64,000 bases of DNA from Shinisaurus crocodilurus (lineage: Eukaryota > Chordata > Lepidosauria > Squamata > Shinisauridae), in contig CM037877.1 of the NCBI GenBank assembly GCA_021292165.1, positions 127,414,402 to 127,478,401 on the forward strand, given 5' to 3'. Made by a program: the position numbers and the translations under genes. Below the pieces are notes generated by a model. The model was not told the DNA's origin and did no database searches. It saw only the letters and a program-made list of their open reading frames with translations. How positions within the stretch are numbered: the first letter of the stretch is position 1; each line of letters opens with the position of its first letter. Positions 1 through 64,000 of the stretch are shown one piece after another.

Positions 1-358
1 AAATAAATAAATACATGTTGTGAAAAAGGTGAATTCCACTTTGGGCATAATTAGGAAAGCCATTGAAAATAAAACTGCTATTAATAGAATTAATGGCTAT
101 TAGTCCTAATGGCTATATGCTTCCTCCAGTGTCACGGGCAGTATGCCTATGTACTCCAGTTGCTGGGGAACATGGGCAGGAGGGTGCTATTGCACTCATG
201 TCCTGCTTGTGGGCTTCCACAGGCAGCTGGCTGGCCAGTGGCCACCATGTGAACAGAATGCTGATCTGATTCAGCATGGTTCTTCATATGCAGGCTCCCA
301 CAATTTGCTCCCACAAAGCACAATACCCATTTAATAGAAATGGATACTCAGTGGTAAT
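1..358 (+). repeat. LINE-like 3' tail repeat, degraded
   Basis: The stretch at about 118-290 (stock phrases such as 'catgtcctgcttgtgggctt' and 'cagaatgctgatctg') resembles the 3' untranslated tail of a common squamate LINE family, from memory of that repeat. The short A/T-rich start (aaataaataaata) would fit the end of a neighbouring repeat cut by the window edge. The small reading frames here have no recognisable domain and I do not treat them as genes. Confidence 0.4.
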
Positions 359-1118
359 TGTGAAGGACCAGCACCTGGGTCCTTTGCGTGAGTTCGGCGC
401 TTAACGGGTTAACCAGTGCCGCGTTACAGCCCGTACAAGCAAGAGGAATCACCTAGGAGGTTTCTAAACACACAAAAGCCTTTAAACTACCAAATAAGGC
501 TTTTATTTGTTTACACAAGATATGGATCGGAACTAACAGCTTTCTAGGAATTACTACAACGTCAATAAGACCTGACATGACCTTTAAGTTTATCAATGAA
601 CAGGCTCAGGCTAGTGCATTTGGATTAGTCAGTTACCTTAGATCAGAGACATCAGGTTAGTCAGTTTCAGCCTAGCTCCGGGTCTGTCCGATCCGGGGAA
701 AGAAACAGCTTACTCCAGCCGCTGCTGGAGGGTGGTTCGTGCTCAAAGCACCCTGGGTTCCCAACAACCCTTTTCCGGAAGGGAGAGGGGTTTTCTACCC
801 CTGAGTTCCCGCTCTCCCGCCCCTTAGGTCAGGTGGGGCTTATTGCCTGCCCCTTCGTGTCAGGTGGGCTTATTCCTGCCCGGGAAGAAGGTGACGTATT
901 GGATACTTTACAGCTCTTTGAGACTGCCCTGTCAGGTTGATGGTCTTGATGGTCCTTTCCTGGGTTTTGTGGATTACAAGCGAGATCCTCCTTTGCTGGA
1001 ATGCTGGTCTGTCTGGCTGCTTCCCTGTAACCCAATCCCCCCTTCTCGCCCCCCTCCCCTGGAGGACGGAGACTGGGGTGTGCGTGTACATGTATACTCA
1101 TGTCAGGCTTTCTCCACA
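359..1118 (-). repeat. Element A 3' LTR
   Basis: On the minus strand it begins TGTGGAGAAAGCCTGA and ends in TTCACA, giving the TG...CA ends of an LTR. It pairs with 5878-6647. Clear differences from its partner are the lack of a 10-nt stretch (ggaaactccg) found near 5999 in the other copy, and a substituted patch near 760-790. A polyadenylation signal AATAAA is at 502-507 (minus strand). Confidence 0.92.
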
Positions 1119-1169
1119 CCCTTCCCTTTGAAAAAAGATGGCATTGGGTCCCACCACCCCAATCCCTAT

Positions 1170-1676
1170 CTAACTGTCTCCCACTGAGAAAGCCCGGGAC
1201 AACCCATCTGCCACGATGTTGTCCTTGCCCTTGATGTGTTCCACTGAAAAATCAAAATCCTGCAGGGCTAAGCTCCACCGCAGTAACTTCTGGTTGGATC
1301 CCTTCACCCTGTCCAACCAACACAAGGGGGAATGGTCGGTCTGCAACAAGAACCGGCATCCCCAAAGGTAGGGGCGAAGCTTGGTCACTGCCCATACTAT
1401 TGCCAAACATTCCTTTTCGACAGTGGCCAGGTTCCGCTCCCGGGGCAAAAGTTTTTTACTCAAGTAGGCGACAGGACATAGCCCTTGCCCTGGCCGTTCC
1501 TGCAGCAAGACGGCCCCCATTCCCGCTTCTGAGGCATCTGTCTGCAGGACAAAGGGGGCTTCGAAATCAGGCGCTTGCAGCACAGGGGCTGCCATCAAGC
1601 TGGCCTTCAATCCTTCGAATGCTGCCTGGCAAGCAGCTGACCACTGGACTTTGACAGGCTGCCGCTTCCTACACAA
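1170..1676 (-). pseudogene. Element A RNase H segment of pol
   Basis: A 168-residue open segment holds the RT-RNase H connection and the RNase H domain of the retrotransposon polymerase, which degrades the RNA strand during cDNA synthesis. Visible signature residues are D47 in QTDAS, the KECLAI glutamate and D114 in TDHSPL, then VADGLSR near the C-terminus, so the catalytic acids look preserved here. It is cut off from the upstream RT by a short deletion relative to element B near 1745-1750 that shifts the frame, so it is not a separate gene. The stop near 1170 is the natural end of pol, about 50 bp from the LTR. Confidence 0.88.
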
Positions 1677-1718
1677 ATCCGTCAGGGGGCGGCTAGCTGG
1701 CTAAAGTGGGGCACAAAT

Positions 1719-2280
1719 TTACGATAGTAGCCAGCCAGCCCTAAAAAAGCTCTTCGTCTGGGGCTGGGGCCAGGTGCGGACAGACTCGATCTTCGCCTCC
1801 ACGGGCTTGACACTACCTCCCCCCACCCTGTGGCCTAGATACTCTACCTCCCCCTGCCCAACCTGACACTTCTTAGCCTTCACGGTCAGCCCCGCTTCCT
1901 GAATCCTCTGAAATACTTGACGGACATGTTGCAAATGCTGTTCCCAGGTGGAGCTGAAAATGGCGATATCGTCCAAGTACGCACAGGCGAACTCCCCCAA
2001 CCCATTTAGCATCCCATTTACCAGCCTTTGGAAGGTAGCCGGACTGTTCCGGACCCCGAATGGCAGGGTGGTGAACTGAAACAACCCTAGATGGGTCACA
2101 AATGCGGATTTCAACGCAGCATCCGGATTGAGGGGGACTTGCCAATAACCTTTGGTCAGATCCAGGGTAGTGATGTACTTGGCCCCCCCCTAACCATTCC
2201 AACAACACATCCATGTTTGGGATGGGGTAGGGATCAGGGACAGTCACTTTGTTGATCTTCCGATAATCTACACAGAACCG
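1719..2280 (-). pseudogene. Element A reverse transcriptase palm, frameshifted
   Basis: Two overlapping frames encode the RT fingers and palm: one from about 2247 (TVPDPYPIPNMDVLLE) and one from 2114 downwards (FVTHLGLFQFTTLPFG, then the catalytic YLDD). Comparison with element B shows three breaks: two bases lost near 2283-2288, one extra base in a G tract near 2188, and a deletion of roughly 15 nt near 1745. The domain is recognisable but cannot be read as one protein. In the element it directly follows integrase, which is the unusual Gmr1 order. Confidence 0.88.
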
Positions 2281-3944
2281 AACCCCCCCTCCTTCTTGGC
2301 TACTAGCACTATCGGAGAGGACCAGGGGCTAGAGCTGGGCACAATGACTCCAAGATCTAACATGGTTTGGATTTCGTCTGCAATGACCTGGGCATGGGGC
2401 CCCACTGCCCGGTAGGGTAGGGACTGTATAGGGGGGCTATTCCCCGTCTCAATGGTGTGTTGCACGAGAGTAGTGCATCCCGGGCGGTCGGAAAACATGG
2501 GCTGGAAGTCTTCTAGGACCTGGGTAATTTGTCTCTGTTGCTGTTCGGACAGGGAGGGCGACAATTGGATCTCATCCAACCCTCCCCCTACCCCCCATTC
2601 TGCCAACAAGTCCCCGTCAGAGGTTTCTGGTTCCACACATTCGTGTACGCCCCCTACCTTCGTTCCCCGTTCCACATACAATTTTAACATATTTACATGA
2701 AATACCTTTTGCTTTCCCGGCTGTCCCGGAAAAGCCACTTGATAGTTAACCTCCCCCGACCTTCCAATCACAGTCCCCGGGCCCTCCCATTTCAAACACA
2801 ATTTGTCCGTTTTCAGGGGGCGCAGTACCAGCACTTGGTCCCCCACTTCAAAAGTCCGTGGCACGGCCGTCCGGTTGTACCACGCGCTCTGCCGTTGTTG
2901 CGCTGCTCCGAGGTGCTGCTGCGCCGTCTCTCGCACCTCCCGGAGGACAGTTTGGAGATGTTGCATGAAGGCATGAACCGGCATGGAAGGTTCTGCTGCA
3001 ACCCCCTCCCATTCCGCCCGCAAAAGGGCCAAAGGTCCCCTTAGTTCCCTCCCAAACATCAACTCGTTGGGGGAGAATCCCAGGCTCTCCTGGGGGGAGT
3101 CCCGGTATGCAAACAACAGATAGGGGAGCGCTTGATCCCAAGTCCCGGGATGTTTAGCTGCGTAGGCTCGGATCATTTTTTCCAAAGTCTGGTTGAACCG
3201 CTCCACTAGCCCATTAGTCTCATGATGATAGGGCACCGAAGTTAGGTGCTCCACACCCCCCAATTCCCACATCTTTTTAAACAGTTTGGACACGAATCCC
3301 GTGCCACAGTCCGAAACCACCGTGCGGGGCATTCCCAAGCGGGCAAAAAGAGAGAGGAGAGTCTTAGCCAGGCTAGTAGCAGAGATGGAGGCTAGGGCAA
3401 AAGCCTCGGCATAACGAGTGGCAAAGTCAACGACAGTCAGTATGAACTTCTTCCCCGTCTTGGTGGGGGGATTCAAGGGTCCTACAATGTCCAACCCTAT
3501 TCTCTCAAAGGGGGTGCCCACTATGGGTAGCTGTTGAAGGGGGGCTTTGGGGTGGTCCCGGTTGTGTCCCACCCGCTGACAGACATCACAGGACCGACAG
3601 TACTCGTTGACTTCGTTCGCCACCATGGGCCAGTAAAAACCTTCTGTCACTCTGGCAAGTGTCCGTTTTTGTCCCAAGTGACCCCCCCAGCCTACATCAT
3701 GGGCTAACTGCAGTACAGCCTGGCGATACCTGGAGGGCACAACTAATTGCCTCTTTCGTGACTGGAGACCAAGTTCAGTTTTTGGGCTAAACTCCCTGTA
3801 AAGGGCCCCCGCTTCCCACAAGAACCTCTCTGACAGGTCTACTGCCTCACACGCTCGGCCGGCCCGATCCCGACATTCTTGGAGGGACGGGTCCTGCCGC
3901 TGTTCTTCCTGGAAAGCCTTTTGAGTCCCAAAATCTCGGGCCAT
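2268..3944 (-). pseudogene. Element A integrase followed by N-terminal reverse transcriptase
   Basis: A 558-residue open frame. Order: HHCC zinc-binding domain (H82, H89, C119, C122); catalytic core with D152 (LDIVGPL), D212 (SDCGTGF) and E248 (GLVERFN), which is the DD35E spacing of retroviral-type integrases; a GPY/F-like module around 385-423; then the start of RT (PYRAVGPHAQ and SPWSSPIVLVAKK, about 509-551). The integrase joins cDNA to host DNA; RT would copy the genomic RNA. The frame ends early at 2268 where two bases are missing relative to element B. The first ATG (3944) overlaps the gag-protease frame by 106 bp in the -1 frame, so pol may be expressed by frameshifting. I saw no convincing slippery heptamer, so this is open. 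Confidence 0.93.
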
Positions 3945-5773
3945 TGGGGCAAATCCCCCTTGGCCATCCTCCTTAACTGGAGCCGGGGGGGGGGCAACGA
4001 ACGTTTGGCGGCCGGTGCCGCTTTAGCGCGACTGGGTTTAATAGTCGGGGAACTGGGAGGCTGCGGGGCAGGGGCTTGTCTGGCTTGCCGACGTGTCACT
4101 ACCCCCATCTTGACCTGGGCAGCCCGGAACGCTATGTCGTTCCCAATAATGATCCCCCACTCTTGCTTCCCATGCACGATGACATCCACCTCCCCTTCCC
4201 ATCCCCTGTACTTGACCCAAACCCGGGCGAGGGGTACAGCTATGTTGGGAGAGTTATAGGGTTTTATGGCGCAGGTGCGCCCTTTTAGCATCTGGCTCTT
4301 CTTTACCTTACTCCGAGGTAAAGCAGTAATGTCCGCCCCGGTGTCCCTATACCCCATATGGGAAACATTGTTCACAGAGATGGACTCACAGAATTTGTTC
4401 TGGCTCCAACGCAGTTGCTCTGGTGACGCAATTTTCATCAGAGACGCTTGTGAGATGGCCCCAAGGGAATGCTGTCCTCCGCTTAACCGGGGCGGTGTCG
4501 CATCCTCCGTTTCTTCCTCCAGGGATGAGACCGACTGCTGGTCCTCCTCCTGTTCCTCCGGCTGCCGGGCCTCGGGAGCGAGCATCCTTCCTACCTTGCC
4601 CGGATTTGTTTTGGGGTTGCGGTTCCTCGCGAGGAGTTTGGGGCAACTTCTCTTGAGGTGACCCAATTCTTTGCAATAAAAACAGCCACTGGTGCTGGTG
4701 CTGGGGCTCTCCTTGGGCTTACTTGGGGCTCCCTCCCGAGGTCTGGGGTTGCCCTTCTCCGCGCCCCCTCTGGCCCCGTTCCGACTGGGATTGCCCCCCT
4801 TGCCTCCCTTGGGCTGCCGATACAGCCCCATCTGATCCGCCAGTTTGCCCATTTCCCGACAGTTTGGGGGATCCCGGTCTCGCACGGCCATGGCCAAATC
4901 CTCCGGAATAGTGGCACAGAACTGCTCCTGGATCAGGAGCTCCCGCACCTCTGCCAAGGTGGTCTTCCCGGTAGCCCCGATCCACGCATCCCAAACCTGC
5001 CCCAGATGCGCCATCCAGGAGGCATACGTGTCCCCTGGGGAGGGCTGCCTGTAACGAAATTTACGGCGACAGTGTTCGGCTGTGAGGGCAAAACGCTCCC
5101 TCACAGCTTCCTTGAACGCAGCATAGTCCAAGGGGGCAGTTTGGGTATGAATGCCTAAGAGATCGGCCAGCTCCCCGCTGACCTGTGTCCGTAAGGCGGA
5201 CATCCTTAAATTGTCCGGCACCCTCTGTTCCTGGCAGGCGGCTTCAAACAGTGTGAAAAAGATCAACACATCCTGCCCAGGTTTGTAGGTGGGAAATTGT
5301 TTCCTGTCCCATTTGGGGGTCGGAGTGCTCCCGCTCTGGGGTGCAATGGGTCCCCCCCCTCCGGTGCCCGCGGTCAGCCTCGCTAATTCCAGCTGCATCT
5401 GCAGCGCCGCTGGTTGATGCTTAACCATCTCCTGCTGATGCCGCATCACCTCCCTGGTCTGTTGCCAATTCAGATTGGGGAAGAGAGCATCCAGATCTTC
5501 CCCTCCTATGGCTCCACCAGCAACCCCTCCATCGAGGTCCTCCTCCAACCCGGGGTCTATCCTGTCGCCTCTCCTGAGGCTGCTTGTTAAGCTGGGGCGG
5601 CCCCACTGTTTGGGTCCCTGCCCCTCCAGCAAGGATGAGGGGGCTCCCTCCCCCTCTTGGTGTTTAGTCTTCGGCCGCACAGTCCACTCCATTGTGGAGA
5701 CCTGGCTCCCCTCTCTTCTTGGGGTCTCTGGACTGCTCCCTAGCTCTAGTTGTTCCTGGCTAAGGCTATTCAT
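3839..5773 (-). CDS. gag: Element A Gag-protease with SCAN-like capsid
   Basis: An uninterrupted 644-residue frame starting MNSLSQEQLELG, about 105 nt inside the 5' LTR. Order: acidic and glutamine-rich N-terminal part with a probable coiled coil (about 103-133, QQTREVMRHQQEM...); capsid segment (about 155-315) whose C-terminal half (216-315) reads like a SCAN domain (FKEAVRERF, LIQEQFCATIPEDL); one CCHC knuckle (C364, C367, H372, C377) for RNA packaging; and an aspartic protease with the DTGAD active site (477-481). Gag forms the particle and the protease cuts the polyproteins. The link between SCAN domains and Gmr1-like capsids is a published proposal; assigning this region to it is my reading. 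The start matches the homologous ATG at 39879 in element B. Confidence 0.92.
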   Translation of the reverse strand: MNSLSQEQLELGSSPETPRREGSQVSTMEWTVRPKTKHQEGEGAPSSLLEGQGPKQWGRPSLTSSLRRGDRIDPGLEEDLDGGVAGGAIGGEDLDALFPNLNWQQTREVMRHQQEMVKHQPAALQMQLELARLTAGTGGGGPIAPQSGSTPTPKWDRKQFPTYKPGQDVLIFFTLFEAACQEQRVPDNLRMSALRTQVSGELADLLGIHTQTAPLDYAAFKEAVRERFALTAEHCRRKFRYRQPSPGDTYASWMAHLGQVWDAWIGATGKTTLAEVRELLIQEQFCATIPEDLAMAVRDRDPPNCREMGKLADQMGLYRQPKGGKGGNPSRNGARGGAEKGNPRPREGAPSKPKESPSTSTSGCFYCKELGHLKRSCPKLLARNRNPKTNPGKVGRMLAPEARQPEEQEEDQQSVSSLEEETEDATPPRLSGGQHSLGAISQASLMKIASPEQLRWSQNKFCESISVNNVSHMGYRDTGADITALPRSKVKKSQMLKGRTCAIKPYNSPNIAVPLARVWVKYRGWEGEVDVIVHGKQEWGIIIGNDIAFRAAQVKMGVVTRRQARQAPAPQPPSSPTIKPSRAKAAPAAKRSLPPPRLQLRRMAKGDLPQWPEILGLKRLSRKNSGRTRPSKNVGIGPAERVRQ

Positions 5774-5877
5774 TTTGCTTTCTCCTGACTACTTCCCAGC
5801 AATCCGCTAGCCTGCCCTAGACCCTGTTAGTTCCATCCGTTAACTATAGTTTCCAATTGTCCCGTCGTCTGCCACCA

Positions 5878-6647
5878 TGTGAAGGACCAGCACCTGGGTC
5901 CTTTGCGTGAGTTCGGCGCTTAACGGGTTAACCAGTGCCGCGTTACAGCCCGTACAAGCAAGAGGAACCACCTAGGAGGTTTCTAAACGCACAAAAGGAA
6001 ACTCCGCCTTTAAACTACCAAATAAGGCTTTTATTTGTTTACACAAGATATGGATCGGAACTAACAGCTTTCTAGGAATTACTACAACGTCAATAAGACC
6101 TGACGTGACCTTTAAGTTTATCAATGAACAGGCTCAGGCTAGCGCATTTGGATTAGTCAGTTACCTTAGATCAGAGACATCAGGTTAGTCAGTTTCAGCC
6201 TAGCTCCGGGTCTGTCCGATCCGGGGAAAGAAACAGCTTACTCCAGCCGCTGCTGGAGGGTGGTTCGTGCTCAAAGCACCCTGGGTTCCCAAGAACCAAC
6301 AGAGGGAGGGGAGAGGGGTTTTCTACCCCAGGGTTTCCCGCTCTCCCGCCCCTTAGGTCAGGTGAGGCTTATTGCCTGCCCCTTCGTGTCAGGTGGGCTT
6401 ATTCCTGCCCGGGAAGAAGGTGACGTATTGGATACTTTACAGCTCTTTGGGACTGCCCTGTCAGGTTGATGGTCTTGATGGTCCTTTCCTGGGTTTTGTG
6501 GATTACAAGCGAGATCCTCCTTTGCTGGAATGCTGGTCTGTCTGGCTGCTTCCCTGTAACCCAATCCCCCCTTCTCGCCCCCCTCCCCTGGAGGACGGAG
6601 ACTGGGGTGTGCGTGTACATGTATACTCGTGTCAGGCTTTCTCCACA
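5878..6647 (-). repeat. Element A 5' LTR
   Basis: Direct partner of 359-1118. On the minus strand it begins TGTGGAGAAAGCCTGA at 6647 and ends TTCACA at 5878, immediately followed by the TGG of the primer-binding site. AATAAA is at 6030-6035 (minus strand). It presumably holds the promoter, but I see no unambiguous TATA box. Confidence 0.92.
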
Positions 6648-6758
6648 GTTTTTATTGTTGGTTTTATCTTGATTTTATTGTATGCACTGTTGTGAACTGC
6701 CCAGAGAGCTTCTTTGGCTGTGCGGCGGTATAGAAATGAAATAAATAAATAAATAAAT
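6648..6758 (+). repeat. LINE/SINE 3' tail ending in (AATA)n
   Basis: The phrase 'gaactgcccagagagctt' followed by 'ggcggtatagaaatg' and (aaat)n is a very common squamate 3' tail, probably of an L2-type LINE or a SINE using it. A second copy is at 59131-59190. Element A lies directly against its 5' side. Confidence 0.55.
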
Positions 6759-6870
6759 GCAACCCAAAATAGCATTTGCCTTTTTTGCAGCGACATTACA
6801 TTGCTGGCTCATATTCAGCTTGTGATCTACAAACATTCCAAGATCCATTTCAGTATTACACTCATTGACT
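6759..6870 (-). mobile_element. CR1 LINE ORF2 fragment
   Basis: On the minus strand it encodes [16 protein letters not shown] and [12 protein letters not shown], matching the better copy at 21292-22329. It is a short relic, truncated at both ends. Confidence 0.8.
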
Positions 6871-6897
6871 GGGTTCACATGACATGCTGGATGCTGG

Positions 6898-6900
<3 letters not shown>

Positions 6901-6930
<30 letters not shown>
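6901..6930. repeat. (TG)n microsatellite
   Basis: Fifteen uninterrupted TG units, followed by cgcgc. Confidence 0.97.
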
Positions 6931-6935
<5 letters not shown>

Positions 6936-7064
6936 TTAAGGAGGTTATATCCCATTACATACAGCCATCAAGGCCCCTTAGCGGGACTGAAGTTCCAGCT
7001 CTGCTACCATACTGCTGCTGCTGCTGTAGCATAACAGAGATGTGGCCGGTAATCCCCTCAGTCT

Positions 7065-7760
7065 GAGGGTAGGTTTGCACGACACGGTAAGCCAGACTGC
7101 AGCAGTCGGCTTACAAGTCACCCTCCCCCCGATGTGCCTGACAGACGATAGGGCTCATCACGGGTAGGGTGCACCCTGCCTCCCCCTCCAGGCCTCCTGC
7201 AGGTATCCCACAGGACACCGCAGGAGCACCAACATTTCCCCCCTCCTCACCGCCACTTGTCAGCAGGGGCGGAGACAGAAGGAGCAGGGATCACAAACAG
7301 CCCCCACCCAGACTCGTGAGGAGACCTCGCAAGCCACAGTAAGGGCTGTTGAAGCTGCTGCTGATCTTGGGTGCTGTCCTGCTGTGTAGAGTGTGCCCCC
7401 CCATCCGTTGCTGCTGTCCCTTGGCGACAGCACCGGACGGGGGGCTCAGCTGCGTTCTGCTTGGCCTAGTCCCGAGTAGGCTGTGCAGAGTGCCGCTCCT
7501 CCCATCTGGTGGTGGCAGTGAGGAGCATGATCCCAGGTGCCGCTTTGACATTTTAGGGGTGGCTGTCAGTGGCGCTTGTCCAGAGCCACTGGGCAAGAGA
7601 GGCACTGGGCACGCCTTTTTGCCACTCTTGCCAAGCACCTCTGAAGTGGTTTGGGTTACCCCTGGGCTTGTCATGTCCTCTGGGTCCGGATGACGCAGCA
7701 AGCCCAGGGGTGGCTACTAAACCCAGAAACTGGGTTTATAAGCCACCCGAATAAGCCATG
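7065..7760. repeat. Unclassified GC-rich interspersed repeat
   Basis: The segment around 7066-7260 shares an ordered series of phrases with 14228-14460 ('gtttgcac.acac', 'tcctgc.ggtatccca', 'gggacac.gca...gagcac'), so it is a repeat and not unique DNA. The rest to 7760 is GC-rich with no recognised domain. It ends in 'tttataagccac' close to the MITE at 7774. It may be the inside of an element whose ends resemble 'gactgggttcacat' (6868) and 'gtgtgagcccaatc' (8010-8023), but that is inference. Confidence 0.4.
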
Positions 7761-7773
7761 GCAGGTTCACATG

Positions 7774-7942
7774 CAGGGTCGGTGCAAGGCAGTTTGGTGC
7801 CCTAGGCAAGATCAGATATTTAGCGCCCCCCTCTTCCCACTTGAGCCCTCCCTCCCTCCCTCCAGCCCTATGCTCCTGGTGCTCCCTTTAGCCCGGCGCC
7901 CTAGGCAGCCGCCTAGTTGGCCTAATCGTAGCACCGGCCCTG
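7774..7942. mobile_element. hAT-type MITE, 169 bp
   Basis: Terminal inverted repeats CAGGGTCGGTGC and (reverse complement of the right end) CAGGGCCGGTGC, flanked by a perfect 8-bp duplication TTCACATG (7766-7773 and 7943-7950). It also contains 'gccctaggca' near both ends. The longer copy at 33368-33845 shares the same ends. No coding capacity. Confidence 0.9.
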
Positions 7943-8027
7943 TTCACATGACACACACGACAAGCCCCCCTGGCTTATAAACCAGGGGGGCTTGTTATGT
8001 TGTGTGTGAGCCCAATCACTGAGAGTC

Positions 8028-8095
8028 ATCCTAGTGGTGCAGGGAGTAGAATGCCTGGGCTCTGCTGCCTAAATCCCTGGTTCGAGTCCCCTGCT
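8028..8095 (+). repeat. tRNA-derived SINE head fragment
   Basis: A near-consensus RNA polymerase III box B (ggttcgagtcc, 8079-8089) lies about 45 nt after an A-box-like 'tagtggtgcaggg'. No acceptor stem or complete cloverleaf is apparent, so this is a SINE relic and not a tRNA gene. Confidence 0.5.
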
Positions 8096-9297
8096 GTTTT
8101 ACAGGTATCAATCTCTATTTAGTACTTAGTGGCTAATCCAGTTGAGCCAGCAACCTTCTCACACTTGGTCCCCGTGAGCTGTAAGTGACCCACTGGTGTT
8201 TAATACACTGATTTACCACATACTGATCTGCTTGTGCAAGCCCTTCTGAACTTCATAGGAGCTGAGTAAGAAAACTTCATCACAGATTCTGACATGATGA
8301 AGGGCCTTCTAGCATCTCTAGTCCAGAGACTAAGTCTGTCCCTAGGGAGAATGCAGGCATTAGGAGTGACAAATCAGATTGAGAGAGGCCTACACCTGTG
8401 TGGGTTGAGCGGCTCCCTGGGGAGGGCAGCAGTGCTGATTTCAGAGTGGCAGCAGAGCCTCCCTTTAAAAAGCATTTTCTTTACTTTAATCCCCCCCCCC
8501 CCCAATTTGGGATTTTTGCAGGCATTGGAATAAGCAGCTTTCCCTAAGGCAGAGAAGAGCTTGGGCTCAATAGGAATTAATTTGCCTAATTAGTGTCCTT
8601 GGAAAAAGACTGCAGACCACCGGGGTGTCGCCAAAAAGAGATCTCTCTCTGCAAAGATTTGCTATGGCTTCTGGAGCTAGAGGAGGCCAATGCTTACTAG
8701 ATTGGTTTTGTAGTAAAACTTCCACCAATTGAATTTCAATGGTATTTGAATGGTATTTTGGGATCCAATTCACACTGAAATGGGATAGTGAAGAGCCTTA
8801 TGCTGATGGTAAAGGCCACAGCAACTCTGGTGCTAACAGGAGCTCCTCAGCCCCACCCTGCCTTGGAAGGCAACAAGAGCTCCTCTGCTTTTTCTGGTTC
8901 CAGACTCCCAGCAGTCTGAATAAGAGGCGGCGGCATGGCACTGCAGGTAGGCTGGTCAACAGCTTCTGCTTTGGGCTCTTGGCTGATCTTCAAACCTGCT
9001 TGCTGAATCTTTCATTTGCCTTTGTCTTGCACTGCTCTGACTCTCCTTGAATCCTAATGTTTTGGAGGATTGCAGTATATTTTTGGATTTAGTGTGTGTG
9101 CTGAATGCTTGTAATATTTATATGCAGGGTATATATTTATATTATATTAACTGGCCTGCAAGTTACTGTAAGGATTCCCATATCATTTCTTTTGTCTCCC
9201 TGCTTCCTGCCTGGCTGTGCACCTGTCCTCTGTTTGCTTGCGTGAAAGGACTGCCAACCGGTCCTTTACTCAAGACCAGAGATCAAAGGTGCAAAAC
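8096..9297. other. No recognised feature
   Basis: No gene, repeat family or array could be supported. A 13-nt C run is near 8490. Short open frames lack domains and splice context. Confidence 0.5.
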
Positions 9298-9790
9298 TGT
9301 CAGCCTTAGCTCTGCCGTCTTGACCTGATTTTCTCAGGGTCTTGCCCTTGTCTATACACTGGATTTAGCACTGAACCACAGAGGAACCACACACACCGTG
9401 TGGGGTAAAACCAGGAAAGTTTATTTAAGGTAAACAATTTACAACAAAAGGTGGGAAATGAGGGAAGGAGAAAAGGCAGGGAGACACTTTGGTATACACA
9501 GTAGAGCTATAAAACGACAAAGCTAGTTCTTTTACTATATAACTACCCAGGCACTCTCTTTACCTGGGGTTTTTGTCCTCTTCAGGGCTTGCCTCAGCAA
9601 AAGCCCTCCTCCCGCGAAAGCGTGCAGACAACAACACCCAAAACCAAATGCCATGGCAGGCAGTATAGATACTCCCCCCCCCTCCTAGTCCTTTCAGTAG
9701 CCCAGGTGTCTTTAGCCAATCAGGATGAACTTCATCTGGCCCAGGCAGAGGGGAGGGGTGGCTCATGACTAGAGGGCTTGGGCCACATTT
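9298..9790 (-). repeat. Possible solo LTR, boundaries uncertain
   Basis: Read on the minus strand, the segment has a CCAAT-like 'gattggcta', a polyadenylation signal inside 'ttaaataaactttcctgg' (around 9418-9428), a short R-U5-like stretch and a terminal CTGACA at 9298. That is the layout of an LTR. I could not find a matching 5-bp duplication or the other end, so the call is tentative. Confidence 0.35.
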
Positions 9791-9919
9791 GCATGCAAAT
9801 GGCTGTGGCAGGGAGACATCAAGATATAGGAGCTTCTGAGGGGCCATCGAAGCTATGTGCATTTTATTTTGCATTTCCCAGCCCCCAGCTGGGATTATAC
9901 TTGTTTACACGTGAGGAGA

Positions 9920-9921
<2 letters not shown>

Positions 9922-9951
<30 letters not shown>
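9922..9951. repeat. (TG)n microsatellite
   Basis: Uninterrupted TG repeat of about 15 units. Confidence 0.97.
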
Positions 9952-9952
<1 letters not shown>

Positions 9953-11272
9953 TGCAGGAAACACTGCCGCTTTTTCTCCACAGCTTGCCTTTAGCTTTCG
10001 TCCTGATCCAGCAATACCACTCACATCTTGGCGTGCCTGGTGACACAGTGGATGTCCCTATGAGCCCTCAGGGCATAAAGGGAAGCTGGCGAAGTGATGG
10101 GGTAACATCACAGACTGTGGCTGCTCTGCCGTCTGAATCATTTAGAGCAGACCCCACCCCCATATGGATCGCTACGGTGCCGCCCATACACTCTGGAAGG
10201 AGCAGAATCCTCTCTTTAAAAGACCGGGCTCCATTCCAAGGCAGGTGCGGGGGCCACGAGCAAGCTAGAGCAGCTCCGAGGGCGCAGTGAACTGCCACGG
10301 TTAAAAAGCAGTTTTGGATAGCCAATGATATAGCCCAAGTAGAGGCGGAATCGCTTTTGTGTCCAACATGTCATGATCACCGCGAGTAAGTCTAGCAGTC
10401 CATAGAAGTTCAGTTTGCGCTTTGCTGGTACCATCCAGCATAACTAGTCAGGTCTCCCCCCCCCCCCCCGGCACCTGCTTGCTGCTCCCCCTGCTCCCCC
10501 GCCTTTGCCCTCAGCATAGACTCCCTCACTTCCCTAGGTGGCTGCTGCGGTTGGATAGGACTGTGGACTCCCTCTGGCTCCTCCCCAAGGGATGGAGCCG
10601 CCCAAGCAGCCAGGCCCCAGCCAGAAAGCCCCTCTCTCTGCGTAAGACCCAGAGTGGGTGGCTGACAGCAAAGATGAATGGATTTAATCAGACTGCTTAC
10701 AGGGCACCATCTGAAGTTTCGTGTAAGTTATGATAGCGACAGTTTGCACGAAAATTGTATTTCCAGGCTTCATTGACTGGCTTAATGAGAATCTTTACGT
10801 GTCAGATATTAAATTAAGAAATTAAAGAGCTGTTTCAGTGTGTATAGACTCTGTCGCTTGCACTGGCCGGCACGGCTCTCTACACATCCATCAGCAGCAC
10901 GCTTGCAAACGGATGGGAGAAGACTTTGATTTTCTGTCACCAGAGAAGTGAATCTAATGTGTGCTGGCACCTAATTCATGTTTTATTAAAAGGCATGAAG
11001 AGGGAGCTGCTAGCTTGGCCCTTGCCCAGTGCTCTCCCTTCTGGAAACCTGTGAAGAGGGATTAGAAGGTAGCCAGGTAGGCTTGCTTTCCTTCTTCTTT
11101 TTTTAAAAAAGAAAATAGCAACCAGTGAGGTGCCAAGCAACCCTTTAACAATTATGCCCACATATTCTTTTTCCAAAAGTGTCCGGTACCCTAGGTAGGT
11201 GCAGAAAAAAAAAAAAAAATACAAGAAGCAGAAAAAGTCACATATAGAAAGACCCATTATGTTTGTCTAGTA
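9952..11272. other. Mostly unique-looking sequence
   Basis: No gene or repeat family recognised. Contains a C run near 10457-10470. The stretch 10690-10985 is balanced in composition, free of repeat signatures and rich in AT homeodomain-like cores; see findings for its possible status as a conserved noncoding element. Confidence 0.4.
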
Positions 11273-11398
11273 CAGTGTTCTCCAACCTTGGGTCCCCAGA
11301 GGTTTTTGGCCTACAACTCCCAGCATGCCCCAGCTGGCTGGGGCATGCTGGGAGTTGTAGGCCAAAAACCTCTGGGGACCCAAGGTTGGAGAACACTG
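11273..11398. mobile_element. Fold-back hAT MITE (family H), copy 1
   Basis: Almost perfect palindrome whose arms begin CAGTGTTCTCCAACCTTGGG and run through 'ggcctacaactcccagcatg' to a short centre. Flanks are GTCTAGTA and GTCTATAC, a decayed 8-bp duplication. At least eight fairly complete members and several halves occur in this window. Confidence 0.85.
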
Positions 11399-12115
11399 GT
11401 CTATACATTATGCAAAATGTTGCACTGGTAGAACTGAGGTGGTACAATTCTAGATTGTACCACTTCAGAATGCAGGGTAGGGTCATCTTTTTTAATGCCC
11501 ACACCCACATAGAAACCTACTTGCATGTAGCAAAATTAGCACATCAGGGAGAAGGCTGCACTAACCCCATTTCCTGTGATATACGAATTCACTACATGCA
11601 AGGTGTGTGTGTGTGTGTTTTACATGGGGAAGTATTAAAAAAAATATGACACTCCCCAGTTGCAGTCTGAGGCAGCATGGTCCAGAATTCTACCATCGCA
11701 TTCTTTGTCATGTCACTAGAACGGAGTCCTAGTCACTGGTTCTCCACACTTAGTACAAACACATGTAGAAGGGGAAGCAAGGCTGCACCACTGTCCCTGC
11801 CCTTGATGTCATGGCAACTGCTGCCCCTGCCCCCTCAGTGTCCATGTGTCCAGTGCAAATGTCTGCAAAGGGAGCTTACTCACATTCAGATGAACATTCA
11901 TAGGTGCTCCATGCAATCAGGACGCTCATCATGCAGGCCACTTCCATGGAGTGCCCATGTATGTTGAGTGGAATGTGAGTAGGTGCCCCTGTACCTGTTT
12001 ATGCTAAATGCATGGATGTCAATAAGATGGAGTGGGCAGTGTGCTCTAACAGATTTGCCCTTGCCCATATTATGATATGGGATTTTTGTATTTAGCAACA
12101 ACTTGCAGAATCTCA
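11399..12115. other. No recognised feature
   Basis: Includes a short GT run near 11603. No gene or repeat assignment could be supported. Confidence 0.5.
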
Positions 12116-12348
12116 TGATGCACGGGGCTTTTTTAAGGCCACAAGGGCCATTTATGGACCAAAAACCTATGGTACAAACCCTTTACAATCAAAAGATGGC
12201 ACCAAACTCTTAAAAGACAAAGCGTCTATTGCACTGCATTGGAAAGAGCATTATTATGACCTTTTAAATCGTAAATCTAAGGTGATTTGAGATTTTTTCA
12301 CAAATCCCGCAAAAACAAATTAGAGAGGAACTTGCAATACTCCCCACT

Positions 12349-12830
12349 TTGGATGAAGTAAAAAAAGCCATTAATCAAATGAAGAATAACAAAGCTAGTG
12401 GACCAGATGGGATTCCTGCTGAAATCTTTAAAGAAGGGGGGCCCGAACTTGTACAACATCTTCATAAACTCATTGAAAAAATCTGGATAAGAGAAGAGAT
12501 CCCAGAAGACTTCAGGGATGCCATAATTATCACCCTCTTTAAGAAGGGTGATAGAACAGACTGTGGAAACTATCGGGGCATTTCTCTCTTAGCTACTGCA
12601 GGTAAAATATTTGCCAGGATTCTCGTAAACCGTCTTCTATCTATTTCAGAAGAGATCCTCCCTGAATCTCAATATGGTTTCCGCCCCTCTAGAGGAACAG
12701 TGGACATGATTTTTACTGCATGTCAGCTCCAAGAAAAATGCCGGGAGCAAAATCAACCCCTTTATATGGCATTTATTGATCTGGCTAAGGCCTTTGATAC
12801 TGTAGACCGAACAGCTCTCTGGATTATCAT
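12349..12830 (+). pseudogene. LINE reverse transcriptase, N-terminal half
   Basis: About 160 residues of non-LTR RT fingers and palm, ending at DRTALW just before the inversion breakpoint. The palm aspartate in FIDLAKAFD is present. The frame runs on to 12966 through inverted sequence that has no meaning as protein. Confidence 0.88.
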
Positions 12831-12834
12831 CAGC

Positions 12835-13143
12835 ATACTGAAGTTCCACAACAGAGGTTGTAATTACCTTACTTTTTGCTTTCAGCCTGCTGAGATTAAA
12901 AAGCTTTCCATCTGTTCGATATATAATTCCCACACTAGTGGGAAGTTTCCCCTTGACAAGATGTAAAATCATGGCGATGAAAATAGCAAATAATGTTGGG
13001 GCGATAACACATCCCTGTTTAACACCTGATCCCACTTTAAATGGAGCACCATAAGAGCCGTTGTTGTCCAAAACCGTTGCCGTCATGTTGTCATGGAGAA
13101 GTCGCAAGATATTCACAAATTTATTGGGGCATCCAATTTTCAT
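12835..13143 (-). pseudogene. LINE reverse transcriptase, inverted middle segment with YADD
   Basis: Minus-strand frame with GCPNKFVNILRLLHDNM, SGVKQGCVIAPTLFAIF and LQYADD, the next RT motifs after the plus-strand segment. Its order and both junctions fit a simple in-place inversion of about 0.3 kb. Confidence 0.88.
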
Positions 13144-13925
13144 AAGGATAGTCCAGAGAGCTGTAAATGCTTTTGCAGAAGCATACGAAAAACTTGGTCA
13201 CTCACTTAACATCAAAAAACCCAAAGTACTTCATCAGCAAGTGCTAGCTAACCCTTTGGTGATGCCATCTATCTAGCTTGGCGGGACAATACTGGAAAAT
13301 GTTGATCATTTTCTCTATCTTGGCAGCTATCTTTCTGTTGCACAACAGAACAAATTTGGCGAACAAATGTCAGTGTACTGGAAGAAGCAAAGACTACTAG
13401 TGTTGAAAAAATGATCCTTCAACGCCAACTTCAGTGGACCGGTCATGTTGTTCGAATGCCTGACTGCCATCTCCCGAAGCAGTTACTTTATTCCCAACTC
13501 AAGGATGGAAAGCGGAATATCGGTGGTCAATATAAGAGGTTTTAAAGGCTAATCTAAAAAAAAATGCAATATAAACATCGAAAACTGGGAAGCTCTGGCC
13601 CATGAACGATCTAACTGGAGGTTGGCCTTTCACAAAGGTTCTATGGACTTTGAAGAAGCCCAAATGCAAGGTGAAAGGGAGAAACGTGCTAAGCGAAAAG
13701 CACGTCAAATGAATCCTTTATAGGACCATCTTCCATCTGGTAACCTGTGTCCTCACTGTGGGAAGCTGTATGGATCTAGAATTGGCCTCCACAGTCACTT
13801 ACGGACCCATCGCTAGAGTCTACACAATTTTCTTTAGAATTTTCCTCCTTTTAAAATCTCCTTTTTGCAAATTTTTATCCTGGAAGACAATCTTACTTGG
13901 TCACGAGTGATCGCCTGACTGACTG

Positions 13926-14224
13926 AATGTATCCCACCCCACATGCCATATTCCAGGTACAAAGTGTCAAAAGGAATGGTAAGTTTACAACATTCCAGGT
14001 ATTAACACACAGAGGTGTTGTTGTTGTTGTTGTTTTTTAAGAGAGGACTCTGAGATCAGGCATGTATTTTCATCTTTTACTTTAAAATATTGAGCTGTTT
14101 TTACATTTCATGATATAACAGCAGTAAACATACAAGAATACATAGTAGCTGCAAACAAAACTTAATTTAAAACATTCTAAGTTTAGTTTGAGAAGCATTG
14201 CCTTTAAATATTAAAACATCTTAC
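13926..14224. other. No recognised feature
   Basis: AT-rich, with a (TTG)n run near 14017-14032. Nothing else could be supported. Confidence 0.5.
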
Positions 14225-14460
14225 ACAGTGGGCCAGTTTGCACAACACTTGAAACCCACAGAGGCTCTGTAGCCTCTGTGGCCTTAAAGTTGCCCCAGCT
14301 CTGCCTGACTAATGATTGGGCACAGCGGGGGTCTGGAGGCACCACCTCTCCCCTCTTCCTCCCTCAGTCCTCCTGCCGGTATCCCAGGGGACACTGCACG
14401 GGAGCACTGAGAGAAGCAGAGCAAATGGCACTTTCAGCAGCTGTCATCGGCTCCCCTCGC
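14225..14460. repeat. Partner copy of the 7065-7300 repeat
   Basis: Begins 'cagtttgcacaacac' and shares ordered phrases with 7066-7260, including 'ggtatccca.gggacac'. Family unknown. Confidence 0.45.
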
Positions 14461-17400
14461 TGTGTACAGCACTGTTTCTCTGGTGGCTATTTAAAATGCT
14501 CCCCTCTGCTGGGATTACTCCTAAGTAAGCCCAACAGAAGGGCTGGTTTGCGGCACTGCCAGGGAGAATCAAGTCCCACTCTGAACCCAGCTAGTGAGAG
14601 ATGCTAGTCAGGTTGGAAGAGGGACCTGATTCTCCCACTTCTCCCACTCTGCATTTTCACTAGATGGCTGTTTCAGCCATCTAATGACGGTGTTTCGGAG
14701 AGGGAGGAAGGGAGGCTGGAGCAGCATCTGGATACCTTGTATCCTGGCCCTTCCAGTCTCTTCCCCTCCCCCTTTACCTCCTCTCAGAGGTCATTTTCCC
14801 AACCTCAGAGAGCAGCCAGTGCAGTTCTTTCTGCACTAGCTGCAAGGGGGTGGGGGAATTGAAACTTTGATTCCCAGCTCTGAGGTCGGCGTGCTGTCTT
14901 TGACCTTGGGGCTGGGAATCCGAACTATCCTATGCCCCCCCAAAACAAAGTCTAGGTGCATAGGATCATTCCTTCCCATTATTTTGAATAAATATTTTTG
15001 CAAGGTAGCCTATTATGCAGGTTGGTGCAGGAGTCTTGCAAGATGCAAAGGCTTCTGGGGCAAATATTTGTCATAGTGCATGATGTTAGCAGTGGGGTCA
15101 GTGACATGGTCCTGCTCCTCTCTTCTCCAGATGTTTGTACTACACATGGAAAACAAGTGAAGAAGCCTTTCCTCTAAGTAATTTTGAATATAGCCATCTC
15201 TCTTTTTGAAAAAAAACAAGCATCTTTATAGCCCTATGAATTATGCTAATTATGCTACCGTAATTAAACTTGGACTTTAATGAGATTAAATACATTCCTA
15301 AAATAATTAAAATAGATTACAAATGCCTTATCCAGGACTAACCAGTATGCTTTCCAAGCTGAGCAATATTGGATCAATCACAATCAAACTCTCTGTACTT
15401 GCCACAAACTTGCTGGATGGCCCGTTCAAGTCACTGCTTCACTTCCCCAATTGTAAACTGGGAATAATGATCTAAAGCACTGGATTGTTTTGAAGACAAC
15501 CAAGATATGTTGTTAATCACTTGGCAAGCTAAAACTGCTATGCAAGAATGGGTGCCAAATTCTTTTTTTAAAGAAGAAACCTCTCTCACATTTCTTTTCT
15601 TTTCTTTTTACAATAAATCTATGTGTTTCCACCCCCTTCTCTTGTCATAGTCGCCAGGTATACCTACAATACCTCAAGGCTGTTTTTCTACATTCTCTGT
15701 TCTATTATGAAATAGCTACTTCTGAACAAAGTCTGCTGTGAAATATGCAAATGCTACCATGAAGTAAGCAATTGCTTACTATTTAAAAACTGCAGCTCTA
15801 ACCATGGGAATAAATTTCATAGGTCAATGTTGTGCCGTATAAAATGTATTTTCTTTCATTCATTACATATCTTCTGCCAGTTAATTTATCCAGGTGTTCT
15901 CCATTTCCTACATTTTGGGAAAGCGTAAATGACAGCTCCTTAATGACTTTCCTCCCACAATAATTTACCATTTTATATCCCACCTCAACCTTCTCCTTTC
16001 TTAACTGTAGAGCCCTCATCATTTTAAGGATTCCTTACTCTTGATACTGGGCAGAGCAATCCTAACTGTGCATGTGTTGTGGAGGGGGCTGTGAGATGGT
16101 GAATCATACTTCATTTCCAAAGCCCTGCTGGTTCACGCAGGCCAGGCCAGGCCAGGCCAAGGTTGGTGGGGAGTGGACTTCCCTTTCCCTGTTTCTGGCA
16201 TGTTTTATTTTTGCCCTCCTGTTCATTCCAGTAGGAGGGATAATACTGATTGCACCCCTGTTTCAGGGAATACTGCTAGCAGAAACACCACCAGCAGTAG
16301 ATCTATGCCCATGGAGCTGTCCGTGGGTGTACCTGGGGTTTCCGGGCAGATGTGCACCTGCTGCTGGCAGAGCTTCTCCCCATTGGCAGAGGGGCATCTC
16401 CGCCAAATCCTAACCCCCTCCAGCCAGTGGTTCTAGGGGCTCAGATGGCACTGTTGGTTGCTTTTTTTCCTCCTCTGTCCCCCCCCCAATTCTGCTGTTT
16501 CTTTTGAAAATGGGGGAACAAAAACCTTGTTATGTATTAAGAATGGAAGGCCCACTGATTGATATAGGAGGATAATGTATTCCTTACATTTTGTATTCTT
16601 GATTTGATTTTTAATAGCTTTCTAAAATGATTGATGGCTGGAGAGGTATATGGGTATTTGAAAGACAACTTTGAACTGCACCCTTTTTCACAACAGCCAC
16701 ACACTGGGTCAACATTTTCAGTGTACAGCTGGCCTTTTTTCCTATGCAGCTGGCCTTTTTTCTAGGTCCAGTTTACATATTTCTTCCTAATCCAGTCTAA
16801 GGATTGTCAACCAATTTTGACCAATAAGGTATGTTTCCCATCCCTCTGTTGTAAAGTTGAGACATAAATAGCTGAAACCTACATTTTGGTGATTTTCAGG
16901 TGGAAGTGAATTCAGGCTCTTGAACAGGGGCTGATTTCACTGAATAGTGGGCCTACCCTTAGCAGAGGCAGTGGCTCCTTTAACTATATATAAATTAAAC
17001 TTTAGACATGAAAAATGTCAAAAGCAGAGTTACATGAGTTCAATTATAGCATTGAAAATACATGTTTGAACCAAACTCTTTCCCCCCCCCTCTAGAGAGA
17101 AGGGTAGCTTTTCAAAGTTACAAAGAAACTCACCTTATGTTCATAGTTGATCACTCAGGTAGTTTCCCCCCCCCCCCATGGAAAGAGTGAAGATTTAACA
17201 CTTTGAGACTGAGAATCCAGTGATATGTCATCCCAGCTAATTCAGATCCAAACAAAAACATTTAACATGTAGGTTTCATCCCAGCTAACTTCTAGGAAAG
17301 TGGAATTTTGGCAGCTAGAATCCACAGGATTCCTGTGGTGTCCTATATGCCGGGAAATACCGAATTGAACAGCATAAAGATCAACAGGCTAATTATTAAC

Positions 17401-17759
17401 GTGTTCCATTCCAGAGCAAATGTCTCAGTCTGCAAACTGGAGCTTTGGTTCTCATAAGCCAAATAATGGTTATGCTTTGGTCAAAATTAAGATAATTTTT
17501 ATGTACAGGAACATATGGATCAGAGTGCAAGTGATGTAATATCACTGAAAAGAGAAGGTCCCAGGTGAGCTAGCCTTGGGAAATGTCCATATGTAGGCAG
17601 TAAGAAAGTCACATGGAACACCTAAAGGGGAAAGCTTGCATCCTCCAGAGATCAGGATATTCTTCTTTCTTGACCCAGGGCAAGCTGTGGTAGTCACCTA
17701 AAATGAATGTCTTGCTGTTTAGAGTGCCTTAGTCACTTGTGCAAGTTTCAGGGAGCAGA

Positions 17760-17760
<1 letters not shown>
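14461..17760. other. Unrecognised, mostly AT-rich sequence
   Basis: No gene or repeat family recognised over 3.3 kb. A short tandem of 'ggcca' units lies near 16139-16160 and C runs near 17080 and 17166. The segment 15230-15330 is dense in TAATTA and TAAT cores and might be a conserved regulatory element; this is inference. Confidence 0.4.

Positions 17761-17761
<1 letters not shown>

Positions 17762-17800
<39 letters not shown>
17762..17800. repeat. (CT)n microsatellite
   Basis: About 19 uninterrupted CT units immediately upstream of the solo LTR. Confidence 0.97.
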
Positions 17801-17802
<2 letters not shown>

Positions 17803-17817
17803 GAAGTGAATGGAAAC

Positions 17818-19556
17818 TGTGGAGAGAAAGCCTGAGTACACTGCTGAACCCTGACATACTGAACCCTGACATGTTTTCCCCTTTTCCGCTGTCACCCCTC
17901 TGTCTGCATAATCCCCACCCAGGGCACAGGAGACACAATTCTGGGCAGACCAGTTACGCATCTGCCACATCTGCATACATTCAATGGGACACATTTACAC
18001 TTCCCTCAAGGAAGAGCATGAGATTCCGGAGGTGGGGGGTGCAGTCTCAGAGAGCTGCAAAGTACCCATGGAGATGCCAGCACCCGAAAGGTGCCACCAC
18101 CCCACGGGGCGGGACCAGCCCCCCTGGTCATCAAGGGCGGGGAGGGGGCGGAGGAGGGTAGAAAAGATACGTGCCAAAGAACCAAGGGTTGTTGGGAACA
18201 TGGTGCAGGCTTGCAGAGGTCAGGTCGCTAGCTCTGGCTAGGGCCAAACAACTTCCAACCCCGGGCAGGATGCCCGGCGATCAGCAAAGCAAAACCGCTA
18301 CGTTAGAACCTAGAGTCAGAGTCTCTGGTGTCAGGTAAAATTCTGCATTCAAGCAAAGCCTATGGAGAAAGCAAATTGAATACTTCAGTTTCCTATCTGA
18401 ATTGACTGTTCTGTTTATACCAGTGATGGCGAACCTATGGCACGGGTGCCACAGCTGGCACGCAGGGACCTCTCTGTGGGCACTCGAGCCATTGGTCACC
18501 AGATCGCGAAAAGACCGTCCCCTTCTGCAAAACACTAATGATCTTGTTCTTTCTCACAGTGTGGAACAGAATGATTTTATTCTAGAATTCCTGTTACAGA
18601 ATTCTTTTCTACATTGTTATCACATTTAAAAGATTTTGAAGAATGATGCACAGAGCATGGCTTGGATGTAAAGCCCTAACAGTTGACCCGAGTGCTGCAT
18701 GTGTTGCTCTCAAACTAACGGAGTATGAACCAAGGTTTGGCAAATTATCAGCATGCATGCAATAGCAAAAATCACATTAATTGTGCAAAAGCATGCCCAA
18801 TGCAAACTTTTACCTAATGCAGTGTTTGCAGTCGAAGACATAAAGTGTTTAAAATGTGTTAAGCACGTTTAGTTTTCTTGTTTATCTTGCTCATCCTAGT
18901 ACAGGTTGACTTTTACTTTTACTAATCCGACACCTGTAGAAGCAGGGAAAGGACCCGGGGTAAAGCTTGCCCCATACAATTTCAGTCTGGCATATAATCA
19001 TATTACAAGTTGAGAATCCCTTATCCAAAAATAAGGGATTCTTATTTAAATAATTATCCTAATTATTTAAAAAGTTTGTATAAATTCCCTTCAGGCTATG
19101 GGTACAATGTAGTACTAGAATAATTTTTTGAGTTGATTTTTTTTCCAACAAAAAACTGTTTGTATCATTGAAAGCTCTGTTATTGCGTTTTTCTTTTAAG
19201 ACAAAATATGTTAATTAGTTCGGACAACTGTATGAGTTGTTTTTCTAAAATTCAGGTTTAATTGCAGTGTTGGCACTTGGAAATAAATAAGTTGGTTTTG
19301 TGTTGCAGTTTGGGCACTCGGGCTCAAAAAAGTTAGCCATCACTGGTTTATACTGTGAAATTCCTGTAGTCTATTAGTTCCGCTCCATTAAACTCTTTTG
19401 TAACTGACTAGCTTGTGGCTTCCCTGTGTTTCTAAGGGGATTCCTTGTCAATTTCACTCGCGGCTGAAAGTAAAGGTTTTGACAGGGCACGACTTCGGTG
19501 CCGGTTAACTCTTAAGGTGCCGAACCCGCGCAACGGACCAGGTTTGGTCCGCCACA
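17818..19556 (+). mobile_element. Divergent Gmr1-like solo LTR split by a hAT element
   Basis: Begins TGTGGAGAGAAAGCCTGAG and ends GTCCGCCACA. Ordered similarity to the element B LTR is seen along its length: 'gtctcagagagctg', 'gggttgttgggaac', 'agtctattagttccgctc', 'ggtgccggttaac', 'ggtgccgaacccgcgcaa'. A perfect 5-bp duplication GAAAC flanks it (17813-17817 and 19557-19561). Without the hAT insert and its duplication the LTR is about 806 bp, close to the 766-771 bp of element B. No internal retrotransposon sequence remains, so it is a solo LTR from LTR-LTR recombination. Confidence 0.85.
18421..19345. mobile_element. OC1-like hAT element, 925 bp
   Basis: Ends CAGTGATGGCGAAC and, reverse-complemented, CAGTGATGGCTAAC, with a perfect 8-bp duplication GTTTATAC (18413-18420 and 19346-19353). 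Subterminal text ('tgggcactcg', 'gtgttggcacttggaaataaata') recalls OposCharlie1/OC1, a hAT family reported as horizontally transferred among tetrapods. No open transposase frame remains. Confidence 0.88.
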
Positions 19557-19908
19557 GAAACGATGTCTCAAACCATTCCTCTTAAGGCTTCTTTCCAAAG
19601 AAGTAGTTCTGCTTTGCTTTCTGCTTCAGTAACAAAGTCAGTATCAGAGGGATTCTGGGGCTTCAATCGGGAACCTCAGTATAAGTCAAAGACCTAAAAC
19701 TGGCTCAGGCCTGTGGAACTTCTTCAGGTGCAGAAGGGACTCCAGGTGTGCTGCAACATCAGCCCCTGCAGCTGGCTGACAGTATGGCCTGAACTGCCAT
19801 GCCTGGTACAAATCTTGGGAGCCTGGTCTTCTGCCCTTACCTAGTCAACAGAGCAGTACCTTTTGCCAGCTGCACTTCAGGCTCGCACACCCAACTCTAG
19901 CTCTAGAG

Positions 19909-20005
19909 CAGTGTTCTCCAACCTTGGGTACCCAGATGTACTGGCTGGGGCATGCTGGGAGTTGTAGGCCAAAAACATCTGGGGACCCAAGGTTGGAGAA
20001 CACTG
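19909..20005. mobile_element. Fold-back hAT MITE (family H), copy 2
   Basis: Short version with CAGTGTTCTCCAACCTTGGG ends; the left arm is shortened by an internal deletion. Flanks CTCTAGAG and CTCTAGTA match at 6 of 8 positions. Confidence 0.85.
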
Positions 20006-21022
20006 CTCTAGTAGAAACTGAATTCAGGGGTTCTGCTCCAGGGCTGGAGTGGGATATGGCCATGCAGAACCCTCACCTGGCTCTGACAGAACATGTGATT
20101 TTGGAAGGTTCATTCAGCAACATAGAACCATTGATCCATCCCCACTTCAGCTTCATCTCAGAGATTCCAAGTCACTGGTGAAGAGAGACTCTTCCTTTAA
20201 AAAAAATATCTGTCTGTCAGAGCAAGAAAAATCACCCGTAAAGGACCCTTGGTGAATCATCCATCTCTCCCATCCTGCTATAGATCAGGCTTCTCTTTGG
20301 GTGAGAAAGGTTTCAGTAAACAGCTTAATTTGGCACTAATATGAGTGGAGACATTGTTCAGCGTGTCACCTATTGATTGGCATCGTTACAGCACCATCAG
20401 TCATACTGGGTATTCCATCCTTGCATTATTATCATTATTATTTCAAAAATAATGTATCTCCAAGTGCTCAAACTGTTTAGGAAGGCAATGAAGTGAGTGT
20501 ATGGGGTGGTGGTGGCGGCGGCAAAAGGCACAGTGGGAGATGTAAGTGCATGTGACAAAAGAGCAAGGCATAGCCAATATTATTTGCAGCAGGAGTTCAC
20601 CAAGGCAAAGGCAGGGCAATGAATTAGACAGGCATGTATGTGGCCTCTTCCCTCATTCAAAGGCAGGTTTAGTGTTCTTCTGTTTTCCATTTCTCACTTT
20701 TGAGACTGCCCACAACCCACTTCTGAGGTTCCAATTTTTCTTCATGAAATGCTTTTTTATGTACATTTGGGGTAATGAACCTCAGTTGTATGGGCAGTAT
20801 ACTATTCAACACTACGGCAAACAGCAATTACATTGCACTACTAGCATAAGCAACCTCTAGCGCAGGTGTAGACGAGCTGTTTGGGTCTCTGGGCACCACC
20901 AAAAATTTCCCTAGGGCTGGATGGCTGCACCTTCCTCTCCCCACTCATGATTTCCTCCCACCCCTCACAACTCCCTTCTATTTCCCCCTCCACATCATGC
21001 ATCATTTTGTACACCGTGATCA
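20006..21022. other. No recognised feature
   Basis: No gene or repeat could be supported; a (TGG/CGG) run is near 20505-20522. Confidence 0.45.
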
Positions 21023-21029
21023 CGCCATT

Positions 21030-21165
21030 GAGTCCAACCCCCTACTCAGTTCAGGAGTCCAGTTTAAAGCATGCCTGATGGATAGTGGTCCAGTCTCTGC
21101 TGTTTAATGCCTCCAGCAACGGAGAGCCCACCACCTCCCTAGGCAGTTCTGGCTGTTTCCCAGAG
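21030..21165 (-). mobile_element. CR1 3'-region fragment
   Basis: Reads 'gagtccaaccccctactcag', then 'gagagcccaccacctccct', matching on the minus strand the C-terminal ORF2 and 3' tail of CR1, as in the copy beginning at 21208. Confidence 0.75.
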
Positions 21166-21207
21166 GTGGGGGTGGGAGGAGAGCTGGACACTGTTGTGCC
21201 CGGTGGG

Positions 21208-22350
21208 AATCATAGAATCATAGAAAAGTAGAGTTGGAAGGGGCCTACAAGGCGATCGAGTCCAACCCCCTGCTCAATGCAGGAATCCAGGTCAAAGCAT
21301 CCCAGACAGATGGCTGTCCAGCCGCACCTTGAATGCCTCCAGAGTGGGAGAGCTCACCACCTCCCTAGGTAGTTTGTTCCATTGTCTTATTGCTCTGACA
21401 GTCAGGAAATTTTTCCTGATGTTTAGGTGGAATCTAGGTTCCTGTAACTTGAGCCCATTATTCCGTTTCCTCCAAACTGGGATGATCGAGAAGAGATCCT
21501 GGCCCTCCTCTGTGTGACATCCCTTCAAATACTGGAAGAGTGCGATCATATCTCCCCTCAGTCTCCTCTTCTGAAGGCTAAACATGCCCAGTTCTTTCAG
21601 TCTCTCCTCATAGGGCCTTGTTTCCAGTCCCTTTATCATCCTTGTTGCCCTCCTCTGAACCCTCTCCAGTTTGTCTATGTCCTTCTTAAAGTGTGGTGCC
21701 CAGAACTGGACGCAGTACTCAAGATGAGGCCTAACCAGTGCCGAGTAAAGGGGAATTATCACTTCACGCGATTTGGAAGCTATACTACTATTAATGCAGC
21801 CCAAAATAGCATTTGCCTTCTTTGCAGCCACATCGCATTGCTGGCTCATATTCAGTTTGTGATCTACCACAATTCCAAGATCCTTCTCACTGGTAGTATT
21901 GTTGAGCCAAGTGTCCCCCATTCTGTAACTCTGCATTTGGTTTCCTCTCCCTAGGTGCAGCACTTGGCATTTATCCCTATTAAATCTCATTCTGTTGTTT
22001 ACAGCCCAGTGCTCCAGCCTATCGAGGTCACTTTGAATTTTGTTTCTGTCTTCCAGAGTATTAGCTGTTCCACCCAACTTTGTGCCATCTGCAAATTTGA
22101 TAAGCATTCCCTGTACCTCCTCATCCAAGTCATTAATAAAAATGTTGAAGAGCACTGTGCCCAGGACCGAGCCCTGTGGTACCCCGCTCGTTACCTCTCC
22201 CCAGTTTGAGAAGGAACCATTGATAAGCACTCTTTGAGTCCGATTCTGTAGCCAATTGTGGATCCACCTGATAGTTGTTCCATCTAGCCCACTTTTAGCT
22301 AGCTTGCTAATCAGGATATCATGAGGCACTTTGTCGAGATCTCCTTTGTA
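21208..22350 (-). mobile_element. CR1 LINE, 5'-truncated
   Basis: Minus-strand CR1 holding the last third of ORF2 and the typical 3' end (the 'agttggaaggggcctacaag' block and ATTCTATG-type terminal units around 21208-21260). The 5' end is lost around 22350, just upstream of a DKVPHDIL-like motif. It is the best preserved CR1 here; related scraps lie at 6759, 21030, 34086 (5' part) and 59276. Confidence 0.92.
21292..22329 (-). pseudogene. CR1 reverse transcriptase C-terminal part
   Basis: A 345-residue open frame covering the palm and thumb of CR1 ORF2. GVPQGSVLG is at 49-57. The catalytic box reads FADG (79-82) where FADD is expected, so the second catalytic aspartate is lost. The C-terminal domain contains [19 protein letters not shown] and ends SHLSGML. 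An intact ORF2 also has an endonuclease and is roughly three times longer, so this is a dead fragment despite its open frame. Confidence 0.92.
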
Positions 22351-23738
22351 ATTGAGTACCTTCTCAAAGCAGCCCTACTGGCCTGCCTCTTGAGGTGACA
22401 ATGCTCTTGGAGCGCTCTGCCTCCAAAGAGACAGATCTGAAGCATCACCTCTGAGGGACCAGGATCATCTTGGGTGGTGCCAGGGTCCTGTGAGGCAACC
22501 TGTTCTTGCTCCAAGGGTTCCAGCTCTTCATCTGATAAGGAATCCCCCGGGGAAGTCATGACAGATATAGTCAATTCCATCATTTAGCTAGGCACTGTGT
22601 GAAGAAGGACTTCCTTTGATCCTTACTGAATCTCCCATCATTCAGCTTCATGGCATGGCCCTGCTGAGTTCTAGTATTGTGAGAGAACGAAAACCTTCTC
22701 CCTACCCCCCAGCTGTCAGCCCCATTCCTGGCTGCTCACCTTGGTTACTCTCCTTGGTTTGAACCCACCCATGGGTTCCCCATGGCCCCCAGGCTTCAGG
22801 TTTGCTGGGGCTGGCATCTCTCCCCACCCCCTCGGTAATTTGGGACAGGGAGACCTGGCCTCTGAGAAAGACTAGCAAAACATGGACTAAACTTTATGGA
22901 ATTGGCCCTTCCATTGCTTACCGCCCTCCCCAGTGGCATAGGTGAGAGGTGGTGGTTTCATTAAAAAAAAAGTTTTTGCTGTCTCTCATGATGCTCATTG
23001 TGTAGCATCATTCCATGGGGCCTTTGTAGGAAGGAAATGGTGATCACCTGTGTTGAACTTCCAGCACTGCAGTTTGGAACATCTTCCTGGGCATTAATAT
23101 GGACAGTAAAATATGTTTTGGCTCTGCACTGGTCCTGCCTACTCTGGATGGCCGCTGGGTCTTCCTAGGCAGGAAGAAATATAACTGCCTTCCCGTTTGG
23201 GCCTGGAACCTTTTCCGGGGGGGAAATGGTATTCCTGGTTCAGGTGTATTTTGTTTTCCTCTTTGAATTCAGCACTGCACCTGGCTTTCTCACCTTGCAG
23301 GTCTTATGACCTTGCCACCTCAAGGTCATTGGCATTCTGACAGCTGCCAATGGCTCAGCTCTAGCAGGAGCCAGATTGAAAAGGGTCCAGGAAGGACATT
23401 TCACCCAGGAATACGTGGAGCTGATCAGTCACCACACAGTCCACTGCTTTGACTGGATATAGGCATAAAACTGGTCAGGTCCTCCCCTGTGATGGTGAGT
23501 TCTTTTCCATCAACATTGCATCTTCTCACCATTGTCCAGTGCAGCTTTTCTGAGTGGTTCATGACCTATTGCAATCTGTGTCAAGGAGACAGATGGTGGA
23601 ACAATTGGTGCCATGCTGTGAGGAGTTTGCATGACACTTTGAAGTTATACTTGAATTCTGTCAGAACGTGGATGCCACAATTAATGCAGTTCCATTAGTA
23701 GAGGTGTACAGAACACTGACTGGTTTAATTTTATTGGA
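22351..23738. other. No recognised feature
   Basis: A segment at 22380-22580 is rich in 'ctcca' and 'gagg' phrases and might be an old LTR fragment, but no ends or duplication are visible. The rest is unrecognised. Confidence 0.4.
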
Positions 23739-23807
23739 GCACCTTGTTGACATCCTCAGGGCTCAAAAACGGAAACTCTTTGAGGCCTGAGGATGTCAAC
23801 AAGGTGC
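23739..23807. repeat. 22-bp perfect inverted repeat
   Basis: gcaccttgttgacatcctca at 23739-23758 (plus gg to 23760) is exactly inverted at 23786-23807 across a 25-nt loop. The right arm is coding sequence of the adjacent L2 fragment, so the left arm is an inverted duplicate of it. Confidence 0.9.
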
Positions 23808-24030
23808 TTGGCCAAGTCCGGTTGACCACCTGTGTGCTTGATCCTTGCCCTTCCTGGCTTCTTACATCTAATAGGGAGCAGATGTCTGCCTGGGTCCAGG
23901 AGATAGTAAATTCCCTCTTGAGAGAGGGGGTTGTACTGGTATCCTTAAAGCAGGTGGTAATTAGGCCACTCCTGAGAAGCCTAACTAGGATCCAGAAGAT
24001 GTTAACTGCTTTTGGCTGGTTGCCAGTATC
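23770..24030 (+). pseudogene. L2-type LINE fragment, RT N-terminal region
   Basis: Encodes LRPEDVNKVLGQVR, TTCVLDPCPSWLL and VVIRPLL, a block I recognise from L2-like reverse transcriptases just before the fingers domain. Both ends are lost and both are bordered by short perfect fold-backs. Confidence 0.75.
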
Positions 24031-24041
24031 CCCTTCCTGAG

Positions 24042-24155
24042 CTGGTCAACTCCAGATACATTCAAGAGTATCTGGAGTTGACCAGGAACCACCAGCTCAA
24101 GCATGCTGGGAGTTGTAGGCCAAAAACATCTGGGGACCCAAGGTTGGAGAACAGT
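24042..24155. mobile_element. Half of fold-back MITE H with a separate 18-bp fold-back
   Basis: ctggtcaactccagatac (24042-24059) is inverted exactly at 24068-24085. From about 24100 the right arm of family H follows (GCATGCTGGGAGTTGTAGGC ... GGTTGGAGAACAGTG). The left arm is missing. Confidence 0.75.
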
Positions 24156-25922
24156 GGTCAGCATTCACACTCAACAGAGAATTGACCTCCTCTCCCAGCG
24201 TAACAGGCTGGTGTGGATGCTGTGTATCAGTTCTATCTGCATTTTGACCTGATCTCTTCTTGCCTTACTCAGTTGGCACACTCATACCTACCTAAAGGAA
24301 TCCAACTGGCTGCCAAAAAGGGGCCACTAACCCACATTTTAATACCTTTTGTTCTAGCTGCTCAGACACCTTAGGAAGGTTAATGTATTTTAATTACACA
24401 TTGTTAGAGGAGAGGTTGATGGAAAGAAGAGAGATGGATGAAAAAGTGGAGGGATCGTGTACTTGGATAATTAGGGTGGCTTCTGCCCTCAGGGTTTCTA
24501 GCCAATCAGGCAAAGACTCCCTGTTTCTTCTCCTCTATTTCTTGCCTTTATCTCTTCCTGTCTGTGTGATGTCAGTGAGGACACCTTGGAGATACCTACC
24601 CAGAGGAAACTGCCAGGCCAGGGAAAGGCGTAGGAAAGTCCACGGTCCCAGCCCAAGGCCCAGAACAGATTCCCACTTGACGAACACTTGCTAATTAAAC
24701 CTCTGTTTGTCAGTGTTGCTCTGGAGCACTGACAAGAAGAGACAGCTGTCAGTAGGAGGCCATGAGAGCATAGGGATGATTGAGAGTGGGGAGGTAATGA
24801 ATCAGAGGAGGAGCAGGAGGTCGACTCAGGGAATTGGGTGAGCATCAGCTGAGCAGTCACAGACCAGACAGATCTTGTGGTTCTTACAGATTTAGGGAAA
24901 GAATCCTGCAGGGACTGGACATGGGGGAGACGAGACTTACTGCGAACAGGGAGTTTGGTGTTGGTCACAGAATTCCAGTGATGGTCTCAGGTTTTAATGT
25001 ATGTATTAATATATTTATTTCCTACCTCTCTGCCCCACAAAGTGGAACACCCACTCGTTCTTTTTTTTAAGGCACATTCCGAGCTCTTATTGTCACAAAG
25101 ACAGGGTTGAAGCTACATGGGCAATGTCTGGCTAGCAGAATTACAAGTGATCAGAAATGGGTGAGTGAGTAAGGCTTCAACGCCCTGAATGACTCTTTAC
25201 CCCCTCCTCTAGTTAGCAGAAGCAGAAAAAATAATAGTATAACAAACAAATGTATGCAAATTTTCACACATTGCAGATTCAACTTTTTGTGGCATATAAT
25301 TTTGGTTACTTTTGGTGCAAAATGTATCTGTTTTTAAAGCATAAATAAGATGCTCTTGTAGATAAAGCACATAGACTCTTTTATCTCTGTAGATATGCAG
25401 TAACTGCAAGCATGAAATAATATCTGTAGTATGACAATGAACACAGGCGCATCTTGCCTTAGAATGAGTGACATTCCTTGAAGGAGTTTTTTGTACAGAT
25501 ACCAGTGTTTCCTCTGCAGGTCTGTGCATTTTCTTCATGTAGGCATTGCTTCTATCTTGCTGTGCTTCCATCTGTGTATGAGAGTGAGTGTACGGCTTTA
25601 GGAGCAGAGATATATTTTGTCAGGATGAAAGGCGGGTGAGGATATTGTGTGGCTGACAGGGCTCCAAAGAGTAAGTGACAGGAGACCGGAGAGGCAAAGC
25701 AAGCCGAAACCATTATCCCCCATCACATGGTGGAGGCTGCCTGTTCCTGAGCATGGCCATTAACACAGTGTCATTTCCAATGCTGACAGCTGGGGATTGG
25801 CACCTGACATGGATTGGCAGAAAAAGGTGAGTTCTCAGTGCAGGTACATGTCAGGAGCTTGCTGCTTCACATAGGGAAGCCCACACAGGGCCGCTGGCCC
25901 TTTAAACAGGAGACATCCCACC
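24156..25922. other. No recognised feature
   Basis: No gene or repeat family could be supported. Scattered short open frames show no domains. Confidence 0.45.
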
Positions 25923-26167
25923 ATGTGTGGCATAGTGGTGAGAGGGTTGGACTGGGACTTGGGAGATCTGGGTTCTAGTCCCCGCTCTGCCATGAAACTC
26001 ACTGGGTGACTCCAGTCACTGCCTCTCAGACTAACCTACCTCACGGGGTTGTTGTAAGGATAAAATAGAGAGGAGGAGGAGGATTATGTAAGCCGCCTTG
26101 GGTTCCTTCCGGGGAAAAAAGGCAGGATATAAATATAATAAATAGATACGGTAGATAGATAGATAGA
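25923..26167 (+). mobile_element. tRNA-derived SINE, copy 1
   Basis: A-box region 'tggcatagtggtgagag', box B 'gggttctagtcc', a conserved body ('tcactgggtgact', 'taacctacctcac', 'gggttgttgtaaggataaaa') and the LINE-like tail 'gtaagccgccttgggttcc' ending in 'ataaatagat' and (AGAT)n. Four copies of this SINE occur here, all in the plus orientation. Confidence 0.9.
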
Positions 26168-26599
26168 TTGCCTATAGAACCTGCGTGGGCCAGGCCCTTG
26201 ACCAGAATGGCTTTCATCCTGCCTTGCTCTGATCTACAGCAGTGCAACTTGTCTAGTCAGTGCAATGGTTGATAATAATTCTTTTCCTTAACTGACAAGG
26301 AAGGAATGTGCCTTGGGGCTAAAGTAGATGTTACAGGGGCATTCACAGTTATGTGTATGTCTGTTCCATTCACATATAAAGTGGAGTGAGATGGAGCGAG
26401 GATATAGTCTAATTTTGAAAGCAAAATGGGCACATGGATGAGGAGACCTGAGAAGGGCCATCTTCTCCTATATGAACCTCTCTGGTTATTAAGGTCTTAG
26501 AAGTCTGACTCTGGGTGTTTCTGCCTTCTCAGGTAAGGTGAGTGGATACCAGGGTACCAGTCTGTTGAGTGGTGGCACCTTAGTTGAGGAATTCCCTCC

Positions 26600-26880
26600 C
26601 TTCTTCAGTTCAGCTGATGTCAAACGTGAAGTCTTTTAAGCAGTAGGTAATGGTGATTTTGTTTTCCAAGGCTTTTTAGTTTTAACAGCTCTTAAGATGT
26701 TATTGAGTGGCTCTTATATTTGTGATTTGCTGGTGTTTGAAAATGGTGCTGTTTTCTCTTGTTTATCATTTTTATTCCTGTCTATTTTATATTATTGTTT
26801 TAAAAACTAGGCTGTAAGCCACTTTGAAAATATTTTTTTGAAATGCAAGGTAAATATTTTAAATGAATAAAAAAGTAAAT
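26600..26880 (+). repeat. LINE 3' tail
   Basis: The T-rich stretch ending 'ggctgtaagccactttgaa' and '...aatattttaaatgaataaa' resembles another common squamate LINE 3' untranslated tail. No coding part is attached. Confidence 0.45.
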
Positions 26881-27634
26881 TCCTACCCTGTGTTCCATAC
26901 TTTCAGCAGGAACATTTCTGCAAGCCTGGTTCCAATGCCAGAAGGGAGCTAGGCTGGGGAAAAGGCACCTGAAGCAAGAGAGCAAAAGGTTAATGCGGCC
27001 CGGGAGGCGACAACTCCGCTCACCTATGCAGGCCCCAGCCCTGCTTTATATGTGAAACAAGGCAGCATTTGGATAAGAAAAATAGCTGCCGCCCGCGTCA
27101 CCTTTTTGGCCCTTCGTTTGCTGTTTTATCTGGGGGGGGGGGGGCAAAAAGAGAAACAAGGTAATGATGGATGAACTCTGGAAAACTAGATAGCATGATG
27201 CTCATAGCGTCTGACATCTTCTCCCCAGAGTGCTATATAAATGCTAGTCAGTGACTGGGTTCACACGACATGCTACAGCGTCTGGGTGGGAGACTGCCTA
27301 AGAGCCCCGTGTAAATCACCCTGTGAGGGCCAACTGACAATCACCTGAGGTGATCTTGTCTGTACCATTCTGGGATCTGTGTGTCTGAACTTCGAGGGGC
27401 TATGTGGGTATGGCCAATGATGTGGCTCATCCCCATGTAAACATTTCTTCTTCTGGTTAATATCTTCATATATACACAGGTTCCTGGCATGGCATGAGAT
27501 CACAATGTGTCTCTTAAGTTCCTGAAGTTTGAGCAGGATATAAGAATGACCTAAAGAATTAATGAGAGCCTTAGAAAGCTCCTCCAAGGCTGGCAAGCTA
27601 ACTGCAGGGGAGGCACATCTGTTTTACAGTGCTG
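26881..27634. other. No recognised feature
   Basis: A 12-nt G run at 27133-27144 and a 'gactgggttcacacgacatg' motif at 27252 (see the 27921-28357 element). Otherwise nothing could be supported. Confidence 0.4.
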
Positions 27635-27753
27635 CAGTGTTCTCCAACCTTGGGTCCCCAGATGTTTTTGGCCTACATCTATGCATAGCTGGCTGGGGCA
27701 TGCTGGGAGTTGTAGGCCAAAAACATCTGAGGACCCAAGGTTGGAGAACACTG
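27635..27753. mobile_element. Fold-back hAT MITE (family H), copy 3
   Basis: Full palindrome with both arms; the left arm carries a small change near its centre ('tacatctatgcatagc'). Flanks CAGTGCTG and AGTTAGTG match poorly, so the duplication has decayed or been altered. Confidence 0.82.
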
Positions 27754-27920
27754 AGTTAGTGAATGCTTGGGCAAGGGATAGTCATGAAACCACAGCACCT
27801 TGGTAAGGAACTCATGGAGCTGGGAGAGAGGAAAATAATACCAGGGCAAATAGCCAGCATCTGATTGCAAATGTTGCTTCCTCCACTGGTCTTTCTAAAG
27901 CCTCCTAAACAGGAACCAAT

Positions 27921-28357
27921 GACTGGGTTCACACAGCATGATAAGCCACGGTAGCTTACAAGCCATGTTTGTTTGAAAGTGGCTTGTCATGTTGTCTGAA
28001 CTTGGCCAGAATGGCTTCTGCATGGTTAATAAACCTTGCTGCTGGGTTCAGACAACACGGCCACCCAATCTGAAACAAAGTGTGGTGTATTGGTGAGAGT
28101 GTTGGATTGGGACTCAGGAGATCTGGGTTCTAGTCCCTGCTTGGCCACGAAACTCATTGGGTGACTTTGGGCAAGTCACTGCCTCTCAGCCTAACCTACC
28201 TCACAGGGTTGTTGTGAGGATAAAACGGAGAGGAGGAGGAGGATTCTGTAAGCCGCCTTGGGTTCCTTGCAGGAAAAAAGGCGGGGTATAAATATAATAA
28301 ATAATAAATATAATAAATAAATAAATAAATAGCTTACCGTGTTGTGTGAACCCAGTC
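27921..28357. mobile_element. TIR element with nested SINE
   Basis: Ends GACTGGGTTCACAC and its inverse GTGTGAACCCAGTC, flanked by AAT on both sides (27918-27920 and 28358-28360). A 3-bp duplication would suit a PIF/Harbinger-type MITE, but three bases are weak evidence. A SINE (28078-28330) lies inside. Related end motifs occur at 6868, 8010 and 27252. Confidence 0.5.
28078..28330 (+). mobile_element. tRNA-derived SINE, copy 2
   Basis: Same structure as the copy at 25923, with 'gggttctagtcc' box B and tail 'gtaagccgccttgggttcc' followed by (ATAA)n. Confidence 0.9.
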
Positions 28358-28360
28358 AAT

Positions 28361-29778
28361 GAGTGTATGCTGGTGGCAGCAATGTTTATGCCAAGATTAT
28401 TTTCTATTCAGTCTTGGTGCTAATATTGGAAAACAGATGCACAGCTTAAACCCACAAGGATCCAAGTTCAGAATTGAATTGTGTATAAGAAGTGATTGCC
28501 ATAGTGAAACCTTTCAAAACAGCTGTGCCTCTCAGCACATAATGAGAAAAAGGTGCATTGCATTAAAAATATTTTTTAAATCATGTTTTTCTTGTACCAA
28601 AGAAATTGTACCAAAGAAATGAAGAACACACATACCCCTTTTTTGATCCACCCTGAATCAGGTGGGCTGCTGGCTTTCTTTTTAAGTCTTTTCTTCATAT
28701 CTGCTCAAGTATTTAGTGCTTCATTTTTATTTTAGCTTTTATTTTATTTTTAATATCTTGAAAACTGTTCTAAGGGGTGTGTGTGTATGTGGGGGGGGGG
28801 GGGGAAGTACCTTTGTAACCATAGCCAGCCAATCTGTGTTGTGCACTGCCCTTTTCCAAAAGTGGGAAATTGCTTTGTGATTGATACAAGGGTTACCCAG
28901 TCTGGGCTGTGCAGATCCAGCCTGCTCAAGAGTAGAAGAACAGGGCTTGATCTGGATGAAAAGATGTATTTTTCCAGAAGTGCGGTTCGTATGCTTCCTC
29001 AGCGGGCTCACTGCTGAAAATATAGACATCTCTATTGTGTGCACCCCAAGATCCTGGAGCCATTGCCTCTGCCCAAAAGGGGACAGTGCAAAATAGATAC
29101 TCTTAGGGCTGGCTCAGATACGTGTCCGTTTCTTCTGCAGTGGGCTCGTATGTAATCTTGCAAGCACCCACAATTTTGATTGCCACAATTCTTATGATTG
29201 GATTTCTGGCACATCCAACAAGGGAATCCCAGCAATCTGTGTGTAACTGGGAACACAGGCACTACTGGTTCACTGCTTTCTTGAGAGGAGGCTGCCACAC
29301 ATGTCTGAACCAGCCCTTATCCTACCAAGGACACATCTATAGTAATAAGCAGATATTTTTTTTTAAAAAAAAAACACCAAACACTAATTCAGCTGTTTGA
29401 TGAAACCCCTGGAATCACAGTTTTGTGCTGCTGTTTCTGAGAACAACTGTGTTAGAAATCCATCGCCCTTTCACTGTTCTAAACTTTCTAGGGTTCTTTT
29501 GAGGAAGTCATAGCAGTTAAATTACTTTACAGATGCAGTGTAGACATTCCTCCTGCATAATTTACGGCTAATGAGAGGCCTTGCTCAGAAGCGAGCCCAC
29601 TGCTGCCTGGACGTTTGCAGCCTTCCACAAGGTGAGGATGGGGGCTGGGCTTGCAGAGGGGTAGGCAGGAAAGGGGCGGGAAAGGAGGTAAAAATCAATC
29701 AGGCTTTTTGAGTAGTCAGTGAACATCCCTTAAAAAATTCATTTATACCTGTGGTGTTCAGTTTAATGCAGTTTAAAG
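28361..29778. other. No recognised feature
   Basis: A G run at 28790-28804. No gene or family could be supported. Confidence 0.45.
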
Positions 29779-29913
29779 CAGTGTTCTCCAACCTTGGGTC
29801 CCCAGATGTTTTTGGCCTACAACTCCCAGCATGCCCCAGCCAGCTATGCTGACTGGGGCATGCTAGGAGTTGTAGGCCAAAAACATCTGGGGACCCAAGG
29901 TTGGAGAACACTG
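29779..29913. mobile_element. Fold-back hAT MITE (family H), copy 4
   Basis: Nearly perfect palindrome, 135 bp, centre 'ccagccagctatgctgactgg'-like. Flanks GTTTAAAG (29771-29778) and CTTTAAAG (29914-29921) match at 7 of 8 positions. Confidence 0.9.
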
Positions 29914-32025
29914 CTTTAAAGCCTTTAGAATGATCCCTGTCAAAGCTTGCTCACAGGTCTGTCCCCAGACAATTCTTGATCTCTAGCTTTACCAGATTTA
30001 TGTGCTAAGAGGAACATGTCAAAATTATTCACAGTAAAAACATATGGAGCTTTTCTATGAAGTAGACCTGGCATCTTAGTTTGTGAACAACAGGAGGCAG
30101 ACGTGAGAAGCTGGGCTAGGATGGCAGGAGTGTGTTGTACAGAAACAGTGGCAAAGTGTGAGGATCTCGGCAGGTTTGTGTGCTGAAAGCACAGAGTGGG
30201 GATGGTACTAGGCTGGCATTGGGCTGAGGGTGCTCACCTAGCTCTGTGTATGTGTGTGTGTGTGTGATGACGGAGAGGTGGGGGGGACAGGAACATTGTT
30301 AATCAGTGCTCATTACCATCAAGGCAGCTGTATAAGGGGCTCATTAAGGCCTTCCTGGAGGGAGCAGTCAGAGAGCACCTCTACAATGCAGCCTGACATC
30401 TCCCCAAATGAGCATGGGTCAGACAGGGGCTTGCCAGCTCCTGCCAGCACTGCCTTTTCCAACTGATTAAAATCAATTCTAAGTGGATTCCCTTCTGGCC
30501 CTTGGCGCCCGTCATTCAGCCTGATGGCTTGTCACTCACTGTTTCTTTTCTCTTGCTAGTGATGGGGCTTTCAACCCCTTGGCCTGCACAGTGGAGGGAC
30601 AGTTCTAACTATTCTGTGAAGTTGGGGTGATATTGCTCTGCTGTTTGAGCACAGTTTGCTCATCTTGTCCCTCTCTATACCAGCAAAGTGGCAGTAGGAA
30701 GAGGGCCTTGGTTGGTATCACTCCATTCTCCAGTGTCTGTTGTATATCTGTCCAGGCCTTACCTCCGTTTTTCTGGGTTCTGTCTATACACACGCCCCTT
30801 GGAAATGGTTCAAAAATCTTTGCAAGCAGATACAAAGAAGCATCCCAAAGAGGCAGCAATGATGCTGACACTAAGGAATGCAAGGGCTGTAAATGTGCAT
30901 TTGGCTAAGAGACAGTGCTGTTGGCCAAATTCCCTGCCTTCCAAGCCCCAGACAGATTTCAATTGGCCTGATGGGGTTACTTTTCTAGTTGGTTTTTATT
31001 TTTGCCTCGTGGCTTGGTATTTATGACCAACTTACCAAATGGCCAAATTACAGCTTGCCTTTATTTAAATGAATCACACACATGGCTTAATTTGTGGCAG
31101 GGCTTATTAGGGCTCAGGCCCAGCATCTATTTTCAAAGCCAAGGCTCAATGCTAGAACATATGATGAAGAATAGATGAAAAGCCCTTGAGCTCTTGCAGA
31201 GTACATTTCCCTCACGTTTAGCTATAGAGAGTCTCCACACATCAGGAGTAAAGAGAAAGGTCTTCCAGAGCAGAAGGTGGTTTTAGAGACAGATGAGCCC
31301 CAGCATCTCTCTTTCTAGAGGTGCTTCCAGAATTCCATGTGGAGAACTTCTAGCACTACCAATGAGAAGGCATTGAGCTTTTCTAGACAAGGCTGTTAAT
31401 CTGCTGCAGCTACTTTTTGGTTTTATCACAGAATTGAGATCTGAGCACTACACACGGAGCGTTTCCAGCTTTTCTGCTACATAACCTCTAGGTGGCACTG
31501 AGGTATAGTGGAATAGCACAAATACACAAAAGGAAATTATGCTTTCTTTCACCTTTACAATTACCGTAAGTGCCACAGATCCCCTGCTTTCAAAAAAACT
31601 TGCGGAAAGTGCTGTTTACAAACAGAAGTGAAGGTGGAGGGTCACGAGGTCCTCTAAAGAACCCGTAAACAACTATGAGTAGGGAATGATGAGCGCACAA
31701 CAAATGCCTCATGCAGAAAAGCTCTAAGAGAAAAGACAGAAGTAGTAGTGGAAAAATGTAGTAGTAGTGGGAGGGTTATGAGTTGAAGACAAAATTGTCT
31801 GGACCCCCATAAAATTACATGAATGAGGCAGAGTGATGGCATGATGAAAGCCTTGTCTAGAAGCACTGTATACCCGAGCAGAAGGATATGTGGCAGCCAT
31901 AGTATAAACAGATCAAAGACTCAGAAACAGTTTGAATTATGTCTGTGGCATTTGATATAGTCAGCAATTATTAAAACTCCTCATGTACACCACAATCGCT
32001 TCAAGTCTATCTGCTGCAAAGCTGC
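29914..32025. other. Unrecognised sequence
   Basis: No gene or repeat family recognised. Segments around 30440-30560 and 30950-31140 look unique and AT-balanced and are candidates for conserved noncoding DNA, which cannot be judged without alignment. Confidence 0.4.
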
Positions 32026-32717
32026 TGTCGGGCCTTGCCCTAGCACAGAGGGAGATTCACGGTCAGACACAGATTTTGCCTCTGGGGAAGAGCTGGGAGA
32101 GTCGGCAGCAGCTGCGGGGCCTTCGAGACGAGGCAGTGCAGTCCTGCCAGGCCTCCCAGTGATCAGGGGGAGGGAGAGACGATTGAGGCCATGTTAGTTA
32201 ACTCTCCTCAGCTGGGAGACTTGGCCTTGGACGGAGCTTCCCCTTACCAGTCAGGGACTTTGTCCATGGCCATTGAGCAACAAGAAGCAGTCTCTCCAGG
32301 GGAGGGGGTCTCTGAGATGGGCCCGTTGGCAAGGCGTCAGCAAAAGAGGGCAGGACAGAAACGCCCTGTCCGGAGGAGTCATAGGTTGAGGGGTCGGTTT
32401 CCCTGTCAGGATCCACTCTCAGCAGTGACTCCTAGTAGTGCCTCCTCCCACTGTATATAAACTCGGGTAGTCCCACAGGCCCACTGTAGGTGATAACACT
32501 CCGTCGTTCTGGACTACTTCCCACATCCTTGGATTTCTGGCACGTTTGTTGGGCTTTGGTGAGTGGGATTTGTATGACAAATGATTGCTGGGTGATTTTA
32601 TATTGCTTGGCATTGATTGCCTCCAAGAGAGCAATTCACTGGTCAAGTGGATTGCACCAATAAAGGACTGTCTCTAAGACTGATTGCCTTCTCTGTGCTG
32701 GGGGCTGGAACGGGACA
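32026..32717 (+). mobile_element. Solo LTR, family not identified
   Basis: Starts TGTCGGGCC and ends GGGACA. A TATA box (TATATAAA, 32454-32461) and AATAAA (32659-32664) are in the right order and spacing for U3-R-U5. Flanking pentamers GCTGC (32021-32025) and GTTGC (32718-32722) match at 4 of 5. It does not resemble the Gmr1-like LTRs; it could be gypsy or ERV. Confidence 0.65.
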
Positions 32718-33367
32718 GTTGCAACATCAACAGTATCTTACCATGCATCTTGGTCCCTTTGTTTCTTTGAGTCCAGTGAACAATGCACAAACCCTTCTCT
32801 AGTTTAGAAGTTGCATTGTTCGCTTTGTTCTGCACATTTGTTGGTTCCAGAGTACTTGTAGCATATGGTACCATAGCTGGTCATGCTCTGGGCTTATGAA
32901 TACCAGCAAGGATTCTTTTGCACTCTACTGCTGTTTTTTGGCAAAGCAGATTTGGACAGGAACTTCCTCACCTTAGGAGTTGGTTCTGGGTGTTTGTTTT
33001 TTTCCTCTTGATCAGTGGCATGTATTTTTACTTGTGTCTGGGCTCTAATAAATATTATAGCCCTGCAAATGGGCTCAATGTAGGCTCAGGTTTTAGGTCT
33101 TATAGAGCAGCTCATAAAATAAAGTTCAGAAATAGACTCATCCAAGTTTGAGAGTTCAGCTTAGTTAGTTTTTAAAAACACACACTAAAAGGAACTCAGC
33201 TCCTGCAAAAAAACACAAAAAAGGAACTCAGCCCTAATTAGATTGGCTGCAGCAGCAGTTGGGGCAAGCTAGTTGGAGGAGGCAGGCTTCCAAGAGACAA
33301 TTCTCAGAGTGTGAGGAGCCCCAGTGACAAAGCATAAGTGCACAAGCCAGTTACGGTAAGCACCCGT
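32718..33367. other. No recognised feature
   Basis: AT-rich; nothing could be supported. Confidence 0.45.
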
Positions 33368-33845
33368 CAGGACCGGTGCAGGGCAGTTTGGCGCCCTAGG
33401 CGATATTATATTTAGCGCCCCCCCTCTCATGCCGTGGGGGGGGGGGCTCCGGAGCAAACCACCACCCCCGGCAGCCGCCGGACCCCCCCCCACCTACCTT
33501 CCCCCTGCCCTGGCTGCCGCCTCTGAGGAGGAGGAAGTGACGCGACGGGACCCCCGCGCTCTGTTTTTGGCCGGGGAAACCAGGGCAACAGGGCTGTTTA
33601 AGCCCTGTTGCCCTGGTTCCTCCTGGCAAAACAGCGCGGGCGGGGCTCCGGAAGTGGCGCGGAGAAGGTAGGTGGCGGGGTGGGGCGGGGGGTGGCGGCG
33701 GCGGCGGGGGGAGCACGGCGGCGGCGGCGGCAGGGGGGGCGGCCCGGCGGTGGCGGCAGCGAAGAGGAGCGCAGCGTTTCTGCGCCCTCTTCAGCCACGC
33801 GCCCTAGGCAACCGCCTAGTTTGCCTAGCGGTAGCGCCGGCCCTG
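33368..33845. mobile_element. hAT-type element with GC-rich core, 478 bp
   Basis: Same ends as the MITE at 7774 (CAGGACCGGTGC and, inverted, CAGGGCCGGCGC) with a perfect 8-bp duplication GCACCCGT (33360-33367 and 33846-33853). The core is very GC-rich with GGC runs and holds a perfect hairpin at 33580-33616 (arms ccagggcaacagggct, loop gttta). Open frames here are low-complexity artefacts. Confidence 0.9.
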
Positions 33846-34123
33846 GCACCCGTAGGAGTATAGCAAGAGGAAGAGGAGGCCAGGGCAGTTGACTCTTCCC
33901 TGCCTTCTCATAGTAACGAACTATAAATAAATAATTGCAAATATAATGAACTATAAATAAATTCCCCACATTCTCCTAGTAAATAACTTAGTTTTCCAGG
34001 TAAACAAACCCAATAATAGCAACAACAACAACAACAAAAAACACAACCCCACAAAAAACAAAACAAGAACAATTATGAAGGTAGAAAGCCAACATGGGTA
34101 TGGGGGCTATCCAGAAGTCATGA

Positions 34124-35010
34124 GTGTGTGCTTGGTGTAATGAGCTCCTGGCTCTCAGGGAACAAGTTCATTCCCTTGAAGCCAAGGTTGCTGACCTGGA
34201 GAAGCTAAGAGAGGCAGAGTTGGTGGATGAGACCTTCAGGGATCTAAGAGTGGTGTCCCAATCCTTGGGTAACAACTTCTCTGCTTGGGAATGGGGTTCT
34301 CGGAGAAGGAGGGCACCATTCTGAGGAAGAGGGAAATGATCCTTTAGAACAGTGTTCTCCAACCTTGGGTCCGCAGACGTTTTTGGCCTACAACTCCCAG
34401 CATGCCCCAGCCATGCTGGGAGTTGTAGGCCAAAAACATCTGCGGACCCAAGGCTGGAGAACACTACTTTAGAAGGAACCCATTCCTCAGAAGACAAACA
34501 AATATGCTTTCACATTGAGGACGTGCCTTCTGGAGGGTGGGGTGGGGGCTTGTGTTAGTGGGAGATTAGATCAATAGACACACGGAGCGCTAGGTTTGTG
34601 ACGGGCGTGTGGACCACATGGTAAATTGCCTGTCTGATGTGAAGGCTGTGGACACCACGCACCATCTAGATAACTTTGTAGCTAGTGCTGGAGTGGAGTC
34701 AGTTGATATGGTCCATGTTAGTACCGATGATGTGGGGAAATGTGGTCATGAGGTCCTGACTCCTGGGAGCCAAATTTAGGTTGCTGAGTAGGAGGCTGAA
34801 ATCCAGGACCACCAAGGTGGCTTTCTCTGAAATGCTATCTGTTCCACATGCAGGGCCACCTAGACAGGCGAAACTGAGGAGTCTCAATGCGTGTATGAGA
34901 CGGTGGTGCAGAGAGGAGGGGTACAGATTTGTTAGGCGCTGGGGAACTTTTTGTGACAAGCTGGGCCTGTACAAGAGGGACGGGCTCCACTTGAACTAAA
35001 ATAGAACCAG
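34124..35010 (+). pseudogene. CR1 ORF1: CxxC/coiled coil and SGNH-esterase relic
   Basis: The first piece (34124-34324) starts with a CAWCNELLALREQ zinc and coiled-coil-like segment. After the inserted MITE come esterase-type motifs: a degenerate GDS-like block near 34560, VHVSTDDVG near 34712 (cf. the VHVGTND block) and RDGLHLN near 34980. SGNH esterase domains are known in ORF1 of CR1-like LINEs. It is frameshifted and interrupted, so not functional. Confidence 0.65.
34350..34466. mobile_element. Fold-back hAT MITE (family H), copy 5
   Basis: Palindrome with perfect 8-bp duplication CTTTAGAA (34342-34349 and 34467-34474), inserted into CR1 ORF1. It carries a variant 'gtccgcagacg' in place of 'gtccccagatg' in both arms, suggesting a subfamily. 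Confidence 0.93.
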
Positions 35011-35155
35011 ACTGCTGGCGCTAAACATAAGAAAGCTGGCACAGCAGCTTTTAAACTGAACCCTAGGGGAAAGCCAACAGGAGCTGGGAAGCATCAGGTT
35101 TGGGTTGAATCATCCCTAGGGCATGAAGGTGAAACCATTTCTGCTTGCCCAAAAT

Positions 35156-35695
35156 TAGAGATGTAGCCGAGCAGCCCGCAGACACGAGTGAGGCCCGAAC
35201 TGGGCCTGTCCGTGCGGGCTCTCTGCCCCCCCCCCATGGGCTTTACCTGGGCTCTCCGCCGAGCAGAGACCCTTCCCTGTCCAACGGGTCCCGTCGCGTC
35301 ACTTCCAGCGTGGAGGAAGTGACGCGACGGAACCCTGCTCCGTTGCGCTGGACCCCCGCGCTCTGTTTTTGGCTGGGAAAACCAGGGCAACAGGGCTGTT
35401 TAAGCCCTGTTGCCCTGGTCCCTCCCGCCAAAATAGAGCGCGGGCGGGGATCCAGCGTGCCAGAGCAGGACCAGGTAGGCGGCGGGGGGGGTCCTGGCGG
35501 CAGCGGCAGGGGGGCGGGGGGCTCCCCGACGGCGGGCAGTGGTGGGGGGGCGGGGGGGTTATCCGGCGGCGGTGCAAGCAGCGTGAGCAACACTCCGCGC
35601 CGCTCTGAAGAGCGGGATCGGGCCGCTGCCGCTCGCGGGGGGGGGGGCGAGCCCGGAGCGAGCCTCCAGCCAACTCCAGCTCGGCCCCACCACTA
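35156..35695. mobile_element. GC-rich hAT-like element, 540 bp
   Basis: Ends TAGAGATGTAGCCGAGC and, inverted, TAGTGGTGGGGCCGAGC; flanks GCCCAAAAT and GCCCAAAT, an 8-bp duplication with one extra base on the left. It contains a perfect 16-bp inverted repeat (35291-35306 with 35315-35330) and a 37-nt hairpin at 35382-35418 identical to that at 33580-33616, although the element ends differ. Confidence 0.75.
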
Positions 35696-35953
35696 GCCCA
35701 AATGGAGATGGGGAGGAAATAGGCCAGGAAGATATGGTGAAACATGATAGCCAGTGAAAGAGGCCTAAAGGCCATAGTAAAAGATGCACACACCAGGGGC
35801 ATCTGGGGAGGGACACCATGTATAGGCATTTCTATGCTAATGCTAGAAGCCTCCAAACCAAAATGGGAGATTTGGAGTGCCTGGTTTTAAAGGAGAATTT
35901 AACAGGTACCTCTTAAAATCTACTTTTGGCCCTGTAATTCACAGTAGTTCCTG

Positions 35954-36630
35954 GATTTTTTAATGTCTCATTCAGCAAAAACTTTTGTTTCGTGTTTACA
36001 ACATCTTTTTAATAAGGGTTTGTCTAAGTCAGCTAACTGTTGGAGGTGTAATACTGTGAATGCTTTGTTTACCCATATATTTGGCAATGCCCAGTGGATG
36101 TTTCTTTCTGGGTAGAGGTCATAGTACGGATAAATCTAGTATTAGAATGCTCCTTAATATGTACCGATGCACACATTCTTTTAAATTATATATCTGCAGT
36201 ATGGAATTTATCACAAGGACAACGCATGTGGATTTCCCGCGCCCTCTTGACAGCCAAAAGACTGATATTACAACACTGGAAAGATAAACACTCACCTCCT
36301 AAAACACAATGGATTGAGGACTTAATAATGCTTTCAACATTTGAGCGCGTGGTATTTAGACACCACCCGCGGATGGATAAATACATGAATATTTGGTCTG
36401 CTTTTTCTGATGTTTATGCGTAACTATTTTTATTGATAATTGTATTACTATATACTTTTTGAAACTTATGGATATATATGTCATACATATTTACAGTAAT
36501 GGATCCATTTAAATCACTGTAAGAAAATTCTCTGTGTTGTCCCCCCCCCCCCTTCTATGGCGTTTCTTTGTTTTGGTGTATTTCATATTTTTTAAAAAAC
36601 TAATAAATTTAAAAAAAAAAAAAAAACAAA
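35954..36630 (+). mobile_element. L1-type LINE 3' end, 5'-truncated
   Basis: Ends in a poly-A tract (36611-36626) and is flanked by a 13-bp duplication ACAGTAGTTCCTG (35941-35953 and 36631-36643), showing target-primed insertion. It encodes the C-terminal cysteine motif of L1 ORF2 (NCWRCNTVNALFTHIFWQCP-like), with a homologous fragment at 56494-56995. Not coding-competent. Confidence 0.85.
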
Positions 36631-36762
36631 ACAGTAGTTCCTGAATGCTTTTGGGGGGTTGGCAGGGGTTTTATTTGCAGGATCTGCAAAGGTGTTGTGC
36701 ATATACCTTCTCAGTGCTCTGTTTCAATGCAGTGGAGCATAGCAATTTTAAATGCTTGAAGA

Positions 36763-36936
36763 CAGGCCTGTGGCTCACGCTGGCTCAGCTTGTCTGAGCA
36801 TGGAAAGCTAAGCAGGGTCAAGCCTGGTTGTTACTTGGATGGGAGACCCCTCCTCTAGTTTCCTGCATTGAGCAGGGGGTTGGACTCGATGGCCTCGTAG
36901 TAGGCCCCTCCCAACTCTATGATCTATGAATCTATA
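36763..36936 (+). mobile_element. 5S-rRNA-derived SINE with CR1-like tail, copy 1
   Basis: The head resembles 5S rRNA, including its internal promoter region (ggaaagctaagcagggtcaa, then 'ggttgttacttggatgggag'). The tail (gggttggactcgatggcc ... ccaactctatgat) is the CR1 3' end, implying use of CR1 machinery. It is too altered and fused to be a 5S gene. Confidence 0.88.
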
Positions 36937-37083
36937 AGCTGATAACTGGCTTTGGTGAATGTTGGGTAGATCTACAGCAGGTGTGGGCAAACTTTTTTCC
37001 ACCAAAGCCTTCATTCCATCAGAGGTAAACTTTCAGGAGCTACATGTCTGTAGCTGGTGGGGTTAGAAACACCCTACTCACAG

Positions 37084-37085
<2 letters not shown>

Positions 37086-37123
<38 letters not shown>
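37086..37123. repeat. (CT)n microsatellite
   Basis: About 19 CT units. The long open frames around it (37044-37739) are products of low-complexity sequence. Confidence 0.97.
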
Positions 37124-37124
<1 letters not shown>

Positions 37125-37125
<1 letters not shown>

Positions 37126-38927
37126 GTGTTTGGGGTGGTGATGATACTAAAAGGGAGGTGGTAGTGGTGATGCACTCCACACTCTTTCCCACACTCACAT
37201 ACCCACATCCATCCCCCCCACACACACATATGGGAAGGAATGGGGGGGTTATGCTAGGGGATACATACAATAAGGCCAAGGGTCAGAAGTTGCTGACCCC
37301 CCCCCCCCCCGATCTAAAGCTTCTGCTCCTACTTTCTTTAGTTTTCAGCAAGGTCCTTACCTGGCAAGTAGAAGTTGTAGCAGCACAAAGAGAGAGGAAA
37401 AGGATGAGGATTACCCCTTCCCTCCCACTTTTTTGCTCTGGCATGCTGAATACACATTGCAATTGCAGGAGTCCTCAAGGGAGCGACATCTCCGTGGGTC
37501 CCCCAGGCCTTCTGTTTCAGGGCTTTGCAACTCAGCACACTGGGGGACGAAGAGGGAGGCGGGGGGGGGGGGGGAAGGGAGGACCACCTTACTTCCTGTC
37601 CTGTCCCTGTATGCCACCGCCACTGCTCCCACTGCTGCTTACCAGGGAAGGAAAGGGACAGAGTGTCCGGGAGCGGATGAAGCGGGCTATGGGGGACTGG
37701 GGGAGAAACGCCACAAAGTCTTCTCTGTCTGTATTTTGATCTGAGTAGGAGAATGATTTGGGGGCTTTAAAAGCCTCAAAAATTCTTCTCTGAGCCTGGC
37801 TTGGGAGAACTTCTCTGATAACTCTTTGAAGTAGTCCCTTAAAATAATTTTTTTTTAAAAAAGCCTTAACAACCTACCAGTGAAGCCACAGCGCTGACTG
37901 TTGGCTGGCTGCTGTAGGAGGCAGAGCGCTGGACTACGTGGACTTGGTCTGATCAAACAAAGCAATTATTTTCATATGCTGCGTCACAGAATTGTCCCTG
38001 TCAACTGATGGAGCTACGAGTCACAAGAGACTAGAAGAAACAGGGCTGAATTAACCATTATGTTAATCAGGTACACTTCATAACAGGAACCCACTGTATG
38101 GGATTTTTAGTATGGTGGAATTACTCTAGTTTTCCAGTGGGCAAGGTGCTTCCTGTTTCATTTACCTGCAGTCCCCCCCTCCATAATAGAGGGGACATCT
38201 CTTCCTTCATTTAAAGACAGTAGCAAAAAAGCAATGACCACATCTCCAGAGAAAGATCATCCCTAGAGCCCCTTTTGTGGGTGAGGCAGCACAACGCTGA
38301 TTTTTTTGCAAAATGCAATGACTGCTGTGGGGGCACATGCTAATGAATACAGTGCAGCATCCACCATGTTTATAACATGACTGAGCCCCACACACAAATG
38401 CAATTGTGGGAGAAGTAAGAGGAGTTGGAAAGGTCATGTGTATTCTATTGTTTCTGTTTGTAGTGAGAGAGCATGACACATCGCCTCAGCGCACTGCTGC
38501 AGTCGTGGGGGTAATGGGAGGGCATGCTGCAGTTTCAGTTTCCTTTTTCTCTTTTCTTTTTGAGTCTGCTGACTGCATGCACACTTTCAATGGTACACAG
38601 CAATGGAAGTTTAAAAATAAATTGTGTGGCAATTCACAGCTGCTCTTATCGATATGTACCTAGTCAAAAGTAGCTGCCAAACAAAAAATCACAGAGGATA
38701 AAGGTGTGTGGGAGAGAAGGTGGGGAAGTTGTGGGCCTGCTGCCGCCTGCTGCCACCAACCTCTCCCTGCCCAGGTCAGAGCCATGGGGTGAATCTAGCA
38801 ATGCCAGCTCCCAAAGGAAGAAGGGCGCATGGGGTTGGACACCAGGGATCAGTTGAATCCCTTCCTCAATGATACCCCCCCTCCACACAAAAGCATTTTC
38901 CAAAAGCCAACACACCCCTCTCCCACG
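37125..38927. other. No firm feature
   Basis: C and G runs at 37299-37310 and 37561-37573. The phrase 'gcgctggactacgtggacttggtctgatc' region near 37928-37955 resembles a LINE-type tail. No gene could be supported. Confidence 0.4.
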
Positions 38928-38997
38928 CTACGCTGGCTGGGGCATGCTGGGAGTTATAGGCCAAAAACATCTGGGGGCCCAAGGTCGGAGAACACTG
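38928..38997. mobile_element. Right half of fold-back MITE H
   Basis: From 'gctacgctggctggggcatg' to GGTCGGAGAACACTG; the left arm is absent. Element B inserted only 12 bp downstream. Confidence 0.8.
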
Positions 38998-39009
38998 TTT
39001 TAAAGAAAC

Positions 39010-39775
39010 TGTGGAGAAAGCCCAACACAAGTCTGCACACACACACACAGTCTTCCCCTAAGGGAGGGGGCGAGGGAGGAGGGATGAAGTCACAGGAGAA
39101 GCAGCCAGACCGGTCGTCATCCCCAACAAGGAAGAGTCTCGGTGGAGATCCACAAAAACCCAGGAAGGACCATCAAGGACCATCAAACTATCAGGGCAGT
39201 CTCAAAGAGCTGTGAAGTACCAGTATGTCACCTTCTCCCCGGGCAGGAATAAGCCCACCTGACACGAAGGGGCAGGCATAAGCCCCACCTGACCTGGAGG
39301 GTGGGGAGAGCGGGAACTCAGGGGTAGAAAACCCCTCTCCCTTCCGGTAGAGGGTTGTTGGGAACCCAGGGTACGTCGGGGCCAGATTCGTCCTTCAAGC
39401 GGCAGCCCGAGTAAGCCATTCTCATCCCCAGATCGGCCGACCCGGAGCCAGGCTGAAACTGACTAAGCGTAAAGTCTCTGATCTGAGGTAATTGACCAGA
39501 TTCAATCCGCTAGCCTAGGAGCCTGTTCATTGAGTAACGCAGGGGTCAACTAAGGTTGTGTTGACATTGTAGTATTCCTGGAGAGCTGTTAGTTCCGCTC
39601 TGTGTTTTGTGTAAACAAATAAAAGCCTTATTTGGTCATTTAAAGGGCTTTGGTTTCCTCTTGTGCGCGAAAGCCTCTCAGGTGGTCGCCAGCGCTCATA
39701 CGGGCTGTAACTCAGTGCCGGTTAACCCATTAAGCGCCGAACTCACGCAAAGGATCCTGCTAGTGATCCTTCACA
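39010..39775 (+). repeat. Element B 5' LTR
   Basis: TGTGGAGAAAGCCCAAC ... GATCCTTCACA. AATAAA at 39618-39623. A small palindromic stretch 'aaggatcctgctagtgatcctt' sits at the 3' end. Confidence 0.94.
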
Positions 39776-39795
39776 TGGTGGCAGACGACGGGACA
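39776..39795 (+). promoter_or_regulatory. Element B primer-binding site
   Basis: TGGTGGCAGACGACGGGAC directly follows the LTR CA, the usual position where a tRNA 3' end (CCA) primes minus-strand DNA. I could not assign the tRNA. The same sequence is present in element A. Confidence 0.75.
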
Positions 39796-39878
39796 ATTGG
39801 AAACCACAATTAACGGACGGAACTAACAGGGTCTAGGGCAGGCTAGCGGATTGCTGGAAAAGCGCTCAGACCAAAGTA

Positions 39879-41468
39879 ATGAATAGCCTGAGCCAGGAAC
39901 AGCTGGAGCTAGGGAGCAGCCCAGAGACCCCAACCAGAGAAGGGAGCCAGGTCTCCACAATGGAGAGGGTAGTGCGGCCGAAGATTGCAAACCAGGAGGG
40001 GGGGAGCCCCCTCATCCTTGCTGGCAGGGCAGGAACCCAAGCAGTGGGGTAGCCCCAGCCTTACGAGTAGCCTCAGGAGAAGCGAGAGGAGGGACCCCGA
40101 GTTAGAGGAAGACCTCGACGGAGGGGTTGCTGGTGGGGCCATAGGAGGAGGAGGCTTAGATGCCCTCTTCCCCCAACTTAATTGGCAGCAGACCAGGGAG
40201 GTGATGCGACATCAACAAGAGATGATCCAGCATCAGCAAGCGGCGCTGCAGATGCAGCTGGAGTTGGCCAGGCTGACCGCGGGCGCCGGACAGGGGGGAC
40301 CCCCTACACCCCAGAGTGGGAGCACCCCGACCCCTAAATGGGACAGGAAGCAATTCTCCACCTACAAGCCCGGGCAAGACGTGTTGATCTTCTTCACCCT
40401 GTTCGAAGCTGCCTGCCTGGAGCAGAAGGTAGACAATTTGAGAATGTCTGCCTTGAGGACTCAGGTCAGCGGGGAGCTGGCTGATCTCCTGGGTATTCAC
40501 ACGCAAACTGCCCCCTTGGACTATGTGGCATTCAAGGAGGCTGTGAGGGAGAGGTTTGCCCTCACAGCCGAACATTGTCGCCGTAAATTTTGTTACGGGC
40601 AGCCTTCCCCAGGGGACACGTATGCCTCCTCGATGGCGCACCTGGGGCAGGTTTGGGATGCATGGATTGGGGCCACCGGGAAAACCACTTTGGCGGAGGT
40701 GCGAGAACTCATGATCCAGGAACAATTTTGTGCCACCATCCCAGAGGATTTGGCTACGGCGGTGAGGGACCGGGATCCCCCAAACTGTCGGGAGATGGGC
40801 AAGTTGGCCGACCAAATGGGGCTATATCGGCAGCCCAAAGGAGCGAAGGGGGGCAACCTCAGTCGTGGCGGGGCCAGAGGGAGCGCAGAGAAGGGCAACC
40901 CCAAACCTCGGGAGGGAGCCCCAAGCAAGCCCAAAGAGAGCCCCAGCACCAGTGGCTGTTTTTACTGCAAGGAACCGGGTCACCTCAAGAGGAGTTGCCC
41001 CAAGCTCCTCGCGAAGAACCGAAACTCCAAGACATCCCCGGGCAAGGTGGGAAGGATGCTCGCTCCAGAGTCCCGCGAACCGGAGGAACACGAGGAGGAT
41101 CAGCAATCAAGCTCGTCCCTAGAGGAGGAAGTAGAAGATGCGGCGCGGTCCCTGATGAGCGGAGGACAGCATTCCCTTGGGGCCATCTCGCAAGCATCCC
41201 TGATGCGCATTGCCTCGCCGGAGCAACTGCGTTGGAGCCAGAACAAATTCTGTGAGTCCATCTCTGTGAACAATGTTTCCCATGTGGGGTATAGGGACAC
41301 CGGGGCGGACATAACTGCTTTACCTCGGAGTAAGGTAAAGAAGAGACAGCTGTTAAAAGGGAGTACCTGTGCCATAAAGCCCTATAACTCCCCCAACATA
41401 GCTGTTCCCCTTGCCCGGGTCTGGGTCAAGTACAAGGGATGGGAAGGGAAGGTGGATGTTATAGTACA
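39879..41468 (+). pseudogene. gag: Element B Gag-protease with SCAN-like capsid, frameshifted
   Basis: The ATG at 39879 (MNSLSQEQLELG) matches element A. An indel in the G tract near 39995-40010 shifts the frame, after which an open frame (39985-41619) carries the capsid. In that frame: SCAN-like segment about 178-278 (FKEAVRERF, MIQEQFCATIPEDL), CCHC knuckle C325, C328, H333, C338, and protease DTGAD 438-442. One extra A near 41487 shifts the frame again inside the protease; its C-terminal part continues at 41468-41659 (IIIGNDIAFRAAQVK). Two shifts therefore separate the start, the capsid and the end of the protease. Confidence 0.9.
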
Positions 41469-41688
41469 TGGACAACAAGAATGGGGGAATCATAATTGGG
41501 AACGACATTGCGTTCCGGGCTGCCCAGGTCAAGGTGGGGGTGGTGACACGACGTCAGGCCAAACAAGCCCCTGCCCCACAGCCTCCCAGCCCCCTGACCC
41601 CCCATCCCGGTTGTGGTAAAGTGACCCCGGCAACCAACTGTTCTCCGCCACTTCGGTGAGGGAGGAGGACCAAGGGGGGTTCGCCCCA

Positions 41689-42850
41689 ATGGCCCGAGAT
41701 TTTGGAGCTCAAAACTTTTCAAAAGGTGTTCCAGGAGGAGCAGCAGCGCGACCCGTCCCTCCGAGAATGCCGGGATCGGGCCGGTCAAGGGTTGGGGGCA
41801 GAGGACCAGTCAGAACAGCTTTTGTGGGAAGCAGGAGCCCTTTACTGAGAATTCTGCCCAAAAACCGAACCGGGTCCCCAGCCGAAGAAAAGATAATTAG
41901 TTGTGCCTGCAAGGTACCGCCAGGCTGTGCTGCAGTTGGCCCACGATGTAGCGTGGGGAGGTCACTTGGGACAGAAACGGACATTAGCCAGGGTGATAGA
42001 AGGGTTCTATTGGCCCATGGTGGCGAATGAAGTCCGAGAGTATTGCCGGTCCTGCGATGTCTGCCAGCGGGTGGGGCATAACCGGGACCACCCGAAAGCC
42101 CCCCTTCAGCCCCTACTCATTGTGGGCACCCCTTTTGAAAGGATAGGGGTAGATATTGTGGGACCCTTGAATCCCCCCACCAAGATGGGGAAGAAGTTTA
42201 TACTGACTGTTGTTGACTTTGCCACTCGCTATGCCGAGGCTTTTGCCCTAGCCTCCATTTCCGCTCCCAGCCTGGCTAAGACTCTCCTTTCTCTTTTCGC
42301 CTGCCTAGGAATGCCCCACACGGTGGTTTCGGACTGCGGCACGGGATTCGTGTCCAAATTGTTTTAAAAAATGTGGGAACTGGGGGGTGTGGAGCATCTG
42401 ACTTCGGTGCCATATCATCACGAGACAAATGGGCTGGTGGAGCGTTTCAATCAGACTCTTGAGAAAATGATCAGAGCTTATGCGGCTAAGCACCCTGGGA
42501 CTTGGGATCAAGCTCTCCCCTACCTGTTGTTCGCATACCGGGACTCCCCCCAAGAGAGCCTGGGATTCTCCCCCAACGAACTGATGTTTGGGAGGGAGCT
42601 AAGGGGACCTTTGGCTCTGTTACGGGTGGAATGGGAGGGGGTTGCCGCAGAATCTTCCATGCCGGTGCATACCTTCATGCAGCACCTCCAAACTGTCCTT
42701 CGGGAGGTGCGGGAGACGGCACAACAGCATCTCGGAGCAGCACAACCGCGGCAGAGCGCGTGGTACGGACGGCTGTGCCACGGACTTTTGAAGTGGGGGA
42801 CCAGGTGTTGGTACTGCGCCCCCAAAAAACGGACAAATAGTGTTTGAAAT
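41689..42850 (+). pseudogene. Element B integrase, interrupted
   Basis: The counterpart of the element A pol start (MARDFG) is at 41689, followed by frameshifts before 41903. From 41903: HHCC finger H14, H21, C51, C54; catalytic D84 and D144; then a stop at 42365-42367 caused by a base change, with the same frame resuming at 42371 and the catalytic E (GLVERFN, 24th residue after the restart). The stop thus falls between the second D and the E of the DD35E triad. A further frameshift near 42760 loses the end. Integrase precedes RT, as in element A. Confidence 0.92.
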
Positions 42851-44480
42851 GGGAGGGTCCGGGGACTGTGATTGGAAGGTCGGGAGAGGTGAACTATCAA
42901 GTGGCTTTTCCTGGACAGCCGGGGGGCAAAAGGTATTTCATGTGAATATGTTAAAATTGTATGTGGAACGGGGGACGAAGGTGTGGGGAGTGCAGGAATG
43001 TGCGGATCAGGGAACCGCTGACGGGGATTTGTTGGCCGAATGGGGGGAAGGGGGAGGAATGGATGAGATCCAACTGTCCCCCTCTCTGTCGGAACAGCAG
43101 CGGCGGCAGATTATCCAGGTCTTAGAGGACTTCCAGCCTATGTTCTCTGACCGTCCAGGATGCACCACACTCACACAACATACCATTGACACGGGGAATA
43201 GCCCCCCTATACAGTCCCTACCCTACCGGGCGGTGGGGCCCCATGCCCAGATCATTGCCGATGAAGTCCAAGCCATGCTGGACCTTGGAGTCATTGTCCC
43301 CAGCTCTAGCCCCTGGTCCTCCCCTATAGTGTTAGTAGCCAAGAAAGATGGGGGTGTTCGGTTCTGCGTAGATTATCGAAAAATAAACAAAGTGACTGTC
43401 CCTGACCCATACCCCATCCCCAACATGGATGTGCTGTTGGAACGGCTAGGGGGGGCCAAGTACATTACTACCCTGGACCTGACGAAGGGTTATTGGCAGG
43501 TCCCGCTTGATTCGGATGCTGCATTGAAATCCGCATTTGTGACCCATCTGGGGTTGTTCCAATTCACCACCCTCCCTTTCGGAGTCCGGAACGGTCCGGC
43601 TACCTTCCAGAGGCTGGTGAATGGGATGCTGAATGGGCTGGGGGAGTTCGCCTGTGCATATCTGGACGATATAGCCATTTTTAGCTCCACCTGGGAGCAG
43701 CATTTGCAACATGTCCGCCAGGTATTTCAGAGGATTCAGGACGCCGGGCTGACTGTGAAGGCAAAAAAGTGCCAGGTCGGGCGGGGAGAGGTGGAGTATC
43801 TTGGACACAAGGTGGGGGGAGGTAGTGTCAAGCCCCTAGAAGCCAAGATCGAGTCGGTTCGCACCTGGCCCCAACCCCAGACGAAGAAGCAGGTTCAGGC
43901 TTTTTTAGGACTGGCTGGCTATTATCGTAAGTTTGTGCCCCATTTTAGCCAGCTAGCCGCCCCCCTGACAGATTTGTGCAAGAAGCGGCAACCCGTTAAG
44001 GTCCAGTGGTCTGCCGCTTGCCAAGCAGCGTTCGAGGGATTGAAAGCCTGCTTGATGGCAGCCCCTGTGCTGCAAGCACCAGATTTTGAAGCCCCTTTTG
44101 TCCTGCAGACGGATGCCTCGGAAGCAGGGATGGGAGCCGTCTTGCTGCAGGAGCGGCCAGGGCAAGGGCTGTGCCTTGTCGCCTTTCTAAGCAAAAAACT
44201 TTTGCCTCGGGAGCGGAACTTGGCCACTGTCGAGAAAGAATGCCTGGCAATAGTGTGGGCAGTGACCAAGCTTCGCCCCTATCTGTGGGGCCGCCGGTTC
44301 CTGTTGCAAACCAACCATTGCCCCTTGTGCTGGCTGGATAGGGTGAAGGGGTCCAACCAAAAGTTGTTGCGGTGGAGTTTAGCCCTGCAGGATTTTGATT
44401 TTTCAGTAGAGCACATCAAGGGTAAGGACAACATCGTGGCAGATGGGTTGTCCCGGGCTTTCTCAGTAGGAGACAGTTAG
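42840..44480 (+). pseudogene. pol: Element B reverse transcriptase-RNase H, long open frame
   Basis: A 546-residue uninterrupted frame. The first 40 residues continue the integrase GPY/F region (KVFHVNMLKLY). RT follows: PYRAVGPHAQ (129-138), VRFCVDYRKIN (173-183), LDLTKGYWQ with D213, FTTLPFGVRN, and catalytic YLDD (274-277). The connection and RNase H follow: QTDAS (D425), KECLAI (E467), and TNH (N492) where element A has TDH, so an RNase H catalytic aspartate appears replaced. It ends VADGLSRAFSVGDS just before the 3' LTR. It has no start codon of its own in family terms and would be made as part of pol. Confidence 0.9.
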
Positions 44481-44531
44481 ATGGGGATTGGGGTGGTGGA
44501 CCCCAATGCCATCTTTCCCCAAATGGGAGGG

Positions 44532-45302
44532 TGTGGAGAAAGCCCAACACAAGTCTGCACACACACACACAGTCTTCCCCTAAGGGAGGGGGTGAGGGAG
44601 GAGGGATGAAGTCACAGGATAAGCAGCCAGACCGGTCGTCATCCCCAACAAGGAAGAGTCTCGGTGGAGATCCACAAAAACCCAGGAAGGACCATCAAGG
44701 ACCATCAAACTATCAGGGCAGTCTCAAAGAGCTGTGAAGTACCAGTATGTCACCTTCTCCCCGGGCAGGAATAAGCCCACCTGACACGAAGGGGCAGGCA
44801 TAAGCCCCACCTGACCTGGAGGGTGGGGAGAGCGGGAACTCAGGGGTAGAAAACCCCTCTCCCTTCCGGTAGAGGGTTGTTGGGAACCCAGGGTACGTCG
44901 GGGCCAGATTCGTCCTTCAAGCGGCAGCCCGAGTAAGCCATTCTCATCCCCAGATCGGCCGACCCGGAGCCAGGCTGAAACTGACTAAGCGTAAAGTCTC
45001 TGATCTGAGGTAATTGACCAGATTCAATCCGCTAGCCTAGGAGCCTGTTCATTGAGTAACGCAGGGGTCAACTAAGGTTGTGTTGACATTGTAGTATTCC
45101 TGGAGAGCTGTTAGTTCCACTCTGTGTTTTGTGTAAACAAATAAAAGCCTTATTTGGTCATTTAAAGGGCTTTGGTTTCCTCTTGTGCGCGAAAGCCTCT
45201 CAGGTGGTCGCCAGCGCTCATACGGGCTGTAACTCAGTGCCGGTTAACCCGTTAAGCGCCGAACTCACGCAAAGGATCCATTCCTGCTAGTGATCCTTTA
45301 CA
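44532..45302 (+). repeat. Element B 3' LTR
   Basis: Near-identical to 39010-39775. Visible differences include an extra 'attcc' near 45280, g/a at 45119 and TTTACA instead of TTCACA at the end. AATAAA at 45140-45145 would be the polyadenylation signal of the element transcript. Confidence 0.94.
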
Positions 45303-45307
45303 GAAAC

Positions 45308-46500
45308 AAAACTGCTTTAGAATATTTAGTTTCATGATGGATATGGTTGTAGTTATTATATAGTCAGGATTACAGGTGTTATGCCCCCAACCGTGACCAA
45401 CAGATAGGACTCTGGCACAAAGCGGGAGAAACCACGTCAGCCCCATGACACATCAGCCCCCTCCGTTCCCTAGCAGCCACGTCTGTTCTGTTCTGAGCTG
45501 ACTCCACCTCCATTTTGTGCAAAACCAGCTCTGCTCAAAATCATGAAGAGGAGGACACAAAAGGAAAGCTTTGCACCAGCTTATCGGGTCGCACTCACAC
45601 TCCCTACCTTTCCTCCTGTCCAGCAGCCCGGACTCACAAAGAGGCTTCCCCCCCCAACACACATTCCCTCTGCATAAGGTGGCCATTCTCTTTCCTTTCA
45701 CAAAGCCGCAAACACTCAGCACTGCCTCTTCTGCCCAATCCAGCAGGACTTGGCACTGCTGCTGACTCACGGACGATATCTCACCATACACATGGGCTGC
45801 TGTAATTGTCAACAACTGTGCAAAGAAATAAAATGGACACCGTCAGAATGCCACTGCAGCAAGTCCAGCTCTGCCTGCCTTTGGCTGAACAATGGCCCTG
45901 CCACCCCCAAGCACATCCATTTGCCCACCCTTCTGCATTTGTCTTTGTTGCCTGAGAAGGGACTTGGAAGAGTTAGTTGGTCACGGACTCGAGATTAATT
46001 ACTTCATAGTTCTTCCATTTCCCCTTCTCTCTATAAACTTGCTGTGCTTGGGAGGTCCAGCAGCACCACCCACCCTTTCATTTCTCATGGCTACGCCACT
46101 ATAATGTGGAAATGTGAGGACAGAGAACATGGTCCTAGAAAGGAAATTAGCATTCTACTGTAAATTCAGCCCCTGACTAAATATCAGGTGGTGATTGCAT
46201 GTAGCATATACTAGGTATGATGACACTTACAGGTGCAAAAACATTAGGGTCAGTTCTGCACGTGACTGTCCACACCTCCTCCCTCTCTGCCACCACAGCC
46301 ATAATGGGCTAAGTCCTGTCATTCATGGCACACCACTAGAGCCAGAGGGCTGACATGAAATGCCCCTGCCATTTTTCCATCCAGGTTTCAGCAGTCATAT
46401 ATTGAGGCATGGCATCCATCACCCTGCTCCCCTGCCTTGCTTACCTGCACAGAGTGCATTGTCCTTGCATTGCCAGTTGGTGAAGTAGAAGCTCCTATTC
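45308..46500. other. No recognised feature
   Basis: No gene or repeat family could be supported; C run at 45648. Confidence 0.45.
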
Positions 46501-46600
46501 CAGTGTTCTCCAACCTTGGGTCCCCAGATGCTACGCTGGCTGGAGCATGCTGGGAGTTGTAGGCCAAAAACATCTGGGGACCCAAGGTTGGAGAACACTG
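46501..46600. mobile_element. Fold-back hAT MITE (family H), copy 6
   Basis: 100 bp with CAGTGTTCTCCAACCTTGGG ends and perfect 8-bp duplication TCCTATTC (46493-46500 and 46601-46608). The left arm is shortened. Confidence 0.93.
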
Positions 46601-47213
46601 TCCTATTCAGTTCCATATCTGGAATCCTGAGGTAAGATAGCTGTAGGAGTTCTGAGAAGTGTGGGAAAGTGTGGCTGCAGGGAGGGCAAGTTGTTAGCAA
46701 GCACAATTTATGACGTTGCACAACATCATCACTGATCACCCTGTCAGTTCAGGTGTCAGCCTTAGCTTCCGATTTCTTGGCTTTGTGTAGCTTGAACCAT
46801 CCTGAGATAGCCTTAACTCTGGTCTGAAGCTGACAGGTTTTTTAAATCATTGAATTTCCCTGGTTTTTGAAAAGGACGTTTATAATTAAATGTTGGCAAT
46901 CCTTCCCTCTCCCCAGATTTGAATCAGATTTCTTGCAAGTTTAGGGCTAGATTTTCACAGCCATCTTAATGAGCGTAGACAGAGTGTGAACTGTGAATGC
47001 ATGTTCAGTGTAATGTGTGACTATACCCCTAGTGTGAGACATGATGCTTGGATGTCCTTTTCCTACCACACAGAAAGTAAGAGCAAGGACTGGGGCCCTT
47101 GCACTGCATTTTTGCTTTCAGAAAGGTAGCGTGAGGTCCTGATCCTTCTGCTCCCAGAACCTGTGCATTCCATCCCCACCCCATTTCTCTAAGGGTCACA
47201 CTGCAGGTTGCTT
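46601..47213. other. No recognised feature
   Basis: Nothing could be supported. Confidence 0.45.
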
Positions 47214-47288
47214 TCATAGATCATAGAGTTGGAAGGAGCCTACAAGTCCAACCCCCTGCTCAATGCAGGAAACTAGAGGAGGGGTTTT
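47214..47288 (-). mobile_element. 5S-SINE tail fragment
   Basis: Reverse complement of the CR1-like tail plus the 'cctctagtttcctgca' junction unique to the 5S-SINE copies at 36763 and 63492. The 5S head is missing. Confidence 0.75.
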
Positions 47289-48050
47289 TAAAGACGTAGC
47301 TAGGGTTCCCCCCCCTTTTTTACTCAAAAGTAAGCTCACAGCCAGGACCTTATATGGATCAGGACCCTAGAGTGGTGGCTACTGGCTAGGAGGCTTTAAC
47401 CCTTTCCCCTATTTCTGCAATTTACATTACAACTGGATGCCATTTTCGCAATGTAAATTGGAGGGTGTGTGTGTGATCCAGATTGGAACTACAGCTGTGG
47501 GGGGGAGACTTAAAGTCTCCCTGCCACCCCCATGCTAGGGTCCCAATCTGTGTAGTAATGTGTAGTCTCATCTTGTGAGGTCACATTCCATAACTAAATA
47601 GGCATGGCACATACAAGCCTCTGAAAACACTGGAGTACTGGCAACATTCTAGCTTCAGAGTGAAACTGAGTGAAATAAACTGAGCATGCCCGACCTAACT
47701 TTGCCAGCAGTTTCTGTCATGGGGCAGAAAAACCTTAATAACTTTTAAATTGTTGCTCTGAATTTCATTGAACCAAACAAAGGAACACTTCCTCAACAAG
47801 CCAGAATAATGTACATCAGAAATGTAGTACTTTTCACGAAAATTTGAAAGAAATATACATATATACAGGGTGATGGAAACATGCAAGGGGGGGGGGACTA
47901 GAGTGCTCCTTCTCTGAGCATGTTGATTCTGTTGTGATATGTATCACTTCACCAGCTGCAGCACATTGTTTACACATGGAAGAGACAGAATGGCTGTAAA
48001 CAGGTTTGTTGTGTCTTACTGGGATCCTTGTGTTTTCGCATGGGAACCTA
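47289..48050. other. No recognised feature
   Basis: Nothing could be supported; a G run at 47888. Confidence 0.45.
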
Positions 48051-48052
48051 GA

Positions 48053-48450
48053 CTGTGAGAACAATATGACCTGGTCACATGGTTTGTATGTTCTGATGAC
48101 GTGCTAACTTGTTTTCTGTCTGAAGCCATTTTAGAGAGAAGGTGGACTGCTTTCTCTCTTCTTCTTGTTCTTCTTGCTAGACTTTGTTCCTGCAACAATG
48201 TAATGTCTTTGCAGTGGAGTGAAGCTCAACTCACTCCACTGGATGTAATGCTTGCTATGCATTTATACTCTGCACATGGACTGTAACTAGGAAATGTATA
48301 CTCTGTAGAACTTTACTTGCTAAGTAAATAAACAGGCAGAATTAGACCTGTGGTGTTCCAGAATGTTTCCTGACTCCATGGATTAATCTGCAACGGGGAA
48401 GCTGGAAGCAAGTCTGATTACAGGGCAGACTGGGCTGGCCAAACTGGTAC
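48053..48450 (+). repeat. Possible LTR fragment
   Basis: TG-initiated stretch with AATAAA inside 'aagtaaataaacagg' (near 48326), a short U5-like part and a primer-site-like 'tggtaccgacacagc' (48447). No ends or duplication could be confirmed. Confidence 0.25.
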
Positions 48451-49210
48451 CGACACAGCACGCTGCACGCTGCGCAGGGAGGTGAGATCTGGAAGATCTG
48501 TGTGTGGAATTTCAGGCGTCTGTTAGCACACAGATAGGATTATAAATCTCCCAACTCGCACACACACCAACAGATTCTACACATATTCTGAATGCCGGAA
48601 TAGGGCAAGTTTGAGACTTCTAAGGGGGAAAAAAGAGGAAAAGAAAGAGATAGAGGGAGGAGGAGGAGGAGTGACTGGAATACCAAACTGGACTAGATGG
48701 ATGATCCAGCGAGTCCATCAGAGGAGAGCTGGACAACATTGCAGCAAACTGTGAACTTCTAGAACTTGGACTCTACACTTTGGCGTTTTTATATGCTAGT
48801 AACAATTACTACATCCTGAGGCCAGCACATAGGTTAAGTTTACAGTTTTGTTGTTTAGCTCCGTGCACAAATTTGAATCCCCCTGCTGTGTGGTTTAAGG
48901 TGCACTGAAATGAGCAGAATGGTCTAAATCTGATAATTTACCTTCATCAATGAATCTTTAACATTCCAGAAGGGTCAAGAGAGGCTTAGACCTCAGGGTG
49001 TGCTTGATGCTATGGCCTGGAGATGGATCTATATTAACCGTAGATATTAAAAATGGATATATTTCCAAAACCAACAACCCTGCCTAAATCAGTTCAGTAG
49101 TTGATGTGGCAATGCCCAGAAATGGCAAAAAAGAAAAAAGGGGGTCTGAAATTAATTAAGCAGGATACCTCTCTTCCTTTGTGTAGGTTTCCCCCTTTGA
49201 TGTTCTAGAG
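48451..49210. other. No recognised feature
   Basis: Purine-rich run at 48629-48674. No gene could be supported. Confidence 0.4.
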
Positions 49211-49389
49211 CAGGGCTCTCCAACCTTGGGTTCCCAGATGTTTTTGGCCTACAACTCCCAGCATGCCCCAGCCAGCTATGCTGGCTGGGGCATGCTGGAA
49301 TTTAGTTGTATGCTGGTATGCTCTCAGGTGCATGCTGGAACTTAGTTGTAGGCCAAAAACATCTGGGGAACCAAGGTTGGAGAACACTG
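49211..49389. mobile_element. Fold-back hAT MITE (family H), copy 7, with internal duplication
   Basis: Flanks TTCTAGAG and GTCTAGAG (7 of 8). The right arm has an extra partial repeat ('gcatgctggaatttagttgta', then 'gcatgctggaacttagttgta'), making it the longest member at 179 bp. Confidence 0.85.
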
Positions 49390-49555
49390 GTCTAGAGGAG
49401 GGCTGGGCAGACTTGAGGCTTGTGGGATTCTCTCTCTCTCTCTCTTTGTACTAGAACCCTGAGATCCACCAACAAGAGCCAGATGCAGAAGACAAACACT
49501 GAAAACTTAAAAAGTCTGAGCCTAGGAATTAGTTTTGAGTACCAGAAGTGAAAAT

Positions 49556-49620
49556 GTATTTATTTATTTATTTATTTATTTATTATATTTTTAAATCGCC
49601 CATCTAGCCGGTCACCTGGC
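49556..49620 (-). repeat. LINE/SINE tail with (TTTA)n
   Basis: (TTTA)n followed by 'aaatcgcccatctagccgg', a 3' tail read on the minus strand. Confidence 0.5.
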
Positions 49621-49635
49621 TCACAGTCTTTCTAC

Positions 49636-50333
49636 CAGGGATGTTGAAGAGTCCTTGGTCTCGAGTCACGAGTCGAGTCACGAGTCTTTGGACCCGAGTC
49701 TCGAGTCCGAGTCCGAGGTCCAAAATGGTGACTCACGAGTCACGAGTCCTGAGTCACTCCCAAAACTGACTCCACGAGTCCCTATTAAAATCAATGGGGT
49801 TTCCCCCCAACAAAATAAGGCTACTTCAGATGTGTGGCTTAAATAAATTCTAGGCACAAGTGTGCCTTTTTATTTCAAAACTCTGCAACTGATTTTGGCA
49901 AGAACAGACCAGGCAGACAAACCCAAAATAACCAGGCAGGCAGAGGAGGCAGGGAACCCCAAAGCAGGCAGGCAGAGGCCTTTGTCTTGGACAATTCAAC
50001 TGCTGAACAGGTCAAGAAGAGACCAGGCAGGCAGAGGAGGCTGGGAACCCCAAACAGGCAGGCAGAGGCAGCCAAAACCCAAATGTCTGACCCTAACCCC
50101 AACCCCCCACAACAACACATCAATCAAAATAAATCTCAACACATCGTTGGGGCTGCGCTCCTGGTAGCTGTCCATAGTGGCTGAGCAGCGGCGCGCCTCG
50201 CTTCCATGTGCTCTTCACCGGTGATCACGCTCGAGTCCCATTAAAAATATTGGGACTCGAGTCCGAGTCGAGTCAGAGGGGGGACTCAGTCCGACTCACG
50301 AGTCGAGTCCTCGAGTCCGAGTCCCCATCCCTG
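49636..50333. mobile_element. GAGTC-rich hAT element, copy 1 (698 bp)
   Basis: Ends CAGGGATGTTGAAGAG and, inverted, CAGGGATGGGGACTCG; perfect 8-bp duplication CTTTCTAC (49628-49635 and 50334-50341). About 150 bp at the left and 100 bp at the right are dense in gagtc/cgagt units. The interior has repeated 'aggcaggcagagg' blocks (49905-50070). No transposase frame. The 8-bp duplication and CAGGGATG ends point to the hAT superfamily. Confidence 0.9.
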
Positions 50334-50341
50334 CTTTCTAC

Positions 50342-51511
50342 ACACAAAAAATAATTCCTGGTTACTTTCTTTATTCCAGCAGTATACCTTAGGGCATGGT
50401 GTGTGTGTGTGATTTTGTTGTTGTTATTGTTAAAACATTGGTAGACAGAAATCCTTGCCATTCTAGTGCAAATCACCCAGAGATCTACCAGTACCGGTAA
50501 ATCCAGCCTACAGTTTCAAGTGTGAATACTTTGGTCCTGGCTGAGCTACCAGATTCAGAATGTTTCCTTAAATGGTAGTTAAGTACTGTTATCCCCAAAC
50601 TACCTGCCAAGAGAGTTTCCTGTTAGTTCCTGTGGTGGGATACTGTAGTTCCTGTAGGAAAATTAGCTTATATAGCATATCCTGGCAGTATAAATATCGA
50701 ATTTATAGCAGACCCCTTGAGAAAGACAGCCTGATACTGGCTAAGCATTCTGTCATCTAGCACCTCCTCAAGAGAGATTTCGATGTCTAAACAACCAGGG
50801 AGGCTGGCATTGCCAGCGTTGGGAGTGGGGGAAGAAGGTGGCGGTGGAGGTCCACACGGAGGATGTGGGAGGTAAATAATGCAGGATATTCTTTTTCTGC
50901 TATCTTTTTCTCCTGGAAGGGGGGCTTTGAAAGGCAACCGATTTACCCTGGTTTCCAGACATGAGTTTCTGTCACCAAGAAGGGTGACAAAGAGACTTTG
51001 AAGCAAATACAACCACCAGAAAAGGAAATAAATAAGAAGCAAGTCTCATGTTCCCTTAAGGAAACAATTGCAATGTCAGGCAGTGCCAAGTAGGGGAAGA
51101 AGCTAACAGGGAAACTGACAGACAATGCCAGTACTGAGAAATATTAATAAAAATGAATACATCTTCAGCCTCTGACAGCAAGCAGAGTGCTTTGTTGTGT
51201 TTTGCTTCTCTCAGTGCCTAAAATGGGGGAGGCCTTTCTTCCGTTTCCCCCATGCATAAAATATTAGGCCATCCTCACACTCATGTACAACATGCATTGT
51301 CTCTCCTCGCTCCCCTGCATACACACACACACACTGTACATACACACTGAGGCACACATGAAAACATTAATTTCCAGCCCTCACAATCTTTCATTGTTTT
51401 TCTCAAAGCTCAGTGTCCGGGAATTATTCTCACTCTCCCGCTGCCCTCTCCTGGAATATTTACACACACACACCGGTCCGCTGCCCTTGTGATTATTCAC
51501 ATGGGTTAGAG
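50342..51511. other. No recognised feature
   Basis: Nothing could be supported beyond short CA runs near 51322 and 51464. Confidence 0.45.
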
Positions 51512-52602
51512 CAGGGGTCCTCAAACTTTTTAAACGGGTGGGGGGGCAGTTCATTGTCCCTTGGACTGTTGGGGGGCCGGACTATAGTTTGAAAAAATAT
51601 GAACAAATGGATCAAGTAAAAAAAAAAAAAAAGGACTGGGGTCCTTTTTTTTTTTTTACTTGATTAAATGGAAAGTTATTAAATTAATAATAAATTAATT
51701 ATAAATTAATTTGCTGTCTAAAATGGAAATACATTAAATTTTAAAAAGGTCTAGAAAGCCTTGATTTGCACACTGCACATATCTTATTTGTAGTGCAAAA
51801 AAACAGGAAAAAACAATACAAGGATCACAGCCTTAAAAGTACAAACCCATTCCCTAGGGTAGGTCAGGAAGACCTGGTACCCAGAGAACATACTGAGAGC
51901 CAGCGTGGCATAGTGGTTAGTTAGAGTGTTGGACTGGGGGACTCGGGAGATCCGGGTTCTAGTCCCCGCTCAGCCATGAAGCTCACTGGGTGACTTTGGG
52001 CCACTCACTGACTCTCAGCCTAACCTACCTCACAGGGTTGTTGTGAGGATAAAAGGGAGAGGAGGAGGAGGAGGATTATGTAAGCCGCCCTGGGTTCCTT
52101 TCAGGAAAGAAGGCAGGATACACGTGTAATAAATAAATAAAGAGCTGCCCTCACCCCCTGGGTCCTAGCCACATACTCGCCTCTTGCTCGGCCTCAGTTT
52201 CCCACATCTGTAAAATGGAACTAGCACAAAATTAATCACCAGAAACACAAGTCTCAGGGCTGCTGCGAGGACGAACCGACCTTGGGAAAGGCTGCTTTAT
52301 ATCAGGGTGAGAAGGCTTAAGCATCCTCCAGTCCAGTGTTCTCCAACCGTGGGTCTGCCCCTCCTCCCCTTCCCCCCTCCCAGGAGATGCAGGGCGGCGA
52401 GCGGGCGGGCGGCCCGCGCCTCGCCGCCAGCTCAGCCTCCCCTTACCCCGCAGGCAGGCAGGCAGGCAGGCGGGAGGGAGGGAGGGAGGGCTGTCCGCGC
52501 CCCACCTCCGGTTCATTCGCTCCTCCTCCCCTTCCCTCGCAAGTAGTCTCTATCGGCCGCCGGGCCGGATGTGTCCCGCGGGCTTTAGTTTGAGGACCCC
52601 TG
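51512..52602. mobile_element. hAT element with nested SINE, 1.09 kb
   Basis: Perfect 16-bp inverted ends CAGGGGTCCTCAAACT and perfect 8-bp duplication GGTTAGAG (51504-51511 and 52603-52610). Left subterminal text ('ggggggccggactatagttt') recalls hAT elements widespread in tetrapods. A SINE (51897-52141) and a scrap of MITE H (52334-52356) are inside; the right part is very GC-rich. No transposase frame. Confidence 0.92.
51897..52141 (+). mobile_element. tRNA-derived SINE, copy 3
   Basis: Same family as 25923 and 28078; box B 'gggttctagtcc', tail 'gtaagccgccctgggttcc' and (AATA)n. Inserted into the surrounding hAT element. Confidence 0.9.
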
Positions 52603-52973
52603 GGTTAGAGTCTCTCTGCTATACAAATAAGCATGTGTTGAAAGATGGGGAAATCACGTTTGCCAGAAGGTGCAGTGGGTGAAGCTGGGAGCTAAGAGGT
52701 GGTACCTGGCAGATCAGGTGCGCAGCCTGGTAGGGTAAGAGTGGGACTGAGTGTTATCTGGTGCAGACAGAAGGTGGCATCTGGCTGGTCAGAGGAAGAG
52801 CGTGGTTCTGCCTGCAGGTGGGGTCCTCCTTCCAACGGAGATCATGAGACTGCAGGTCTAACCCTGCTACAACCTGGCAATCTAATCAACTCTGCAGGTA
52901 TTATCGCGCCAGAATGGAGAGTAGTATGGTGAAGAAGAACCCTTTTTCTGTTGAGGGCCATATCCCCTTGGAG
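52603..52973. other. No recognised feature
   Basis: Nothing could be supported. Confidence 0.45.
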
Positions 52974-53043
52974 CAGTGTTCTCCAACCTTGGGTCCCCAG
53001 ATGTTTTTGGCCTACAACTCCCAGCATGCCCCAGCCAGCGCTG
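52974..53043. mobile_element. Single-arm member of MITE family H with its own duplication
   Basis: Only the left arm (CAGTGTTCTCCAACCTTGGG to 'gccccagccag') followed by CGCTG, yet flanked by a perfect 8-bp duplication CCTTGGAG (52966-52973 and 53044-53051). It either moved as a 70-bp unit or lost its second arm after insertion. Confidence 0.88.
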
Positions 53044-53051
53044 CCTTGGAG

Positions 53052-55825
53052 GGTAACCAGTCAGAGGTGGCATGCCAGCAGTGGGTGGCTCCAGAGCCAA
53101 AAGTGGGTGGGCTCACCACTTTTCTCCCTCTGTCCCTCTCCCTGCCTCTCCCTCCCCATCCAGTGAGCAACTTCGGGGGGAGGGACAGTTGCATTTGCTA
53201 TGAACTGATTGCTTGCAGAGGGCTACAATTTATCCACCCGTTTAAAAAATCTGCAAAGAAGCAACTAACAAATTTTGTGAACTTGTGTGTGTCTGGAATT
53301 CAGCAAACCTGGCTTGTGTTAACATGAAGAACAGTGCCAAGCCACATTGTTACAGACTGGGATGTGGGAGCAGTTGGCAACTAGTTACCTGGCTGAGAAT
53401 CAGGGTCTCCACCCCATGGGAGTTTTGGAAGGAAGTAGGGAATCCTGTGTGTGTGTGTGTGCTTTGGGACTCCAGCACTGGGTATAAAGACAGTCTGTGG
53501 AGTTGGCTGATGGGGAGACCTAGCTGCTGCAACAAGCTATGGCTGCAAACTCTGAGGGGATGTGACACCCGGTAAGGCAAAATGGGCCATGAAATATATA
53601 GGATGATGACTAGAATGCAGATGGTACAAATCATACAGTGAATATGGCGAAACACAAGTGAGGTCACATGATTGTGCCTACTTTGTGGCAGTGTTGTTGT
53701 TGGTGTCATACTTCTTTGCCTCCTTTGTATTCTCAAGTAGCTGTCCAGCAGAGCTTTTCTGGGTAGTGGTTGAATAGGTTATTCAGATTAGACCTAGGTG
53801 GGGATGTGATAGAAACCTTGGAGGCCTTCTGTGACAAATTTGGAAGGCACTTTGAGGATAACATTTCTCATAGCAACTCTACTTTTCCTTAGTTGAACTT
53901 GTCTGGATGAATCACAGTTCCAGTTTATTTATGTCCCAGTGCCAGCTTCTTTGTGGAAGTGGTCACTGTACACCTTCTTCTGTGGGACTGGGTTACCTTC
54001 AGTACTTGCTTCTCCCCATGCTAACTCACCTTCCTCTCCCCAGTGGAGCTGCAGCAGGCTCCAGGGTTAGACCTGTTTCATAGCCCATTGTTCTGAAGCA
54101 TACAGAATACATTGGTTCCAGTGCAAGCTGAGGCAGACGTTGGCATGCCACTGAACTACAGTTATTTTTTTCCTTCATGTATAGCACTGGCCACTAGTGA
54201 CTAGTTTTGCTGGAGGGACCCTTTGAAAATGGACGGTAGGAGGCAGGCCTGGCATGAGCTGTCTTGCCGCCTGAAGCAGAAGAACTCATGCATGCTGCCA
54301 CCATGCGACACACACCCCACCGCGCAACCCTCCCTCACCCAGTCCCAGCCCAGAGAGCCCCCATGCAGCAGCAAAGGAAAGGTGGTGGGGTTTCTTCTGG
54401 GTTGGGGCTGGCGGCGGCGGCAGGAAGGGAGGGTTTGCATAACAGCAGGGAGGATTGAGATCTCATGGCTTAAATATTGCGAGGTGTCGGCCCTGTGCCC
54501 CAGAGCCCCACAGCAACGGAGGGCTGGCAGCTGCTTTCTGGCTGCAGCAAATGCCGCGGTGGGAAAACGGCTGGCGGGGCTCTCTAGAGCACCTGCTGGA
54601 GGTGGCGGTGGGCTCCCCGGAATGGGGCTGGGCTGAGGTGGGGGAGCAGCACAACTCGCCGCTCTTCCAGCTCTGCCATCTCACGTGGGTGCCTCTCCCT
54701 GCTTCGAGGGTGGGTTGGCCCACATAAGAGGAATGGTGGGTCAAGGCCACAACCCCTGTTCCATCAAATGTCCTGCTGCCACGTCCCATCACCACGGATA
54801 GCATGCCTCCACACCCTTTTTTGTCCTTTGGTTGGCAACTGGAGATCAGACAGAAGCTCTTAAGCTTCCAAATCTGGCTCTCAACATAAATCATACTGAC
54901 ATAAATAACATAAATCATTAGCCTTTCAGTATCTTGCTGACCACATTGCTAGGGGCTACATTTGGGCTAGAATTCCTGGCCACTATGGGGTGCAGGCAGT
55001 GAACACTTGGGATTCCTTATGGAACATGTTTAAAAAATGCAGTTTTCCTCTCCAGCACTAGCTCACATTTCCCTCTTATAAATGCCAGTCGTGTTCTGTT
55101 GCTGACTTTAGCTGACTTAATGTTGTCAGATAACTAGCAACTATGGATGAAAGCATATGCCTTGCATCACTCCAGTGTTGGGTTCCAGTCTTGCCACAGT
55201 TAGCTCTCTCTGCTTTCAGCTTCAGCGCACATATGCCTCTCTTGCTTTGATAAAGTATAAAGGAATGAGAGCTGAGTCAGAATCATCTTTTAAATGGAAA
55301 GCGCCTCATTAGGAAGAAGCAGACCAGCTCCATGGAGCTGTGGAGCAAGGCCTGCCAGAGTACCTTTGATAGCAGCAGATCTGCACCTGCTCTCAGCTGG
55401 CAACATCTGGTATGGGATGCATCCAGTACAACAGCCACAAGAGAAGATTACACAGGAACATGGAAGAAAGTGGGCCATATGCTTAGGAATGAAAAAGGGA
55501 TTAGCTTTTTATATGGTCGAGAAAGGGAGCTAAGCTGTGTATGCTGTAAGAGGCTGATTGGGAAAAGGAAGAGGTTTAGCTCAGCTGGAGAGTGCATCGC
55601 TTGCATGTTGAAGGTCCCAGTTTTAATCCCTGGCACCTCCACTTTAGGATTTAGGAAGCACAAGTGGGAAAGACCTCCAGACAGTCACAGTGTAGACAAT
55701 AAGAATAAGAGGGCTTCCCTGGTTTCCACAGGTTCTTTCTGACTTCTACTCTTTATTTCTGCTTTAACTGAAGCCCTTGTCATGCCTTCCAATTCTGGAA
55801 TTACTTTAGACATTCTTCTAAACCA
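53052..55825. other. No recognised feature
   Basis: No gene or family recognised across 2.8 kb; a (GT)n run near 53446. Open frames such as 54223-54636 have no domain. Confidence 0.4.
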
Positions 55826-55888
55826 GGGGTCCCCAACCTTTTTGGACCCGTGGGCACATTTGGGAATTTGGGAAACTGCTGTAGGCAC

Positions 55889-56426
55889 CAGGGATGGGGA
55901 CTCGGACTCGACGTGAGTCGGACTGAGTCCCCCCTCTGACTCGACTCGGACTCGAGTCCCAATATTTTTAATGGGACTTGAGACTCGACTCGGGACTCGA
56001 GACCAAGGACTCTTCAACATCCCTGGGCTGTGCCAGAAGGAGTGGAGAGGAGCTTGATTGCCGGCGAAGAGCGCATGGAAGCGGGGTGTGCCGCTGCTTG
56101 GCCACTATGGACGGCTACCAGGAGTGCAGCCCCAACAGTGTGTCAAGATTTATTTTGATTGATGTGTTGCGTACTTGGGAGAGGCAGAAGAAGGACCTGA
56201 GATTACTCTGTGTGGCTGCTCTGAGTGTGAAGTAGCCTTATTTTGTTGGGAAAAAACCCCATTGATTTTAATAGGGACTCGTGGAGTCAACTTTGGGAGT
56301 GACTCGTGACTCGTGACTCATGAGTCACCATTTTGGACCAAGGACTCAGACTCGGACTCGAGACTCGGGTCCAAAGACTCGTGACTCGACTCGTGACTCG
56401 AGACCAAGGACTCTTCAACATCCCTG
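55889..56426. mobile_element. GAGTC-rich hAT element, copy 2 (538 bp)
   Basis: Inverted relative to copy 1. Ends CAGGGATGGGGACTCGG and, inverted, CAGGGATGTTGAAGAG; perfect 8-bp duplication GTAGGCAC (55881-55888 and 56427-56434). An extra copy of the right terminus (caaggactcttcaacatccc) lies internally at about 56003-56025. The middle shares 'cactatggacggctaccagg' with copy 1. Confidence 0.92.
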
Positions 56427-56493
56427 GTAGGCACCACCACAAAATGCCTAATCAACTGATTGCCACTTTGACGTCTACCTGTCGTGTCTATGG

Positions 56494-56995
56494 ATCTTAG
56501 GCTGCGTCTTATTCAGCAAAAACTTTTGTTTCATGTCTATTTGACACTGCAATGTCTCTTTAATAAGGGATTGTCTAATTTGACTAATTGTTGGTGGTGC
56601 AATACAACTAATGCTTCTTTTAAACATACGTTTTGGCAATATCCAGTAGTTGCTTTTTTGCAAGGAGGTTATTACACAGATAAATGCTGTACTGGGTCAG
56701 CCTTTAATATTCACTGTTGTACGTACATGCTCTTTTAAATAATTTACCTGCTTCATGGACATTAACAAATGGTCAGTGTAAATAGATTCTCTGCACCCTT
56801 TTGACAGCTAAGAGATTGATATTGCAACATTGGAAGGATAAACACTAACCTCCTATAATTCAATGAATAGAGGACCTTATAACGCTTTCAATGTTTGGAT
56901 GGGTGGCATTTAGACGCCACGTTCAAATGGATATTTGGTCCACTTTTGTTGAAGCCTATGTATAATTGCTAGACAGCTGTATGCATTCCATACAA
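56494..56995 (+). mobile_element. L1-type LINE 3' fragment
   Basis: Encodes LIQQKLLFHVYLTLQCLF and NCWWCNTTNASFKHTFWQ, homologous to 35954-36630. It lies inside the 55826-57129 hAT element and lacks a long poly-A. Confidence 0.8.
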
Positions 56996-57169
56996 ATCCA
57001 TGCACATATATTTAAAAAATGGGGGAAATTTGGGTGCCTGTGGGCTCCACGTGGGGGACCCCTTCACGGGTGCCACTGGAGGCACCCACGGGAGCTATGG
57101 CACCTGCGGGCATCACATTGGTGATCCCTGTCCTAAGTCCTCTTTGGGTGTTTGGATATTGAACTCATG

Positions 57170-57413
57170 GAGCCAGTGTGGCGTAGTGGTGAGAGTGTTG
57201 GACTGGGACTCGGGAGATCCGGGTTCTAGTCCACGCTCAGCCATGAAACTCACTGGGTGACTTTGGGCCAGTCACTGACTCTCAGCCTAACCTACCTCAC
57301 AGGGTTATTGTGAGGATAAAATGGAGAGGAGGACGAGGATTATGTAAGCCGCCTTGGGTTCCTTGCAGGAAAAAAGGCGGCGTATAAATATAATAAATAA
57401 ATAAATAAATAAG
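57170..57413 (+). mobile_element. tRNA-derived SINE, copy 4
   Basis: 'agccagtgtggcgtagtgg' head, box B 'gggttctagtcc', tail 'gtaagccgccttgggttcc', (AATA)n end. Confidence 0.92.
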
Positions 57414-59130
57414 TAAACGGAGGGCAGACAGGGATGCTCTGGCCTTGCTTCCCCCACCTGCAAGCTTTGCATATTGATGGGAAAGGACTGCAGTGGAAGA
57501 GAAACTGTGTTCAAGTGGTTATAGTCAGCTGCGCAATTGGGAACTGTGCACAGTTAGGGTTCCCAGTCATACCAAATGACTGTAACTGCTGAACACAGTT
57601 AACTTTCACTGCAGCTCTTCTCCATCCTCATGGGGAGATTGCGGGTGAAGGAAGCAGGGCTGGAGCGTGTGTCCCCACCTGCCTTCCATGAGTTCAGTAG
57701 TATCAAAATGCCTGAAGAGAATTGCTTAGGAGAATTTCTAAAGTAGTTCCAGAATGGGAGCATGCACAGTTTGGCACAACTTCTAGTTTATTTGCATGCA
57801 TCTTTGGTTTCTCAAGTACTCTCAGAGGTGCTGTCTGCATTGGACCGTGTGGGCATTACTATGCTCTTCAGCAAGAGCGCTAGCGCCAGGCTCAGAGCAC
57901 TTTCCTGCTATCTCCTGCTCAGCCTGCTGGTGCTGGGTCAAGAGAGATGACGGGTGCCTCATCTTGGTGGGCGGGCTGGTGTCCCCTGTGGCTCATGGTG
58001 ATGCTGCAGATAGGTAAACAACCAGGTTCAGAAAAGACACTGCAAACGTGCGCCCGAAAAGCAAGGGTGAGAATAATTCTCACAGCAGATTATTCCAGGT
58101 ATAAATGCAGAGGAGGGGGTTACGTGGGGCAGAGCAGGGGCAGGGCAGATGCGTGGCATGGGCCGGCCTCGCTGCTTTTCAAGTACTCCCCTTCAGTGAC
58201 GTGGTGCGGGCTTCCAACCCAAACGGGCGGAGTATTTTCAGTGCGCAGCCCCTGACCGAAATGAACCTGCTCACTTCCAACACAGAGTGAGAATGTTTTC
58301 TACCTTGCATATTTCACCTCCTGGGATAGGGGAAAAGAGGCAGGACAAAACAGGAATGTGGCTCTGGCACTTCCAAAACCCTCTAAATCCCCCCACCCGC
58401 ACCCCACCAGAATAAATCTCAGATCGTTCGATGCAGAAATAAGGGTGTAAGGGTTATTGTCTCAAATGCAGCTGCAAGGCTTGTATTTGAAACAGTAAGT
58501 AGAATCTACAAACGCACTGAGAACAAAGGTGAGTTCAGGCTACACTACAGTTCTAGAAAATAAAAATGCTAACTGCTAACTAACGCAAATGTATTTTACA
58601 CACAAAGGCGAGCAGCAACCACAGCCGAGCGCTCTCTCTCCCCCTCCCCCCTATTTCTCCAAAAAGCAAACTAAACGGCGACTCAACCAATGATTTTATT
58701 TTCCAACAAACCCTAACCCTTGCCACTGTATGATTGGAGGGTTTTGTTTGAGGGGTGGGGAGAGAGGACCTACCAGAGAGACTGTTAGGATGGACACTTC
58801 GGCTTGCATCTATCTGAGTTGAAGACTGGAGAGTTATGATGTCAATCAATTTCCTGCGTGTTTCCTTCTCTCTCCCCCCCCCCCCGACGTAGCTGTTCTG
58901 GAGGAGAACTGAACCCGAAAAAAAGCAGAGGCGCGAAATGGCGTCAAATGCACAGCTTCTCATTTGGGAGCCATTTATGCCTTTGGGATGTGACGAATGA
59001 TGAATGGAATGAAAAGTGCTCGTTTTTCTCCCATTTTCAAAATTATCTCGAAAGGAAAGCAACCCCCAAAGGAGGCAAGTCAGGTTTTAACTGAACGAGA
59101 GAGAGGCGGGGGGGGGGGGGGAGAAGGAAG
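57414..59130. other. No recognised feature
   Basis: Nothing could be supported. The stretch 58380-58560 is unique-looking. C run at 58877 and G run at 59108. Confidence 0.4.
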
Positions 59131-59190
59131 GCTTTGTAAACTGCCCAGAGAGCTTGGGCTGTTGAGTGGCGCAGAAATGTGATGAATGAA
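59131..59190 (+). repeat. LINE/SINE tail fragment
   Basis: 'aaactgcccagagagcttgg' and 'gcagaaatgtgatgaatgaa', the same tail type as 6648-6758. Confidence 0.5.
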
Positions 59191-59275
59191 GGAATTGGGG
59201 GAAGACTTTGGTGGACACTAACCTGGTAGGATGGCCCTTTAAGATTGGTGGTGGCAGTTTAGGTGACGCTCGCTA

Positions 59276-59965
59276 TCATAGAATAGCAGAGTTGGAAGGG
59301 GCCTACAAGGCCATCGAGTCCAACCCCCTGCGCAATGCAGGAATCCAAGTCAAAGCATCCCTGACTTGTCCAGCTGCACCTTGAATGCCTCCGGAGTGGG
59401 AGAGCCCACAACCTCCTTAGGTAGTTGGTTACATTGGCGTATTGCTTTAACAGTCAGGATTTTTTTTCCTGGTGTTTAGGTGGAATCTGGGTTCCTGTAA
59501 CTTGAGCCCATTATTCCGTGTCCTGCAAACTGGGATGATCGAGAAGAGATCCTGGCCCTCCTCTGTGTGACAACCCTTCAAGTACTGGAAGAGTGCGATC
59601 ATATCTCCCCTCAGTCTCCTCTTCTGAAGGCTAAACATGCCCAGTTCTTTCAGTCTCTCCTCTTAGGGCCTTGTTTCCAGTCCCTTTATCATCCTTGTTG
59701 CCCTCCTCTGAACCCACTCCAGTTTGTCTACGTCCTTCTTAAAGTGTGGTGCCCAGAACTGGACGCAGTACTCAAGATGAGGCCTAACCACTACCAGTGC
59801 TGAGTAGAGGGGAACTAGTACTTTCCGTGATTTGGAAGCTATACTTCTATTAATGCAGCCCAAAATACATTTGCCACCTTTGCAGCCACACCATATTGCT
59901 GGCTCATATTCAGTTTGTGATCTACAACAATTCCAAGATCCTTCTCACTTGTAGTATTGTTGGGT
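59276..59965 (-). mobile_element. CR1 LINE, 5'-truncated copy
   Basis: Minus strand; 3' block 'agttggaaggggcctacaag' at about 59290, and frames at 59447-59638 ([18 protein letters not shown]) and 59663-59863 ([13 protein letters not shown]) homologous to the 21292-22329 copy but frameshifted. The 5' end is near 59965. Confidence 0.9.
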
Positions 59966-60541
59966 AGAGCTGAGCACAGATGGCCTCCAAATTCACCGCC
60001 CCACTTGTGGGGAGAGAAATGGTGTGTGTGTGGGACTATTTCACCATATTTCTCCAGGGGAAGTAGAAATTCTCCCACAGTCTTTCGGAAGTGGGGCTCA
60101 CTATTAGCAGCAGTAGCATAGCTTCTTTGTTCATAAGGGTTTGTTTTATTTATTTGCTGCCACTGCAGTTAACTGCAGCAACTGTGTTGGCAGTTTGGCC
60201 ACCAGTTTGCATCCTCAGTGATGCCCTGGACTTGATAGTGTTCCAGGGCATTGTAAAGGGGAAATGGCAGTCACCACGAAAATATGGTGGAGAATATTCA
60301 GAGGAAACTCTGTAAAGTGGCCTTTTTCTAGGGTGTGAGGAGTGGCGTGGGGGGAGAAAAGGAAAACACTCAGAAATTTTCTCAGAAAAATGCCTTCTGA
60401 GAAATTTCTTTCAGGAATATGAGGTGCTCTTTAACAGTGTTAAATAAGGCTTTTCCCCTTCAACAAAACATCATGGCGGGCTGGTTGGTGGACAGGGGAG
60501 TATTTATTTATTTATATTTATAAATAAATGTGATGATGGTG

Positions 60542-60573
<32 letters not shown>

Positions 60574-61000
60574 GAGGGGCCAGCCAAACCTCTATGCCTT
60601 GTGTGCTCAGTTGTTGCTCAGCTGCTCACCATGTTCCCTGTGCTAACCTTGGCTCTGGTACCACGGATGGCCTTCCCAAGTGCCTGTGCCCCTGTTGCCT
60701 GCCCTGCAGTCGTCCAGCTGGGCATGGACCTTGTGGTGGGGATTGTACTGCTGGGCATGGCTGCAGGAATGCTAGGCTGTCCCTTCTCTTCCTCTGCCTC
60801 CCCCATGCCCCCCCCCCCGCAGCTCATGCACCTTTATCCTTCTGATGGTGGGAGGAAGCGCACTTACCGTAAGTGCCACCTTCCCTTTCAGCCTTGGGTG
60901 GCACGTGGTTCACTGGCATGTACTCCCTCTTCCCTTTTAGTTGTTGCAGCCACGCCTCTATTTGATGGGCTCCGTTCACTATGAATCCCCTAAACTAGTA
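59966..61000. other. No gene recognised; one microsatellite
   Basis: Contains (GAT)n at about 60531-60575. Open frames at 60594-60984 show no domain. Confidence 0.45.
60531..60575. repeat. (GAT)n microsatellite
   Basis: Slightly imperfect trinucleotide repeat. Confidence 0.93.
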
Positions 61001-61254
61001 CAGTAATACTTTGGATTGCAAGTAACTTGGACTGAGAGAGTTTTGCAAGACAAGCAATTTTTTTTTAAAAAAAATTGACTTGATAAACGAGCAAGGTCTT
61101 GCAAGACAAGTTGTAACTGCCCGCCTTGAGCGGGTGTAGCGGGCCGAAATCAGCCCTGCTCACGCCCACCAGAGACTCGCTTTGATATAAGAGTGTTTTG
61201 GATTACAAGCACGGTTCCGGAACGAATTATGCTTGCAATCCAAGGTATTTACTG
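61001..61254. mobile_element. Tc1/mariner (Tigger-like) MITE
   Basis: Ends CAGTAATACTTTGGATTGCA and, inverted, CAGTAAATACCTTGGATTGC, flanked by TA on each side (60999-61000 and 61255-61256). The subterminal 'ttccggaacgaatt' is typical of Tigger-type MITEs. 254 bp, noncoding. Confidence 0.75.
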
Positions 61255-61531
61255 TATCTCCTTCAAACCTATGCCAAAGTTTTCTGCTGTTTGGTGCCAC
61301 AAATCACGAGTTTTGTGCCACTACCAAAAGCGTGAAAATGAGATACCCTTAGGTGTGGCATGGCAAATGCTAAAAAATCAACATGCTCATATCCTCCGAA
61401 CCTAGGCCAAAGTGTTGTGCTCTTTTGTGCCACAGATCCTGAGTAAGGGTGTGTCATTTTCACTTTTTTGGTAGCAGCACAAAATTCGGGGTTTGTGGCA
61501 CAGAACTTTGGCACAGGTTTGGAGGAGATAC
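61254..61531. repeat. Fold-back repeat with about 90-bp arms and a third copy in the loop
   Basis: The left arm (61254-61350: 'gtatctccttcaaacctatg', 'ttttgtgcca', 'gaaaatg') is inverted imperfectly at 61444-61531 ('gcacaggtttggaggagata'). A third related unit ('tcctccgaacctaggccaaa') lies at about 61390-61442. It abuts the Tigger-like MITE. Family unknown. Confidence 0.75.
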
Positions 61532-61693
61532 TAGTTTGGGCGGTTTGTAGTTAACAGAGCCTATTTGATGCTGTAATCAGTGCCATTGACCTTAGTAGAA
61601 GCAGAACTGCTGCCTTAGGTACTTCTGCATGCTTTCCCTTAGGATGTTTATAGGTGGCACTGCTTATTAGTGGTGTCGTTACAACGCTTAAGC

Positions 61694-61818
61694 CAGTGTT
61701 CTCCAACCTTGGGTCCCCAGATGTTTTTGGCCTACAACTCCCAGCATGCCCCAGCCAGCTACAACTCCCAGCTACTCCCAGCCAAAAACATCTGGGGACC
61801 CAAGGCTGGAGAACACTG
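61694..61818. mobile_element. Fold-back hAT MITE (family H), copy 8, at an inverted-duplication breakpoint
   Basis: Both arms present, with a scrambled centre (two 'caactcccagc' units). Flanks GCTTAAGC and GTTTTGCC do not match, consistent with the rearrangement whose arm begins at 61800. Confidence 0.85.
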
Positions 61819-62283
61819 GTTTTGCCCCCTCCAGCATCATGGTCCAACTATCCCTGCTCAGTGGTCTTGTCATCTCAACGATCTCTACCACATGTTCAGC
61901 CTGCTGCTGCTCCACCACCAGTCCCTCCAGCAAGAGTTCCATCTCATGATGCTGTTGTGACGTGCACCCCTCTGCCTGCTTCTCCCTCAGTAGCAGACTG
62001 CCCATCATCCTGTGATGGAAGTACCTCATTATTTTCCTGCCCATCTCAAGATCGTGAAGGTCACAGCCCAGCAAAACCCAGGGGATCCCTCAGTCGACCA
62101 GGTGAAAGTTGGGTGCATTGCAGCAGATGCCCAGAAAGCTTCCAACTTTCACTGCCTTCTTCCTTCCTGCCCCACTTGTGACAGCTACTTGCCTCCAAGA
62201 TGTGGGCAGATATACGGCTCTCACTGAATACCTTCACCTTGTAGCAGGGCTGACCTGAACCTGCTGGCAGCTCCACACATCTG
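61800..62283 (+). repeat. Large inverted duplication, left arm (484 bp)
   Basis: Inverted copy of 62883-63366 with very few mismatches (for example c/t in 'ctgccccact'). The arm starts inside MITE H copy 8 and carries open frames on both strands that mirror those of the other arm. No protein family recognised. Confidence 0.92.
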
Positions 62284-62882
62284 CCAGTGTCAATTCTCTG
62301 CTCTAGCGCCTCCTCCATATGCCACCAGTGAGCAGTCAGAGATGGGCAGGCATGTTGTCCACTTTGGCAGCACCAGATATCTGTGGGAAACTGCCCTTGG
62401 CCAGATGAGCCTTCACCTTTTCCCTGGCTGCCTGGTGCAGAGATGGCAGCGCATTCCTGCTAAACGTGGTCATGCTGGCTGGGGAAAGCCAGATGCATTA
62501 AGTGCCTCAATCCGCTGGTGAGAAGGGAGGGCCTTCCGGGGCCATCAACTCACCACTGCATCTCGTGGCCCTGACTGCCTCTGGCTGTGGCTCTCCCCCT
62601 TGCACCCTGCCCCCCACCTCCACCATTGTGGCCTGATGTAGCTGTGCTGGAAGCTGCTCCTCTCCAGGGATGGTTGAGAACCAGATGGGGCCTCCTCCCC
62701 TGAGGGGGCTGAAATAAAAAGTCACTGGGCTGCACCATGCCTGTGTGCCCTTGCAGCAAAACTGAGGCATGCTGCACCCTGAGGAGGTGCATCCTGCCAG
62801 AGCTAGTAAATTCAACATCTTTTTGCAATGCATTTGCCTCCTGTGTAGGAGGCACTTTCCCCTAATGGGAAAGGAAAGCTTC
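62284..62882. other. Spacer of the inverted duplication
   Basis: 599 bp between the arms. Minus-strand open frames (62507-62855) have no recognised domain. Confidence 0.6.
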
Positions 62883-63366
62883 CAGATGTGTGGAGCTGCC
62901 AGCAGGTTCAGGTCAGCCCTGCTACAAGGTGAAGGTATTCAGTGAGAGCCGTATATCTGCCCACATCTTGGAGGCAAGTAGCTGTCACAAGTGGGGTAGG
63001 AAGGAAGAAGGCAGTGAAAGTTGGAAGCTTTCTGGGCATCTGCTGCAATGCACCCAACTTTCACCTGGTCGACTGAGGGATCCCCTGGGTTTTGCTGGGC
63101 TGTGACCTTCACGATCTTGAGATGGGCAGGAAAATAATGAGGTACTTCCATCACAGGATGATGGGCAGTCTGCTACTGAGGGAGAAGCAGGCAGAGGGGT
63201 GCACGTCACAACAGCATCATGAGATGGAACTCTTGCTGGAGGGACTGGTGGTGGAGCAGCAGCAGGCTGAACATGTGGTAGAGATCGTTGAGATGACAAG
63301 ACCACTGAGCAGGGATAGCTGGACCATGATGCTGGAGGGGGCAAAACCAGTGTTCTCCAGCCTTGG
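62883..63366 (-). repeat. Large inverted duplication, right arm (484 bp)
   Basis: Reverse complement of 61800-62283. It ends in 'ccagtgttctccagccttgg', the last 17-20 bp of a MITE H end, after which similarity stops. Confidence 0.92.
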
Positions 63367-63491
63367 AGTTCTGGGGTTTCAGATGGTCTGCCCCATCCTC
63401 ATCCCAGTGCCCTCTGCCATGGGAGGAGGGGGAAACGAGAGTGGGGAAGAACAGAAGAAGAGAGTGGGGGAGCACAGATTCTCTGCCTGTA

Positions 63492-63679
63492 CAGGCCTGT
63501 GGCTTACGCTGGCTCAGCTTGTCTGAGTGTGGAAAGCTAAGCAGGGTCAAGCCTGGTTATTACTTGGATGGGAGACCCCCCTCCTCTAGTTTCCTGCATT
63601 CAGCAGGGGGTTGGACTCGATAGCCTTGTAGGCTCCTTCCAACTCTATGATCTATGAAATCTATCTATGAAATCTATGC
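63492..63679 (+). mobile_element. 5S-rRNA-derived SINE with CR1-like tail, copy 2
   Basis: Same layout as 36763-36936: 5S-like head (gtggaaagctaagcagggtc), junction 'cctctagtttcctgca', CR1-like tail and terminal 'tctatgaaatctatctatg' repeats. Confidence 0.88.
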
Positions 63680-64000
63680 CTGAGAATTGCTTTCAGTGGT
63701 GCCGCTGCTGCAAACAACTGGGCGTATGTAGTGCCAGCGGCAGGATCAGTGCCCTTTCCTGCCATTTCTTTTCAGCATGCTAGTGTGGGTGAAAAAACCT
63801 TGGCACTTGATCTTGGTAGGTGGGCTGACAAGAGTGCCACGGCCTTCTGCTTTCCCTCTGCCTCTCATGTTCTCCATGGCCAGTCTGCCACTCATCATAA
63901 TTATTAACTGCAAATGGACAAACACTGTATTCTCACTGGTGCTTGTGTGATGCAGACAAATGTAAGCAGTACAAGGAGGAGTGAGTTGGGGGGGGAGAAG
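63680..64000. other. No recognised feature
   Basis: Nothing could be supported to the window end. Confidence 0.5.

What the first reader, a model, noticed from the sequence alone, without database searches (positions are those of the whole stretch)
359..45302. Two Ty3/gypsy elements with integrase upstream of reverse transcriptase
In both elements A and B the order is Gag, protease, integrase, RT, RNase H. In element A, integrase (DD35E: D152, D212, E248) and the start of RT lie in one 558-residue frame; in B, RT-RNase H starts with the integrase GPY/F tail. Most Ty3/gypsy elements place integrase last; this order is known from Gmr1 and relatives. Two independent copies agree, so it is not a local rearrangement.
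Basis: partly seen in the sequence, partly recalled or inferred. Interest (0 to 1): 0.8.

Follow-up and report, generated by a model that had tools for sequence, protein, structure and literature searches.

The report
Gmr1-type retrotransposons, integrase before reverse transcriptase
Two damaged copy-and-paste mobile elements in a reptile-like genome carry their enzymes in an unusual order, integrase before reverse transcriptase, which is the known hallmark of the Gmr1 group, so the finding is real but ordinary.

Summary
Element A (359-6647, minus strand, 6,289 bp) and element B (39010-45302, plus, 6,293 bp) are LTR retrotransposons with order Gag, protease, integrase (IN), reverse transcriptase (RT), RNase H. 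The order is not local: 30 of 30 fetched genome loci (B among them) have IN upstream of RT, and 78 of 78 listed matches (A among them) to an IN-plus-RT-start query run through both. Of 115 listed relatives holding both domains, 114 are IN-first. RT and IN trees both put them with IN-first elements, away from RT-first chromoviruses (100/99, 100/100). This is the Gmr1 lineage, in print since 2002. New member of a known kind. The unusual thing lies outside the window: in a sister family many copies share one RT-removing deletion (junction 19 hits, intact equivalent 2), and one has LTR stretches 98.9% alike, so RT-less, IN-bearing copies seem to have moved, presumably with RT supplied by other copies.

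The parts
5878..6647 (-). element A 5' LTR
   Evidence: pairs with 359-1118, 97.6%, TG...CA
359..1118 (-). element A 3' LTR
3839..5773 (-). element A Gag-protease frame (644 aa): SCAN residues 233-316, zinc knuckle 363-379, protease motif RDTGAD (DTGA at 477)
   Evidence: SCAN E 3.8e-9
2268..3944 (-). element A integrase (H2C2, DD35E core, SH3/GPY-F-type C-terminal domain) plus start of RT, 558 aa
1719..2328 (-). element A, rest of RT, broken over two frames (YLDD in 1719-2189)
1170..1700 (-). element A RNase H end of pol
   Evidence: RT_RNaseH E 2.3e-37 (frame 1170-1676)
39010..39775 (+). element B 5' LTR
   Evidence: pairs with 44532-45302, 99.3%
39776..39793 (+). putative primer binding site TGGTGGCAGACGACGGGA directly after the 5' LTR; same letters after the 5' LTR of A
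39973..41619 (+). element B Gag (SCAN, zinc knuckle) and start of protease
   Evidence: SCAN E 6.8e-8
41897..42847 (+). element B integrase, split over two frames
42840..44480 (+). element B integrase tail, RT and RNase H, 546 aa
44532..45302 (+). element B 3' LTR, preceded by purine-rich AAATGGGAGGG
39005..39009 (.). target-site duplication GAAAC, left copy (right copy 45303-45307)
   Evidence: flanks

Best explanation
A and B are decayed insertions of one high-copy Gmr1-type Ty3/gypsy family. Shown: LTRs, IN-before-RT order, gypsy-type RT and IN, SCAN-type capsid, many copies. Inferred: the RNA is read as one Gag-PR-IN-RT-RNase H polyprotein, cut by the protease inside a Gag particle; RT copies the RNA from a primer bound just after the 5' LTR; IN, released from upstream of RT, joins the DNA to the host with a 5-bp staggered cut (GAAAC at B). 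The order is inherited by the whole clade and does not change the chemistry; it is not a local rearrangement and not a sign of Ty1/copia descent.
For: LTR pairs and B's 5-bp duplication. Domains. Best solved relatives by sequence are Ty3 RT (E 1.4e-96) and, for IN, the Ty3 Gag-Pol chain (E 1e-45). Order kept in 30 of 30 fetched loci, B being one, and 78 of 78 listed matches, A being one. Of the 238 listed proteins hold IN and RT and 114 of these are IN-first; with an RT-first query from the same genome, 114 of 120 listed hits are RT-first and 6 undecided. RT tree split 100/99; IN tree 100/100. Open frames of 1,500 aa or more are listed in 14 of 79 rows and 9 of 78 (1 and 2 of them with a stop inside the match); that is about the span from A's first Gag codon to its last RNase H codon (4,604 nt), so one Gag-Pol frame is inferred, as in fish Gmr elements with single frames of 1,506-1,634 aa (PMC11117352, passages).
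Against: No named Gmr1 sequence was compared. RT-first rows were mostly chromoviruses (many with a chromodomain), Ty3 (RT tree only) and one partial row; Mag, CsRn1 and other gypsy clades were not sampled. P0164 is RT-first yet sits inside the IN-first clade, its RT beside IN-first P0144: read here as a rearranged partial, unproved. A lacks an exact 5-bp duplication. The primer tRNA was not identified. On the SCAN link: PMC11011659 (passage) reports that its metavirus capsid models did not detect human SCAN proteins, though it cites the proposed origin.
Confidence: 0.95

Rival explanations
1. The order is a local rearrangement, nesting or assembly error of ordinary RT-IN gypsy elements.
For: Both elements are decayed; a single rearranged member exists elsewhere (P0164).
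Against: 30 of 30 loci and 78 of 78 listed matches share the order; IN-first proteins carry names from turtles, frogs, fish, molluscs and sponges.
Confidence: 0.01
2. They are Ty1/copia elements, or chimeras that took a copia integrase.
For: The order IN-RT-RNase H is the copia order (PMC2774666 passage).
Against: IN carries H2C2 and SH3_Tf2-1/p58_C modules and its best solved relative is Ty3; RT's best solved relative is Ty3; RT and IN trees give the same split. Copia rows were not in the trees.
Confidence: 0.01
3. IN-first elements are not one origin; several gypsy lineages moved IN independently and this family belongs to a separate one.
For: P0164 shows that positions can differ within the clade; outgroups here are few.
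Against: All IN-first rows fall on one side of a strongly supported branch, with P0164 the only RT-first row among them.
Confidence: 0.03

Closest known systems
Gmr1 lineage of Ty3/gypsy (Goodwin and Poulter 2002: title seen in the reference list of PMC2774666, paper not read; order stated in PMC8220671 and PMC2774666, passages read)
   Same: IN upstream of RT; gypsy RT and IN; known from vertebrates and marine invertebrates
   Different: Not compared letter by letter; different host
SCAN-bearing Gmr elements of frogs (PMC4131045, passages) and Gmr1-like elements tied to SCAN zinc-finger genes of lizards (Emerson and Thomas 2011, not held; seen through passages of PMC4592553, PMC3406341 and PMC3424704)
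   Same: SCAN domain in Gag
   Different: No difference was looked for beyond this
Gmr families of pufferfish relatives (PMC11117352, passages)
   Same: Consensus 6.1-6.5 kb, one Gag-Pol frame, young insertions
   Different: LTRs 337-518 bp there, 760-771 bp here
RT-first H2C2 elements of the same genome (L056, L058, L067; chromovirus-like)
   Same: Ty3/gypsy, H2C2 integrase
   Different: RT before IN

Membership tests
Gmr1 lineage | integrase upstream of RT in an LTR element | tested here: met
Gmr1 lineage | Ty3/gypsy-type RT and RNase H | tested here: met
Gmr1 lineage | gypsy-type IN: H2C2, DD35E, SH3/GPY-F-like C-terminal domain | tested here: met
   (A reads WEGPG, a GPY/F-like motif)
Gmr1 lineage | RT and IN cluster with other IN-first elements | tested here: met
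   few kinds of RT-first rows
Gmr1 lineage | clusters with the named cod Gmr1 sequence | not tested
   no protein named Gmr1 appeared in the lists
Gmr1 lineage (tetrapod) | SCAN-type capsid in Gag | tested here: met
   E 3.8e-9 and 6.8e-8, both above Pfam's cut-off; SCAN of ZNF24, weak, E 8e-4
Ty1/copia | copia-type RT and IN | tested here: not met
   modules and best solved relatives are gypsy-type; no copia row in the trees

The most novel reading that the evidence does not exclude
Because IN precedes RT, Gmr1-type elements can lose RT yet keep Gag-PR-IN in frame, and in this genome such RT-less, integrase-bearing derivatives arose in three sister families; in one they outnumber RT-bearing copies and moved after losing RT, with RT supplied by other copies.
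Probability: 0.45. Interest if true: 0.5.

Novelty: new member of a known kind. Interest (0 to 1): 0.28.

Why it matters
The window adds a young, high-copy family to a described lineage and shows once more that its capsid is of the type proposed to have given rise to the SCAN domains of zinc-finger regulators. The sister families may matter more: they would show that an integrase-first layout lets an element shed RT while keeping capsid, protease and integrase.

Tried and rejected
Self-priming: the 25 nt after B's 5' LTR have a longest complement of 6 nt in the LTR, reached by 459 of 500 shuffles; not supported. Primer tRNA: a pattern for a tRNA ending GTCTGCCA gave 32 hits (backwards control 10); 0 of 32 continue with the CGTC that the site would need; primer unknown. 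Programmed frameshift between Gag-PR and IN: some copies have one frame of 1,500 aa or more (14 of 79 and 9 of 78 rows), so the breaks in A and B are best read as decay. Literature searches for RT-less, IN-keeping LTR elements returned 2, 0, 0, 4 and 4 papers; passages of two were read (PMC5738225 describes non-autonomous barley families, among them one without RT and IN; PMC5753468 gave nothing relevant); the other eight were seen as listings only, so I make no claim that the thing is unpublished. A search for squamate, transposable element, gypsy and Gmr1 together gave 0 papers; Gmr1 with lizard gave 21 (20 listed), by title mostly unrelated, and beyond PMC4592553 and PMC3406341 none of them was opened. 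Emerson and Thomas 2011 is not held. The first RVT_1 family search returned 150 rows; the 8 fetched loci gave no hit to this family's Gag, IN or RNase H and one weak RT hit (L004, 53 aa, 36%), so it was dropped. Two searches not otherwise used: Rfam over the window, 0 matches; Pfam on eight other window frames.

Full report
What is there. The window lies in a 2.19-Gb genome of 1,490 contigs. Element A (359-6647, minus) and element B (39010-45302, plus) have paired LTRs of 760-771 bp. B has a clean 5-bp target duplication, GAAAC. A does not: the five bases at its two ends differ at two places. The LTR divergence (K2P 0.024 for A, 0.0066 for B) makes both fairly young; under an assumed 1e-9 changes per site per year that is about 12 and 3 million years.

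Coding order. Pfam finds, in order, SCAN and zinc knuckle, then H2C2 and rve, then in A the SH3_Tf2-1 and p58_C modules, then RVT_1 (scored in B) and the RT_RNaseH families. The protease was seen by motif only. A's RT carries YLDD, in a separate frame. Both elements are broken: A's pol lies in several frames, B's coding region in at least four.

Is it general? In the same genome, 79 matches to B's RT-RNase H frame were scored (9,851 first-look candidates) and 78 to A's IN-plus-RT-start frame (8,568 candidates). These are capped lists of best hits and include B and A themselves. All 78 cover the query from residue 1 to at least 554 of 558. The 30 best loci were fetched (L009 is B itself), and 30 of 30 have IN upstream of RT. 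Open frames of at least 1,500 aa are listed for 14 of 79 and 9 of 78 rows. As a contrast, the 30 best of 150 rows for Integrase_H2C2 were fetched. By best hits at E 1e-4, 3 of 30 are RT-first (L056, L058, L067); 3 show IN then RT (L040, L050, L059; L050 and L059 are 99.7% alike); 10 show IN then RNase H with no RT between in the stretch held (L042, L045-L049, L051, L055, L057, L060); 14 show neither, of which L054 has a weak RNase H match at E 1e-3. These were chosen by H2C2 score, not at random.

Relatives. From, 238 proteins were listed (120 per search, two shared; the searches passed 2,763 and 305). Both IN and RT were found in 115; 114 are IN-first. The exception, P0164, is RT-first but its RT sits beside IN-first P0144 on the tree, so it looks like a rearranged partial. 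From (query: the RT-first element L056, P0239), 114 of 120 listed are RT-first and 6 undecided. For the RT tree, rows with a long enough RT match (71 IN-first with window B, 106 RT-first) were thinned at 65% identity and a few added back, with three IN-less rows, Ty3 and P0164: 64 rows, 39 IN-first, 22 RT-first, 3 without IN. IN-first and IN-less rows stand apart from the RT-first rows, P0164 excepted, with 100/99 (bootstrap not fully settled). The IN tree was thinned likewise from 72 IN-first and 52 RT-first protein rows to 39 rows (17 IN-first with window A and four sister loci; 22 RT-first with P0164); the same split has 100/100, P0164 again on the IN-first side.

Known context. The order is the published mark of the Gmr1 lineage (PMC8220671 and PMC2774666, passages). 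[quoted passage not shown] Over half of frog Gmr elements carry SCAN (PMC4131045 passage). The Gag of A and B fits: Pfam SCAN E 3.8e-9 and 6.8e-8 and a weak hit of A's Gag to the solved SCAN of ZNF24 (E 8e-4). Against this, one survey's capsid models did not detect human SCAN proteins (PMC11011659 passage).

How it works. Most likely an ordinary LTR copy-and-paste cycle with a single polyprotein, as set out under best explanation. The primer site TGGTGGCAGACGACGGGA is the same in A and B, but no tRNA was matched and self-priming is not supported.

Outside the window. Among the fetched Gmr1-like sister loci, one family (copies mostly about 92-97% alike; L046 and L047 99.6%) holds eight loci (L042, L046-L049, L054, L055, L060) whose match to the RT-bearing copy L040 ends at the same base (2812) and resumes in RNase H (L074 base 832, with a 10-base overlap in the two rows worked out, L042 and L046; about 1.06 kb lost). 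The frame is open across the junction in the four copies looked at. The junction pattern hits 19 places and the matching intact pattern 2, both at up to 3 mismatches, backwards controls 0. The intact pattern was drawn from one copy and may undercount. Four of the 19 sit within 0.7 Mb on C16, and the one on C315 is a near copy of one on C1 (L046/L047), so local or assembly duplication explains part; three more are on small contigs; 11 lie dispersed on C1, C3, C4, C5, C6 and C10. One RT-less copy (L049) has LTR stretches 98.9% alike over 542 bp, so it looks recently inserted although copies 5-7% different from it share its deletion; gene conversion between its LTRs is not excluded. Its 3' LTR is cut short, so no target duplication could be read, and the flanks of the other copies were not held. 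A second family shares another RT-removing break (L051, L057; RT kept in L050, L059). In a third, L066 has no RT match over 7 kb (L071), and L063 and L065 match it to the end of the stretch held.

Verdict. The side finding is worth a separate look.

Noticed in passing
own genome, loci L042, L046-L049, L054, L055, L060 (breakpoint L040:2812 to L074:832): Sister Gmr1-like family in which one RT-removing deletion is shared by many copies (19 junction hits, 2 intact-equivalent hits); Gag, protease and integrase regions are kept, and one copy has LTR stretches 98.9% alike.
   Followed up: partly
L051, L057 against L050, L059; L063, L065, L066: Two further sister families with shared loss of RT.
   Followed up: partly
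proteins P0001, P0003, P0005, P0009: Rhineura and turtle proteins with Gag-PR-RT-RNase H but no integrase hit; could be predicted splicing or real loss.
   Followed up: no
window 344-358 and 6648-6662: Element A's two flanks show no exact 5-bp target duplication although its LTRs are 97.6% alike; possible recombination between elements.
   Followed up: no
window 39776-39800 and 5853-5877 (minus): Primer site shared by A and B for which no matching tRNA end was found.
   Followed up: partly
window 61800-62283 and 62883-63366: Inverted repeat of 484 nt with only 2 mismatches and a 599-nt centre; recent duplication or assembly artefact.
   Followed up: no
window 21292-22329 (minus) and 12349-12966 (plus): Reverse transcriptase fragments (RVT_1), probably LINE remains.
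   Followed up: no
L074 (G000:C4:95130700-95134200): The LTR after RT-bearing copy L040 is followed by leader-like sequence, so that copy may be part of a tandem pair.
   Followed up: no
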